From contig CAUJNA010001646.1 of NCBI GenBank assembly GCA_963377175.1, positions 219,286-283,285 on the forward strand: a stretch of DNA of 64,000 bases, read 5' to 3'. The DNA comes from Effrenium voratum (taxonomy: Eukaryota > Sar > Dinophyceae > Suessiales > Symbiodiniaceae). Below, piece after piece: positions 1-64,000 of the stretch. The notes below the pieces were generated by a model that was not told the origin of the DNA, made no database searches, and saw only the letters and a list, made by a program, of their open reading frames with translations. The translations under genes were made by a program, and so were the position numbers. Each line of letters opens with the position of its first letter. Position 1 is the stretch's first letter.

Positions 1-302
1 CAAGCAAGTGAACCGACCACAGGGAATGCGGCAATGCAGGTGGGAAGGGGTTTAAAGAAGGCAGTGAACAGGGGCGCTTTCATCCAGTACCAACTTGGAG
101 CTTATGACCTCCGCAAAGCAGAAGATTCCGCGCTGAGAAAATAGCCCCTAAGAACCCCAAGGCATGGGGAGCCGGGCGGTTTTGTTCAAGATCTTCGAGG
201 GTGAGCAACTTGAGCAGCGGCCAGAACCTCTATTGGCCGTTGTGGTTTTTGGCTCTTACTTTCTGGTTTTCATAAGGGTTATAGGCCTGCAACACCTGAA
301 AA

Positions 303-311
303 CTATATACA

Positions 312-345
<34 letters not shown>

Positions 346-398
346 CACACACGCATGACAGCATATATATATATATATATATTTATACATATATATAT
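303..398. repeat. TA-rich microsatellite
   Basis: Alternating TA runs broken by short CA interruptions. Short open frames across it translate to YIYIYI strings and are artefacts. Confidence 0.9.
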
Positions 399-835
399 TG
401 GTAGAACCAACGGGCCAAATGCTAATACGCATTCCCTGCCATCATCTCTAAACAGGCTTTTTAAGCATAAGGGGGGGGGGGGCATTTGTTGTGTTTGGTT
501 GACTTGAAGGGTGAACCCTTCCCCAAAAGGTTGAATCTACCTCTACCGAACCTGGTCGATTTAGGAGGGACCTTTTGACTTGCAGTCCTTTAAGTTAAGA
601 GTTGACCACCTGTGTGTATTTGGGTCCTGTTGTCAGGACGCCTCACCAACCCATTCAGCGGTCATTTGTATTTCCCCTCTAATTTAAGCATCCTTTTTTG
701 GGCCGTTCCGAAATCCAGTTCGTTTGTTTCGCCAGGACGCCAGTTTCACAACGGCTGGGATCAGCAGATCGCGCCTTGGCTCAGCTCAACTTAGGTCCTG
801 CCACGGGGTTGGGGCCCTTTGATAAGTTTGAATCT

Positions 836-909
836 GACCGCATGCTCCTCCCGCCCTAAGCAAAAAGCAGCAGACCGCATGCTCCTCCCGCCCTAAGCAA
901 AAAGCAGCA
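836..909. repeat. 37-bp perfect tandem duplication
   Basis: Two adjacent identical 37-bp units, each beginning GACCGCATGCTCC and ending AAAAAGCAGCA. Recent local duplication; no function evident. Confidence 0.9.
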
Positions 910-2734
910 ACCTGGCGTGCTAAGGTTGTTTTTGACCCAGTCGTTGCGAGAATTGTTCTGGCCAGCAAGCTTGCGTGGCGTATGACTTGCAGGATCGCGC
1001 CCTTCCCCGCACTCGTAACGAAAGAAGAATGGGAGCTCCGGATGATTGTTATAGTAAACAGGCCCACCTGGGCTGAGTAAACCATCCGAGGATTCTGTTC
1101 CTGGAATGCGGGGCTCAGACCAGAGGTTTATCCAATAGTTGTCAAGAGCACCCCCCATACCCTCCCCCACTCGCACAAGAAACCCGGTTCAACCTTGTTA
1201 GGCCCATTGAAAGCTGTTTTGAGCCAGTGGAAAATATGGAAACTGCCACACACACACACACACGCCTATTCTGCGGCAAGCTCGCCGGGTGGATGTTTCG
1301 GCAATATTGTCAAGATTGCGGAAGAATGCGGCTGACGGAGGCTGACCTGTTTAGAACCAAACCTTCGCATGTACGCGTGGTCTTTGTTTGGAAGCAACAA
1401 GTTAAGTTTAATCTAGAAAAAAAGATCAATGCTTTGGAACCAGTAGTGAGGACATCTGGCACCACAACCAAATCGGTGCATTCTTGGGTGCAAGGAAGCA
1501 GCTGGGCATTGACAAAACAACACGGGCACTTCTCAAGATCGATCCAACATGGTTTGTTCCCTTTTGGTGTCCACCTAAGGTGCCCAAGAAAAGAGAAGAG
1601 TTTTGCAGAAACGCCCGCATTGGAATCCACCATTTTGGGGCCGTCATGCCGTCATTGGCTGCACCTAGCGCATAGATGAGCTCTGACCCCCTTAGAATAA
1701 AAGCGCGAAGCGCTTTCTCCAGCAACTTGGGGCGGCCAAACCCCATGGCTTTGCTTCACCTGGGCCGGTAAAACCGGCTTGCACCTGGCTTTGCTGCACC
1801 TTTCCGGCATTTGCTTCACTGGTGTATGGCTTCCTAGTCGGGAGAAAAAACAACACACATCGTGTGAGGCGTACACCTGGGCCAGCAATCGCTGGCGCAT
1901 GCCTGCGCCGTGGGGGGCCCCGGCCCAGATAGGTGGGAAGCCTCGAGAGGGGTTGGGACACCAATGGGTGGCTCGTTGTTGACTGTTTGTTTTTGAGTTG
2001 GTACCCTTTTTTAAGGAGTTTGGTTTGGGGAACCACGGAAAAAGGGTGCCTTTTTTTGGAGGGGGACAAATTATCCACAATCATCTGCAATATGCTAAGA
2101 GATAACATAGTTCCGATGGGATCCAATTCCTTTTGGTTATCTGGCATTCCAAAGTCAGTTCACCCACAGAGTGAAGGTGGCATGGTTCAGGGGTATCCAT
2201 TTCTATTTTGAAGCCATTTCGCATTTGAAGTGTTGCTTGTGCGTTGCACTTTAAATCTGCATTTGATCCTTAAAATCCTGAAGAGAATATGAGGTCTTTA
2301 GGGGGCCGCCCATGTATTTAGGGTCTTGGGTTCCTCTTGTTCCTCTTGTTCCTCTCCCTCCCGTCCACTGGGCTTGGGCCCTTTCAGAGGATTCTCGAAT
2401 TGCTGAAAGCCAGCAGCTGGAGAATGGATATGCCTCCTTGCACCAGCCCTTGAGGTTCTTGTGAGGGATAGTGATGCAGCAGGGCTGGGCACTTTCGAAT
2501 GTTCTGTGCACTCTTCCTATAAATTGGATTCCAGTCAGGTTCCATGCGTAGCCGTTAGCGACAACCCAAGGCTTCCAGGACGGAGGTGTATATTCTTACA
2601 GCTTGCGGGAGAGGCCTTATCGCTCACTTGAAGGTTTGGGGCCCGGATAGAACCTATTTTGGGGGACTTACCACGCCTTTAACCATGGCGATTCAGCTGA
2701 CGAACCCTTCAAACCACAGACCTTGGCCCGCAAG

Positions 2735-2819
2735 GTACTGGAGCCAGCACGTGTCGTACCCCGACCTGGGCTTTACTGTGGACATTGTGATGCACGACAG
2801 CAACGCCATGGATGCCAAA
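2735..2819 (+). CDS. Phosphatase exon a (partial gene)
   Basis: Encodes YWSQHVS followed by [21 protein letters not shown]. In purple acid phosphatases this is the strand ending in a conserved Asp-Ser/Thr-Asn (here DSN) after the second metal-site motif. It opens after an AAG acceptor. It ends at AAA before a GC donor (2820-2821), leaving phase 0, which matches the next exon. Function inferred for the gene: hydrolysis of phosphomonoesters with a dinuclear metal centre. Only the family pattern, not a database match, supports this. Confidence 0.6.
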
Positions 2820-3699
2820 GCCCCGTGGCTGCCGTGGCTGGAGGGAACGGCACGACGCTTTCAATGTGGGTCCGTCCTTTGTGTTCGGGGGGAACCCCCC
2901 GGTTTTTGTGGTTTGAGAGGGGTCGCCCGACAAAAAGACACACCCATGTGTCTTTGAGGGTTATAGAAGGGGCCTTAAGCATTACTAGGATGCTGGGTTA
3001 GTTTGGTTTTAGTGTACCCCACCACCACCCTGTTCTACTTAGCTTGTGGTGCCATTTGTGGTGTTGTCTTAAAGGGGACACCGAAGGGACATTTTTTTGT
3101 TGCCTCCTTCGAGACGAGCCCTTCGTTTGAACGATGCCCCTGTCCCCGAGGGGGAAACCATGAGGATGTTTTATCGATTGAAACAGGTTGGCCAGCTAAC
3201 CCTGGCAGAGATGGGTTTCAGCTTTCTTCAAGGTGCTGAACACCGCCCACCCTTCCCAGCGGCCATCCAAGCTTTGACTCGGATCAAATTCTTTGCACCG
3301 GCAGTTGCTGGCTGGTAGGGAATGAGGGACTGAACCTGGGGATTCCCGAATTCAGTAAACCCTAGGGGGAGTTTATAGGGGGTCATTCTATTTCTCATTC
3401 CCTGAGCACCAACGGCATTTTGCGATATATCAGGCCACTGTAGCTTGGGCACCAGGTATACCAAATCCACTCCGCACGCGCACAGAATGCGTCTCTTAGC
3501 GGCGAAGGATCTGTTGCGCAGTTTTTGAGAGGCGAGCTCAAGGAGTCCTTTGAGCTCTAGACTCCTTAGGTTGGCTCAGCCAAGGAGTCCTTTGAGCCCG
3601 TATCTTCAGGTTGGTGCATTTTGGAAATCACGAGCCACAACACGGAATTGGGACACCCAAGTTTTGGGCTGGGCGCAAGGGACAGGTGCCCTGTGTCAG

Positions 3700-3750
3700 G
3701 ATCCAGGGGAAGATCCGGACCACAACATGTGCAGCCGGGGGCCCAGAGCT
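3700..3750 (+). CDS. Phosphatase exon b
   Basis: A 51-nt exon between a TCAG acceptor and a perfect GTGAGT donor. It encodes DPGEDPDHNMCSRGPRA. The D-x-x-HN-x-C pattern is the usual continuation after DSN in acid phosphatases of this type (HN-I/M-C). Phase 0 at both ends is compatible with exon a and with the next block. Confidence 0.55.
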
Positions 3751-5910
3751 GTGAGTGCCCGGTGGGCTTGGGGGTGGCTTCATTTTGGGCAGATGCCCGA
3801 AAGGGGCGCAGAAGTCCATCCGGAACCCCCTTCGGTGCCGCAAACGGTGTACCCCCCTTTCGGGAGGAACGCCACAGGCCATTTGTAAGTGCCCGTTGTG
3901 GGCGAATCGCGGCGGGCCCCGCGCCGCAAGTCTTGCACGACCAAGCAGGTGGATCACTCAACTGGGTGCTTTCCACAAGCGGGACCACCACGGTACACAA
4001 CTGGAGTGTCATGCCACCACGAATTGGGCCTTTAGATCCCAAGGGCAGGAAACCTGAAGCCTGACAAGTTCTCTGAGGGAAGCCCTGCTTCTATGCCCCT
4101 GCAAGCATGGACGACACTCACTTAATGCCCTTTTGACTTAATTTGCATATCATGGAATGACCGGGGAGCAGACTGGAACAAAGGATCTCAGACCACACAA
4201 ATGCAGCTTCTTTTCGCCAGGGATCAGAACTGACGCGTGCTTTCACAAGAACCTTGGCCAAACGGCTACGAAAACATGCCCACCAACCACGAATAAAACC
4301 TGGAGAAACAGGTTCCACAGCTTGAACCCGGAAATCCGGGTCCCAGAGATGTCCAAATGTGATCCAAGGGAAGTCCTCAGGTTATGCAGTGTACCCATGG
4401 CCAAACTTCACCAGCCTTTTTGCCTTATGCCCTTCTGCGCGTCTGGGTTTCCTTCATTTCCCTAACCACAGACAGGGACTCGCAAGAAAGGGCTGTTTGC
4501 CATTGCTTTGCCCACCCTTTTCCTGCAACCAGAGTCAGAGTTGAGTTTCCACTCGCGCTGAACGCTATGGGGTCTGTGCCCAGATAGGCTATGGGGTTGA
4601 GGCTGGGCCGCCCCTGGAGGGCCACAGACAAATTCGGACTGGAGACTCGAGTGCCCGGAAGATTTTCCCACTGGTTTGTCACCAAAGGAAGCCACAAGAA
4701 GGGTTGGAACACTACCGCCCTTTTTCTTGGAAGACCGCAGTTGAGAAGCGAGTTCTTTTCCTTCAGTTCTTTTCGTTGGCTTCAGCTTCATTTCCACTGG
4801 GCGGGTTCTCCCCGTGTGAAGAGTGAAGTGGCAAAGTCTCTCGGAGGCCGGAAGTACAACCGCCCGGACGCCAGCTGCGCCTCCACAGGGGGCCCCGCCT
4901 CGGTGGACAGTTGCAAGGCTTGGAGTGGGGGATCGGGGGGGGGGGGGGTGGCCCTGTGCTTTTGGGTTGTTGTTGGTTTTCATCTGTGTTTTTTTTGTGC
5001 ATTTTTGAAAAGTTATTTGTTTTGCTTGTCGTGCTTTGCGCTGCGATTTATGTTCTCTAACAACCCACACAGTGAGAGCGGCGGTGATGTTTTGTTTTCC
5101 GCTTTTGTTTTTGCCTTGGTTGGTCGATTGGGGTTGAGGTGGGGGATGGGAAGGAGAGGGGGGTGCTGATTTTACATCTCAAGTGCTGCCCATTGGGTTG
5201 GTCAATCGCTGGTTTCCTTGTATCGTTTCCTTTGGGTCCACTCAACATACTAAAGGGATCTCATTTTGGCCCATGTCTGCTGGAGAGCTACACATATAGT
5301 GAAGCTTTTTTTGGCAAATTGATAGGGATGCTCATCAACCTGTTGGTGCCTCTTTCTTTTTGGGGCGGGGGGGGAGCGCTGGGTAGCCATGACCTTCCAA
5401 CCCGCTCAGGAAAAGACGTTTGGCTAGGCTTACGGGAAAGGTGTGCCCAACGTGATTCAGCTTTGGGATGGACTCATGACACGATTAGCGATTGATGCGG
5501 CATGGCTGAGCGCTTGAAGCTTCCGAACCTGGGCTTTTGGGGTTTGTTTTGATGTTTGATATGACCTGCTCAGCTGCTTGGACTGAAGAACTGGGCGGGC
5601 AAGGTCAGGTTTGAAGATTGGGTACGCATCGCGTGCCCCTTCAAGTTCAGCTTGTTGCTTCTTGCCTGACTATTCCTTTCACACTCACCATGAACTCCCC
5701 TGAAATGCTATGCTTCATGCATCGATGACACCAACCACATCATTGTTTTGGCTGTCCTGCACTTGCGCATCGATCTCCTTTGAATAGCGAAAAGGCAGCC
5801 AACGTCGCCTTTTGCCACTTTCACGTGACTCCCAGAGGATGTTTGACATGTCGGCCTGTCGTTTGGATTGCACGTTTCCAGAATGCCGGTGTGTCTGTTC
5901 TTTCGGCCAG

Positions 5911-5970
5911 GACTGGTTTTGGGGCCTCTACGCCGAGCAGAAGCCTTGGGTGGAGCCGTTGCTGAAAAGA
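5911..5970 (+). CDS. Phosphatase exon c
   Basis: After a GGCCAG acceptor the frame reads DWFWGLYAEQKPWVEPLL. This matches the W-F-x-x-L-W-x-E-Q-x-x-W-L helix that precedes the THFPP motif in purple acid phosphatases. The 3' end is approximate. The next expected block (THFPP, a metal ligand) was not found, so one exon is missing from this model. Confidence 0.55.
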
Positions 5971-8385
5971 AGTACGCTTAGAGAACGGTGGAACTTTCCA
6001 GCGGCACCGTACCTCAAAGTTCGCTGGAGAGAGGAAAGCATGTATATGCTTCAAGACGTAGGTTTGATTGTACAGACTTTTGGAGGCCGAAGGCTAAGGA
6101 TGCTTGATGCTTGATTAGCAACAGGTCCTGTCGCGGAATTGTTCCATTCAACTGGACGTTTGGGAGCGCAAGCCCAGAACGCTCATTGAACGTCCGAGAT
6201 GATCCATCTTGGTGGCAGTCTGCCTAGCACGCTTAAAGGGTACCCCTTTGCAAGCCACCGAAGGGGCCTGTGAGTCTGGCGGATGGAGGGTCTATTTCGC
6301 ACCCCTTTGACATTTCCCATGCGCAACAAATACTTTGACGCGGAGATCACTATTGTTGTGCCGCCGGAGGGGGGGGGGTATTGCTGCCTTTTAACAAAGT
6401 CCCTCAAAGGGGCGCCACGATGTATTTCACGCCGGGGGCTAGAAATAGCGGTCCCGCAATTCCCCCTTTTTGGACCTAAAGCGAGCAGGTTCATGGCAGG
6501 GGAAATCGAGGTGCCCGTGGCTTGCTGTGACCTGCGAATGGAAGGCCCACGACAAAACCAGTTGGGAGACCACATCCCGGCATCCGCACACATCCAAGCC
6601 AATCGATAAGGCGCTCTTTGCACTCAGGAGAGCAAGCTCAAGTTTTCCCGGGCGAATTGGCAGATCTTGGCTTCTCGCCTGCATGTAGGCCATGTTGTGT
6701 CTTTTTTGCATGGGAGGCTTGACCAGTTTGCGGCAGTTTGCAGCCACTCAGAATTCGCAGCTACGAGTTGGCATGTTTCTGAAAGCAAGCGTCCGCATTT
6801 AAACTCTGGACCCCTGTGACACCGACTGTTCACTTCGATCCAACTTGCGAAATGGACCACATGTCGAGTTGCTCATGCAGACCTGGTTTCTTGGGATTTA
6901 CATCGACCCGCTTTTGTAGGGAACTTGGACAACCAGTGAGGCTGTTGTAAAACTATCAACCACGCCCATGACCACATTTGATCATATCATTCATTGACCC
7001 TTTTTGACAGTCTACGGTTGGTTTGGGGGGGGGACAATGCATATTTTCGTAACAAGTCAAGAGGCCCAATTTGTCCCATGGCCTTTTCGGGAACCATGCA
7101 ACTTTATGCCCAGAGTTCTTAGCCCGCTTGGTTTCTGGGTGTCGGTGCGGAGGAGGCTGTGACGGGGTAGGGGCGAACGCACCATTCGGAAGACGTGTTC
7201 AATCAACTTCGATCAGTTTACCAAATCTGGACATTGGTTTGAGGCCAAAATTGGGTATACTTAACAACAAGTGTTTCAACAGGGGGTAGACCAGTCAACA
7301 TTGCTAAGCATCATTGCTAAGCATCACCTGCTGAGGTTACTCAATAGGTGCACGGGAAGCCTGGCCTAGCGTCGCTGCGTGTATCCATCGGGTGACAACC
7401 AGGGTGACTCCTTTGGGTTTGATAGGGAGGGCCAAGAACACTCCAAGGCTTACGGCAACCATTCCAAGGATACGAATCATTTGCGACATGTCCAACCGGC
7501 TTTCTGAGGATCAACTATGACCCTTGCAAGGATTTTTCATCATGACACAGGGGCTCAACACTGACAAAGCAAACTCTGCATTTGTTTTTATGTTTCGGGA
7601 GCGTGCGAACCGAACCACTCCTGGCAGTTAAGGTTACTCACTTCCCCTGCGGTCACGATGCTGGGCGCCTTGGCTGAAGAGGTGTGGACCCCGAATGTTG
7701 TCCAGCCTGGTCGCGATTGAAGAGATGTGCCCAGTACCAGGTCGCCAAGGTTCTACCCTTGTTCTAGGGTAAGAAAGAGCAAGCCTGTTTTGGGTATGGT
7801 AAGTGTACTTTAGGTTGATCTGATGCACCACAGGGGATGTGAACATACGCCAAGTTTGGGTTCCATCCCTCGGATGCGTTGAGCATGTTGCAAGGGACTG
7901 TGGCAAATGCGGATTTTGCAGGGTCGACATCGGTATCTCGGGTACTGCGATCACCATGCTTATTGCTTTTCCATATATTCAATTATTCATCCATTCAATT
8001 TGCCCGTCTCTTGGTCATGGTGCTTCCATACAGGCACTCTCCCTCCCACAAGGATTAGCTATAAGGTTCATTCCCCCTTAAAGGTGCTTCATTCCTCTTC
8101 GTGGTTCCCAACCATACCCTCAAGCTTTCAAACTTTTAGACTGATAGAGTTAAAAGGGGTTCATCACACAATGTTGACCCCATTAATACTAATCAACCCT
8201 GTTTATTAGTAGGGGGGTGTTCCCCAAAAACTTGATGATTCCAACCACTAAACCCAGAATTGGACACCCCCTTTAGAATCAGGGGTTGATGAATATGGGG
8301 TCAACATCATCCCTGAGACCTGTTACTGCGAGCTGCTTTTGGCACATCCCCCGAGTCAACGCTCCCGGGTGTGCCTCAATCGCAG

Positions 8386-8477
8386 GTGGTACCGCTCGCT
8401 GCACACCAACTATGGCCTGGATCTCATGGTCACCGGGCACCGCCACGACCAGGAGCCGGCGGAGGGAAAGACGGCAG
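8386..8477 (+). CDS. Phosphatase exon d with the GHRH metal-binding motif
   Basis: Preceded by CGCAG and followed by GGTGG. Encodes WYRSLHT then NYGLDLMVTGHRHDQEP. Gly-His-x-His after a hydrophobic strand is the last metal-ligand motif of calcineurin-like metallophosphoesterases, so a key catalytic element is intact. Its phase does not join cleanly to the next recognised exon, which suggests a small missed exon between them. Confidence 0.65.
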
Positions 8478-8763
8478 GTGGTTCAACGGTCTGCTTAGCC
8501 CAGTGGATCCATGTACTTGAAAACGTAGGTAACCAATACACCAGCGTTGAAAAACCAAACAAATGGGGTAGCTGGGATCCACTGGGTAGGGTAGTTCTCG
8601 TCAATAGTGTCTCTGAACATCTAACATTTGGTTCAAATGGTTTTAACAGGAGGCCAAAAGGACACAGTGGCTGTGTTTTTGTTGGTAGGTCTCCCGATTT
8701 CGAGACAAGGACACTTCAGTTTGAACATCGCTTCCTTCCGTTTGCTTAAGAATATATGAGTGA

Positions 8764-8804
8764 TTTTCCCTTTGTTGGTTTTAAAGGGAATCTATCACCA
8801 CTGG
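8764..8804. repeat. Dispersed hairpin repeat, copy 1
   Basis: About 41 bp nearly identical to 41545-41584. It contains a TTCCCTTT...AAAGGGAA inverted repeat with a GTTGGTTTT loop. Likely the end of a small interspersed element. Confidence 0.6.
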
Positions 8805-10023
8805 AAGTATGTGTTTTTTTTCTTCCAGGGGGCTTAAGCAAATGAAAGCTTCCGGAGAAGCGTTGGGATGCGGGTTTGGATCTGGAAGCTCTTGGAGTCA
8901 GCGACTCAATGCCAGGAGCTGGGCTCCAACTGGGGCGCCCTGGGCGGCATGCGTCTTGGCTTCACTCGGGGACTCGGTGTGAGATGTGGCTGTGGTTGTC
9001 AAAACCGTTTTGGGATCCCATTTTGGTTGGCAGGTGAATTCACCACCCATTTTAGAACCTATTTTAGTGGTTGGATTGAATCGGATGTTCACTGGGGGTA
9101 TGGGATTTTGACCCATGGCCATGTTGGGAGGGAGGGATGAGCTATGGACGATGGACGAATGCCACTTCAGGACGGACCCACATTCGGGAGCGACAGGACC
9201 AAAGTATGCCGTTTTGCCTTCTTAATAAATATCGTTGGACCTTTGCGTGTACAAACTGCTACGGTTGTCCCTGTCTAAAGGGATGGTTCAGGTCAAATAC
9301 GCTTCCAAGGAAATACGTACGTCCAAGGGGTCCCCATTTTGGATCCCAACCCGCTCGAACTGGAGTTAGAGACGGGCTGGTTGGATCGGATGCCTTGGGC
9401 CAAGTTGCTTCAGGATCGGAATCAGGCACCTTGGTATGGTAGAGGGGCTGACTTCTTGAGGTCCTGGACTTTATACTTGGTGGGCAGGCCGGTTAGTGTT
9501 TTTTTTTTTTTTTTGTTCTTTTAAGAAAAATGGACTTTGTTGGCCAATCCATATGCTCGAAAGTAAGGGGCAACCATGTTCACTGGGAGGGTGACTGCGC
9601 CATTCGCACACATCGGACCTGGAAACAATATCCGTGAAGACTCACCAAAAACTCTCACTCCCCCCCATTCTCCCGGACCCCATCCTCCTTTTACAAGACG
9701 AAACACCTCAAAATGTCTAGAACAAACCTCGGAACACGGAGAACTCGACTCCGACTTCCCACTGAGGATGTACAAGACTAAACCCCCCCAAAAGCCCTAC
9801 CCAAAGCATCTTGACCCTCAAAAAGCCCTGTGTTGAGGTCCAAAACCTTTTGACTGCCTTCAATGCAGGGTCCAATGAAGCTTCGGGTACACCCAAAACC
9901 CCCAACCCCTGAACTCCAAAAGCCTCAAACCCTAAAACCGCAACCCCCGCCAAGCCCTAAACCCCCTAACTTTTACCCAAAAACCCGCGTGCTTGGACTC
10001 CCCACCCCGACCGGCCCTTGGAG

Positions 10024-10107
10024 GATGTGCATCGTCACGGGCGGCGGCGGCGGCATCACCTCGGAGGCCTCGCCCTCCGACCGCGCCGAGTGGTACGGCG
10101 AGGCCCA
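10024..10107 (+). CDS. Phosphatase exon e, glycine-rich block
   Basis: Encodes CIVTGGGGGITSEASPS followed by DRAEWYGEA. Purple acid phosphatases have a similar small-residue-rich strand after the GHxH motif. Ends at CA before a GC donor (10108). The codon is completed by the G that opens the next exon, giving Gln-Tyr. Flanked by C-rich (left) and G-rich (right) intron sequence. Confidence 0.6.
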
Positions 10108-10621
10108 GCGCCGTGGCTCGGGGATTGCCGGCGGGGAGGTCCGGAGGGTGCGGGGAGTGGGGAGTGGGGGGTGGGTTGGGGGGGAGTCAGGTGGGGAGTG
10201 GGTGGGATTTGGAGGGTGTTTTTGTTTTTGGGGGTGGTTTGGGTGGGGGATTTGGGGAGTGTTTTCGTTGTTTGGGGGCTGATTCGAGGGGTAATTGTTG
10301 TTTCCAGTTTGTGTTACCATTGTATTTTGCCCAGTACCACCGGTTGAACAGTCCTTGTCAAATGATGAACGAGGGACTCAATGGGTAGAGCAGATCATAG
10401 TGTGGTGGGTGCTATAGTTTAGCGGACCTCGGGGGGCGGACGTGCCATCGGTGGCTGGTTAACACAGCTCAGATTGGCAGACCACTCAAAATAGTGGCCC
10501 CGTAAAGCGATTGGTTTCCTTCTGGTATCCCTTTAAATGCCAAGAAACGGTGTCCAAGCGCTCAGATGTCAACCCTATCTCATTTATGTGGTGGGAACCG
10601 GCTTGGCACCGCTCTGCCAAG

Positions 10622-10652
10622 GTACGGCTTCTACGACCTCACCATTTCAAAG
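10622..10652 (+). CDS. Phosphatase exon f (31 nt)
   Basis: Encodes YGFYDLTISK after a CCAAG acceptor, the typical 'YGFydLtI' strand near the end of acid phosphatases. The following intron appears to start GA (AAG/GACACG). AGGACA occurs at both the 5' and 3' junctions, so the exact splice position is ambiguous, a common situation in dinoflagellate genes. Confidence 0.55.
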
Positions 10653-11363
10653 GACACGTCGCGCGCTTGCAACTGCGCCTCACCGGGTGCAGTTGGCTCA
10701 CGGGTCCTTTTGAGGTCCGAGTCGACTCGGATTTGTCTTTTTGTGGTATCTTCCGTTTTGGCGGTAGAGAGAAACCAAGCCAAAGCGCCACACGGGTGCC
10801 GGTGGCCCATTAGGAGACACTCAGTTCCAGTTTGATCACAAGTTTGGAGGATGAATTGGCTTCCACAGGGGCTGCAGTTGCAGCACCAATTATTTTGTTA
10901 ATGAGTCGTCACCGCCACTTTTCGGATCGCACGTTGGTGTTCCAGGATTTATGTTGTGCCTCCTTGCCTCCTTGCCACCGCTTTGCTGCTTGTTGTCATG
11001 TTCACAGGTTGACAGACAGGAGACAGACAGGGACAGACAGGGGATGGTGAGTTGGCCTGCGGGCTGCAGCTCCTTGGTGATTTGAGTAAATTGGAGAGTG
11101 TCCAGCTCGAATTGGTCCAGCTCACGCTTTCCCGGGGCTTCGGGATAGGCTTGGTGATACCTCCTCCAAATGGCTTTTAGAGAAGTTGTCACTGACATCT
11201 CGCCAAAACCCTTACGATCATGGCACCTTTTCATCCACCAAAGTACCTTTTGGTTCGGTACTCCCTGGCCCCTTGGCCAAGGTCATGGAGAGCCAGTCGG
11301 CACTCTTTTGGGCTGGGGAGGGCCGCTCTTTCGAGTAGAGTCAGCACTCCCCTCTGAACGCAG

Positions 11364-11432
11364 GACAAGATCTTCATCGAGTCCATCAACTACGACGGCA
11401 AGGTGCTGAAGAGCGCAACAGTTCACCGCTGA
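11364..11432 (+). CDS. Phosphatase last exon with stop codon
   Basis: After a CGCAG acceptor the frame reads DK then IFIESINYDGKVLKSATVHR and a TGA stop at 11430-11432. This completes the C-terminal strand pair (I-x-I-E-S-I-N-x-x-G-K) of the phosphatase. It fixes the 3' end of the gene and shows that it lies on the + strand. No poly(A) signal is recognisable. Confidence 0.65.
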   Translation, partial: DKIFIESINYDGKVLKSATVHR

Positions 11433-14400
11433 GATTTGAATCGGAAGCCAAACCGAAGCTGCGGCCAAATCAAAGTGTCGCACCGTTCCAACCGCTGGAC
11501 CCGGTCGCTCAGTGCGACGAGTCTGGCTCTAAGGCCGGGGGGGGGGTTGGATGTGGGAGGGGAGGCGAGTTGCGATCGCTCGTTTGTTACATCAGCATCT
11601 TGTGCGGGCCCGTTTTTTTCTTCCGATCCGCAAAACATTCGGCGAAGAATCCAAGCGGACGTTGCTAGGCCCTCCCGCCACATCCAGTTCAGGCACTCAA
11701 GTTTGGTCCACGTGATGCCCCAGTCTTTCAAGTCAGAGCGGTTGGCCCGGCCTTGTCTCAACCTGCTGAATACTTTAAACTCAATGTCTTGCGTGCTGAT
11801 GGACATAGGGCCAACTTTGCGAGACCTCGCTGAAGCCGGCATGCCTGGAGGCTAATCGATGTAAGTGCCACCCACTATGTGAGGCTCACCTGCGCGTTCT
11901 GCCACACCTGGCATTCAGCGTCATGATAATCCAATCCACATCACACCTGTGATGCCAACCAAAGCAGATGCTTTAATGTGATGGCGCGGGCACCAAATTG
12001 GCACAAGGAGTGTAACTTTAGTAACATGACAGAAACAAACAAACAAAGAACAACACATACACAACACACAAAGCAACAACAAAACCGTTGGAAGAGCCAG
12101 CCGCACGATGCGGCCTGTGCAGACCACATCAGACCATTTATGATCTTCACGGAGTTTGCAGGTGAGTTGATTGATCAGGCAGCGCTGTTTGGAGAGGCGT
12201 TTCTTGGAACCGAGGTAACAGCTCAACAATAGCAGGGGTACTCATAAACGAAAACATGCTTGCTTGACAGCCCCCTTTGCCTCCCCACAAAGCGGGAATG
12301 GCGGTTTTTGGCCGCGTGCTTAGTTGAAACTCCCGATTTTGGCTAGGGTCGGAATCCATGGTTATTACCTAGGAGTTCGTCGGCTTTTGCGTTGGCCCCT
12401 GCGGATGTCTATTCGAGGAGCGCTTTTCAAAAGTCACAAGGTAGTCAGACGGATGGCCGATTTCGGCATGACAAGGGACCCATCCCCTGAAAATGGTGCT
12501 CAGTGTGAGGGGTTTTCCCGGAAGATGCGGGGCAACGAGCTGGGCTCGGAGTCAGTTGTGCTTTATGTTGCTTGGTTCTCGTTCTTGTCAACCAAGCAAA
12601 GGGGCAACTTCTTGTTCTCGTGGCCATTCAAGTAATTAAGGAGATGGGCCTCCACAAATCGGCGTCCCCTTTTTGAAGAGTGCGAACCGGGAAGCCACAA
12701 GAACACACCCCTTGCTTTTGGACATGCCCTTTGTGAGTTAGCCTGCGTCAATCATACAGCTGGCCTGGCCTCAGGTTCTGAGTGGCAAATGACTGCATGA
12801 CATCTTCGAAGGGCTGAGACCAAATGCTTGCTTGGAGCAATCACAAGTGGACAATTTGCTTATCTTGCATATCAAGGGTTGTTTTGTTGCTCGTGGAGGC
12901 TTGCCCCAAGGAGTGCACCAAGTCCCATATGGGACAATGAAGCTACTGGGAAACGCAACGTTTGAAGGTTAATCAGCCCATCCGAAGCAGTGCTTCCTGC
13001 GTGGGGCCCAAGGAGGTTTCCAGGTGGGAGCGTTTTCGCTTCGCGTGCACAGAACACCAGGTTCGATTTTGGAGGCACATCCGTTGCCACCACAGGCTTT
13101 TGAAAGACCGCTGAGGTTCGACCTTAGCAGTTGCAAAGACTTTTCCCCTCGGGGCCTCTCCGCGGATGCCGCGGGAGAGGGGTTGCGGGAGGCTGAACAC
13201 TTTGTGTTGACTGAGGGACAAGTTCCATTTCAAACATTTCACAGACTGACCAACCTCAGCAGACCTTTTCAGTTTGTCTCACGGGTCCGGCTAAGCGGTG
13301 TTCCCTCCCCTGGGTGGGAGAAGGAGAACAGCAGAACTAGGTCATTTGCATTCTGCGACATGCTCATAAAGAGCGGTCTTGTTTTGATCATTGAACAAAG
13401 GGCTTGGAAGTCCATGCTTTGCGTTTTGTTGGGATTGTTTGGTAACCTTGACCCACGCTTCTTTCCCAGAAGGCCAGGCATACTTGATCAGATTGAGCTG
13501 AGTCTGCGGGAGGTTTTATTCGGATTCATGGACCTCGCCAGATTCCAGGGTGTTTCAATTCGCTGGACATGAATTGCAGATATTCCAAGTAGAAGCCGGT
13601 CCTCCTTGATTATCCGTAAACAAAGAGGCGCCTTTTGCGGAGACACCTGAATTACTCCTTTGCCAAGCAAGAGGGGCTGGGTTGTCAGCCAGGCTCCCGC
13701 AGCTCCCGGCAGGTTCCGCTTTAGAGGGCAGCGGATATGCGGCATCGACACTGCTGGATGACCTACCTCCCCCCCAAACAAAGAGGCGACCTCTCGTTGC
13801 ATATGATGGCCTTCCAATCATCCTGGTTGCCCAGCGGCATTTTGCAAAGTGGGTTTCTCTTAAGCAGCGAGACAAGGGTTCTCACTCTCTCTCTCTCTCC
13901 CTCTCGCTTTCTGTTAATCCGCATCGATCCGTCCGCCCAGATCCGAATTCGACCAGAAAAAGGAGTTCGATCGGCGCAGGTGCGGAGCGCATGCTTTGCT
14001 CTTTTTCTATTTTTGCGAAGGCCAGGGGTCTCCAAATGGACAACTTTTGTGTGGAAGGATTCCTGTACCAGTTGATTTATTTCCTTCTCCATTTGGAGAG
14101 AGTTCCCTTCCAGCTATTTTATCAGGAGCTCACAGATGCGGGGTATTTCCACTTTACTTTTGGTGGTTGCAAACAGCAGTGTTCTGGCCCGTTCAGGGTG
14201 AGTTCCCCTTAACAGGGTGCACTTTCTTTTTTCTTCTTTTGTGTTTCTCTTCCGTTTTTTTTTTTTTTCTTTTTTAGTCATGTCCACTGGGCTTTTGACG
14301 GGAGTTGACAGCGTGGGACATGGGTTCTGCCTACTTTCTTGGTGAGCTCATGGATGGGGTGTAACACCAGATGGCGCTTGGTTTGGAATTCCTCAGTTCA

Positions 14401-15975
14401 GGTTTTGGAGTTGTTGCAAAAAGCGAAGAGATGGATTCAGGGCTTGAGCACTCTAATTGAAAGAGTGACGCTGTTGTCGCATGTTTTCAGTTAGGGATTC
14501 CCACATCTTCCACGCGACGAACGTGAACATGGCCGTCAATAGAGGGTATATGGAGCTGACAGCTTTGGGTATGTTTGCAAGACACCCTGGATTTGGGTGC
14601 ACGGATGATGTGACTCGTTTGGAAGAGACATCCACAAGATGGCTTGGAAAAACGTATACAGGCAGCCCGGTTGTGCTCCACGCATACAGGGGCGATGACA
14701 TTGCATGATTTTGTGTATCAGTATGCCAGCTCATCTCCCTTGAGTAGTGTGCTATTCTTTGAGGGCAGCATTCTGACGTTTAACTGAGACCCCCAAGATT
14801 GAACAAGCCCAAATTGCAAAAGCAAGGAGAACTCAATGCTAGCAGAGCTACTGTGGATGGACAAAGTTCCGCACCACCTTGAAACCATGGGAAGCCATTC
14901 TTTGTTGGTATGTACAGGGGAATCATCATTCCATGCATTCTTTGGTGGTGCACGATTTCGTCCATCCACAGCAGCTTTTGCGATCACAACGCTTGAGTGA
15001 TCATGTTCCAGTAGTCCAACATGCTGACTGGCTACGTTGATACTCTGTACACAAACATGAAGGCAAACAGACTCGGAAGACCAGGACGAGTGTCCTCTTG
15101 CACCTCCATGCTCGTGGAACAGTACTGGCAAGTCAACAAGAAAGCGAGGTTCTTCAATCCAGTTTCAACTTTACGCAGCTCAAGAAACATTGGAGCAATT
15201 GAGCGGTCACTCCCAAACAAGCAGACCCCCAAAACAGAAAAGGCGTATACAACTGCTACATAGCCACTATAAGAGCGTGTAGCCCCTTGTCCGCATGGGC
15301 GTAGGAGTTTCGGGATAGCGGAATTCATTTGTGTCGTGCAACATCGGACCTTTGGGCCACTTTCTGTAGCTGGCCGATCCCCTTAAAAGCGACAAAGACA
15401 TACTGTGCAAGGACAAATTCCTGCAGCTGGCATTCGCAAGGTTTCATCCCCAGGTGCAGGATCCAATGTCCATGGATGGGATCAGATCGGCGGCCATTTG
15501 AACCTCTCTTTTTTTGGCTCCTCCGAAGAAAGGCAACCATGTGTGCTCCTTTCCACGGGACGGCCCAACGGGTTTCCCACAAGGGCCAAGTAGAAATCTC
15601 CCCGGGTTTCTAATGTCCTACTTAGTATGCGGTTATGAACCCTGGTTAATCAGTCCCCCAATTGTGTTATGAGGGTAAGTCCTACTTTGGGGGACTAATT
15701 TATTTGCCAGGGTTGTTAACCCCTTATTCCCTTGTGAGGTTTATGGGGGCCTGCTCCCTGCCCATTTCCGGTGACTGACTTGCTTGTTCTTAGGGCACGC
15801 AATACTTGGGATCCCCCCAAAGAAACCTCCTGCATGGACAAAATCCGCGAGTTGCACCTGTTGGTAGGTGTTTATCAATGAATGTTCATAGGGTTTCATC
15901 CAAGCCGGTGCCCGGCCTGGTGTTTGTCCAGCCAGTAGGGGTCATTCCAACGCAAAGCCAGCAGACGCCATCCAG
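11433..15975. other. Stretch between the phosphatase and the recognised kinase exons
   Basis: No conserved gene recognised. It contains a CT repeat near 13885-13915 and a poly-T near 14255-14275. Overlapping minus-strand open stretches between about 14453 and 15582 read like decayed coding sequence with frame changes, but match no family I know. Upstream exons of the kinase (subdomains I-VI) should lie here or further left and were not identified. Confidence 0.4.
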
Positions 15976-16073
15976 CCGACGTCATCCACCATGTTGCGCT
16001 TGAATCCAAGGCCAACAGCGGCAAATACTTGGTGCTCACGGATTTCGGCATCGCCACGTTGGTCACCAACCAG
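15976..16073 (+). CDS. Kinase exon with DFG motif (subdomain VII)
   Basis: Frame reads VALESKANSG then KYLVLTDFGIATLV, TNQ. The DFG aspartate binds Mg-ATP in protein kinases. The HRD catalytic loop that should precede it is not recognisable; the first residues here (DVIHH) do not match it. An upstream exon may therefore supply it, or the 5' boundary is misplaced. Ends at CAG before a GC donor, phase 0. Confidence 0.6.
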
Positions 16074-16460
16074 GCGGCCCAAGATTTGCCTTGCCGACAG
16101 ACTTCCACCACTGACCATGGGTTTGAGACATGTCTGGGACATTTGTGATGAACAAATCAATCCAACCAGTTACACGATTTCCCGGCAAAGGATCATGCGT
16201 TAAAGATGTACACGCTGAGACGCTGTTGAATTGCGGGCCCCACAAAAACATCTTTTGCCACTGGGCAGTCGGGCCCCTCAGGCCCCAAAACAGAAATATG
16301 ATGATATGTTTGCCTTGGAACTTATTTTTGTTTTCCTCATTCCCTCTTATTTGGGATTGACCTTAAGGATATGGTCCAGGGATTTGTGGTGAAGCTTTTG
16401 AATCGGAGACCTGACAGCCAGCCATACGGGAGCCGCGAAGATCCAGCTGGGCTTTGCCAG

Positions 16461-16518
16461 GAAGAGATGCGGAGATCGTCTGGCACGGTGGGCTACGCTG
16501 CGCCAGAAATGCTCAAAG
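16461..16518 (+). CDS. Kinase exon with APE motif (subdomain VIII)
   Basis: After a TGCCAG acceptor it reads EEMRR then SSGTVGYAAPEMLKG. G-T-x-x-Y-x-A-P-E is the activation-segment/P+1-loop signature of Ser/Thr kinases. The exon ends with one base of the Gly codon before a GC donor; the first two bases of the next exon complete it. Confidence 0.7.
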
Positions 16519-17098
16519 GCAGGGAGACCTCTTTAGGGGGCGCGTGGATAGAACCCATGGCTTGTACTTGTAACATCAACTTGACTGTCCTTGGCATGTT
16601 TAGTTTTTTGCTTTTTGTTTCGTTTTGGCAAGCCTCAAAGTAAAGCTAAAACGAGCATCCCAGCCCAGTTGCACTCGTTGGTTCCGCAACTCCTGACTTC
16701 GGTCCATGGGGACATGCAGGTGACCTTCGGGACCATGCTTACTACTTCTCCCGTGTTTCTTTGGCAACCACCTGTTTTCACGAATCGCTCGTGTTGAACC
16801 CAGACATGGCGCCGTTTGAACGGAGGGCACTCTGGAGCGCTTCCCGTGAGCTTGAGCGGGCGTCCTTTTGTTTGGGTTTGACGGCTTGGGGAGCCACGGA
16901 CACGTTTTTCAGCCCCCAGGCGGAACGCGGACAACCCTCGCAATGGGATGGTTTGCAGTTTGCAGATCATCGACTTGACTGTTCCTGTCAAGTTGAGTTC
17001 GTCACTTTTGGTCCTTTTGTTCCTTTTGGTCCTCGGATTTTAGATAGAGGCCGCACCAGGTGCCGCCAGCCCCCCCTCCCCCCCCCCCCCTTCCTTAG

Positions 17099-17176
17099 GC
17101 GAGGCCACGTCCTTCGAGGGTGATGCCTTCGGCGCTGGGGTCGTGCTGTACTTCATGCTCTCCAAGCGCTTCGGCA
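17099..17176 (+). CDS. Kinase exon with subdomain IX
   Basis: Preceded by a long C-rich tract and CTTAG, a strong acceptor. Encodes EATSFE then GDAFGAGVVLYFMLSKR, FG. The Asp-x-Phe/Trp-x-x-Gly pattern is the conserved helix F start of kinases, with the Asp that stabilises the catalytic loop. Joining to the previous exon restores a continuous PEMLKG-EATSFEGD sequence. Confidence 0.7.
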
Positions 17177-19069
17177 GTGCCCCATTTTTTTCTTGGGTCG
17201 TGAACAATTGGACGCCAACAGGAAACCCGAAGCCATTCTTGGCTGGTGGCCCTATTTTGAGAGTGTCACAGTTATGGCGACCAGCCAAACATGGCTTCGG
17301 TTTTGCTGTTGGTGTCCCATGAAATCAGGTCTTTCACGCGCCAGTGTTTCCCATCCCTGTCAGCTGTTTTGTTTTTCTCAACGGGCTGGTTTGCCAAAGG
17401 GTGTTTAAGGGGCGCGAGGGTCTGGTCTTTGCTTCTTGTTTGGTTGCTACTTTTTCAAGGCGCTTCCCATCATTTTTCTTGCAGGTGCTCAGTTGGAAAT
17501 GACCTTCCGGGTTTGGGGTATGAATCGCAAGGGGATTCCCTGCAAGGACACCACAGGCGATTGTTTATCTTGGGGTCATTCCATTTCTAATTCCCTGCCT
17601 ATCGAACCGATGGCAAATCGTTCAGTTGGATAGTAGTACCCTTGGTGGGCTGCCTCGACGTCTTGGGTCTTGAGGCCAAAATTCCGTGGCCGAAGGGCTG
17701 GTTGACAAGTTTGGTCATGTGGTTCCCAGACCCCGGTGAAAGCACCCCTTGCAACTTTTCAAGAGCGGGTTCCTCTTTCAAATCAACTCATCATTGCCGA
17801 CACAGGGTGGCCCCTTTTTCCCACCACGTGGTCATTTGACCCTTTTTGGGAAGGTTTTAAGGGAGAACACGTGTTTCAGACAAGTTCTCATGTCTCCAAG
17901 CTGAAACGATTCGGAAAGAAGAGGACTTCCTGGAACCCAGGAGGGATTAAGCGTTTGACAGAGAGCAACACTTTACTCCTGTTTTGTTTCGCGGGGGCAG
18001 TTTCGTTTGGGGTAGGGTTGAAATGCTCTCTGAGAGGTGCTTCCGGAACGCCCAGGTTTCTTCTCGGTTAAAGGGCGGGCCCCTAAGCGTGGAAGCGCTC
18101 CTTGTCCAGCCAAAAGAGGGCTGGACCCTCAAAATACCCTTAGAAATCAGTTGCTTCAATCTTGCGAGGTGAACTCCTTTATGGGTAGTTTGAGGGTCCA
18201 GGTACCTCCGATTTTGGGGCAGTGTGAAATTCTCGACGGCTTGAAGCCTTGGCACAAAGGATCCAACTCTCGAGGGAATCAGTCGCAGAATAAACCAAGA
18301 AAGGACAACGCCCCTCTCCATTCCGGCGCCCTTCACGAATCAGGTAATTCACATTCTCGGGCCTAAATGATTAGACTAAAGTTGGGGAGTTACAACATAG
18401 GGGAGTCGTAGATGTTGCGCCACTCATTGATATGGCTGTGGGTCAAAAATAGGTTCCCATTTTGGGAACCTTGGTAAATGGAACCAAGGACTCAATTCTG
18501 CGCTGCCCTGGTGCTTTAATTTTGACCCATATGCACGCGTCAATCTTATCTCGTCGTCACTTTTTCGGCGTGCCTTGTCCACACGACCGGCTCGCGGCTT
18601 GCAGGTCCACGCCATTCCTGGCGCCCACTCAAAAGCAGATGGCCGGGGCCCCTTTGGTGGCCGAGCCGAAGCGTTTTCTGGGTCCCTCGGTGGACGTACC
18701 AAATCGGTTTTGGGGTTTTGGGGTTTTGGGTTCCGTACATCCTGTGCCCAAAGCAAAAACACGTGGCAAGCTTGCTTCTTTGAAATTTCGGCTAGGTTTG
18801 ACATGCCCAGATACCTGCACGCCGACCAACATGGAGGGGTTTCGCTTGAAAAGATGAATTTCCATGTCCACCAGAACTGAAGAAAGCCGCACAGTTCCGG
18901 GCGAGGGGGGAATGTTCAAGCGGATAGCCAGATCTGCCTGAGGAGGTCGGAGGGGCCTTCTGAGGGTGTATAACATATATATATATATATATAACTTTGG
19001 AGCATAGGGTTGGGGGGCTGCATCTCTAGTCATATGTATATATATATATATATATGAAATACAATTTAT

Positions 19070-19103
<34 letters not shown>

Positions 19104-19609
19104 CGGGCAGTAGTCCGGAGCTTTGGGTAGCTTTGCAAAAGTTTGGGCTGGGCCATGCCTTCTCATGTGAGTTGTTTGTTGCAATCCGGATTTCCCTATG
19201 GTCCATTCGAGAGCGAAACGGGGGAATTCACCCCGCCAAAGCCCCAAAGCCCAGGGCTTCCCGATTTGTCGCGTGTCCTATTTGAGAAACAAACAATTTT
19301 TTGCTGCCCATGCGACTTCTTGAATCAGGTAACATTTAGTTGGTGGTTTGGATTGGTGGCTTTAATGGGAAACCCCTCCTTAACCACCAAACCACCAAAT
19401 AGAGAGAGAGAAGCTGATTGAAGGGAGACCGCTTCTGAAATTGTCTGGGAAAGTGAGACAGTGAACATATGTGGGGTGTCTCTTTCTGTGAAGTCACCTT
19501 TTTTCGCGTGCCCTTTAAACCAAAAAGCCCACCGTTTTCATGGTTCCCCTACTTTGAGACACGCCCCACTGCCCCACTACCCGGGACCCGTGAACCCGGC
19601 GCCATGGAG

Positions 19610-19681
19610 TCGAGGCCGAGAACACGCATGAGTGCAAAGTGAACTTGCGGGGGACCCCGCAAAGCGATCGACTGGACAGCG
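19610..19681 (+). CDS. Probable kinase exon, subdomain X
   Basis: Frame reads EAENTH then ECKVNLRGTPQSDRLDS, ending at a perfect GTGAGT donor. The polar helix-loop with a Cys/Gly-x-V/F-x-L turn is typical of the weakly conserved subdomain X. The main support is phase compatibility on both sides and its position between subdomains IX and XI. Confidence 0.5.
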
Positions 19682-19848
19682 GTGAGTTCGGCCCAAGTCT
19701 GTGCACTAAAGACCTCCATTAGCTGTGGCTCAAGTAGATGTACCAACATACCTTGGCAAATGGAGCGAAAGACCAAAAGCTGCGTAACCCTAGCTCTTTA
19801 AATACTTTGATTTTGAGCTACACCCAGATGTGGCACCAAATATCAGGG

Positions 19849-19860
19849 TTTTGGCTCAAG
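19849..19860 (+). other. Exact 12-nt match to the 3' end of the dinoflagellate spliced leader
   Basis: TTTTGGCTCAAG equals the last 12 nt of the conserved dinoflagellate SL. It lies in the large kinase intron or just after exon X. It may mark a retroposed, trans-spliced mRNA relic, but the flanks do not extend the match. Confidence 0.35.
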
Positions 19861-21052
19861 GCTCCAAGCAACTCCTTGTTTTGGGAAGGCTCCAAGCCAA
19901 GACCCTGTGTGGTATCATGAAATCAGATGAAATCAGAAGAGGCCGTGCGGATGTTTGCCCTTTAGTACTTGTTATACAACCAATGAGACTGTACCGACCG
20001 GTCACAGTTGACAGCTTTGCAAGCTGCTCAAAGACCATCTCACATCTTGTGGATTTCTTCTTGTGGATTTGGTTTGGGCGAATGTACTGATTTGAATATA
20101 TGGTGTCGTAGGTAACTTGTTTGCACAGGGGATGCTTTTAGGGGTCTCTTTACCGGAAGCCGGCAAGCTGAGGGTTTTGCATGTGACGTGATATGCTTCG
20201 GGTTGCGCGAAAGCTCGTGTAGTATTGGCCAGCTTGGTCCGCTCAGACAGGGCTGAGATTCGGTGAACATGGAACACCAGAGCCATCGCGTGCAAAGATT
20301 CCACAGCCCAAGCAATGTAGCCGGGACCATTGTGCCCAGTTGCCCGGTTTACAACACCAATCACCACGCTTTGCCCAGGAAGTATGGATGCTTTGAGCAC
20401 ATCTCCGACGACTGCCGGGTCCCTGTGGGCTGCTGACACGTAGGTCGACCAAACCCTTCGGCCTTGTAAAAGGACCTGGTGTTTGCTTTCGGTCTTGGGT
20501 TTTCTTCTATTCAATACCACTTGCTGGTTCGATTGGCATGAAGGAATGACCCATTAACCATCCCACAATCCCTTTCCCCCAAACGCGCTTGATTCCCTAC
20601 TGAGAGCCAGAAAGACGGGCAGATAATTACTCCACCCCCCTTCCCCCTATGCTGACAGAAGGACTGATCATCAACCGCTTAGGGGCTTTTGCCGCCACTC
20701 GGATCCAACATCCCAGACAGCAGGCGCACTGAACACTGTGCGCTGCCTTTTTCCCCCTCGGTCGCGGTGTCCTGTATGGGGATCTTGCAAGGTGAAGACT
20801 TGTAGGCAATACTGGTCCCAGGTAATAGTGAAAACACACGGGCAGTTTGATGGAAAGCAAAAAAGGAAGGATAATCAGGCAGGCTGCTTTGTTGTTGGTG
20901 TTGCAGACAGAAAGGCACGTGGCAAAGCCGAGCGCCGAGGCCGGAGCATGATCGTTTCGCTCATCAAGAAGGAGGTTCAGGCGCAAAGCTCCCAGAACGC
21001 CGCGCAAACATCGATTAGAAGAATCCCCTTTGCAGGGCAGATGCATCATGAA

Positions 21053-21063
21053 CCCGGCCCTAC
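21053..21063. repeat. Left target-site duplication of the satellite-filled element
   Basis: CCCGGCCCTAC, repeated exactly at 23181-23191 on the other side. Part of the 11 bp may be chance extension of an 8-9 bp duplication. Confidence 0.7.
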
Positions 21064-21178
21064 TAGAGAGGGTCGTAACCACGACAAAGAACCTGTTACA
21101 ACGACAAAGGTCATTGTTACAACGACAAAGAATCTTGTTACACCGACAAGTTTCAGTGAAGACTATCCCGACAAGGCT

Positions 21179-22112
21179 TCTACTACTACTACTACTACTA
21201 TTACTATCTATTATTACTACTACTACTACTATTACTATTATTACTACTACTACTACTATTACTATTATTATTACTACTACTACTACTATTATTACTACTA
21301 TTATTACTACTACTACTATTACTATTATTATTACTACTACTACTACTACTATTACTGCTATTACTACTACTACTACTACTATTACTATTATTACTACTAC
21401 TACTACTACTATTACTACTATTACTACTACTACTACTACTACTATTACTGCTATTACTATTACTATTATTACTATTACTGCTATTACTACTACTACTACT
21501 ATGACTATTATTACTAGGACTACTATTACTACTATTACTACTACTACTATTACTACTATAACTACTACTACTATTACTATCATTACTACTACTACTACTA
21601 TTACTACTATTACTACTACTACTACTATTACTACTACTACTATTACTACTATTACTACTACTACTATTACTGCTATTACTACTACTACTACTACTATTAC
21701 TGCTATTACTACTACTACTGCTATTACTACTACTACTATTATTACTACTATTACTAGGACTATTATTACTAGGACTACTATTACTACTATTACTACTACT
21801 ACTATTACTACTATAACTACTACTACTATTACTATCATTACTACTATTATTACTATTACTATTATTACTACTACTACTATTACTACTATTACTACTACTA
21901 CTACTACTACTACTATTACTACTATTACTACTACTAGTACTATTACTACTACTACTATTACTACTATTACTACTACTGCTATTACTACTACTACTACTAC
22001 TATTACTACTACTACTATTACTACTACTACTATTACTATTATTACAGCTACTACTATTGCTAATATTACTACTACTACTATTACTACTATTACTACTACT
22101 ACTATTACTATT
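21179..22112. repeat. ACT/ATT trinucleotide satellite
   Basis: About 0.93 kb of ACT and ATT triplets. Long frames on both strands across it translate to Thr/Ile, Tyr or Val/Ile runs and are not genes. Confidence 0.95.
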
Positions 22113-23059
22113 GACCTTCTTATTCCTTCTTATTCCTTTCTAATCACCTTCTTATTCCTTCTTATTCCTTTCTATTGACCTTCTTATTCCTTCTTATTCC
22201 TTTCCAGTGACCTTCTTATTCCTTCTTATTCCTTTCTATTGACCTTCTTATTCCTTTTTATTCCTTTCTATTCACCTTCTTATTTTTTCCTATTCCTTTC
22301 TACTGACCTTCTTATTCCTTTCTATTGACCTTCTTATTCCTTCGTATTCCTTTCTATTGACCTTCTTATTCCTTCTTATTCCTTTCTATTGACCTTCTTA
22401 TTCCTTCTTATTCCTTTCTAATCACCTTCTTATTCCTTCTTATTCCTTTCCATTGACCTTCTTATTCCTTTTTATTCCTTCCTATTTACCTTCTTATTCC
22501 TTCTTATTCTTTTCTATTCACATTCTTATTCATTTCTATTGACATTGTTATTCCTTCTTGTTCCTTTCTATTAACCTTCTTATTCCTTCTTATTCCTTTC
22601 TATTGACCTTCTTATTCCTTCTTATTCCTTCTTATTGACCTTCTTATTCATTCTTATTCTTTTTTTTATTCAGATTCTTATTCATTTCTATTGAAATTCT
22701 TATTCCTTGTTATTCCTTTCTATTGACCTTCTTATTCCTTCTTATTCCTTTCTATTCACCTTCCCATTCCTTCTTATTCCTTTCTACTGACCTTCTTATT
22801 CCTTTCTATTGACCTTGTTATTCCTTTTTATTCCTTTCTAATCACCTTCTTATTCCTTCTCATTCCTTTCTATTGACCTTCTTATTCCTTCTTATTCCTT
22901 TAGATTCACTTTCTTATTCTTTCTTATTCCTTTCTACTGACCTTCTTATTCCTTTCTATTGACCTTCTTATTCCTTCTTATTCCTTTCTATTGACCTTCT
23001 TATTCCTTCTTATTCCTTCTTATTGACCTTCTCATGCCTTCTTATTCCTTTCTATTTCC
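22113..23059. repeat. 32-bp polypyrimidine satellite
   Basis: About 30 imperfect copies of a 32-bp unit made of TTGACC, two TTCTTATTCC and TTTCTA. Strong pyrimidine strand bias. Lies directly after the triplet satellite, inside the inverted-repeat element. Confidence 0.9.
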
Positions 23060-24814
23060 CTGCTTGTCGGGATAAGCCCGCAAGAAACATGTCGCTGTAA
23101 CGCTTTTTTTCTGCCGTGGTAACATTGCACCTTGTCATGGTAACAAAATCGCGTTTTTGTCGTGGTTACGACCCCCTCTCCCCGGCCCTACACGAAGGTA
23201 GATTCTCAGGTTCTGGCGGGAGGAGCGCCATTGCACGCTCCATAGGATCATTGAGACCCGGCCAGCTTGCAGTGTTCACCACGGTTCTTGTCAAATGGCA
23301 CTCAAAGGGGCGAGCATCAAATCGGGGACCTCAAGAGCCAGGAGAGCTTCTTTTTGATCCCTCCTCCCAATCCTTCTGATGTTTTGGAGGCGCGCGGTAG
23401 TACCCAACTTGATTCCCAGCCATACCCATGTGCATGCTTTTAGGCGTTTTGCGATGGAACCGCAAAGTACATATACGCTGCCTAGCAAACTGTTCTGCTG
23501 GCAACCCCAGTGGATGGCAGCATGCAGGAAACTGGAAAGGGAAAGACTGTCGGCATTCACCCACAGACTTCAGATGTCCTGCTTCACCTACAGAAACTCC
23601 TCATGCCAGCGCGAATCAAGTGAGACATGAGCAACGACAATAGTTGATGGTTTCCAGCCATTCCCTTAGGTGGGTTTTTAGGGTTTAGTGGTACTTCCCC
23701 TAAACTAAAAGTCCAACTGTTAGCAAGAGATCTGGAAACAGCCCAGTACATGATTGGTCTGGGAGGGCATGGGACAACCCAATTCCACGGGACCAGGGGA
23801 ACGGGAGAACCAATTTTCCCACTAAGACTTTAAGACTTTAAGACTTTAAGACATGGCGGGTTCAGGTGTGATTTGTTTAATAGCAGTAGTACACAGATAC
23901 TCTTAGGGTGGATCATGGGAGCCGCAAACAAGCCCGAATCCCTGCCAGCAGTGCCGAAACGTTTGGTGTTCTTGAAGTACACCATGGTGCAAACAACTCG
24001 GTCTTGGACTGCCATCCTCTCGACATGGCCCTGGTCCACTGCAAGGAAATGGACAAATATATATATATATATATATATGATATTATATATGTATTATACA
24101 TATACATATTATATTACCCTCAAAATACCCTTACACATGGTTTTAGCCCCAAAACTATTGCAGTTCAGGCAAGCATCCGGCCTTCAGGAAAGACTTTTAA
24201 CGCGAGATCGTTGACGGGACGAAAAGTGTTGAAATATCCGACTGCCTGTATGCATAGAACAGTCAAGGAACGAATCAAAGACACCAACTGGCCATCTTCT
24301 GGGTGTCCTGATTTTGTATTTTCTTTTGGGTTTGTGACTTTACCCTCAACTGTTGTTGAGGGAAAAGGGAAGCAAGGAATCCGTATTCTTAGGCCCTGAG
24401 CTTGAGACGCGCCCCCGCCCATTTTGTGTTAAGAGCGGGTGCTCTACCTGAAAGACACCGAGACTCCGAGGCAGTTTGACTCATTTTGTCATCTGTCGCG
24501 AAATTCAGCTTCTGCCATTGGCCATTTGCAGACTTTGAATTGTGGACTCCTCGCCTTTTTTGTTAGTTCTACTGCCCTCCCGAAATCACACAGGGATGAC
24601 TCCTGCATGTTCTCGCAAACAAAGCTTAGCCCTGTGGTTCATGCTTCCTCGAATCCTGGGCTGAGTGTTGGTTCGAGATGTTGTTTTTTCTTCGCAAATG
24701 ATTGTTATCCCGCTCACAAGAAGCAAAGAGCATGTTTTTGCAAAGGGTCAAGGACCACCACCCCTGCTAGGACCCCTGAACAGCTATCTGGTTTGGGGTC
24801 TTAGATAAATCCAG

Positions 24815-24877
24815 TCAATGAAACACTGCTTTTGTGCCGTGAGGAGAGGATGACCATCGAGCAAGCACTCATTTCCA
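24815..24877 (+). CDS. Kinase exon with subdomain XI
   Basis: After a TCCAG acceptor it reads NET then LLLCREERMTIEQALI. 'LL...ERMTIEQAL' is the conserved end of kinase domains, with the Arg that forms the buried salt bridge with the APE glutamate. The usual HPW that follows is not visible in this exon; the 3' end is approximate and later exons were not found. Confidence 0.6.
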
Positions 24878-26061
24878 GAGTCATTCGCAGAACTTATGCT
24901 CGGGCCTGAGGATGGCGCGTGATGACTCGGCTAAACGGGGCATCAGAAGACCTGCTCCATTGCCATTCAACCTGGGTATGTAGGTGTTCTAGTCAATGCT
25001 TACCTGCATTCACCCCACAAATGACAATTTGCGGGTAACAAATCCCAACACCGAATGTGTGGGGGAGTTCAGGCGCGGCCATTGACCGATGGTCCTCGGG
25101 GTGAGTTGGAGTTGGGATGTTATTTCTGGAAGGGGATCTGCTTCAAAGGAGCACCGCGAGGAAGCCACTTGGTTTTGTGTCCCACCCCCCCAGTTGAGAA
25201 ACGCACTTTGTTCGATTTTTCCAGGCCGTCCGGCAAATGGCAAGCGGCAAGTCATGCCAGGGAGGCGTTCCACCGGAATGCCCATCTGACCACGGTTTCC
25301 TCTTTTTGTCTTGAGGCACCAGGGCATAATTATTCGCCATCTCAATTCAGTGTGCCCTCTTTGAGTTGGCATGTTTTGTCCTTTTTATTTGGTTTTTGGG
25401 GGTCAATCTATGGTATACCAATCTATAGCTATATATATATACATATGGCAAATCTATGATATTGTCAGTTGGAGTCGGTTCGTAGCCCTGCGACTTCGGC
25501 GACTTGCTCAGGTCACCGCCACCGAGCCGGCGCTGGCAGCGTTTAGGGCCGGCACCTCCCAGGGGCCCGAGGAGTTGTTTGCAGGCGGTGCGTTTTTGTG
25601 CTGGACCCGAAAGAAGCCTTAAAGGATATGGGATTCACCATGGATCTTGGGGCTGGAAGGATTTGTTGTTCAAAGTTGGACGTTTAGAGGGTTCAGGTTT
25701 TTTGGTTTGTTGGACATAGACTTCGAGGTGCCGGGGCTGCGCAAGTAGAATAAGGGTGTGGGGTGCAGGAGTAAGTCATTTATGATGATTTGGGCCCGGT
25801 GTTTGTAGAAAGGGAGGGGGGGCGGCTGCATAGGCGTCCTTGTGCATTTGTTGGGCCATTTTTTTCTTGGGAAAAATGGGTTTAAGATTATGCAGTTGCC
25901 GACTCCTGTGAGGAGCAAAGGAATCCCATTCAACGTGGTAAAGTAGTCCTGAGCAAGGGAATCCCACTTTGGCGTATCACATGAGGCTGAGTGTATCATG
26001 TGTCCCTGAAGAGCCTCCCGAGAGAGGGCCTCCCCAGATTTGAGGAAATATGCTCAAATCC

Positions 26062-26188
26062 AAATTAAGCCTTATTAAGCCTTATTAAGCCTTATTAAGC
26101 CTTATTAAGCCTTATTAAGCCTTATTAAGCCTTATTAAGCCTTATTAAGCAGTTAATCCTTATTAAGCAGTTAATCCTTATTAAGCCC
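26062..26188. repeat. TTATTAAGCC decamer array
   Basis: Around ten near-perfect 10-bp units, followed by units with AGTTAATCC insertions. Two further degenerate units occur near 26430-26450. Confidence 0.9.
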
Positions 26189-26329
26189 CTTCTCAATGAA
26201 GACACATTTGACACAGATTGACGGATTGAGCACTGGCTGGCCAATTGCATCGAATCCTAGAACATATGCCCCAGAATTAGTTAAAGTGCCACACTTTGAA
26301 AAGACCAAAGCATTGTTTCTTTTTGAGAA

Positions 26330-26425
26330 GTAAGAGGGGTGGTAGGGGGAGGGGAGGGGGGGGAGGAGGGAGGGGAAGGAGGGGACGGAGGGGGAGGGAG
26401 GGGAAGGGGGAGAAAGAGGAAGCGG
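26330..26425. repeat. Polypurine tract
   Basis: Nearly uninterrupted G and A on the + strand, with many GGGG runs. Could form triplex or G-quadruplex structures. Confidence 0.8.
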
Positions 26426-28445
26426 GGTCTTAATAAGCCTTATTAAGCCTTACCAAGTCCTACATTTTGGAACCCCTCCAAAATTATTGCTTGATTTTGG
26501 AGACTGGGCTGCCCTCAACATCTCACTGGTGATCTAAACCACTTCACTTGGGAATCACACAGGTTTGGCTTCTCGCTCCTGCTTTGCGGGCCCCACAAAT
26601 GCCGCAGCAGTTGCCTTTGCACTTGGCGCAGTTGAGCAATTGCAGCTTGATTGATTGATTGGAGCAAAGTACCCCCACAACAACCACACATCATGAAGAA
26701 CACAGAAAACGTGAACCAACATTAGACATGCAAGACCAAATCGGGAGGCCCTCCCTCGGGAGGCTCTTCCAGGTCACATGATTCTACGCCGGCAGAACCC
26801 TTCGGTTTTGCAGTGAAATTCTCAGGGGCACGTTCAACGAGTTAAAGATCCCTTCTGTTTTGTGTGTTTTGCGGAAATGAAGTTTGTGAGAACCAAAGAA
26901 ATGCCACGGTTGATCGGGGAAGGCACCGCCCAAGACTGCCTTTGGGGCGGCCGGGCGACTACTGACGGACAAGCGCCCTTGGCACTTCGCAAAACGGTAA
27001 ATGGCATAGGTTTCCATTGGTGCGAATCGCCTTTTCGATTGTGTCCATATCCACGGCGGGCTGGTGCACTTGGCGTTTTTGGTTGCTTCCTCCCTACGGA
27101 CGGGAAATGTCGGAAAACAAGGGCAGGAGGAAACTCCAAATCTTGCCAGGGGGGACCAGGGAATTCCAGACTCCGAATCCGGTGATCCCGTCCACGGGAC
27201 CAAAGCCATGGCTTTGTTTACTAAATCACCTGCCCCCCAGCCCCAAGGTGAACTCGGCGTCTTGCACCAAAATTCACCCAGGGCAGGGAGCAGACGATCA
27301 AGGAGACTGCTGACCAGCCGAACCTGGCCGGGGGGGGGGGGCGGAGGGTGGGTTTGGGGGTTGCCGAACTCCTTAGCTCGTTTCATAGACCTGGGTTTGT
27401 CCCTAAATTGGACTCGGATTTTAGAGCGTTTCTCCCAGATAGCGAAAGCCATACGGGTTCTTGATGTTGGACCTGCTTTGAGACCATTTAAAAAATGCCA
27501 GCCGTGAAAATATCTATTTGGTCGGGGTTGTTAATTTGAGTTGGGACAACGGGGATTCCAATATATTTGGTATTGCCAATACTCTATTGTCAGTGCACAT
27601 TGGAAAAACCCAGACCTTTTTTTGGTTAAAAGTTGGGGTTGGCTCGGTCTGAGCCTTTGGGTTGTGACCGGGGTGGGGTTGACGAAGTTGTGTTGTTAGT
27701 ACCCACAAATTAATTGGATGTTTTTGCTGTTTCAAAGGCGTTCCGAATGACATTCCCTAAACAAACGTGTATTCTGCAAACATGGAAGAGTGCCCGTTGA
27801 CCGTGCATCAATTAGTTGTTCCTGTCCACGGCTGTCAAGAAGAACCGTTGTCAGACAGAAGCCATGTTCATGGTGCCCGACTTTCAGGGACCAGGGAGCA
27901 CTTCGGGGGAAAATGCGATCTGAGCCGCCATGAGTGGTCCGCGTAGGGTTCTTGATTTGCTGAGTTTCCGTACTCGTGAACTCGTCCTTGCCATTAATGA
28001 CGGTGCATCTCAGAATCAATCTGAATCCATGGCATGGACATCCTTTCCCTTTTCACACTCTGGGATGAGACTGATCAGGGCAATCCCGGGCAAAGTGTCC
28101 GTAACGAAGCCTGGCTCTTTTCGCACAGCCGCCAGTGGTTTGAGCTTGTGCCCAAGTGCGGTGAGCCTCCAGGGCTGGAGCCTCCGTGTTCTCTGCTGGC
28201 TGAAGCTCTTGCACTCCAAAAGCATCATTTGGCTGTGGCTCAAAACAGTGGTACCAAAATGGCACCTTGGTAAATGGAACCAACCTGGAGATTCATTCTC
28301 CATGAATTTCCTGGTAGTTCTCGGCTTTGACTTGCTTTTCGTAAATCTCCATTTTTTTTTCGTGAAGTCGCCTAAAACGACTAAAGCTTCTATATTTTTG
28401 TGAGATTTCAGAATTGGTACGGTTTCACGTTTCCCCGCCCAGAAC

Positions 28446-28508
28446 TACCCGCAAAACGCCCGCAAAACGCCCGCAAAACGCCCGCAAAACCCCGCAAACG
28501 CCCGCAAA
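28446..28508. repeat. CGCCCGCAAAA short tandem repeat
   Basis: About five units of 10-11 bp, slightly degenerate at the end. Confidence 0.85.
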
Positions 28509-28699
28509 TCAGAAAAAGATGCTTTTTGGACTCGGGGGTCGCGCACAACTCCTAGAAACCACTTAGAACGCCCAGCACGCCCAAAACTACCAGGAAACTA
28601 AAACGCCTAGCAAAAGGCCGGAGAATGAATCTCCAGGAAAGACTAAAACCCGCGGAACCCCAGCTCTTTAATTTTGAGCCATACCCATTTCATTATTCT

Positions 28700-29230
28700 T
28701 CCACTCCAAAAGCTTCTCCGCCTTGCGAGTCATCGCCATAGTCATCTGGGACCAAGGCAGCATGACGTAGGCCAACGTGATCCAGGCCAGCCATAGGCAC
28801 GCTAGTTATCGTACTCCTGCGCGTGGTAGTAGTTGTCCACGTACTCTATGCTGTTCACTTGATTCCCAGCCACCAAAGAAGAGTACCTGGACATAGTCAG
28901 CTGCGTCTGCAAGGCGTCACTGCTCGGATCGTCCAATCGACCACCAGCGCTACGTACACATCTTTCCGCTTCTGGGCTGGGCTCAGGCTGGCTGCCAGCA
29001 ATGGCCTTGACGACCGACGACTCTGCGACTTAATTTTTCAGCACTTTTCTTCGGCAGGTTCTTCAGGCACATTGTCTTCGTTGACGCTTGATATCTTGAA
29101 ATTGCACCGAAAACTCAGACTTAGTCCACCGTGTGCTCGTCGGCCGATGGTCACTTTTTTTGGGCCATCTTTCTCCTGCTTCAACCGGATCAGGGCCTGG
29201 AACTCTTCAAATTTTAGGTGTCTCTCTGAC
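28700..29230 (-). pseudogene. Decayed minus-strand coding remnant
   Basis: On the minus strand, pieces in different frames read like protein: VTIGRRAHGGLSLSF, NQVNSIEYVDNYYHAQEY and PDDYGDDSQGGEAF. They are separated by stops and frame changes. The absence of introns and the frame damage suggest a retroposed, dead gene copy. I do not recognise the family. The + strand frame over the same region is probably its shadow. Confidence 0.3.
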
Positions 29231-29813
29231 TAGGAAATCCGACACCTTCTCAGTTGATAGCCATTGAAGGCAAAGTACTGGCTCATCGCTGCAGCATTCG
29301 GCATGCTGCCTCATGCTGCACTTGCAGTACCGCCTGCAGCCCTTTGCTGCGTGTCGATGTGACGCTCTCCCTCCTCTTCATGACCGCGAGGTGAAGGTCA
29401 CGTGCTCCGCTTCCAGTGCGCTAGCCGCGCTCAGCAGCCTTTCTCCATGCGGGCCAGCATTAGGTGACGCGTCCGTGGCTCGAACCAGGGGGGGGGGCCT
29501 TTTTCCCAAAGAGGCCCTCAAACAAAGACACACCTATTTTGTTGTTTTAGAGCTGCATACTGTAGACGATCGCCACTGGCAGGATTGTTTGGGCATCTTT
29601 GGGAATTTACGGGAAATTGCACTTGGGGCAATTGGCAACATGACTCGTGTGTTCCACTGGGAGGCCGGATCCCTGTCCTGCATTCGGTGGAAAGGTACAA
29701 TTGTTGGGCCCGGTTCCTCCTGGCCCCCTTAGAGTGAGCATGTTCAGGGGTTCTCAAAATTGCTTTCGGGGGCCGCTTCTCTTACAACCACCATTTGAGT
29801 AATTTTGAGGACG

Positions 29814-30180
29814 TCACTTGGGCCCCAGCTTCTCCCCGAAGAAAGCCGGAACCCTCGCCAGGATGTTGTGCGGCCGGCGCATCATCTCGTTGCTCTCACA
29901 GCCTTCGCCTTGGTCGGACTGGATTCATTTGGCCTCGAGCGTAGCATGAAACAAGGGCTGGTGCCATCCTCAATGCTGTTCCGAGTTCCGAAGACCTTGG
30001 CGTAGGCCGGGAACCGAAGGAAGCCCATCCAGTTTTAGATCGAGTGCTGGTCATTTGGGCTAGCAATCATTCCAGCAAATCCAAAACTACGAACGAATAT
30101 CTCACCACTGAGGCAGGGGAGCTACCGGCGCTGAAGAGGCACAACAAGAAGTGAGGGCGCACCTGCATGCGCCGGAACGA
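29814..30180 (-). pseudogene. Second minus-strand coding remnant
   Basis: Reads GFLRFPAYAKVFGTRNSI in one frame, then MMRRPHNILARVPAFFGE and KLGPK with a stop in another. One frame change separates them. Upstream (right) there is a further stretch with coding character. Family unknown. It may belong to the same dead gene as the preceding remnant. Confidence 0.3.
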
Positions 30181-31220
30181 CCCCTTCGGGTTTGGTATCT
30201 GTCGTTCAGGTAGGGTCAGGTAGGGCAAATCCGTCCGCTGCCTGTTTCAGCAATGCTGCCCAGCGATACTGGTTCATGGAGAGTGGTAGACCCATCTCCA
30301 TATTGATGGCAATCTCAGAATTGCCATCATGTCGGCCGGGTTGGGTTCGACACTTTGTCTGGTGTTTCAAGTCGCATGTCGCCGAGCGCTTAGTGGCTTA
30401 ATTAGAGGACTCGCTGCCCCGGTCAGGCGACACATGGCGTGGCACTAAGATGTGTATTCGAGCGACCGAGTGGTACCGTGGAAGGCCAAAAACCAGTTCA
30501 CATCAGTTGGGATAAATGAAGTCCTACAATACTGGGATAAACCACCTATCAGCTGGTACAGGATTTGGTCCATCCACAGTATCAACTATACATCTGTAGG
30601 CTGCTATGTGCGCAGAAGCAATACATTTGCCCTTTGGATCAGCGTTTTTGGTTGGCCCGAGCCTGTCAAATGGGCAGCCTGCGGTATGGATTCCATGTAG
30701 TCACCTCCGCTTCTTCTGCTTTTTAGGTTGAGTCAAGACGATGGTTTAGGTCCTGATTGGTGATCCACGCCTCTTGTCTTTGTACAAAGATGGAGCCGTG
30801 ATGTCGCACCAGCAGCTTTGTTCCAACCTGGAGCTTTTCATACTCCGGCCTTTGATCGATTGGCATGCTGAGGTGCATGCTAATTTCTGACTGATGCCAG
30901 AAAAGGGACGCACGCACAGCTGCTTTTCCGACTGCACTGCCTCCAAAAGACAAGCTGTATACATAAAGTGGCTCTTTTTACGGCAGCTTGGCCTGCAGCC
31001 GACACTCCTGTGTTTGCTTCTTCTCGGCATCATAGGGGGTGTTACGCCCCGCAACAAACGACTGCCCAGAGCGCTTCTGTTGCTCTGCGACAAGTGACCA
31101 AAGCCCAGCGAATGACAAAGGCAAACTTAAAAGATAGGCTATGAGAAGGGCCTTGCCATCCCCATGTTTTTTTTTTTTTTTAAATGGCTGCAGTTTCCCG
31201 AGTCCCTTTTTACCCATCCA

Positions 31221-31291
31221 GGGCTTCGACCAATTGCTCAAGTCCTTCCGGGCAACTTCCGCGGAGCTTTTGGCAGTTGCAGCATATGCCA
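31221..31291 (+). CDS. Exon-like block, unknown gene
   Basis: After a CCATCCAG acceptor it reads GFDQLLKSFRATSAELL then AVAAYA, with helix-like composition and unbroken codons. The product is not recognised. It may belong with the block at 31909. Coding status is a guess from composition and the splice-like edges. Confidence 0.25.
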
Positions 31292-31908
31292 GCACAACCA
31301 CTTGGCCGAAATCGGGGTTTGAGACATGTTGGAGGGGCTTGAACGGCCTGCAACTAGTGAAAAGAAGTCTTTCGTTTCATTTCGTTTCAAAATTGAACAT
31401 CCGGAATTTTGGGGTCCTGCATGACACTTTCAGATGTTGCAGGCCACTTTTGTGAGTGGCCGAGGGAATTTCCCTTCACGCCCCCACCCCAAAAAAGGAA
31501 ATGGTGCTCCTGACTGTCGCCGGGTTTCGGTCACTATTTCCTCCAGAACGCACTTGACAATGGAACCCGAGAACCCGAGAACCTGAGAATCCGAGAATCC
31601 AAGAAAGAATCCGAGAATCGGTTTGAACAGATCAGCCATTGTCAGGTTCGGTCTCATTTCCTTAGCCATCCGTGCTGAGCTTCGCTCCGGAAAGAACCGT
31701 TGGCTGATGGGTGCAGGTGCCAACCTGACACGGGTTGGGGCGCGTAAAGCTGGCGACCAGTAGCCCAAGAGCTCAACATGGGCGCTTGCAAGGACACCCA
31801 AAAAGGGCACCACCGAGCCAATGCAAACAATCTGGTCGCATTTTGGGCACCTCTTACCGGATTTCAGGGTTTTTGTGGTGCTGGCTGTATCGTTTTTGTC
31901 CCATCCAG

Positions 31909-31980
31909 CATCTTTGGGGCCGCTCAGTTCGCCGCTCAGTTCGGCTTAGCTGCCAAGCTGCGTGAAGCGTGGGATGGCCT
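31909..31980 (+). CDS. Exon-like block, unknown gene
   Basis: Also preceded by CCATCCAG. Reads IFGAAQFAAQFGLAAKLREA. Ala-rich helix. No family recognised. Confidence 0.25.
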
Positions 31981-32553
31981 TGTCCCGACAGCAAGCCCAA
32001 ACAATTTGGTTTTTTCGTTGCTGCTTTCCTCAATTCAGGTTGCAGGGATGTTGCATGAATCTCTCGGGGTGTCACCCCATGGAATCAAAAGGGAACCAGA
32101 CCAGAGAGAAAGTTGTTCAAGGGGTTGCCCCTGTTTTCAGACAAACAAGTTGGAAGCCCTCTCTGTGCCGCAAATTGCCTGGGCTTCATGTGGTTGTCTT
32201 ATACTTGCAACACTTCGTTGGAATCTACAAGTTGCTTGGTGAGTTACATAGATGGATGAACCAGACCGTCTGAAAGGCCCATCCTCAATACGGGTAGAGG
32301 TTGCACCCCTCAAAACGAGCAAACGGGGTATCAAGAACAAACGCCACGAGTTTTGAAAGGGAACCTTTCAAACGTGGGGCGATGGACATCAGTCGCCATG
32401 TAACGCGCCTGCACTGACTCATCACCCATGCACGGATCCTTTGGACCATTTGAGTGGTCCCGCAATCCGGCCCTAGCCGGAACTCGGTCGAAGCAGTGTC
32501 GCATGGCGCATTTTCGCGAGATTCAAGTGGCCCATGCATCGATCCGGGCAATT

Positions 32554-32558
32554 CTGAA
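32554..32558. repeat. Left target-site duplication (CTGAA) of the LTR element
   Basis: CTGAA immediately left of the 5' LTR. The same 5 bp occur at 35676-35680, immediately right of the 3' LTR. Confidence 0.75.
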
Positions 32559-32917
32559 TGTGATTAGCCATGTGTTGCAAGTGTCATCCAGAATGTTAGC
32601 GACTTACCGGTGATATTTGGCTCAAGTTCGGATCCGTCGCGACCTCGCATGAGCGTCGCCGGGTCCTCACGTCGATCATCTTCGTGTCGGTGGAGAAAAG
32701 AAATCAGCCCGGGGCAGGTTGGTGGGGTTCGCCCGTGCGGTATCGTCAGCTCAGGCCGCGGGTATCCAATTCCCGTTTACTTGGTCTGTTACTTTCCTGT
32801 TGTTGTGGTTTGCTGGTACGTTGGGACTGGAGATTGGTTGGTTGGTTAGGGGCCTTACCTGTGGCTTGTTAATTTTAAATTCACTTGCCTGAGCGCAAGG
32901 CTTGCGCCCAAATCACA
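32559..32917 (+). repeat. 5' LTR of the small element
   Basis: TG...CA repeat matching 35329-35675. Contains a spliced-leader-like segment at 32606-32626 and a conserved ATCATCTTCGTGTCGGTGGA core. Confidence 0.8.
32606..32626 (+). promoter_or_regulatory. Spliced-leader-like segment in the 5' LTR
   Basis: Starts ACCG and ends TTTGGCTCAAG, like the 22-nt dinoflagellate SL, at nearly full length. Equivalent positions in the 3' LTR (35375-35395) and in the giant element's LTR carry the same 3' half. Confidence 0.6.
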
Positions 32918-32928
32918 GGTTATCAGCC
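32918..32928 (+). promoter_or_regulatory. Primer-binding-like site
   Basis: GGTTATCAGCC directly after the LTR, identical to 42558-42568. Its complement, GGCTGATAACC, resembles a tRNA anticodon stem-loop, as in Drosophila copia, which is primed by a half tRNA. Confidence 0.6.
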
Positions 32929-32989
32929 ATAGGACCCTCCTACGTGCTAGCCACCTACGACTTCTACTTTGACCCCACAAAGAGTTAGG

Positions 32990-33730
32990 AGCGTCGTGGA
33001 TGAGGAGGTGCTCTTCGGCGTGGAGATGTTGATCCAGAATCAGCGGATGAAGAAGAGCTCCACGCTGCTTCTAAGCAGAAGAAGCGGCAGGAGCCGGATG
33101 TGAAGGGCAAAGGGAAGGGGTCAGGACCGGAGGGCACAAGGGCGTTAGCTCTGCTCCAGCTTTAAGTCTGGTAGGAAGGGTGGCGATGGGCCGGGTAAGG
33201 GCGTTAGCTGTCCTTGCCCCCAAACGGAAGTTGACGGACTGAGCCGAAGCTGAACTGGCTAGGTAAAGGCATGGTGAAACCCGAGAAGGGGAAGGGTGCT
33301 GTCAGCCCACGGTTGCGAAGCCGGAGAAGAAAGAGGAAAAGGTTGAAGCGAAGGAGGGGAAACCTGATGTGTCGCCCAAGCCTGGCGTTAGCCGGGAAGT
33401 GAATCTCGTCAGGAGAGGCAGCGCAAGAGTCGCTGGGACACTGAGGAACCCGCTGTTGACCAGACAAGAAAAGAGAGGCGTCCTGGCAGCTTGATGAGGC
33501 TATATCGTCCCACGGCGGCTAGAGAGGCGAGTGGTGAAGCTCCATAATGCGCTGAGCCGTTTGACAAAGGACAAGGAAGCGCCTGCTGCTACTCCGAATT
33601 CTACTCCGAAGACAAGAAGAAGGAGATACAGCTGCAGCAGCGGGCTCGCTGAACACGGTCATGACGATCTCATCCGAGCCTCACGGAAGAGGGCGTCGTC
33701 TGCAGGCCTGGCTACGGCGCTGGGAGAGGG
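32990..33730 (+). pseudogene. gag-like remnant of the small LTR element
   Basis: Pieces in several frames carry Lys/Glu/Pro-rich protein-like sequence (SKQKKRQEPDVKGKGKG; KVEAKEGKPDVSPKPGV; RKRASSAGLATALGEGDKAE). They are broken by frame changes. More charged sequence (Arg/Asp-rich) continues right of the nested fold-back at about 34644-34730, so the fold-back interrupted the remnant. No zinc finger or enzyme domain survives. Confidence 0.4.
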
Positions 33731-33739
33731 AGACAAAGC

Positions 33740-34634
33740 AGAGATGTTTTTTTTGTTTTCCTAGCCCTGCCCCCCCCTTGGTTGGTTGGTTGGTTGGGTG
33801 GGTGGCTGGCTGGCTGGCTGGCTGGCTGGCTGCATCCTGGCATCACCAACATCACTTGGACCTGGGGTTGCCTATTCGCTCTGATGGGGTGGCAGTTGGG
33901 AGTTGTTGGGGTCTGGTTTAAGTTAGGGGGGTTTTGGCTGGCTTAGACCTTCAGCAGGGTGGGTCTTGGGGTGGTTTGGGGTTGATGTAGGCGAAGCGAA
34001 GGGCTGACAAGGCGAAGCGAAGGGCTGACATCCAGGCTGCTGTTGGGCGGGTTTAGGGTTGACTTTGAGTGGGTTTGGCGTGGGTGCGCTGCTGGTTTTG
34101 CAGCGGCTTTAGAGTTGCTTTAGGGTGTGGTTAATAGCGTTTTGGTCTAGTTTTGGTGGTTTGGGCCAACCCAAAACTAGACCAGAACTCTATTAACCAC
34201 ACCCTAAAGCAACTCTAAAGCCGCTGCTAAACCAGCAGCGCACCTAACACAAATCAGCTCCAAGCCACCCCAAACCCACTCAAAGTCAACCCTAAACCCG
34301 CCCAACAGCAGCCTGGATGTCAGCCCTTCGCTTCGCCTTCTTCAACCCCAAACCACCCCAAGACCCACCCTCATGAAGGTCTAAGCCAGCCAAAACCCCC
34401 CTAACTTAAACCAGACCCCAGCAACTCCTAACTGCCACCCCATCAGAGCAACCCCAGGTCCAAGTGATGTTGGTGATGCCGGGGATGCGGCCAGCCAGCC
34501 AGCCAGCCAGCCAACCAACCAACCAACCAACCAACCAACCAACCAACCAACCAACCAACCAACCAACCAACCCACCAATCACTGCCAGGGTTAAGAAAAA
34601 ACCAGGGTTAGTTAAACAAAAACACACCTCCACC
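33740..34634. mobile_element. Fold-back element nested in the LTR element
   Basis: Two inverted arms of about 430 bp (33740-34167 and 34174-34634) can pair nearly end to end around a tiny centre near 34165-34175. Each arm contains a GGTT/GGCT (CCAA/CCAG) tandem array. The tips share GAGRTGTKTTTTTGTTT. AGACAAAGC flanks it on both sides (33731-33739 and 34635-34643), a 9-bp target duplication as in Mutator-type transposons. There is no coding capacity. Confidence 0.8.
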
Positions 34635-35328
34635 AGACAAAGCTACAGGTCACGAACCGTGATCGTCGACAAGATGATCGACGGGATCGTCAAGACGACG
34701 ACTCTGACAGGGTAGACAGAGATAGGAGGAGGGAAGCTTGCGATTGTGATCGTTGTCGGGGCGATTGGTGAAGGCGGTGTGAAGACAGAATCTTGGCTTG
34801 GAAGGAAGCCCTGAAAATGAGCCTTGTGGAGGCGCTGCCCCTCCCCCACACAGTGGGGGAAGTCCAGCCAGGTCTCACAAGGCAGTTGGCCGTTGGGCTG
34901 CCGCCGTCTGCTGACAGTGCTTTGGGTGATCGACGATCCTCCCGTACCGCGCGGTGGCAATGTCCTTCGCGGACTGCTGCTGGGCAGCTGGTGAACATTT
35001 TCTAGTGAGAGGGGAGCAGGGATACTTTGCCCCATGATCTGCTAATGGGTTTTATTGCACGCAAGGTCTAAGTTGTTGAGGGACGTTCCTGAGTACCTGA
35101 GTACCTGAAGGCGTTAGGCTGATGGTACAACGAAAGGACTCCCATGACTTGCATGGCTACTGATATGAATAAAAGCTCGCATCTCTGGTGCAACCGGTAG
35201 TGGATCTTTGGAATATTGCTCCACCGCTGATCGCAGCCTGTCCTGCTGTTTGCGGACGGATGTGAGCTTTACTTTCTATCAGTTTTGACACGCTCCGCCC
35301 GTCGAAGACGGACTCCTCGTGAGGCGGG

Positions 35329-35675
35329 TGTGATTATGTTGCAAGTGTCATGCGGGATGTTGCGTTAGCGACTTACGGATGACATTTGGCTCAAGTTCAG
35401 ATCTCGCTCGACCTCGGACGAGCGGCGCCGGGTCCTCGCGTCGATCATCTTCGTGTCGGTGGAGAAAGAGACATCGGCCCGGGGCAGGTTGGTGGCGTTC
35501 GCCCGTGCGGTTCATCGTCGGCTCAGGCCGCGGGTATCCATTTCCTTTTTACTTGGTTTGTTACTTTCCTGTTGTTGTGGTTTGCTGGTATGTTGGAAAC
35601 TTCCGGGTTTATGGGACTGGGGGTTGGTTGGTTAGGGGCCTTATTTGTGGCTTCCACTCGCCTGGGCGAATCGCA
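35329..35675 (+). repeat. 3' LTR of the small element
   Basis: Starts TGTGATTATG and ends CGCA. Matches the 5' LTR with a short insertion (near 35600) and a small deletion near its end. Followed directly by CTGAA. Confidence 0.8.
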
Positions 35676-35680
35676 CTGAA

Positions 35681-37782
35681 GTAAAACGAGCTCCTGGAAA
35701 TTATGTGTTTGCCTAGATGCGTTAGCGAGAATCACCTGCTATGGATCTTTGTAGACCGTGTGGTTGACATCGTAAGTGGTGGGGTGATGAGTTTTAATGA
35801 GATATCCATGAGAATCATGATGCCCACTGCGCGACAGAGGAGATTCAAAAGGAACAGTATGCATTGCTAAGCGTTCAGGGAGCTGGGATTCAAGCTTCTG
35901 GCACGCTGGCAATTGGAGAGCTGAGTCCGGCCTCAACAAGTTTCCACCTGCATCAAGAACCCAGTTCGAGGTAAAGTCTGGCTGATCGCCTCGTAGCGGG
36001 CGCCAAGCTGTCGAATTGGCTCGTCTCAATTGGTCCTCAAGGTGCCCCACGGGGAAGAGTCTGGAAATCCACGAAACGCACCAGTCGGGTACCAACCGGT
36101 TTTGCCCAGTCACCCCCGGACAAACCAATCAGAACCTGGAACCCACGACCCAGCCATCGCGTGAATTTGGGAGCCAAGTGCGGTGACGAAGGCTCGGCAG
36201 TTTTTTGTTTTAACACGAATGAAAGGGCGAAAGGGGGTGACCTAGGTGACCTATGACGATACCTTTCTTTAAGTTCACTTGATTGAATGACAGGGAATCT
36301 CGCTCACATTTCTTCTTGCAGGTACCGGCGGTCACCCCAAAATGTTAGAAGGGAAGCAAGCACCAGGGAGTCTGAGAGCCACCTCCCAACCCCGCCCCCC
36401 CAAAAAAAAACAAAAATATGCAAGAAAAACTGCAACACCCGACTTGGTGCCAAGAAACCCGATTCCCCCCCCACCCACCCCCAAATTTTCTGGAAGGAAG
36501 CCAAAAGGTGCCATGAATCCACATTTGACACATTCCTCTTCTGGAACCTTTAATGACAATATTCTTTGTCAAGGTGCGCTGAGAATTTGGATTATTTTCT
36601 TTTTGATGGGCTCTCAACTCACTGTCTCAACTACTGGTTAAAGTTAGAGATTTTGGGGGCCACACGTTGCAGTCGATGTGGGCTTACTTGAGGACCATCA
36701 CACCCGGATCCGCTTAGGCCGTGGCTCCCAGATCCGCTTCCGGAGCGGGAGCTAAGCGGCACTGCGAATGAGACCTCAAAGCTGATCTTGGGGCAACCTG
36801 GCGTTCGTTTGGAGGGATTTTGGTTGTTCCGTCGGTGAGTGGGGGAAGGTGTTAAGCCTTGACCGGGGTTTATTTTAGGTGTTGGCGGTCAAAGACTGTA
36901 TTCAGCAGTGTTTTTGGTTGGTTTATTGGCTGATTTGATTGGTTTCAAAGACTTTGGTTGATTGGTCTTGTTTGCTTCTCGTGTCTAGACTGTGCGGCCT
37001 TGGCTCACAAGGGCTGGTCTTTCTTCGTCGCGCGTTCACGTCGGCAAGAAGAGCGAACGGACAAATGCCCGACCCACAGGCTGAGGGGGAAGGCTGCCCC
37101 ATGGCCCCCCCTCGGCCCAGCAGAAAAACTGTTTACAGCTGCGCTGACTGCCAAGAGCCGAGTCTTCCGGTCTTTCCGAACCGGAAATCAGCACGGAAGT
37201 TAGAAAAGGCTCGGCGATGGGAAGGGATGGTGCTCGCGCGACGTGTAGAGACTTCCAATTGTGTCATTGGGTTCACGTTCAGAGTGCTTGTCTTTTCGAC
37301 ATGACATTTACCAAGTTCAGACAAAGGGCCCTGGCCCAAATTGCAAGGATCGAGATGCCACATGTTGCCCTCACATCTGAAAGTGGGATCCCTATAATGT
37401 TATGTTTGGTTGGAAGGGGAAGTTTGAGTTGGACGAACGGTTCACCTTCCTGTCCATGACGGCAGCACCAGAAGCTATGCCGATGCATATATTTCTGGGC
37501 AAATCACGGCGACCTCGCGAGGGGATTTGGTTTGAGACCGATTTCACCCATGATGTATTTAAGAAGCCAGCATGCCACAACATGCGCGTGTTGGACGACT
37601 CCCTGCCGATGGATGATGCCCAGTCGCATATGTAATCTGCCCCAAATGGAACAGGGCTGGTTCTTTGCTGGTAGGAGATTGATTCGGCTGAAAAACGACA
37701 ATGCTTCATGCTGCCGGCCGGAGTACTTGGACATTGACATGGTTGTGAGTGTGTGTCTGTTCGATTGTGTTTGTGTTTGTAT

Positions 37783-37858
<76 letters not shown>

Positions 37859-37971
37859 CTGCCTGCGTGCGTGCGTGCGTGCGTGCGTGCCTGCGTGCCT
37901 GCGTGCCTGCGTGCCTGCGTGCCTGCGTGCCTGCGTGCCTGCGTGCCTGCGTGCCTGCGTGCGTGCGTGCC

Positions 37972-38023
<52 letters not shown>

Positions 38024-41000
38024 TCAAAGCCAGGGACCGCCTTGATTTCTGAGCAGATGCTCTCAAATTGGGGGCGTGGACTGATCAATCTCCCAATGCC
38101 AACATGGGTTCGTGTTGTATTTTACGAGACTCTTCGCATGGGGAGCCCTTTGACCCAAGAAGCAAGGGCTGAGCTCCGGACGACTCGTCTTTGAGACGAG
38201 TGCACTTTTGGAGAAGCGGGAAGGCGTCACGCTAATCTTCCTCAACATGAGTATCACCGAAAGGCTATTGCCGATACCGCTGCTGGTTTCATGTTCTCCG
38301 TTTTTGGGACTGACTTTGGACATAGGGCTTGAGATGAGCCACAATCAAAACCTGGGTAGATGAAGGTTAATCAGTAAGGGATAGTCCCAACCATAAACAG
38401 GGTGGTGCCGGTTCTGGGTAGACCACTTTAATGCCGGGTTTTGATTGTGACTCAGATGACTTGAGCACTCCAGTGAAGGCAAAGCACGCACTCGCAAGGC
38501 TGCGCTTTGCTCGTCCATCCGAAGCCGACGCGGAAAGAGTCCTTGCAAAGCTGCCTGAGTCGACCTTTGGTCAATGATGGACAAGGAGCATATTTACATC
38601 TTGGGTTTAGGTTTGAACCACCAAGTTGCGGAGTGCGGTATGCTAGTTGAAGCGAGGTCAGGGTAGGGACAGTGTCAAAGCAGTCAGGGATGGCAATCGG
38701 CATCAGTAGGTGTATTTCCTCCCCCAATACCAGGATTTTGCTTCATCTGAAAAGTTCAGCGCCATTGTTGCATGCTGTTCTTAGGTCAGAGTATTGTGTA
38801 TGTGTGTGGGAGTGTGTTTGTGTCTTCCTTGGTTCCCCTTTGCATTCATTTTACAGGTGCTTTTCAGTTTACACGTGTGTTGCATTGTGCTGAATCGTGC
38901 CTTTGTTGGCTGGGTTTGAAAGCAGACGCTTGTCAAGCAGCAGGGTGTGTTCGATGACATGCAGGCTTGCTTGGTTGCAAGCTGTGAAAGTCATTCTGCT
39001 TTTGGGGCCTGATCTGGGGTTGGGCTTCGGTGTACGGGCCCAACCCCCCAGGCAGTCGGGCGTCGATTGGTGGTCCGGGCATCGTTTTTGCAATTTATCG
39101 AATATTATACTATAATTTATTGTAAACGCTTCGCGTTGCTCGCCTCGGCCAGTCCGCTTTTGGCTGGCTTTGAGGTATACGCCGTGCTTTAGTTTACCTT
39201 AAAGTCGTGTGTTTGTTACACTAAGTGAGTCGGTGCCAAAATGCGTGAGTTGGTTTCCAAGCTAGTGGGTGGGTGCATGTCTGTGTGTTTCCACATGGGA
39301 GCCAGAACAAGAGCGAAATTGACTGGTTGGTGTTGACCGGAGTTGGACATGTTTTTGGAGGTGGCTCGACAGGTTTCTAGAGGGGAGTTTGATTGGGAGA
39401 TAATTTTAAGGGGGGATCCGATTGGTTTCTGGAGAGGAATTTGACCGGTGTCCAGAGATGTGACCGGAGTTGGGACCGATTGGGACCGGCTTTGAGAGGG
39501 GGAATTTGACCGGGATTTGGATTTGTCTAGATGGGAAGTTGACCGGTCTCTAGGGTGATGTGACTGGTTTCTCACACTCTAGAGAGGAATTTGAGGATTT
39601 GGCCGGTTTCTACCAGGATTGGGGATCAGCCCCGGGGCTTCGAGGCTTGCTTCAGGTGGACTGGAGGGGGGGAAGAGTCTGACCGCGGCCGTACTACAGT
39701 TCTACATGTTTGTTCTTTCTGCACATTTCGTCAGCATCACTATCTGGAGTGGCCAGAGTTGCCAAACACCATCGCCGCAGCTTCAACACCGGGCTCACAG
39801 TGCCAATCGGTGAACATACGGTCCTGTCTTCGCGCTGGTTCTTCGACTTGCGCGGTTTTTGGACAGATCAGGGCGAGGCTGGGTGGGGAGTCCGGGCAGA
39901 GGTTTCTAAAGGAGTGAATCCCTTCCCCAATTGTCAAATCCGCCCCTGTATTTAACAAATTTTGTTTTTGGCAAAAATTCAAACAAAGACCTCCCCTTTT
40001 TTCAAAATCCCAACCATACTGCTAAAAATCCACGCCCCTTTTACTTTAAATTACCCCAACACTAAAGCGATGCTACACTTCAGACCGCCCTTAAAGGTGT
40101 TTTAGCTGGCCCTCCGAGGCCAGCTGGACATTTTGCTCGAGCAGCCCTGGGGAATTTGTCATGAATTTGGTGTCTCGCAGAGTATGTCTTGTGTTCGTTT
40201 TAAAAAAAGGGGGCAACCGGGGTTGAAACTGATTCATTTAAAACCGTGATTCAGGACCCAAGAGTTTCCATGTCGGGATGCTAGCTGGAGTCCATTGAGC
40301 CCGATAGGTGAGGCGAAACATGGATGGCCCTGGTTTTAGTTTGGTTCTAATCATTTACCAGTAGAACCCGTGGATTTTTCCAATGGTTCCCATCGTATGG
40401 CCGCGAACTCTACATTGAGAGTCTTGGCGCAAAGGACTGCAAAAGGAGCCTTTCGAGAAGGTTTCCAAGAGGTCACCGTGGCTGGCCCTTGAGTTGAGTT
40501 CTGCCCCCCACAGAAACGGGTTTTTGTTTTGTTTCGAGCAGCCGGAAGGTCCGAAGGTTGGTCGAGTCGCAGGTGCCATGGCGCCTTCGAACAGCATCAC
40601 GTGGCCAGAGAGCGGCCCCTGACCCCGTCTCGCCCAAAAAAAGAACCAGCCCCGCAAAGAACGGATTTTTGGGCGCCGCAGTGACGGCGCCACAAAAACA
40701 CCTATGCGGCCATCATGAATGAAGAGCAAGAACCACGTTTTTTGGTTGGTCCCATGCCCCCAACTGCACAGATCTGAACATGGTGGTTCGGAACCGCGTG
40801 TGTGCCCATAGCTTGGATTGACGTGACCTGTCGAGTCTGCGGAAGTTGGGGTTCGAAAAGACCAACTTTTCTGTCGATCTTGCAGAGAAAGCGCAGTTGA
40901 CAAGTCGGGGTTGCCGATGTGTTAAAGCTTGTCTTGGCCTGCAGCCCAAGAGAATGGTCTGCAGAAAATCCTCCGTCGGAACCGAACAAGCAACTTCAAG

Positions 41001-41312
41001 ACCAGACAGACAAAGAGAAAGCAATTGTCAAAGCCAAGATTTGTCGTGAACACTTGTCAACACTTGTTCTTCCATGTTCGCCTGATTCTGGCCATCGCCT
41101 CGCACAGTCCTGAATTCCTAGATGGTATGTTTGGAAGATCTATTTAGTGGTAAGCGACAATCCAAAAAGCCTCCACTTTTTCCTCCTTTTTTTTTGGGGG
41201 GGGGATTCATTCGGTGTTTTGTTTTCCTAGGTATGTGGGGGGGGGGGGGGGCCGCCTTTGTCGGGGAAGACCTAACTCGGGCCCAGTCTTGGAGTGTTTC
41301 GGGGTGTCGCAG
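35681..41312. other. Mostly non-coding stretch left of the threonine synthase exon
   Basis: No gene recognised. It contains the tetranucleotide array listed next. An exon-like block after CGCCGCAG at 39779 reads SFNTGLTVPIGEHTVLSSRW; its status is uncertain. Degenerate minisatellite-like GTTTCTAGAGRGGA units occur near 39370-39600. Confidence 0.4.
37787..38023. repeat. TGCG/TGCC tetranucleotide microsatellite
   Basis: Pure TGCG units at both ends with TGCC units interspersed in the middle. Frames across it give Arg-Ala-Cys or Thr-His-Ala repeats and are artefacts. Confidence 0.95.
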
Positions 41313-41373
41313 GTACCGCAGCACGCGGGGCGGTGCCAAGGGCCTGAGCTTCGAGCAGGCGGTTTTCGAAGGA
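41313..41373 (+). CDS. Threonine synthase N-terminal exon
   Basis: After a TCGCAG acceptor it reads YRSTRGGAKGLSFEQAVFEG. This is the hallmark start of threonine synthase (Y-x-S-T-R-G-x-x-x-x-L-S-F-x-x-A-V-x-x-G), the PLP enzyme converting O-phosphohomoserine to threonine. The next residues, LAxDGG, should come from a downstream exon, but none is found before the giant retroelement at about 42.16 kb. If the gene is intact, that element sits in its intron. The first exon is also not seen. Confidence 0.6.
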
Positions 41374-41544
41374 CGGGGATGGGAGATGCGCCGGTGATGT
41401 GTGCCACTGGTTGGATGCTGATAGTGGGCTTAGTTTGGCATTTTAGGGGGGGAAGTTCCCTATCCTATTTCTCCCTTTTTGTGAGAAACCCATTGGGTGG
41501 TCCCTTCTTGGGCACAACTTCCATTTGCTGAACTGAATATGTTT

Positions 41545-41584
41545 TATTTCCCCTGTTGGTTTTAAAGGGAATCTATCGCTACTG
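41545..41584. repeat. Dispersed hairpin repeat, copy 2
   Basis: Matches 8764-8804 over about 40 bp (GTTGGTTTTAAAGGGAATC core), with small differences. Confidence 0.6.
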
Positions 41585-42156
41585 GGCATACTCCTTTTCC
41601 GGGAAATGGAAGACGACCGTTCAGAAGCCCAACGGAATGATTCGATTCCCCAACTAAATACCAAGACACATTCTGGTTTCAACCATGGTTTGAAATCTGT
41701 GCAAAATGGATTTGTCCCACAATGTGGTCGTTATGATTGGTTGCTTTACTTGGGGTTAACTAACGGGACGCTCATCCACCTATATAGGGAGGTTCTGCTG
41801 CAATGCACTGATATCTATGTGCCAATGACCTTTTCTGTCACCAATAAACACAATATATCTTACCACCGTTTGGCCCATTTTCAGCCAAAGATACTAGCAA
41901 ATTACCCTTTGAACCCTTGCGCGCTATCAGTGGATGCACATTTGGATCAACTAGCGCGGTTCAAAATGAATTTGGTGGCTGGCAACGTGCTTGGGGACAA
42001 ACCTTCACTGTTGTTGGCATGTTTTGAGGTTTTAGTTCTTTGGTTCTGTTCATAGTGGGGGGCTGCAAACAGCACAATTGCTTATCATTCTAGGGGTTGC
42101 GAAGGACGGTGCGGCCTTGATTTCCAGGTCTTTAGGCCGCAAGGGTCAATGAAAAC
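41585..42156. other. Stretch between the threonine synthase exon and the giant element
   Basis: An open frame at 41606-42055 has no intron-like or family features. I see no supported gene. It is the left flank of the retroelement insertion. Confidence 0.4.
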
Positions 42157-42557
42157 TGTGTTTTGTTCACGTGTTGTTTCTTCATATGGCAAAACGGCCG
42201 AATGGCCGTTTGGCTCAAGTTTTGCCCTCCCGTCAGGGGGGTCACGGATTCTCGTTGCGCCAGCCATAGTGCGGCTGACTGCTTCGCCGTCGGGAAAAGG
42301 CTCCTGGCGTCGCCGTGGTTAGGCACTGGGAGGTGGGCGGAGCATCTCTGCGTGATCGTCCTGGGCTTGGACACAAACTTCCCTTCTTCAACTTATTTCC
42401 CAACCTCCCCAAACTTGATCTTCATTAACTGTCACTCCCACAATCTGGTCACCGGCACCTTCTACATTGTGCTTTGGGACTGGGTTCTTTTGGTACTTCG
42501 TGAACCACGTGTACCTCTTTGATTCCCTGGGCTACTTCGTGTTCGCCCAAAACCGCA
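42157..42557 (+). repeat. Probable 5' LTR of the giant element
   Basis: Begins TGTG and ends CGCCCAAAACCGCA, with the primer-like site immediately after. It parallels the proven LTR of the small element in its end sequence, length (about 400 versus 360 bp) and the position of the spliced-leader-like segment. The second copy is outside the window, so this rests on analogy. Confidence 0.55.
42198..42219 (+). promoter_or_regulatory. Spliced-leader-like segment in the giant element's LTR
   Basis: CCG...TTTGGCTCAAG, 22 nt. The last 11 nt are exact to the dinoflagellate SL; the middle diverges. It sits about 60 nt from the LTR start, as in the small element. Confidence 0.5.
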
Positions 42558-42568
42558 GGTTATCAGCC
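42558..42568 (+). promoter_or_regulatory. Primer-binding-like site
   Basis: GGTTATCAGCC directly after the LTR end, identical to the small element. It has no TGG, so the primer would be an internal tRNA fragment rather than a tRNA 3' end. Confidence 0.6.
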
Positions 42569-42649
42569 GTACCAGCTAGAAGCTGGGGCTGGTGATCCGG
42601 TTGCGGGACGTGACCCGCTACCTGCTCCCATCGCCTACTTGTACGAGCA

Positions 42650-45600
42650 ATGGCGTCCCCCGGAGCTTCACATCGTGGGCCGGGCTTCGTGGATGACGAG
42701 GCCAACGCCCTTCGCGGCAACGCCGCGCCTGCTGCCCCCGGCTTAGACAGCCGGCTGTGGCCCATTCCCCCGATGGTGGGCGCAGAGCCCAATCCCGGGG
42801 TGATCACGGACGATTGGATCCTTTCTCAGGTCGTGTTTGATGAGGATGCGGAGGCCCCTATCCCGGCGGCAGTGCTTCAGATCGAGGACGGACCCCCTCT
42901 AGAAGAGGCTGAGGTTCCTCCAAATCAGGTGCCCTCGTCGATTTCGCCTACTGTTCCATTCGTGGCGCTCCAGATCGAGGACCGGTCTGTCCATCATGCT
43001 GCTCATCCGGAGCCGGCTCAATCATGGTCCCTTACATGGGATCAGTTTGACCAGCTCCTCGGCAGTGGATCGCAGGCTACACCGCCTGATTTCGGTCGGC
43101 TTGACTTTAACTCGGGTGCCTCCGTTTCGGTTGGAAATCTGGATTTTCAATCCCTTTTTGATGCTGATTGGAGGTCTCAGCCTTCCCGAATGGACGGACC
43201 TTTTGATGCCCTGCCTACGCATGAGCCTACACAGGGTTTTCCTCATGATGGAGAAGATGACCCCATTGAAGATTTCTCCCCCTCTCATGTTGCAGGTTCG
43301 GCCCAACCCGAGGTGAGCAAACGGGCGATTGAGGATTGGCCGCAGATAGCTGGCCTTCCTCCCGTCTCAGGTTCATCCGATATTGACATCATTCATGATC
43401 ACCCCAGTCCGGCGGATATGGACTTCATCCCTGATGCAGTATCATCTCACCTGTCAGGTACCCGCGACCGGACTGCGGACCGCTACAACGCTGGTCCAAA
43501 TCCATCGCTTTCCTCAGGTACCCGAGGTCGAGATGCGAGCCGCTACAGCGCGGGCTCAAATCCGCCAAATCGGACATCAGGTACTGGTCGATCGGATGCG
43601 GGACGCGAAACAGCAGGCCCAAATCCCTCCTCCTCTTCGTCAAGGAGCCATGCCGGCCTCTTCGCGGCGTTCAATCGGCGCCAGACTCGAAAAGAGTCCG
43701 CCCCCGACGTCATCGACCTCGAGGAGCAGTCCAGCCACCGTACCAGTGATGGATCCGAGCAGGATACACCTGGTATTGGCTCTACTCCCTTTGACCTCCT
43801 CGACATCCCCTTCCATCAGCCTCCCAGGAGAGGAAATGAAGATGATGAAACCATCCCTGGGATCCTTGATGTAATCGATGAGGCCGAGGTCACACCAGAG
43901 AGACGAACGACATCGCTCCCGCCGAGCCGCGTTGCCAAAGTTCTTTCCCCTAAGCCACTCAATGGTGACGTTGCTCAACGGCTTGATCTCACTCAACCTG
44001 ATCCAGATCAAGCTCAACTTCGCGGATCATCATCATTTGATAATGTGTCGGGACAAACCGGCACTGACTCACGAGCTACAAAGAGGAGCTCTGAGTCACC
44101 CGAGAGACGTGAAGCTGCTCTGCGATTGCGATCTAATCCCCCCGCTCATCACGACCCTATTGACGTTCCTATCCACTCTGCGGGGTCTGGGCTCAGCTCC
44201 AATGCCCCGATGTCTGAGAAGGAGACTGATGACGGGATTAACTCTACGCCCAGGAACCGAAGACCTGGACTTAGCACTATTGCCCCTGGATATGGAGGGC
44301 TTCCTTCAAATCAGCCGGTCAACGACTCCCTCGTCCCCGCATTCTTCCAAATCGGAACTCCGGGCTGCACTCCCGACAGGGAAGAGAATAGGCGCGGAGA
44401 TCATGACGCTGATAGTCGTCCTGCTCCGTCTGCTTCCACGAGTGGCGGTCATCCTGTTGCATCTGAGCTTCAACGACTGCTTCTCGCGATCCACAACGAG
44501 GTCAAGGGATGCAAGGCCGAAATCCAGGGATGCAGAACAGAGATTCGGTCATGTAGGGATGATATCAACGCTTGCGTCGGTGAGATCAAGAAGATCAATA
44601 ACCGTGTTGATGCCTTCGAGAAGAAGGTTGAATCATCTTTCTCTGCCGTTGCCGGAACTCTCTCAAAACACGAGGCCAAATTCCGTGATTTCCACGAGTG
44701 GGTCGCCCGAAGCGAGAAGGAGATGAATGAGCGTTTCAAGATGTATGATGAGAGGTATGACTCGATCGTCATATCCGCTGCTGAACTTCGCGAGCAAGCC
44801 GAATCACTTGAGAACGTCAAGGTCCAGCTCCTTAGATTCTCTGAGATCGGGGCCCTTGAGGCCGAGATTCGGAAAATCAAGGACGAAGTCGAGGCAAACT
44901 CTCGCAGTGTCATCGAAATCGAAGGAAACATCTCAAGGGAAAGAACCATCCGTGGGAACGTCGAGACGTATATACAGCATCTCGTTCCTGCGACCGACCT
45001 GAAGCAGTTCAGTGATAGGGTCTCCGGAGCCCTCAATGAGAACTCAAAGAAGCAGGAAGAGTTCAAGCTTCAATTGTCCCGTGTTGCTAAATGTGTCAAG
45101 GATCTTCATGACAAGGGTTTAGGCCCCAATCTGAGGGACATGCAAGAGCAGTTTATGAAGCTTGTGCTGAGGGTCAATGAGATCAACATGCAGATCGCCG
45201 AGTTGAGGGAACAACCTCCCGCTGCCTGCGGATCTTCTAGTGCTGGCGCTGCTTCGACCGCCGGAACGGGGTCATGGGAGAAATCTGGAGACACTGATCC
45301 CTTAACTCAGGGAAGGACTCCTAAAGGTTCTCCTCCTCGTGCTGTTCGCACCGTCAGCTCGGCGAGGCCTCCTCCACCTCCACCTCCTTCAGGGCCACCC
45401 CCACCATCACCATCAGCCCCCAATTTCGGCAGGGATCCCTCTAGAACGAGGGCCATTTCTCGGGCTGCCGGCGCTGCCCCTGACAACCGGGCCAGGTGTG
45501 CTCATGAGGAGCCCGGCCATCCACAACATCGGGAGCCTCGCTATCCGTGCCGGAGTTGCGGCAAGTCAGTCTGTGAAGACTGCTTTGACCATGATTGTAA

Positions 45601-47737
45601 CTCATGTTTCAAGTGCAGCGATCAATTCCCTAGGTGCCGCGCATGCAGGGGGAGAGGGGGGAGACACGGGCTTGTGAGGTGTCTCATATGCAAGGACGAG
45701 TACTGCGATCAGCACATCGCTTCACCTGACGACGTGCGTCGTTTTGGGTCGAATGTTCGACCTATTTGCCTCGGTTGTCTGAGAGCTGACCCCGATGGGA
45801 AAACTAAACATCGCGGTCCCAGTGCGGGGCCTGAAGGACATGACTTCATCCCTGATCATAATCAGCATGATGGCACTGCTCCTGATCCTGGATCCGGGCC
45901 ATCACGTGGGAATCCGTCACATCGGAGTCCTGAACCGCACCAAGGGAGCTCTGGTTTCTGTTCCCACGCCGGAGCTGCCGGGCCAATGCCACCAAGGTCA
46001 ATGTCTTCGCCCGTGATCGGGCGAGCAGCTCCGAGGGGGACTATAAACACATATCCCGGGTGTTCCCCTACGGGGGGGATTTTCACCGGTCAGGTTGAGC
46101 ATGGAACATCTCAGGGAGTCATTCGCGGGAGATATGGACCTGACGCTGCTGTGACAAATCAGCAGAATTCACAGCCTCACCACGGAGTACAGGATAACTC
46201 TGGCGGTTCGACTGGTTTCTCTCTTCCACCAGGACTCGGTAAGGGTGTGCATGGCGCCAGTGGTGTCGGCGGTATTGGAGCTCCCGATCTTCGCCGATCC
46301 TCCGCTGAGGAGAGGGTCTGCCCTCGATGCAACATAAATGTCAAGACCAGCATTCCCGGGACGCCCCCATGCTTCCAAACTTGTTCGTTGTGCCGCACTT
46401 CACTGTGTGCCGCGTGCTGCCCGCCATCATCCGGGAGTTGCTCTCTATGTGCCATATCCATTGGCCGAGATGGCGTTTTACCTCCCCACGTTTTTGGACA
46501 GGCTACTCGACCACCCTTAACCTCGTTGCCGTCCGAGGCGAACAAGTGCGCCAACATTGAGCTCGAGAAAGAGCCTGCACCGCATGAGTTGCGAGACTGG
46601 ATCATTTCCACGAGAGAAATTGTGAGCAACGCATTCAGTTATGACTCGCCATATGCCATGTCTTGGGTCATGAGTGTCGAGAACGCCAGCGCAATAGAGG
46701 AACTTGACGAGGAGTGCCTCTACCCGATCCTTGATAATAGGTTCAATGCTGCACTGAGAAAGTGCATCACATCGAAACCCATAGTCGCCAAGATCAGCAG
46801 GCTGACTGAAGAGGCTCAGGTCAAAAGGGGGACGAGGCTGAAAAGCCGTCAGATCCTGTTCTGTCTCATTGAGTACCTTCGCCCTGATGAAGTCGGGAGC
46901 CAGTCTATTCGTACGAATGAACTTCTTCGCCTATCCCTCGGCAGAGCTGCCGGGTCTGGCGAGCCTCAGCTTGAGAAATTCCTTGACAAATGGGAAGGAC
47001 TCCTGGGCGGAATCACCGCACCGATTGATCACCATGTTCTTCAGCATGTTTTCTTTGAGCAAGTTCGGCACTCGCCATGCTTGATGCCTGATGTGCAACA
47101 CTGGGATCGTAATCCAGACGTGCAAAATTACGAGTGGATCATGAGGGCCGCTCGTAACGCTGTGTCGAGGTGGAGGACGAGGTACAATGTCTCCGAGATA
47201 AAGGAACGAATGTACTCTCGATCTCCACATGCTGATCGCAACCCGAATACCGCCGCTCCTGGGGTGCGCCGTCCTTCGCCGTTTGGGGATACTCGCAAGA
47301 CGGGGGACGCGAGATCAAGTGATCGCGATCGCGGAAAGACGCGATCTGACGACCCCAGGCGGAATAGCAGGGAGCGCCCTTCTCCAGGAAGAGATCGCCG
47401 CCATGAGCATCCTGCCACCCCTGGAGTTTGTCATGATTGGCAAAGGGGGCAATGTAGGCGCGGCTCTGACTGCCGCTTTGCGCATCATGAGGAGAAGCCG
47501 AATTCTCCCCGTGATAGCGACGGTCCCATATATCCTGGGTACTGCAGAGAGTGGCTAAACGCCGGCAAATGCACGCGTCCAAAGTGCACGTACAAGCATG
47601 AGAAGCCCCCTCCTGACCTAGCTCCGCTTCCCAGGAAGCCCAGTGTCCCTGCTACTGAGCAGGGGGGCGATTCGTCGAATCCCTATCCTGATGGGCGAAT
47701 TGACAGTCCCGCACCTGGAGTTGACGAGGGTTTCTGA
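42650..47737 (+). CDS. Gag polyprotein (1695 aa) with coiled coil, Cys-rich modules and two CCCH fingers
   Basis: Structural protein expected to form the retroelement particle and bind RNA. Residues 1-600 are polar and disordered, with three ~21-residue repeats (SGTRxR...AGxNP) near 265-330. About 604-860 is a long coiled coil. A proline run follows near 907. About 948-1050 is a Cys/His-rich module resembling RING/B-box metal sites, and about 1224-1268 a second one. About 1300-1525 is a helical capsid-like region. Near 1594-1614 and 1631-1651 are two CCCH fingers (C-x7-C-x5-C-x3-H and C-x8-C-x4-C-x3-H), replacing the usual CCHC knuckle. It is much longer than a normal copia Gag (a few hundred residues). 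The ATG at 42650 is the first in this frame after the primer site. It ends in TGA directly after a slippery heptamer. Confidence 0.8.
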   Translation: MASPGASHRGPGFVDDEANALRGNAAPAAPGLDSRLWPIPPMVGAEPNPGVITDDWILSQVVFDEDAEAPIPAAVLQIEDGPPLEEAEVPPNQVPSSISPTVPFVALQIEDRSVHHAAHPEPAQSWSLTWDQFDQLLGSGSQATPPDFGRLDFNSGASVSVGNLDFQSLFDADWRSQPSRMDGPFDALPTHEPTQGFPHDGEDDPIEDFSPSHVAGSAQPEVSKRAIEDWPQIAGLPPVSGSSDIDIIHDHPSPADMDFIPDAVSSHLSGTRDRTADRYNAGPNPSLSSGTRGRDASRYSAGSNPPNRTSGTGRSDAGRETAGPNPSSSSSRSHAGLFAAFNRRQTRKESAPDVIDLEEQSSHRTSDGSEQDTPGIGSTPFDLLDIPFHQPPRRGNEDDETIPGILDVIDEAEVTPERRTTSLPPSRVAKVLSPKPLNGDVAQRLDLTQPDPDQAQLRGSSSFDNVSGQTGTDSRATKRSSESPERREAALRLRSNPPAHHDPIDVPIHSAGSGLSSNAPMSEKETDDGINSTPRNRRPGLSTIAPGYGGLPSNQPVNDSLVPAFFQIGTPGCTPDREENRRGDHDADSRPAPSASTSGGHPVASELQRLLLAIHNEVKGCKAEIQGCRTEIRSCRDDINACVGEIKKINNRVDAFEKKVESSFSAVAGTLSKHEAKFRDFHEWVARSEKEMNERFKMYDERYDSIVISAAELREQAESLENVKVQLLRFSEIGALEAEIRKIKDEVEANSRSVIEIEGNISRERTIRGNVETYIQHLVPATDLKQFSDRVSGALNENSKKQEEFKLQLSRVAKCVKDLHDKGLGPNLRDMQEQFMKLVLRVNEINMQIAELREQPPAACGSSSAGAASTAGTGSWEKSGDTDPLTQGRTPKGSPPRAVRTVSSARPPPPPPPSGPPPPSPSAPNFGRDPSRTRAISRAAGAAPDNRARCAHEEPGHPQHREPRYPCRSCGKSVCEDCFDHDCNSCFKCSDQFPRCRACRGRGGRHGLVRCLICKDEYCDQHIASPDDVRRFGSNVRPICLGCLRADPDGKTKHRGPSAGPEGHDFIPDHNQHDGTAPDPGSGPSRGNPSHRSPEPHQGSSGFCSHAGAAGPMPPRSMSSPVIGRAAPRGTINTYPGCSPTGGIFTGQVEHGTSQGVIRGRYGPDAAVTNQQNSQPHHGVQDNSGGSTGFSLPPGLGKGVHGASGVGGIGAPDLRRSSAEERVCPRCNINVKTSIPGTPPCFQTCSLCRTSLCAACCPPSSGSCSLCAISIGRDGVLPPHVFGQATRPPLTSLPSEANKCANIELEKEPAPHELRDWIISTREIVSNAFSYDSPYAMSWVMSVENASAIEELDEECLYPILDNRFNAALRKCITSKPIVAKISRLTEEAQVKRGTRLKSRQILFCLIEYLRPDEVGSQSIRTNELLRLSLGRAAGSGEPQLEKFLDKWEGLLGGITAPIDHHVLQHVFFEQVRHSPCLMPDVQHWDRNPDVQNYEWIMRAARNAVSRWRTRYNVSEIKERMYSRSPHADRNPNTAAPGVRRPSPFGDTRKTGDARSSDRDRGKTRSDDPRRNSRERPSPGRDRRHEHPATPGVCHDWQRGQCRRGSDCRFAHHEEKPNSPRDSDGPIYPGYCREWLNAGKCTRPKCTYKHEKPPPDLAPLPRKPSVPATEQGGDSSNPYPDGRIDSPAPGVDEGF

Positions 47738-50700
47738 GAGGGGCGGGCCGTTACCCACAGGCCTCGCCGGGAGTCTCCATCGCATGCCCAGCGACAAAAT
47801 GCGAACCTGATGATCCGACAGGTACCCTTTCTGACAGGGCACCCGGCCGCTTTCCTCCTGCTGATGCACAAGTGTGGTCTAGAACCGACCGCCGGGCTTG
47901 CATGTTTCAGGGACCCACTGGTGGGGGCCCCGAGTTACAGCACGTGGTGTGGAGGCGGACCGTTTCCATCTGTGATGGACGAGTTATCCAGGACCTTCCA
48001 ATCAATTCTCACACTTCGCGGAATACGATGTTCTGCCCTATCGGTTTTACCGGAGACGTAGAAACTACCTTTTGGTCATACACTGACCCTGTTAAGCGTG
48101 CCGCGTGGAATGCCTCCATGCGACCGAACGTCTATAATGACGACCGCAGCCCGACAGTTCAGATCAATGACTCCGCCATGATTGAGTATATCGTCGTTTC
48201 CGATAACAATCTTATGAAACAGATTTCTCATGTTTCCCAGAAATCCAGGAATCCATCATATACTCACTCCGGGGAGTTCAAGAACGCTTCAAAGATCACC
48301 ATTGAGCGGCAAAGTGAGAAGGCCATTCTCCGAGCACTCTCCATGCAGGAGCAGGTCGCCATTGATCAGGAGGGCGAATACCTCGAATCCAAACCGATTC
48401 GACGGCGCATGATGTATAGAGCATCGCGCATGTCCTCCACTCCATCCGCTCCAGGGCACGAACGATCAATCCGATGGCTTGCTGATACAGGCTGCCCCAT
48501 CGACCTTGTTGGACTGAACGAACTTAGTGCAGGTGAGCAGAGTCTGGTGAAGAAAACCGGACGTACCCATGCCCTGCAGACCGCCAACGGCACTGCATCG
48601 ACTCTCGGAAGCATTGCTGCTGACATGCAGGACATCGACGAGGTGATTGATGCCCACGTCATGCAGAACACGCCATCGCTCATCTCAATCGGCAAACGCT
48701 GTATGGAGCAAGGTTACACGTTCACCTGGCCCGCGGGTGAGCTTCCCGTCCTTCGAGGACCTAATGGCAAAGAAATTGTGCTCGACGTGCTGAACAATGT
48801 CCCGTACTTGCCTGCCTCACGTTGCAATTTCAGTTCTCCGGCGACCGATCAGTACCCTGACATCCCTGCTGTTCCTGCTCCTTCTGCTCTTTCCGGAGAT
48901 GTCATCAAAGAGGGGACAGAGGACATGGCTTCTGTTCCCGAAGGTCATCCTGGCTCACCTGACCTTGATCCTCCTGCCTCTGACCCTATTGAGGAAACCG
49001 TCGAACTTGAAGGCCACGGCCCTCTGCGTAGCGCCGAAGACTGGAGAGCCGACGCCTTGACCCTCCGCCACATGATGACTCATCTCCCCAAGAACCCTTT
49101 TTGCTCGCACTGCCAGCGTGCCAAGATGGAGAATGTTAGACTGTTCCGGAAAAGGGGCGCGGCTGGTCATGGAGCCGAAGACTTCGGCGACTTAGTCACC
49201 GCCGACACGATGGTTCTGCGAGGGCTACGTGACAGGGGCATCAACGGCGAGGCCGACGCCATCGTTTTCTATGATCTCGCTACTTCGTGGATCGATGTCA
49301 TGCCTGTCATGAGCCGCTCTGATGCTAACACCGTTGACGCTTTCAACCGCTTCGCAGGGCCTCAAAATGACATCAAGATGATGCACACTGATCAAGCTAA
49401 AGAACTTGTCAGTGCTTGCAAAGAACTGCGCTGGATACATGAATGGTCTACTCCGGGAATGCCAAAGACAAACGGCATCATTGAAAACAAAGTCAAATTA
49501 GTCCTTCATGGTGCACGTGTGCTTTTACGTCAAGCCGGGTTAGAAGCCCGATGGTGGCCCTACGCAACAAAATACTTTGCCGTTGCTAGAAACATCGAGA
49601 ATCGGGGAGGTGGAAGCGCGTGGTCTAAAAGACACGCCCCCCTTCCTTTCAACGGCAAGCTTCTTCCCTTCGGTTGCTTGGTTGATTTCTTCCCCGTCGC
49701 TCCCAAGCCGCGTCGAGTTGAAAAGGGGGGGATCAAAAACGCCCCCGAAGATCAAAATAAGCCTGCCGACGAGGACTATTGGAGCAAAGACGAAGAGAAC
49801 GAGTGTGTTATCCGTATACACCGGACACCCAGAAAGAAGCTCTTCGATCCAAGGGGCTCCAACTGCCCAATCGACGTTCAATTCCTCGCTGACGAAACTC
49901 TAACCATCATTAAATATCTCAACGGTGAAAATGACTCTATTCAGTCAACCACGTGGAGGAACCTGAGTGATCCGGGAGATGATCAATCGCAAGATTGGAT
50001 TGGCGAAACCTATTTTCAGGTCGACGTCCACGCTCTCGAGAAATGGGGCGAAACCGCAAGAGAAGACACATCCCTTTCTGACGATGACTATGAACCCATG
50101 TCGCCAGCAGAAATCGAGGAAGCTCTGCGTGACTGTGACTACGACCCCCTCGCTGACTTCGCTGAAGAAGAATCTAGTATCGCTCCCGCTGTTCCCGGCG
50201 AAGAACACGATCACTATAAGGCTCCCAAGTTCGCCCCTGTAGCCAAACCTGGTGTTTTCCTCGGTTATCGGTTCGAACCTGGAGGGAAATGGAAAGGCGA
50301 CTACTATGTTGCTGACCTCGAGCATTTTCAGGCTGGGGTTGTGCGACCCAGTATCCACCAAGTGAAACAGATCTACCACGATGCTGAAGAGGCTTTCGTG
50401 TTTCCTCTGCTAAAAGCATATGAGGCTCGTACTCGAGAGATTGCATCATACAAGCATGATCGCCTCTCAGACCCTGATCACCTCAGCGGAAAAACTTTGC
50501 CCCGTGAAGACGAATCCTTCAGCTTCGACGAGGGACGCTTTGACCATGGGGACGATGAGGTTGATCGCCAGAATCGGCGACAGAATGCTGACTCTGACAA
50601 TATTCTCGAGACTGACCTCATTGATCATCACGTCTCGGATGGATCTTCCCCTGACAAAAGGGATGACTACTGGGTGCGCTTTGAAGAAGAAAGGTCCTGG

Positions 50701-51654
50701 CATCGATACCATGTCAAAGCGAGAAAGGACTTCTTTGGAGACGACACCCGTCCCCTGCCTTCAGGGGGGCCGATCCAGACTGATCTCGACGACGTCAGGA
50801 TCACTCATTGCAACTTCCTCGACTCTAGGGACGAGGTCTATCGCGACTCCCGTGATGTGTATGCCAGCGGCCACCGGGTTAGAACACACAAGTTCTGGAC
50901 CGGGGTTACCATCCTCTTCGACAAGGGCTGCGCGCCCAAAAGGAGGCGTCCCTCTTCCAAGAAGCCGCTCTGCGAAGATATGTTACCGGGAGGTAAGGAG
51001 GACATTGACTATCCTCAGTCCTCCAAACGCAAAGAACGTCCCTACACCGGGACGGGGAAGCCCAACTCCATTTCGTCCGATGATTGGCGAGCCATGTCGC
51101 TCACCGCGCGAAGGATCTATGTCAGCACTGAGAGGGAGCTTGAGGTTGAGAAGTCTCGCTCCAAACCTGGCGGCGATCATCCTGGCGCGCCGGCCACCTC
51201 CAGTAAGTCACTCCTAATTGAATTTGCATGCGAAGCCGACTCCGCGCTCTCCGCCACGATGTTCGAATCTGGTGGAGATGCCATTCGCGTGCACAAGGAC
51301 TCTTTTGATATCCTCAAGAGCAAGGACGTTAGGAGGCTGATTGAGATCGTTAGGAAGAATCCTAAATGCGATCTTTGGTCTTCTATTCCCTGTGGACCTT
51401 GGAGTACTTGGCAATATGTCAACCTTTCTCAGTACGGACCCGAGTTCGCCGCTGAACTTAACGACGCTCGAAGACAGTCCCAAATCATGTTCGCGGCCTT
51501 CATTCGAGTTTCTCGTGAAGTGCGGAAGGGTGGTGGGCGAATTGCCTATGAATGGCCACGTCATTGCCTTGGATGGTCTCAACCCTTCATGAAAAGTTTC
51601 TTGACGATCCTGAGATTCTCACTGTCAATATTGACGGATGCGACTTCGGAATGA
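47725..51654 (+). CDS. Pol part 1: protease, integrase and start of a methyltransferase-like domain
   Basis: Expressed by -1 frameshifting from gag. Residue numbers count from 47872. The aspartic protease motif is WLADTGCPIDLVG (Asp 205). The integrase zinc finger is H-x3-H...C-x2-C near 400-418 (RHMMTH, FCSHCQ). The integrase DDE triad is Asp 444 (TADT), Asp 507 (HTDQAKE) and Glu 538 (GIIENKV). Integrase C-terminal blocks include FGCLVDFFP and PGVFLGYRFEPGGKW. Residues from about 1110 form a Rossmann-like domain with SSIPCGPWSTWQ (Cys 1174) and AYEWPRHCLGW (Glu 1227). The reading frame then passes to part 2 with a -1 change inside this domain, where no canonical slippery site is present. That change is therefore likely a mutation or sequencing error. 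Catalytic residues for protease and integrase are intact. Confidence 0.8.
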   Translation, partial: RGFLRGAGRYPQASPGVSIACPATKCEPDDPTGTLSDRAPGRFPPADAQVWSRTDRRACMFQGPTGGGPELQHVVWRRTVSICDGRVIQDLPINSHTSRNTMFCPIGFTGDVETTFWSYTDPVKRAAWNASMRPNVYNDDRSPTVQINDSAMIEYIVVSDNNLMKQISHVSQKSRNPSYTHSGEFKNASKITIERQSEKAILRALSMQEQVAIDQEGEYLESKPIRRRMMYRASRMSSTPSAPGHERSIRWLADTGCPIDLVGLNELSAGEQSLVKKTGRTHALQTANGTASTLGSIAADMQDIDEVIDAHVMQNTPSLISIGKRCMEQGYTFTWPAGELPVLRGPNGKEIVLDVLNNVPYLPASRCNFSSPATDQYPDIPAVPAPSALSGDVIKEGTEDMASVPEGHPGSPDLDPPASDPIEETVELEGHGPLRSAEDWRADALTLRHMMTHLPKNPFCSHCQRAKMENVRLFRKRGAAGHGAEDFGDLVTADTMVLRGLRDRGINGEADAIVFYDLATSWIDVMPVMSRSDANTVDAFNRFAGPQNDIKMMHTDQAKELVSACKELRWIHEWSTPGMPKTNGIIENKVKLVLHGARVLLRQAGLEARWWPYATKYFAVARNIENRGGGSAWSKRHAPLPFNGKLLPFGCLVDFFPVAPKPRRVEKGGIKNAPEDQNKPADEDYWSKDEENECVIRIHRTPRKKLFDPRGSNCPIDVQFLADETLTIIKYLNGENDSIQSTTWRNLSDPGDDQSQDWIGETYFQVDVHALEKWGETAREDTSLSDDDYEPMSPAEIEEALRDCDYDPLADFAEEESSIAPAVPGEEHDHYKAPKFAPVAKPGVFLGYRFEPGGKWKGDYYVADLEHFQAGVVRPSIHQVKQIYHDAEEAFVFPLLKAYEARTREIASYKHDRLSDPDHLSGKTLPREDESFSFDEGRFDHGDDEVDRQNRRQNADSDNILETDLIDHHVSDGSSPDKRDDYWVRFEEERSWHRYHVKARKDFFGDDTRPLPSGGPIQTDLDDVRITHCNFLDSRDEVYRDSRDVYASGHRVRTHKFWTGVTILFDKGCAPKRRRPSSKKPLCEDMLPGGKEDIDYPQSSKRKERPYTGTGKPNSISSDDWRAMSLTARRIYVSTERELEVEKSRSKPGGDHPGAPATSSKSLLIEFACEADSALSATMFESGGDAIRVHKDSFDILKSKDVRRLIEIVRKNPKCDLWSSIPCGPWSTWQYVNLSQYGPEFAAELNDARRQSQIMFAAFIRVSREVRKGGGRIAYEWPRHCLGWSQPFMKSFLTILRFSLSILTDATSE
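47728..47768 (+). promoter_or_regulatory. Programmed -1 frameshift signal between gag and pol
   Basis: In the gag frame the heptamer G GGT TTC (47728-47734) has the canonical X XXY YYZ form and is followed at once by the gag TGA. After a 7-nt spacer, GGCGGGCC (47742-47749) can pair with GGCCTCGCC (47760-47768) with one bulge and a 10-nt loop. The -1 frame is open from 47725 into pol. All three elements of a classical frameshift site are present. Confidence 0.8.
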
Positions 51655-51890
51655 AGGACAAGAACGGGACGCCCATCCGGAAGCAGTGGAGAATCGCCAC
51701 GAATTCTCCCGACCTCGCCGCCGCACTCGGGGGCAGAACGTGTCATCATGAAAAGGGGTTCGCGCACGCCAGGATTGAGGGGTCCCTCACTCCACTCACT
51801 GCCCTCTACCCGAAGCAGATGTGCCAGATGATCATCAAATCCTGGTACAAAGGGAGGACTGAGAGATCTACGATTCCTGTCGCGGTCGCC
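51200..51890 (+). other. Methyltransferase-like domain split by a frame change
   Basis: The order LLIEFACEADSALS (possible cofactor strand), PKCDLWSSIPCGPWS (Pro-Cys), GGRIAYEWPRH (Glu) and later PIRKQWRIAT parallels motifs I, IV (PC), VI (E-N-V) and VIII of C5-cytosine methyltransferases. Motif I lacks the usual F-x-G-x-G. Dinoflagellate retrotransposons are known to have captured such enzymes, but this one could be a distant or inactive relative. Confidence 0.4.
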
Positions 51891-54800
51891 GAGCCCAACA
51901 ACCGCGCTGCATGGAAAAGAGACCCCCATGCGCTCTACATCCATCCTCTTCGGGAAGGGGTCGCTGTCCCTAACCGCGGGACTCCTGAAAGTGTTGGTCT
52001 GGATTTTCAATCGGCCCATGATCACACAGTTCCCGCAGGCGACAAAGCCACCATCGGGACTGGCTTGGCCATCACTATTCCCGAGGGAGTCTACGGAAGA
52101 ATAGCCCCCCGCTCTGGCCTTGCTGCCAAGCACATGATTGACATCGGTGCCGGCGTCATTGACCCCGACTACACCGGAGAGGTCAAGGTTGTAATCTTTA
52201 ACCATTCGAACTATGACTTTGTCATCAAGAAAGGAGACAAAATCGCGCAACTCATTCTTGAGCGCGTCTCTATTCTTGAGCCCGTCATATGCTTGCAGAA
52301 GCCGCGTGCCACCGAAAGAGGGGGGCAAGGGTTCGGTAGCACCGACAAAGGTGCCCCCGCTGCATCTGCTACTTTCCCATCACATATGTGGTCCTCCACC
52401 GGAAGCACCGAGTGGTTTGCCATGCCTCGTGGGGCTGATGGGTCCGGTCACAGTCCATTCCTCGGGCTTCCTCCGTTCAGCGCCTGTGTCGCTCGCCCTG
52501 TGCCTCGAAAGGAGGCAAAGCTCGACCCCAACAAGGCATTCGCCGCCCTAGAAAAGGAGTGGAAGAAGCTTAGAGATCTTGGCTGTTGGGACCAATCCAG
52601 GGTGCGTGAGTGGCGTGACGTCGCTGCTGAGGCAAAGCGAGAAGGAACCAAAGTCCATGTCGGCCGCATCTTCGACATATGCGTCGAGAAGAATCACGAA
52701 CTTGCAGAGGACGACCCGAACAGGAAGTTCAAGGGCCGTGTTGTGTTCGAGGGGTGTCACGTTAGGGACGAATCCAATGCCTGGGCCCTGTTCTCCGAAA
52801 TCACCTCATGTCCTGCCACTATGGCGGCAGGAAAGGTTGCTGATGCATACGGACTTTTGCCAGGAAACTCGCTTGAAGTTAGCGACGGGGAATCCGCGTA
52901 TACGCAGGCGTTGCTCGGCGGAACCAAGACCTGGATACGTCTTCCCCGTGACCAATGGCCAAAGGAATGGGAGGGCATGCAAGACCCTGTATGCCCCCTT
53001 GTTCTCGCACTCTATGGACATCCCGACGCTGGAGGTTTCTGGGAGCAGCACTGCGAGACCCAACTTAAAAAGGTTGGATTTGTACCCATCCCTGACTGGC
53101 CCAGTGTTTTTCGTCACCCGGCACTTGAGACCTTTCTCGTTGTCTATGTTGACGATTTCAAGCAAAGTGGCCCATCGGCTAACCTCGCCGAAGGATGGAG
53201 ACTCATAGGCTCCGTTATCAATATGGAGGAGCCCCGTCCTCTCAAGAGATATCTCGGATGCGAACACGAATTCAGATCAGCCACCGTTGATGGGCCTTTC
53301 GACCCGAGGACTGCTTGGACGGTTGGACATCCTCCCTCAAAGCCTATACCGGAGATGCGTTTTGGGCCTGACCGAAGGCCTGCTGCCGACGCATGTCGCG
53401 GCAAAGCTAAGATCAACCTTATCAAATATAACGAATCTTGCTTCATGCAAGCATGTGTTGAGCGCTACCTCGAGCTTTGCCAGTCGAAGTTTCCCAAGGC
53501 CCTTCAGACTGTAGAGACCCCGTTCCTCGACGAGAGTAAGCCTGAATTTGACGAGAACCCGGTAAACCCGGAGTTCGACAGGCTTGTTGACCAAAAAGGA
53601 GACATCGAAGTCGTCTCTGCCAAGCCTGGCGTCCTAGGCGACGCAGCTGCACAAGTCTTGATGAAAATCTTATATGGTGCTCGAATGGGCCGCTATGATT
53701 TAATCCGACCGGTGCAAGCGCTGGCCAGCAGAATCACCAAGTGGAACCAATTGTGCGACAAGAAGCTTCACAGGCTCGTGTCGTACATTAACTCCACCAT
53801 TGAATTGCACCTCTATGGATGGGTTGGCGATCGATCTGACATGATCGAAGTCGTCACCTACTGCGATGCTGATCTCGCCGGTGATCGAACCGACGCAAAA
53901 AGCACATCCGGGGTCCTCGTATGTCTCGTTGGCCCTCGCACCTACATGCCCATCACCGCCGTGAGCAAGAAGCAAACTTCCGTATCGAAGTCTACTCCCG
54001 AGGCCGAAATTGTCGCCCTTGATCACGGCATTTCCAAAGAGGCCATGATGCTCGCCGCTCTCTGGCACTTTGCCATCGGTCGCGGCTCTTCAGACTCGAT
54101 CGTATGCAAGTGCAAGATAAAATATGACGCTTCGATCCCACAACCAATCAGCGTCCTTGAGGACAATGAAGCCGCATGCAGAATAATCGTCACCGGAAAC
54201 AACCCAAATATGCGATACATGTCGCGTACCCAACGGGTTGATATCGCGTGGCTCAATGAGCGATACAACGACAAGATATTCCGTTTCGTTGCATGCCCTT
54301 CGGACTATCAGGGAGCCGACATCCTCACAAAGGCGTGCGTCGACAAGACCGTATGGAGCAAAAATCTCCACACCCTTGATATGTTCAAGCAGGGGTTTCT
54401 GCAATCATATCTCTCCCATCCCACCCAACCCGTGCATATTCCCCCTGCCGCTCCTGCTCTTCCACCAATCAGGGGGGTTCGCATTGAATCCGATCAGGAC
54501 TCAAAATTCAACTCCTTCATCAACGACGCCAACGTCTCAGATTGCAAGATTTCAATCACCGAGGTTAGGGCGTCTGAGAATGACCACCTGACCGTAGTCA
54601 TTGACTCATCTGTGTTACCACTCCTGCCCCCTCAGCGCGGGCACAGAGTCGTAAAAATCGATCTCGATGATGGAGGCACCGGAGGGATCTCTACGTATCC
54701 CGGATTGAAAGGAAAAAGAGATAACTTTGCTGTGTTCAATATTTTTCCTTCATGCCCGGATTCCTGCAAAAGGGATTGGTCCAAGATCAGGAGGTTTCGA

Positions 54801-55139
54801 CAAAAGTGCGACACGCTTACTGCCTCTACTCTTGCCTTTGCTCTAAATGCCATACATCACAAATTTGACATTGTTATCGGATTTGGTGGCGACCTACCCG
54901 GACTCTGCGTTCAGAAAATCCGCCAATTTATTGATGACCATGACCTATACAGATCTAATCTCTGCAGTTGCCAGGTTGGAGCTTGCGGTCACGCCACCGT
55001 CATTACTGTTGCCGTGAACAAACGGACTAATGATCGGTTACGCTGTGTACCCTGCTCTATATCGCTTCGAAACGGGAAGAACAACTTCTCTTTTCACGAT
55101 ATTGCCTGGGAAAGGATTTTCGATGAAATCTTCGGTTGA
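51552..55139 (+). CDS. Pol part 2: rest of methyltransferase-like domain, dUTPase, reverse transcriptase, RNase H
   Basis: Residues count from 51552. About 15-110: end of the methyltransferase-like domain (NIDGCDFGMKD, PIRKQWRIATNSP). About 145-262: dUTPase with all five motifs (VGLDFQS; APRSGLA; GVIDPDYTGEVKV; GDKIAQLIL; RGGQGFGSTDKG), so the trimeric active site looks complete. About 320-590: copia-type reverse transcriptase with VSDGESAYTQALL and YVDD (Tyr 532, Asp 534-535). About 765-930: RNase H with Asp, Glu, Asp, Asp in YCDADLAGD, STPEAEI, LEDNEAA and QGADILTK. From about 955 to 1195: an extension of unknown function with scattered Cys (CSCQVGACGHA). It ends in TGA. The first ATG is not the natural start; this is a continuation of part 1. 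Confidence 0.85.
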   Translation: MATSLPWMVSTLHEKFLDDPEILTVNIDGCDFGMKDKNGTPIRKQWRIATNSPDLAAALGGRTCHHEKGFAHARIEGSLTPLTALYPKQMCQMIIKSWYKGRTERSTIPVAVAEPNNRAAWKRDPHALYIHPLREGVAVPNRGTPESVGLDFQSAHDHTVPAGDKATIGTGLAITIPEGVYGRIAPRSGLAAKHMIDIGAGVIDPDYTGEVKVVIFNHSNYDFVIKKGDKIAQLILERVSILEPVICLQKPRATERGGQGFGSTDKGAPAASATFPSHMWSSTGSTEWFAMPRGADGSGHSPFLGLPPFSACVARPVPRKEAKLDPNKAFAALEKEWKKLRDLGCWDQSRVREWRDVAAEAKREGTKVHVGRIFDICVEKNHELAEDDPNRKFKGRVVFEGCHVRDESNAWALFSEITSCPATMAAGKVADAYGLLPGNSLEVSDGESAYTQALLGGTKTWIRLPRDQWPKEWEGMQDPVCPLVLALYGHPDAGGFWEQHCETQLKKVGFVPIPDWPSVFRHPALETFLVVYVDDFKQSGPSANLAEGWRLIGSVINMEEPRPLKRYLGCEHEFRSATVDGPFDPRTAWTVGHPPSKPIPEMRFGPDRRPAADACRGKAKINLIKYNESCFMQACVERYLELCQSKFPKALQTVETPFLDESKPEFDENPVNPEFDRLVDQKGDIEVVSAKPGVLGDAAAQVLMKILYGARMGRYDLIRPVQALASRITKWNQLCDKKLHRLVSYINSTIELHLYGWVGDRSDMIEVVTYCDADLAGDRTDAKSTSGVLVCLVGPRTYMPITAVSKKQTSVSKSTPEAEIVALDHGISKEAMMLAALWHFAIGRGSSDSIVCKCKIKYDASIPQPISVLEDNEAACRIIVTGNNPNMRYMSRTQRVDIAWLNERYNDKIFRFVACPSDYQGADILTKACVDKTVWSKNLHTLDMFKQGFLQSYLSHPTQPVHIPPAAPALPPIRGVRIESDQDSKFNSFINDANVSDCKISITEVRASENDHLTVVIDSSVLPLLPPQRGHRVVKIDLDDGGTGGISTYPGLKGKRDNFAVFNIFPSCPDSCKRDWSKIRRFRQKCDTLTASTLAFALNAIHHKFDIVIGFGGDLPGLCVQKIRQFIDDHDLYRSNLCSCQVGACGHATVITVAVNKRTNDRLRCVPCSISLRNGKNNFSFHDIAWERIFDEIFG
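51990..52345 (+). other. dUTPase domain inside Pol
   Basis: dUTP pyrophosphatase converts dUTP to dUMP and pyrophosphate, limiting uracil in DNA. Motifs 1-5 are in order and well conserved, including the catalytic Asp in motif 3 (GVIDPDY) and the P-loop-like motif 5 (GFGST). Position between integrase/methyltransferase-like and RT is unusual for a copia element. Confidence 0.9.
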
Positions 55140-55678
55140 ATGTTTTCGGTCTCTGTTGAACCTGTGCTCTCTTGTTGCTCGCCATACAGTATGGGATGTT
55201 CATAAGCGCTTACATGCTGCTTTTTGGCTCTCTCAGCTGAGCACGACTTCCTCGGAAGTCTTCATCGGCAAGCGATGCACATTTCCGACCATTCCAAGAC
55301 AATATGGGACTCCCCTACACTCGGGGCTTTGACCCTTGTTTATTCGTGATGGTATTGTCGATCTTGAGACTATGAACAATTCATCTTTAATTCCTATTGA
55401 GCTCCTCTATCTCACTATTTGTGTGAGCCTGAGTGTTGCACTTAGCCGCCCCGCCTCGCGCTTTGGGCCGCTGCTGCAACATTCCCTGGCCCGGGTGACG
55501 TGTCCTAGACGGACTTTCCACCCCGGCCTCGGCAGCCGATCGGCTGCTGGTGATCTTCACCACCTTCACGCACCGCTGCTGTGCGGCCACTGGCGATCTC
55601 CATCGCCCTCCTGCACCGCCGCTGGCGGCTGCCTTGGACCACTTCTCACTTCCGCTTCTCCTACGCGGGCTCCGTGAT
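55140..55678 (+). other. Gap between pol and the next giant coding region
   Basis: About 540 bp with no LTR-like match to 42157-42557 and no supported gene. Pyrimidine-rich stretches followed by AG (for example TTTTTGGCTCTCTCAG near 55220) could be acceptors for spliced-leader trans-splicing of a downstream mRNA; this is speculation. Confidence 0.35.
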
Positions 55679-56245
55679 ATGGCTTCCGCGGAAAGCGGAT
55701 CGATCACCAGGGCTGGGGCTGAGAAAAGCCTCCCCACACCTCCCAGCGCATCATCGCTGCGGTTCCCCTACCCTGTCACCGGCCGCGTGAAAGCCGTGGC
55801 CAACATCATGCAGAACAGCTTCAACAGCTGGGTTTCCAAGCTCAACGGTCGCGCGGCTTTAAAGGCTGCCCGTTTGAGCGACGTGATCACCGGCGAGCAG
55901 GTGGAGACTATGATCAATGGTCTCGTCAAATGCGAGGGATATGATTCCTTTCCTGCAGAAGTTAGGACCAAAATCCTAAATTACCGAAGAGGAAGGGCGG
56001 CCAACATAATCGCCCTGCTCAAGGATTCTGGTTTCATCGCCACTGAGCACAATGCCCTGACCACCGCGGCAATCCTGTGCGATGCGATTCCCATCCGAGG
56101 CTCTGCCACCCACTACCTCCCCCACGCCCACATCGCGCTCTCGGGCTTGATGAGGCGAAGGATGTCGACCCGGCAGTACATCCCTGCTGTCGACCATCCG
56201 GAGGAGGATGGTCTTCGTCCATCACGAACGCCGACGGGGAGTTGA
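55679..56245 (+). CDS. Giant downstream polyprotein, segment 1 (N-terminus)
   Basis: The ATG at 55679 opens about 175 residues of protein-like sequence (helical, e.g. KAVANIMQNSFNSWVSKLNG, then GYDSFPAEVRTKILNYRRGR). The frame then appears to continue in the -1 frame near 56200-56230; the original frame stops at 56245. No family recognised. It lies in the position of an env or extra 3' gene of some copia elements, but no signal peptide or membrane segment is seen. Confidence 0.55.
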   Translation: MASAESGSITRAGAEKSLPTPPSASSLRFPYPVTGRVKAVANIMQNSFNSWVSKLNGRAALKAARLSDVITGEQVETMINGLVKCEGYDSFPAEVRTKILNYRRGRAANIIALLKDSGFIATEHNALTTAAILCDAIPIRGSATHYLPHAHIALSGLMRRRMSTRQYIPAVDHPEEDGLRPSRTPTGS

Positions 56246-58791
56246 AGAAGAACTGGAGGACTGAGTACTTGGCGGTCAAGCAGAACCAGTACCGGAGCTA
56301 CGTCGGCTTCACAACCGACTGCTATGACATGGGTGATCCGCGCCGTTCCCAAAACACGGGAGGCATCAGCAGCTTCACTCAGTACGAGCCCTCCATAGTG
56401 AGAAAGTGGCTACAAATGCGCCCTCTTGCTATGTTCGTTCCTCCAGAGATCGTTGTTGATGGCATCTCCCTCATTAAGGATAGAACCTTGGAGGAAATCA
56501 TCGACATGTGTCAGGATAGGACCACTAGCAGATCGATCGATCATCTGCCATCCATGGAGGCCTACGGCGGCTTTGGTGCATTTGCGGAGCACATGACCTC
56601 TGAGCTGAAGGTCGCGACCGTGCTTGACCAGTTCTTCCTGTGGGACAAGGTTGAGAGGCTCGCCACTCCCGGATTGACCAACGTGGCCCACGACTGCGGC
56701 ATCACGGCGGGCGAAGGATATTGGATTGTACCCTCTCTCTCGTCCGTCATTGATGCCGATTCCCCTAACTGGAACCAATGGCAGCAGGGGAGCATTGAGA
56801 ACAAGCTCTGGGCACATGGACTCAGCCAGTTCTCCCTTTGGGCCTCCCTCGCCCATGAAGAGGTGGTGAGTTCAGAGTCCGAGGACAAAATCGGGATTTG
56901 GACGTCGCTGGTATACAGCCAAGCGCTCGGGTACACCCCGTGGGCGCACTACGGCCAAGGAGTCTGGGCTCACCTTTCTTTCATGCTGCCTGTGGACGCG
57001 GCCAGCGGTGACAACCCCCGCGGAGATAAGACGCGGCGTCTCATGCTGGCTCGGGCACCCATCTTTGCTCTCGCTATCAAGTTCTCCCACGACCTGGAAA
57101 AGATCACGGGTGGTGAGGGGTTCTCCACATGTTACGCAAATGGAGACGTCGAGTTGCAACGGTTCAACCCTTACATTGAGGTTAACCCCTGCTCTCCATC
57201 GGTCTCCTGGAGGAAACGTGCCTTCTTCCAGCCTAACGCTATCGGGGAGATCGGCGCGACCAAGCGCGAGCTGGAGCGATTGGCTGCTCCTAGCACCCCC
57301 ACGAAGACTGGTGGATTCAGCCCGGAGTTCGCCAGGCATCGCCTCATTAGCAACACGTATGCTATGAAGGTGCAAGAGGCTGGATCATCGATCCCGTTTG
57401 CGCACGAAAATGAGTACCCGAAGTATCCGGGTTACATCATGGAGGAGCATCTGGCGCCGTCTACTATGTTTCTGGACATCGACAAGATGATCGGGAAGTA
57501 CAAACAAGAGTGGATCGCGAACCCCGAGAGTGAGATGCTCCCTAGCCTGAGCAGGCCTAAGACCTCTCATCTGACTACATACGACCAGAACGCCCTCGAA
57601 AAAGAGTGGATAGGTTGGGGAAACCAAATGTTCAGGAACGTGATCCTGACCGTGTTCCCGGAGTTTGCCCTCACATGCATTGACTCTGATGTTCCGACTA
57701 TACCGTCGGTGTTGAAGGGCCTCCTGCCTATGAGCACTACCGGTGTCACCGGTATCCTCGCCGCGAAAGCAGCGGGTTGGGGGCCTCCCACATACTTGGA
57801 GGAGCCAACGATTAAGGCCAATGCCCAGGTGCTTGTCTTCTACGACCTCTGCTTTGCGTCGCGCGGGAAGACCAAGAAGGGCTCTTATATCACGGCGGAT
57901 GAGTTTGGTGCGCAACTGGACACTCTCCGGTCCACTGACAGCGGACCGCGAAAGGGATCCACCCCGAAGATCCATTTTCACTGCCCGTACGGGGAGAGTG
58001 GTTACCACATCCCCATCGCCACCATGGTCGAAGAGGCCACACGGCTCACTCATGACCGCGAAAAAGCGGTTGGAAGGGGGGCCATGGAGTATGACACCTG
58101 CATTTTTGCGACCCGTCTCCATGATCTGGCCGATTGGGATGAGAAGAAGCAGGTATCGGTCATCAAGAGCAACGCGCAAACCCTCATCCACACCACCCTG
58201 GAAAGGCTTGAGTCCGTGAGGAGGGCTGGATCGAATGTGGTGATCCTCATTTCGGTTGCGTCATGGCTTCAGCCCACTCGCAATACCAACATGCTCGGCG
58301 TCATCACGACATTCATCAGGGCAGCGATGAAGAGGAACCTGATCGTGGTTCCTGCGGATTTCGCTTTTTGGGGCGACTACTGTGTCGGCAGTTCCGGCGC
58401 CCCCGCGAACAAGTACAGAACTGTGGTGGCGCTCCCGGCGCTCGCCAGCGCGGCGGTGGATATCTCGTGGACGCTACACCGCGTCATGAGTGCGACCAAT
58501 GCTGCGAAAACGTTGGGCATGCTGTACAAGAAGACCATGTATCCACCCGACGAGGGCGCGAAGGTGAAAGCCGAAAAGATTCTCCAGACCAAGGTATGGG
58601 ATGATTCGCTAACTTACTCCACCGCCCCGCCAGCGAAGGCCACCGGGGCAGATAGCTCTGGCCTATCGCATGACGTGGAGATGACTGATGCGGCACCTAC
58701 GGTGACGCCCCCCGCACAGGCGCGGCGGCTCCCCCTGTGGCGAAGACTCCTGCCCGCCAGGCCGAGCCCAAAGGTCCTGCGCCGAAGGTGA
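56200..58791 (+). CDS. Giant downstream polyprotein, segment 2
   Basis: About 840 uninterrupted residues with strong coding character (SSSITNADGELKKN, RKWLQMRPLAMFVPPEI, WNQWQQGSIENKLWAHGLSQ). Part of the C-terminal half (57822-58400: QVLVFYDLCFAS, EYDTCIFATRLHDL, SNVVILISVASWLQP) has alternating strand-helix order like an SGNH-type hydrolase, but the catalytic Ser and the Asp-x-x-His are not evident. Function unknown. The end runs into a Pro/Ala-rich linker where the frame changes at a C6 run (58706-58711). Confidence 0.6.
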   Translation, partial: GGGWSSSITNADGELKKNWRTEYLAVKQNQYRSYVGFTTDCYDMGDPRRSQNTGGISSFTQYEPSIVRKWLQMRPLAMFVPPEIVVDGISLIKDRTLEEIIDMCQDRTTSRSIDHLPSMEAYGGFGAFAEHMTSELKVATVLDQFFLWDKVERLATPGLTNVAHDCGITAGEGYWIVPSLSSVIDADSPNWNQWQQGSIENKLWAHGLSQFSLWASLAHEEVVSSESEDKIGIWTSLVYSQALGYTPWAHYGQGVWAHLSFMLPVDAASGDNPRGDKTRRLMLARAPIFALAIKFSHDLEKITGGEGFSTCYANGDVELQRFNPYIEVNPCSPSVSWRKRAFFQPNAIGEIGATKRELERLAAPSTPTKTGGFSPEFARHRLISNTYAMKVQEAGSSIPFAHENEYPKYPGYIMEEHLAPSTMFLDIDKMIGKYKQEWIANPESEMLPSLSRPKTSHLTTYDQNALEKEWIGWGNQMFRNVILTVFPEFALTCIDSDVPTIPSVLKGLLPMSTTGVTGILAAKAAGWGPPTYLEEPTIKANAQVLVFYDLCFASRGKTKKGSYITADEFGAQLDTLRSTDSGPRKGSTPKIHFHCPYGESGYHIPIATMVEEATRLTHDREKAVGRGAMEYDTCIFATRLHDLADWDEKKQVSVIKSNAQTLIHTTLERLESVRRAGSNVVILISVASWLQPTRNTNMLGVITTFIRAAMKRNLIVVPADFAFWGDYCVGSSGAPANKYRTVVALPALASAAVDISWTLHRVMSATNAAKTLGMLYKKTMYPPDEGAKVKAEKILQTKVWDDSLTYSTAPPAKATGADSSGLSHDVEMTDAAPTVTPPAQARRLPLWRRLLPARPSPKVLRRR

Positions 58792-59758
58792 TGTCGCCAC
58801 CGAAACGCCCCATCTCGCCATCGAAGGCTTCGCCCGCCAAGGCGAAGGGGCCCATCGACATTAGAAGTGTCCCCAAGGCCCCTGTCCCATCCGTGCCCGC
58901 AAAGGGCGGCACGCCAGCCAAGTCGCCGGATCCCGGCTCTACGGCCACCAAGGGTGCACCTCCCGCTCGGGCGCCAAACATCCGCACTTCCGGGGGAAGT
59001 TCGCCGGTTCCCGAGCCTGCTGACCCGCCAAAGGCCCCCCGATGGGGGGGGCCGTTGCCCAAGTCTGTGCTGACTCCGCCCGGAAGGACGAGAGCAACTT
59101 CCCGCGCCTCGCATCACCTGAGGCATCACGCAAGGCTGCAGCGGCGGCCAAAAAGAAGGCTGAGGAGCTGAAGAAGCCAACGGGAACTGAAAGGAAGGAT
59201 GTTCCCACGCTCCCGACAGTCGAAGAGAAGGATGATGATGACATGGATGTGGAGAACGTCGAAGACCTCGCGAAGACCCCCGCTCAGACGAATGATGACG
59301 TACCAGGCGTCGGTCCCCACCCTGATGCATCAATGGAAGTAGGGGGGAGCACTGGATCGGGAGGGCCTCCGACAAAGGAGGATCTCTCGGAGTTCGATGA
59401 GGTGGACCCCGATGCCCGCACCTCCGCCGGAGACGCGGGGATCTCCGTCGAGGGGTATACCATTACCCCCGACGGCGAGTACTATGACCCCGACTCGCAG
59501 GAGACCTTCCAGACACTTGAGGCATGGAAGGCTCAGCGGAGATCGTCCCGACACAGGGTCGTCCGAGCTAGCGCCACGGAGTCAAAGGATCCGGTGCACG
59601 GCGGCCTTGAGGAGGATGAGCGGAATCCCAACTACTATGGAGACGACACGGAGCCGAAGAGAGGATCGATTCCCCTCGACGAGGCGTTCACCCGGCCCGA
59701 CAGGTTCGTACTTCACCACATCGAAAAATTTCGAGCCGATTGTGGCCAGCTACGCTAA
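58706..59758 (+). CDS. Giant downstream polyprotein, low-complexity linker in two frames
   Basis: From about 58710 the coding frame is Pro/Ala/Lys-rich (KGPAPKVMSPPKRPISPSKA). At a G8 run (59044-59051) it moves to the -1 frame and becomes Lys/Glu-rich then acidic (KAAAAAKKKAEELKK; VEEKDDDDMDVENVEDL), then ordinary (YTITPDGEYYDPDSQETF). Near 59723-59730 (AAAAATTT) the frame shifts again, in the + direction. The linker joins segment 2 to segment 3. Three indel-like steps, all at or next to short homopolymers, point to sequencing error or recent decay. Confidence 0.5.
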
Positions 59759-62700
59759 CAAGGCGAGGAACTCGGACCAGGTGAGTAGGGAGCAGGGTGA
59801 TCAATCGAGGACATTGAACGCTGCCATCCCCAATGATCGTCATGGGGTGCGGGAAATGGCCAAACGCGCCACGCTGGTTGACTGGGCCCACGCATATGCA
59901 GATAAATGCACTGTGCATGGCCCCAAGCAGTTCCAGTATGTTCACTTCGGGAAGGAGGCCACGGATAGAACCGAGGCTGACGAGTGGACAAAGGTCATGG
60001 AAACGATCGTTCCCCCTGAGTACCCACCGGAGATCCGTGATCAGATCGACTCCAAGTTCGTGACCCGAAAGGGCGAGTCCGGCGACCACCACACCGGCAT
60101 CTTTGGGAAAGCCAAGCAACCGCTTGGGAACTCCAACTCGTACCCAAACAGGGCACGGTGCGATGCAATGGTGCACGACGGGACCCGACTCGGAATGGTC
60201 GATTCCAGGAACGGCGAGGTCATTCCCATGGATGACGTCTTTTGGACGGCGGAGTACATGAACGCATATGATCTCAACTCCCAGCTCTCCGCGGTCCGTG
60301 CCGGCCTCGATATGGCTTTGGCGACCGCCTGGAGGATGGGGCACGTTCACCCACACGTGGCCGGTGCTGTGGCCGGGTTGCAGAAGATCAGGACATTCTA
60401 TGACTGCCTCCACGCCGCCCACCGCAAAACCCGGCTTGGGTCTTTGCCATTCCACCAGATCGTTGGTGAGCTCGACCGCGTCGACGATCGTGGCAACAAG
60501 CTGGAGCCGAACATCCCTGACACATGGCGAACCACCGCGCTCAGAGGGGAGTACCCGGACTGCCTGGCACAATCAGTCGCACAGGTCTTCCGGTCCATGT
60601 GCGGTCCATTGGCCATGTCTGGATCGCGTGAGGATCGGGCAGTCATCATTCGCAGAGATGAGTCCGCCTTCACCCGTGGTGACAAAATCATGGGCATCCC
60701 CTGGCCGGCTTATCGGCGTCCTACGGCGCGCGAGATCAAGGAGGCCAAGGAGAAGGCGGAGAAAGAGGGTCACAACGCCAGTGAGGACGTTGACATGAAT
60801 GAGCCCCGGGACAAACCGGTGGTGGCTGGAGGAGAGGCAGCGGGAACGACCGCCACGGGGGCCTCTGAAAACAAGAAGGATGACCCTGTTCCACCTGTCA
60901 CTCAAGCCCCTGACGCCCCTGCCGAGCCCGCCCATCCTCCTGCGGATGCGCTCCCTAGCCAGGTCGAGGCAAGGAGCACTTTGCTGGGCGTCCATGACAC
61001 TGCGGGGCCATTCGCCGCTCCCAGGGATCTGCATACCGGTCAGTTCATATACGTCGACTGCACCGAGGAGGAGAGAGCCATGCTGCCCACGACCATCGGA
61101 TCGCAGTTCGAGGCGGAGCGTGCTCTGGCCGAGCTGAGGACCGTGAGTCGCGTCGTCGGTGACCCGCGTGATTCCGAGGAGTACACGTATTGGGAGACAT
61201 CCTCCCGTGACACTCTCGCCTACGCCTTTTACAGCGTGCCGGATCAGTACAGGAATGTCCCGGCAGTGAAATCCGCCTCACGCATTTTCGACCAGATTCC
61301 CGACGGCCAGCTCGTGCGACCGGACAAGCCGGAGCCCGCGGTTCTCCGCCTCAGCGCGGTGAAGGGCACTGATGACACCCGGAGGAACCTCGAGAGGCTG
61401 AAGGAGGAGTCCATCAAGAAAAATGTGGTCATCCTCGGCGCCAGGAGAGGCGAAGATATCGCCCCCAGGATCGGAAACACGATCACTACTCTGTGCGCCA
61501 AGATAGGGGACATTGCCCGATTCCTGGAAATGGGAGTGAGATCCAGAGCGGGACCTATCCTCCCGACCAAGAGCGACCCCGACCTGATGATCCAGGCCAT
61601 TGTCCCCGCACCGGAGGAGCTCCTGGACTACTTCGCCGACGAGATCCGTCAGAAGGTGAAGGGAAGGGCGAGCGCCTCTTCGCACTACTACCGGAGAGCA
61701 TGCGCGGAAATACGCGACGCGCTCCGTGGAACAGCGGTGCAGCCTGGAAACGCGGGTGCAGTCAAGGACCCAGAATTGGAGACCTCGTCTGCCAGCGGGC
61801 AAGGGAACGTCACTTCGGTGATACAACTGAAGAAGTTCCTGAGCCACTACTTCGGGACAAGTGTCGAGTCCGAAGAAGCCTTTTCGTCGTATCTCCTGTC
61901 CTCCTTCCTCGAAGACGGAGTGGGGATGTTCGAAATCATCATCACCGTCATCCGTGACAAGGAGCGTCGGTTGCTGCCTGGATCCGCCCGCATAGCGGCG
62001 GTAAGGTCGCTTGAGATCGGATCCGACACGGATTACCGGGCTTTTCGTGAGCGATACCAATATACGCTCTACGAGAGCCCGGTCTGCCTTCCTATCACCT
62101 CCAAGGTGGTTCCCAAAACACTCTACAAGGTGGTGCCTCTTCGGATGTATCGGCTCTACGTAGAACGTGGGGCGATCATTCGGGGTGGGCGAGCTCTGAT
62201 CGAGCTCCTCCCCTCTCGGCCGGATGAATATCAATCCCTCCGCGATCACGGAGAGTGCCCCAACGACACAGTTGACCGCATCACCGACAGCAATGTGACG
62301 GAGCTGCACACCTCGGGTCGACGCCAAAGGAGCGATCCCCGATATGTGGTCATGGCTATCGATGCGCGCTTCTTCTCCATGGAAAATGGGGGCATGCACA
62401 TTACTCGCCAGGGTACCTTTGCATCGCGCGAGAACATCGCGATCGGGTACTGGAGGTGTGTCTACTTCAAGGAGGACTGCTCCATCATCTACCTGAGGCC
62501 TTGGTGCTATCCGCCCAACTTCCTCAACTCCGTGAGTGATAACCCGAGGAAGTGCCGGGACGAGCTGGAGAAGTATCACCAGATGACCAAGGCGGAACAT
62601 GTCCGCGAGGTGGTGTCCGTTCCATGTCATAGGTGCATGACGGCTCACCCGATCGGCGCTCACCTGTGCACCGCCTGCTACCTTCCCATCTTCTATGAGG

Positions 62701-64000
62701 GCGTCCTGCCCACCGGAGACACGGACGGCGGCCCTCGCACGATAGCGAGCACCAACGGGGTGGTTCCTCCCTGGCTGGCGAAATACGAGGGCTTCGTCCC
62801 CGCTCTGTGGAACAACGCAGACGCCAACGCCATCGGAATGGCCCTCTACTCGCAGAGTCCCGCCGTCGATGCCCGGTCCTTGTTGATGTCTGGGATGCGG
62901 CCTCCTAAGTACCTCGACAAAGAGGACGTGGATGGCATTTTCCGAAAACTTCACGACTCGCTCCGAGACGAGGTTGTTGACGGAAAGTACCGTGACACGG
63001 TCGACCACAACGTGGAAGAATGGGTAGCAAAGGCGATCTTGGTAAGGGGTCTTGCCTTCAACGGGAGCTCCGTCTCCGACTTCTTCGAGGAGTATGAGGG
63101 GTATGCGGCTGAGTGGGGCAGACGCCTAACCACCGCGAACTTCAACGCCAACCGGTGCGGCTTTTACACGTCATACTACATGGTTGAGGCCCATATCATT
63201 GGGCTGAGGGCAGGACACCTTTCCCCGATACTTCCCAACGATTTGTCCGGGGAGGGATTCAAATTCCAGGTGGCGCTGCTCGCACAGCACTGCGGGATAA
63301 TGCAGGCCATGCGGAGAAAGGCCGGGTTCGATCCTGCCGCGCGCCTCAAACAGGCTATGGACACGATACGAGAAGGCATCAAGAAGGGGTACGTCTACAC
63401 CCTCAACGACCTCAGCAGTATGGACGATCTGATCTACCGGACGTCCACCGTTGCCTACGACACCTGCTTGGCCGACCGTCCTCAAACCCAGGATGATGTC
63501 AAGCAGGAGCTGTCCGACCCTACGCCAAGGAAGTACCGCTTCCGACCCCGCGATCGCTATCGGCCCGGGATTCGCCTTACACCAGGCCCCGGCGTGAAGG
63601 ACGAAGACGAGCCCGACTTTGCTGGATCTGCGGGGGATGAGCTGGGATCGGATGGGTCCTCGCGCAAAGAGGACGAGAAGTCCGACGACCTTGACGAGCC
63701 CATGGGCGATGACGAGGAGGAGATCCCTCCCCCTCCGCCGCCGCCCCCGGCTCCTCCTGCGCCGCCTGTCCCGGTAGAACCGGAGACTCCCGTGGTGTTG
63801 CATGCGGGCGTCGATTCTGGCGATGCTGTGCCAACTCCTCCTCCTCCTCCTCCCGCTCCCATTGCGGCAGGCGTTACGACGGCTGAGGATCCTTTTGAGG
63901 ACGAGGACTTGGCCATCAACACTCGCGTCCCTGACACCGAGTCCGAGCTGGAGGGTGGGTCTGACCAGCCCAAGGCCAGGAGGACATCTCGTGGTCGGGT
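59725..64000 (+). CDS. Giant downstream polyprotein, segment 3 (runs off the window)
   Basis: Open for more than 1,420 codons to the last base. Early part: SYANKARNSDQVSREQG, GIFGKAKQPLGNSNSYPN. A Pro/Ala/acidic linker follows near 60790-60970. A helical region ends around 61660. A KptA/Tpt1-like fold occupies 61819-62455, then a CHRC...CTAC zinc ribbon (62624-62680), then a helical domain (GLAFNGSSVSDFFEEYEGY). The C-terminal tail is rich in acidic residues and proline runs (from 63596). Minus-strand frames over this region are shadows. The product is unknown; structural protein, cofactor of the retroelement, or an independent gene are all possible. Confidence 0.65.
61819..62455 (+). other. 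KptA/Tpt1-like (RNA 2'-phosphotransferase) domain, probably inactive
   Basis: The order of blocks matches KptA: LKKFLSHYF (family: SKFLSxxLRH), VIRDKERRL...ARIAAVRSLEIG (family: RIRAVQGHS), PKTLYKVV (family: P..LYHGT), GGRALIELLP (family: HVHLS), VVMAIDARFF, then SMENGGMHITRQG (family: ENGVWLT). The His and Arg residues expected in LRH, QGHS, LYHGT and HVHLS are all replaced, so transfer of the 2'-phosphate to NAD+ is unlikely. It may keep an RNA- or nucleotide-binding role. The match is by eye only. Confidence 0.5.
62624..62680 (+). other. Zinc-ribbon-like motif
   Basis: VPCHRC, 13 residues, then CTACY: two CxxC knuckles, directly after the KptA-like domain. Likely a metal-binding module. 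Confidence 0.5.

Follow-up and report, generated by a model that had tools for sequence, protein, structure and literature searches.

A probable giant Ty1/copia-type retrotransposon in Effrenium voratum with a predicted C5-cytosine-methyltransferase fold and a dUTPase in Pol

Results

The right-hand part of the window (the whole 64,000-nucleotide stretch of Effrenium voratum DNA analysed here) carries on its + strand a Gag gene, two Pol open reading frames (ORF2 and ORF3), a spacer and a giant third open reading frame (Table 1). Gag consists of a long low-complexity/coiled N-terminal part, Cys-rich clusters, a copia capsid-like region (46532-47300) and two CCCH zinc fingers; the CCCH-finger Gag described in an earlier sequence-only reading of this DNA is thus recovered by profile within one ORF. 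ORF2, listed as 47872-51654, is open from 47725 to 51651 in a frame that differs from that of Gag and overlaps the end of Gag by 13 nt. It contains the protease (PR) motif DTGC at 48484, the integrase (IN) zinc motif at 49069 and the integrase catalytic motifs at 49189-49471, and the profile match of the integrase core (rve) is weak (E 0.003). Together with the reverse transcriptase (RT) and RNase H (RH) of ORF3, these motifs and profiles support the assignment of all four enzymes to one + strand Pol.

Table 1. Features of the candidate element in the window
Feature	Position	Strand	Evidence or remark
Putative 5' LTR, TG...CA ends	42157-42557	+	Sequence only; proposed by the sequence-only reading
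Gag ORF, 1695 aa	42650-47737	+	ORF and profile search
Two CCCH zinc fingers	47429-47485 and 47543-47599	+	PF00642 E 5e-7; motif positions
Pol part 1 (ORF2): PR, IN, long linker, start of methyltransferase-like domain	47725-51654	+	Profiles, motifs
Pol part 2 (ORF3): rest of methyltransferase-like domain, dUTPase, RT, RNase H, C-terminal tail	51552-55139	+	Profiles, motifs
Predicted C5-cytosine-methyltransferase-fold domain	51199-51848 (ends approximate)	+	Predicted fold; split between ORF2 and ORF3
dUTPase, all five trimeric-dUTPase motifs	51963-52343	+	PF00692 E 7.2e-38; motifs; alignment
Copia reverse transcriptase, YVDD at 53145	52476-53270	+	PF07727 (RVT_2) E 3e-4; 115 relatives
RNase H	53850-54400	+	Motifs; profile matches in 93 of 115 relatives
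Post-RNase H tail	54420-55139	+	Common to P0002-P0005, P0008 and P0012
Untranslated spacer between Pol and giant ORF	55140-55678	+	Repeat and motif scans
Giant third ORF, about 2,770 codons in the window	55679-64000, runs past window end	+	P0116, P0117, P0118
Pieces of giant ORF, frame changing from piece to piece	55679-56134, 56155-58718, 58722-59087, 59024-59722, 59724 to past 63998	+	

The order PR-IN-RT-RH with a copia-type RT places Pol with Ty1/copia, and profiles and motif positions agree with the copia class, the domain set and the domain order proposed earlier. A DIRS element with a DNMT was also considered and was ruled out, as DDE-type integrase motifs stand in place of a tyrosine recombinase. 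The proposed 5' LTR fared less well, as it has no second copy within 54000-64000. Comparison of 39000-43500 with 54000-64000 revealed no repeat above chance, so an LTR pair or target duplication is not demonstrable; the right end of the element lies outside the window. ARAGORN found no tRNA gene in the window, and Rfam gave no match there at gathering scores.

Searching proteins with the RT-RNase H region retrieved at least 115 relatives, a lower bound because the search scored the 7,999 candidates with the most words in common. Profiles matched 111 of these relatives for RT, 93 for RNase H, 49 for IN, 42 for the methyltransferase-like domain (the profile was built from 19 of the 42, which match by construction), 34 for PR, 11 for the dUTPase and 5 for the capsid-like part of Gag. 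Since the seven profiles match between 5 and 111 of the 115 relatives and none of the 115 reversed sequences, chance is not an issue for these domains. In three of the 115 (P0096, P0101 and P0103) the profile search placed capsid, PR, IN and RT within one ORF, which bears out that Gag and Pol are parts of one element. The organisms named for the Pol relatives are Symbiodinium species, and P0074 is filed as a bacterial MAG, which probably holds contaminant DNA. A copia RT was also seen on L001 and L002, contigs assigned to Chitinophagia and Kiritimatiellae MAGs, where it is probably protist contamination.

Structure prediction upheld the methyltransferase-like domain noticed earlier and sharpened it to a predicted C5-cytosine-methyltransferase fold. 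The domain is broken in the window by the frame change between ORF2 and ORF3, and is read in one frame in the relatives P0001 and P0015. Its model has a Pro-Cys after strand 58-61 and a Glu on strand 115-120, the strands where these motifs are expected in C5 enzymes, in which the Cys is the nucleophile and the Glu contacts the base. Both motifs are invariant in 19 of 19 members, and Glu119 mutants of M.HhaI are among the solved structures that the model matches. Identity to DNMT3 and M.HhaI is 9-12% over the aligned residues, the model comprises 224 residues compared with 267 or more in solved C5-methyltransferase chains, and Foldseek alone gave weak methyltransferase matches (best E 0.0097). 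Because PF00145 matched none of the 19 members at E 1 or better, we file the domain as a fold-alike and not as a member of the DNMT family.

It is possible, though on the unlikely side, that the domain keeps the C5 fold without methylating and serves Pol as a DNA- or RNA-binding module. Such a role would fit the lack of a sequence match to any known methyltransferase, a glycine-rich SAM loop that is not obvious in the domain (A3), and the invariant C148, C182 and H190, which suggest a metal site; it sits poorly with the invariant Pro-Cys and Glu, as expected of a C5 nucleophile and a base-contacting residue. In sister elements the methyltransferase-like domain occupies the site of the post-RNase H tail, and the two have no significant likeness (hhalign probability 1.2%). 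Separately, PF00145 clearly identifies a C5-cytosine DNA methylase in the copia polyproteins P0091, P0094 and P0095 (E 1e-49 to 1e-51); this domain precedes PR, close to the N-terminus, and is not the hidden one.

The dUTPase reported earlier in Pol retains all of its motifs, and its matches to solved dUTPases reach E 2.9e-38. Among the 11 relatives with the domain, the motifs are intact by eye in five (P0001, P0002, P0065, P0083 and P0082, whose fifth motif has one change) and decayed in six. Decayed dUTPase-like domains are retained before RT or RNase H in P0007, P0015, P0069, P0072, P0113 and P0115, as if the fold had a second role after the loss of its catalytic motifs.

The further coding region of more than 2,700 residues suspected on the right is real. 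It spans 8,322 nt within the window, and two protein searches, each scoring the roughly 7,990 candidates sharing most words, found at least three relatives (P0116, P0117 and P0118). P0116 (2088 aa; 173 members in its 90% cluster) is 97% identical to the giant ORF, and P0118 (1171 aa) is 48% identical to P0116. The start Met of P0118 aligns to 55679, so the giant ORF is a separate gene and not an extension of Pol. Pfam and PHROGs gave nothing significant for the giant ORF, PDB sequences gave nothing significant for the piece 59724-63998 (E 0.83), and the piece 56155-58698 yielded no interpretable predicted fold. No transmembrane segment was found in the four pieces scanned, all but the small 58722-59087 (top 19-residue hydropathy 1.50, threshold 1.6), and a retrovirus-like element with Env was rejected on this ground. 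The frame changes in the giant ORF and in the methyltransferase-like domain indicate that the window copy is damaged or mis-assembled.

The suggestion that the giant ORF belongs to the same element as Pol stood in part. Both lie on the same strand, and the spacer between them has neither a copy of the putative 5' LTR nor a purine tract of 12 or more (scan of 55101-55700). A diverged relative also appears to have the same neighbourhood: P0118 lies on a 231,851-bp contig, as do P0004, P0015 and P0062, the common contig being deduced from equal size alone, and over the methyltransferase-dUTPase stretch no diverged relative is nearer than P0015. The only other contig size repeated among the 115 Pol relatives is 2,508 (P0075 and P0114). 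A 16-bp perfect palindrome was seen in the spacer at 55532-55547.

On the other hand, codon usage changes between 42650-55136 and 55679-63998. GC3 is 0.536 in Gag and 0.562 and 0.582 in the two Pol ORFs, compared with 0.691, 0.704 and 0.718 for three giant-ORF pieces, and the two long pieces are nearer each other in codon usage than either is to Gag or Pol. This step falls exactly at the border of Pol and the giant ORF and speaks for two adjacent or nested elements: a copia element, about 13 kb long, that has lost its 3' end, and behind it a second mobile element in which the giant ORF comes first. Neither a 3' LTR nor a target duplication is seen within the window, and the P0002 sub-family (196 members) has no giant-ORF relative among the roughly 7,990 candidates sharing most words, where one may have escaped. 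Three copia Pol relatives share the contig size of P0118, so co-residence need not mean unity. The sequence TGGTAT begins some primer sites, and one such hexamer lies in the spacer at 55350, where a single occurrence is near chance. Two elements would, however, have to fit the broken end of the first and the complete beginning of the second into 540 bp, where neither a purine tract of at least 12 nor a copy of the start of the first element was found, and the arrangement would have to recur beside a giant ORF of only 48% identity. We regard this alternative as unlikely. Far less probable still is the capture of a host or viral gene at a single locus, outside any mobile element: no known domain was found in the giant ORF and its codon usage differs, but its 90% cluster has 173 members and it is apparently linked to the Pol family in the diverged relative. 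It is quite likely, in our judgement, that Pol and the giant ORF form one element.

Elsewhere in the window, direct repeats of about 300 bp (32573-32867 and 35337-35653; 84% identical, 2.77 kb apart) enclose long inverted repeats (33778-34550), and from its sequence the structure resembles a separate mobile element of small size. Long pyrimidine-rich tandem arrays with strong strand skew occupy 21180-23056, with CTACTACTA units followed by 32-nt units.

Discussion

Taken together, the results suggest that the window holds one autonomous-type LTR retrotransposon of the Ty1/copia kind, likely longer than 21.8 kb and multi-copy, with the order (LTR?)-Gag-PR-IN-MTase-dUTPase-RT-RH-spacer-giant ORF. 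The multi-copy state is deduced from the cluster sizes.

We propose that Gag would package the RNA via its capsid part and CCCH fingers, and that PR would cut the polyprotein. RT-RH would make the cDNA, with the dUTPase tethered beside RT keeping dUTP off a very long cDNA, and IN would insert it. The C5-methyltransferase-fold domain may methylate cytosines (or bind DNA) on the cDNA or target chromatin, and methylated new copies could then resemble a methylated host genome or be tolerated there. The product of the giant ORF may be a soluble protein with an accessory or structural role rather than an envelope. The enzyme activities and the role of methylation are here predicted from the domains.

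We are evenly divided on a broader reading, in which a copia element of more than 22 kb would combine a hidden, unnamed C5-cytosine methyltransferase lineage in Pol with a dUTPase that looks active and a third protein, giant and soluble; the lineage would have moved between at least two Pol positions across protist copia elements. It would have been missed until now because sequence profiles fail to pick it up. The presence of a methyltransferase fold in 42 of the 115 copia relatives would widely extend retroelement methylation to copia elements, and whether such elements mark their own copies becomes testable with one purified domain. A dUTPase adjoining RT, and an element of more than 21 kb, would also bear on the size limits of reverse-transcribed elements.

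In the open-licence literature, seen mostly as listings, we found no published account of the hidden methyltransferase-like domain, and its titles and abstract openings, the main part covered, gave no report of a dUTPase in a copia element. A 2025 paper places DNMT3 in LTR Copia and DIRS elements, according to the part available (PMC12344493). The accessible part of PMC5890265 describes SymbioLINE-Dnmt and SymbioDIRS-Dnmt3 of Symbiodinium, with DNMTs in LINE and DIRS elements, and gives Copia as the most abundant Symbiodinium retrotransposon group, without any DNMT domain. The methylases of P0091, P0094 and P0095 are at odds with this last statement as it stands in that part; their hosts may differ. 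The window element resembles SymbioLINE-Dnmt and SymbioDIRS-Dnmt3 in placing a cytosine methyltransferase (here the fold only) in a dinoflagellate retroelement, but their DNMTs are detectable with PF00145, whereas the fold in copia Pol is hidden from Pfam.

With Ty1/copia (Pseudoviridae) the window element shares the PR-IN-RT-RH order, the RVT_2-type RT and an upstream Gag. It differs in the methyltransferase-like and dUTPase domains between IN and RT, in the CCCH fingers of Gag, in reaching about 13 kb by the end of Pol, provided the LTR start is correct, and probably in the giant extra ORF; Ectocarpus LTR elements span 3.9-14.5 kb in the available portion of PMC12477816. In the sections at hand of PMC6431247 and PMC5408684, dUTPases are known from gypsy-type and retroviral elements. 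The Burro giant elements of planarians (PMC6431247) are likewise giant LTR elements with a dUTPase before RT, but they are of gypsy type, whereas in the window element IN precedes RT, as is the order in copia, and the methyltransferase-like domain is added. Bdelloid LTR retrotransposons (PMC5408684) also place a dUTPase ahead of RT, and many of their families have a further ORF downstream of Pol; they are retrovirus-like, with an ORF3 that is env, GDSL or DEDDy, while the corresponding ORF here has more than 2,700 codons and no known domain.
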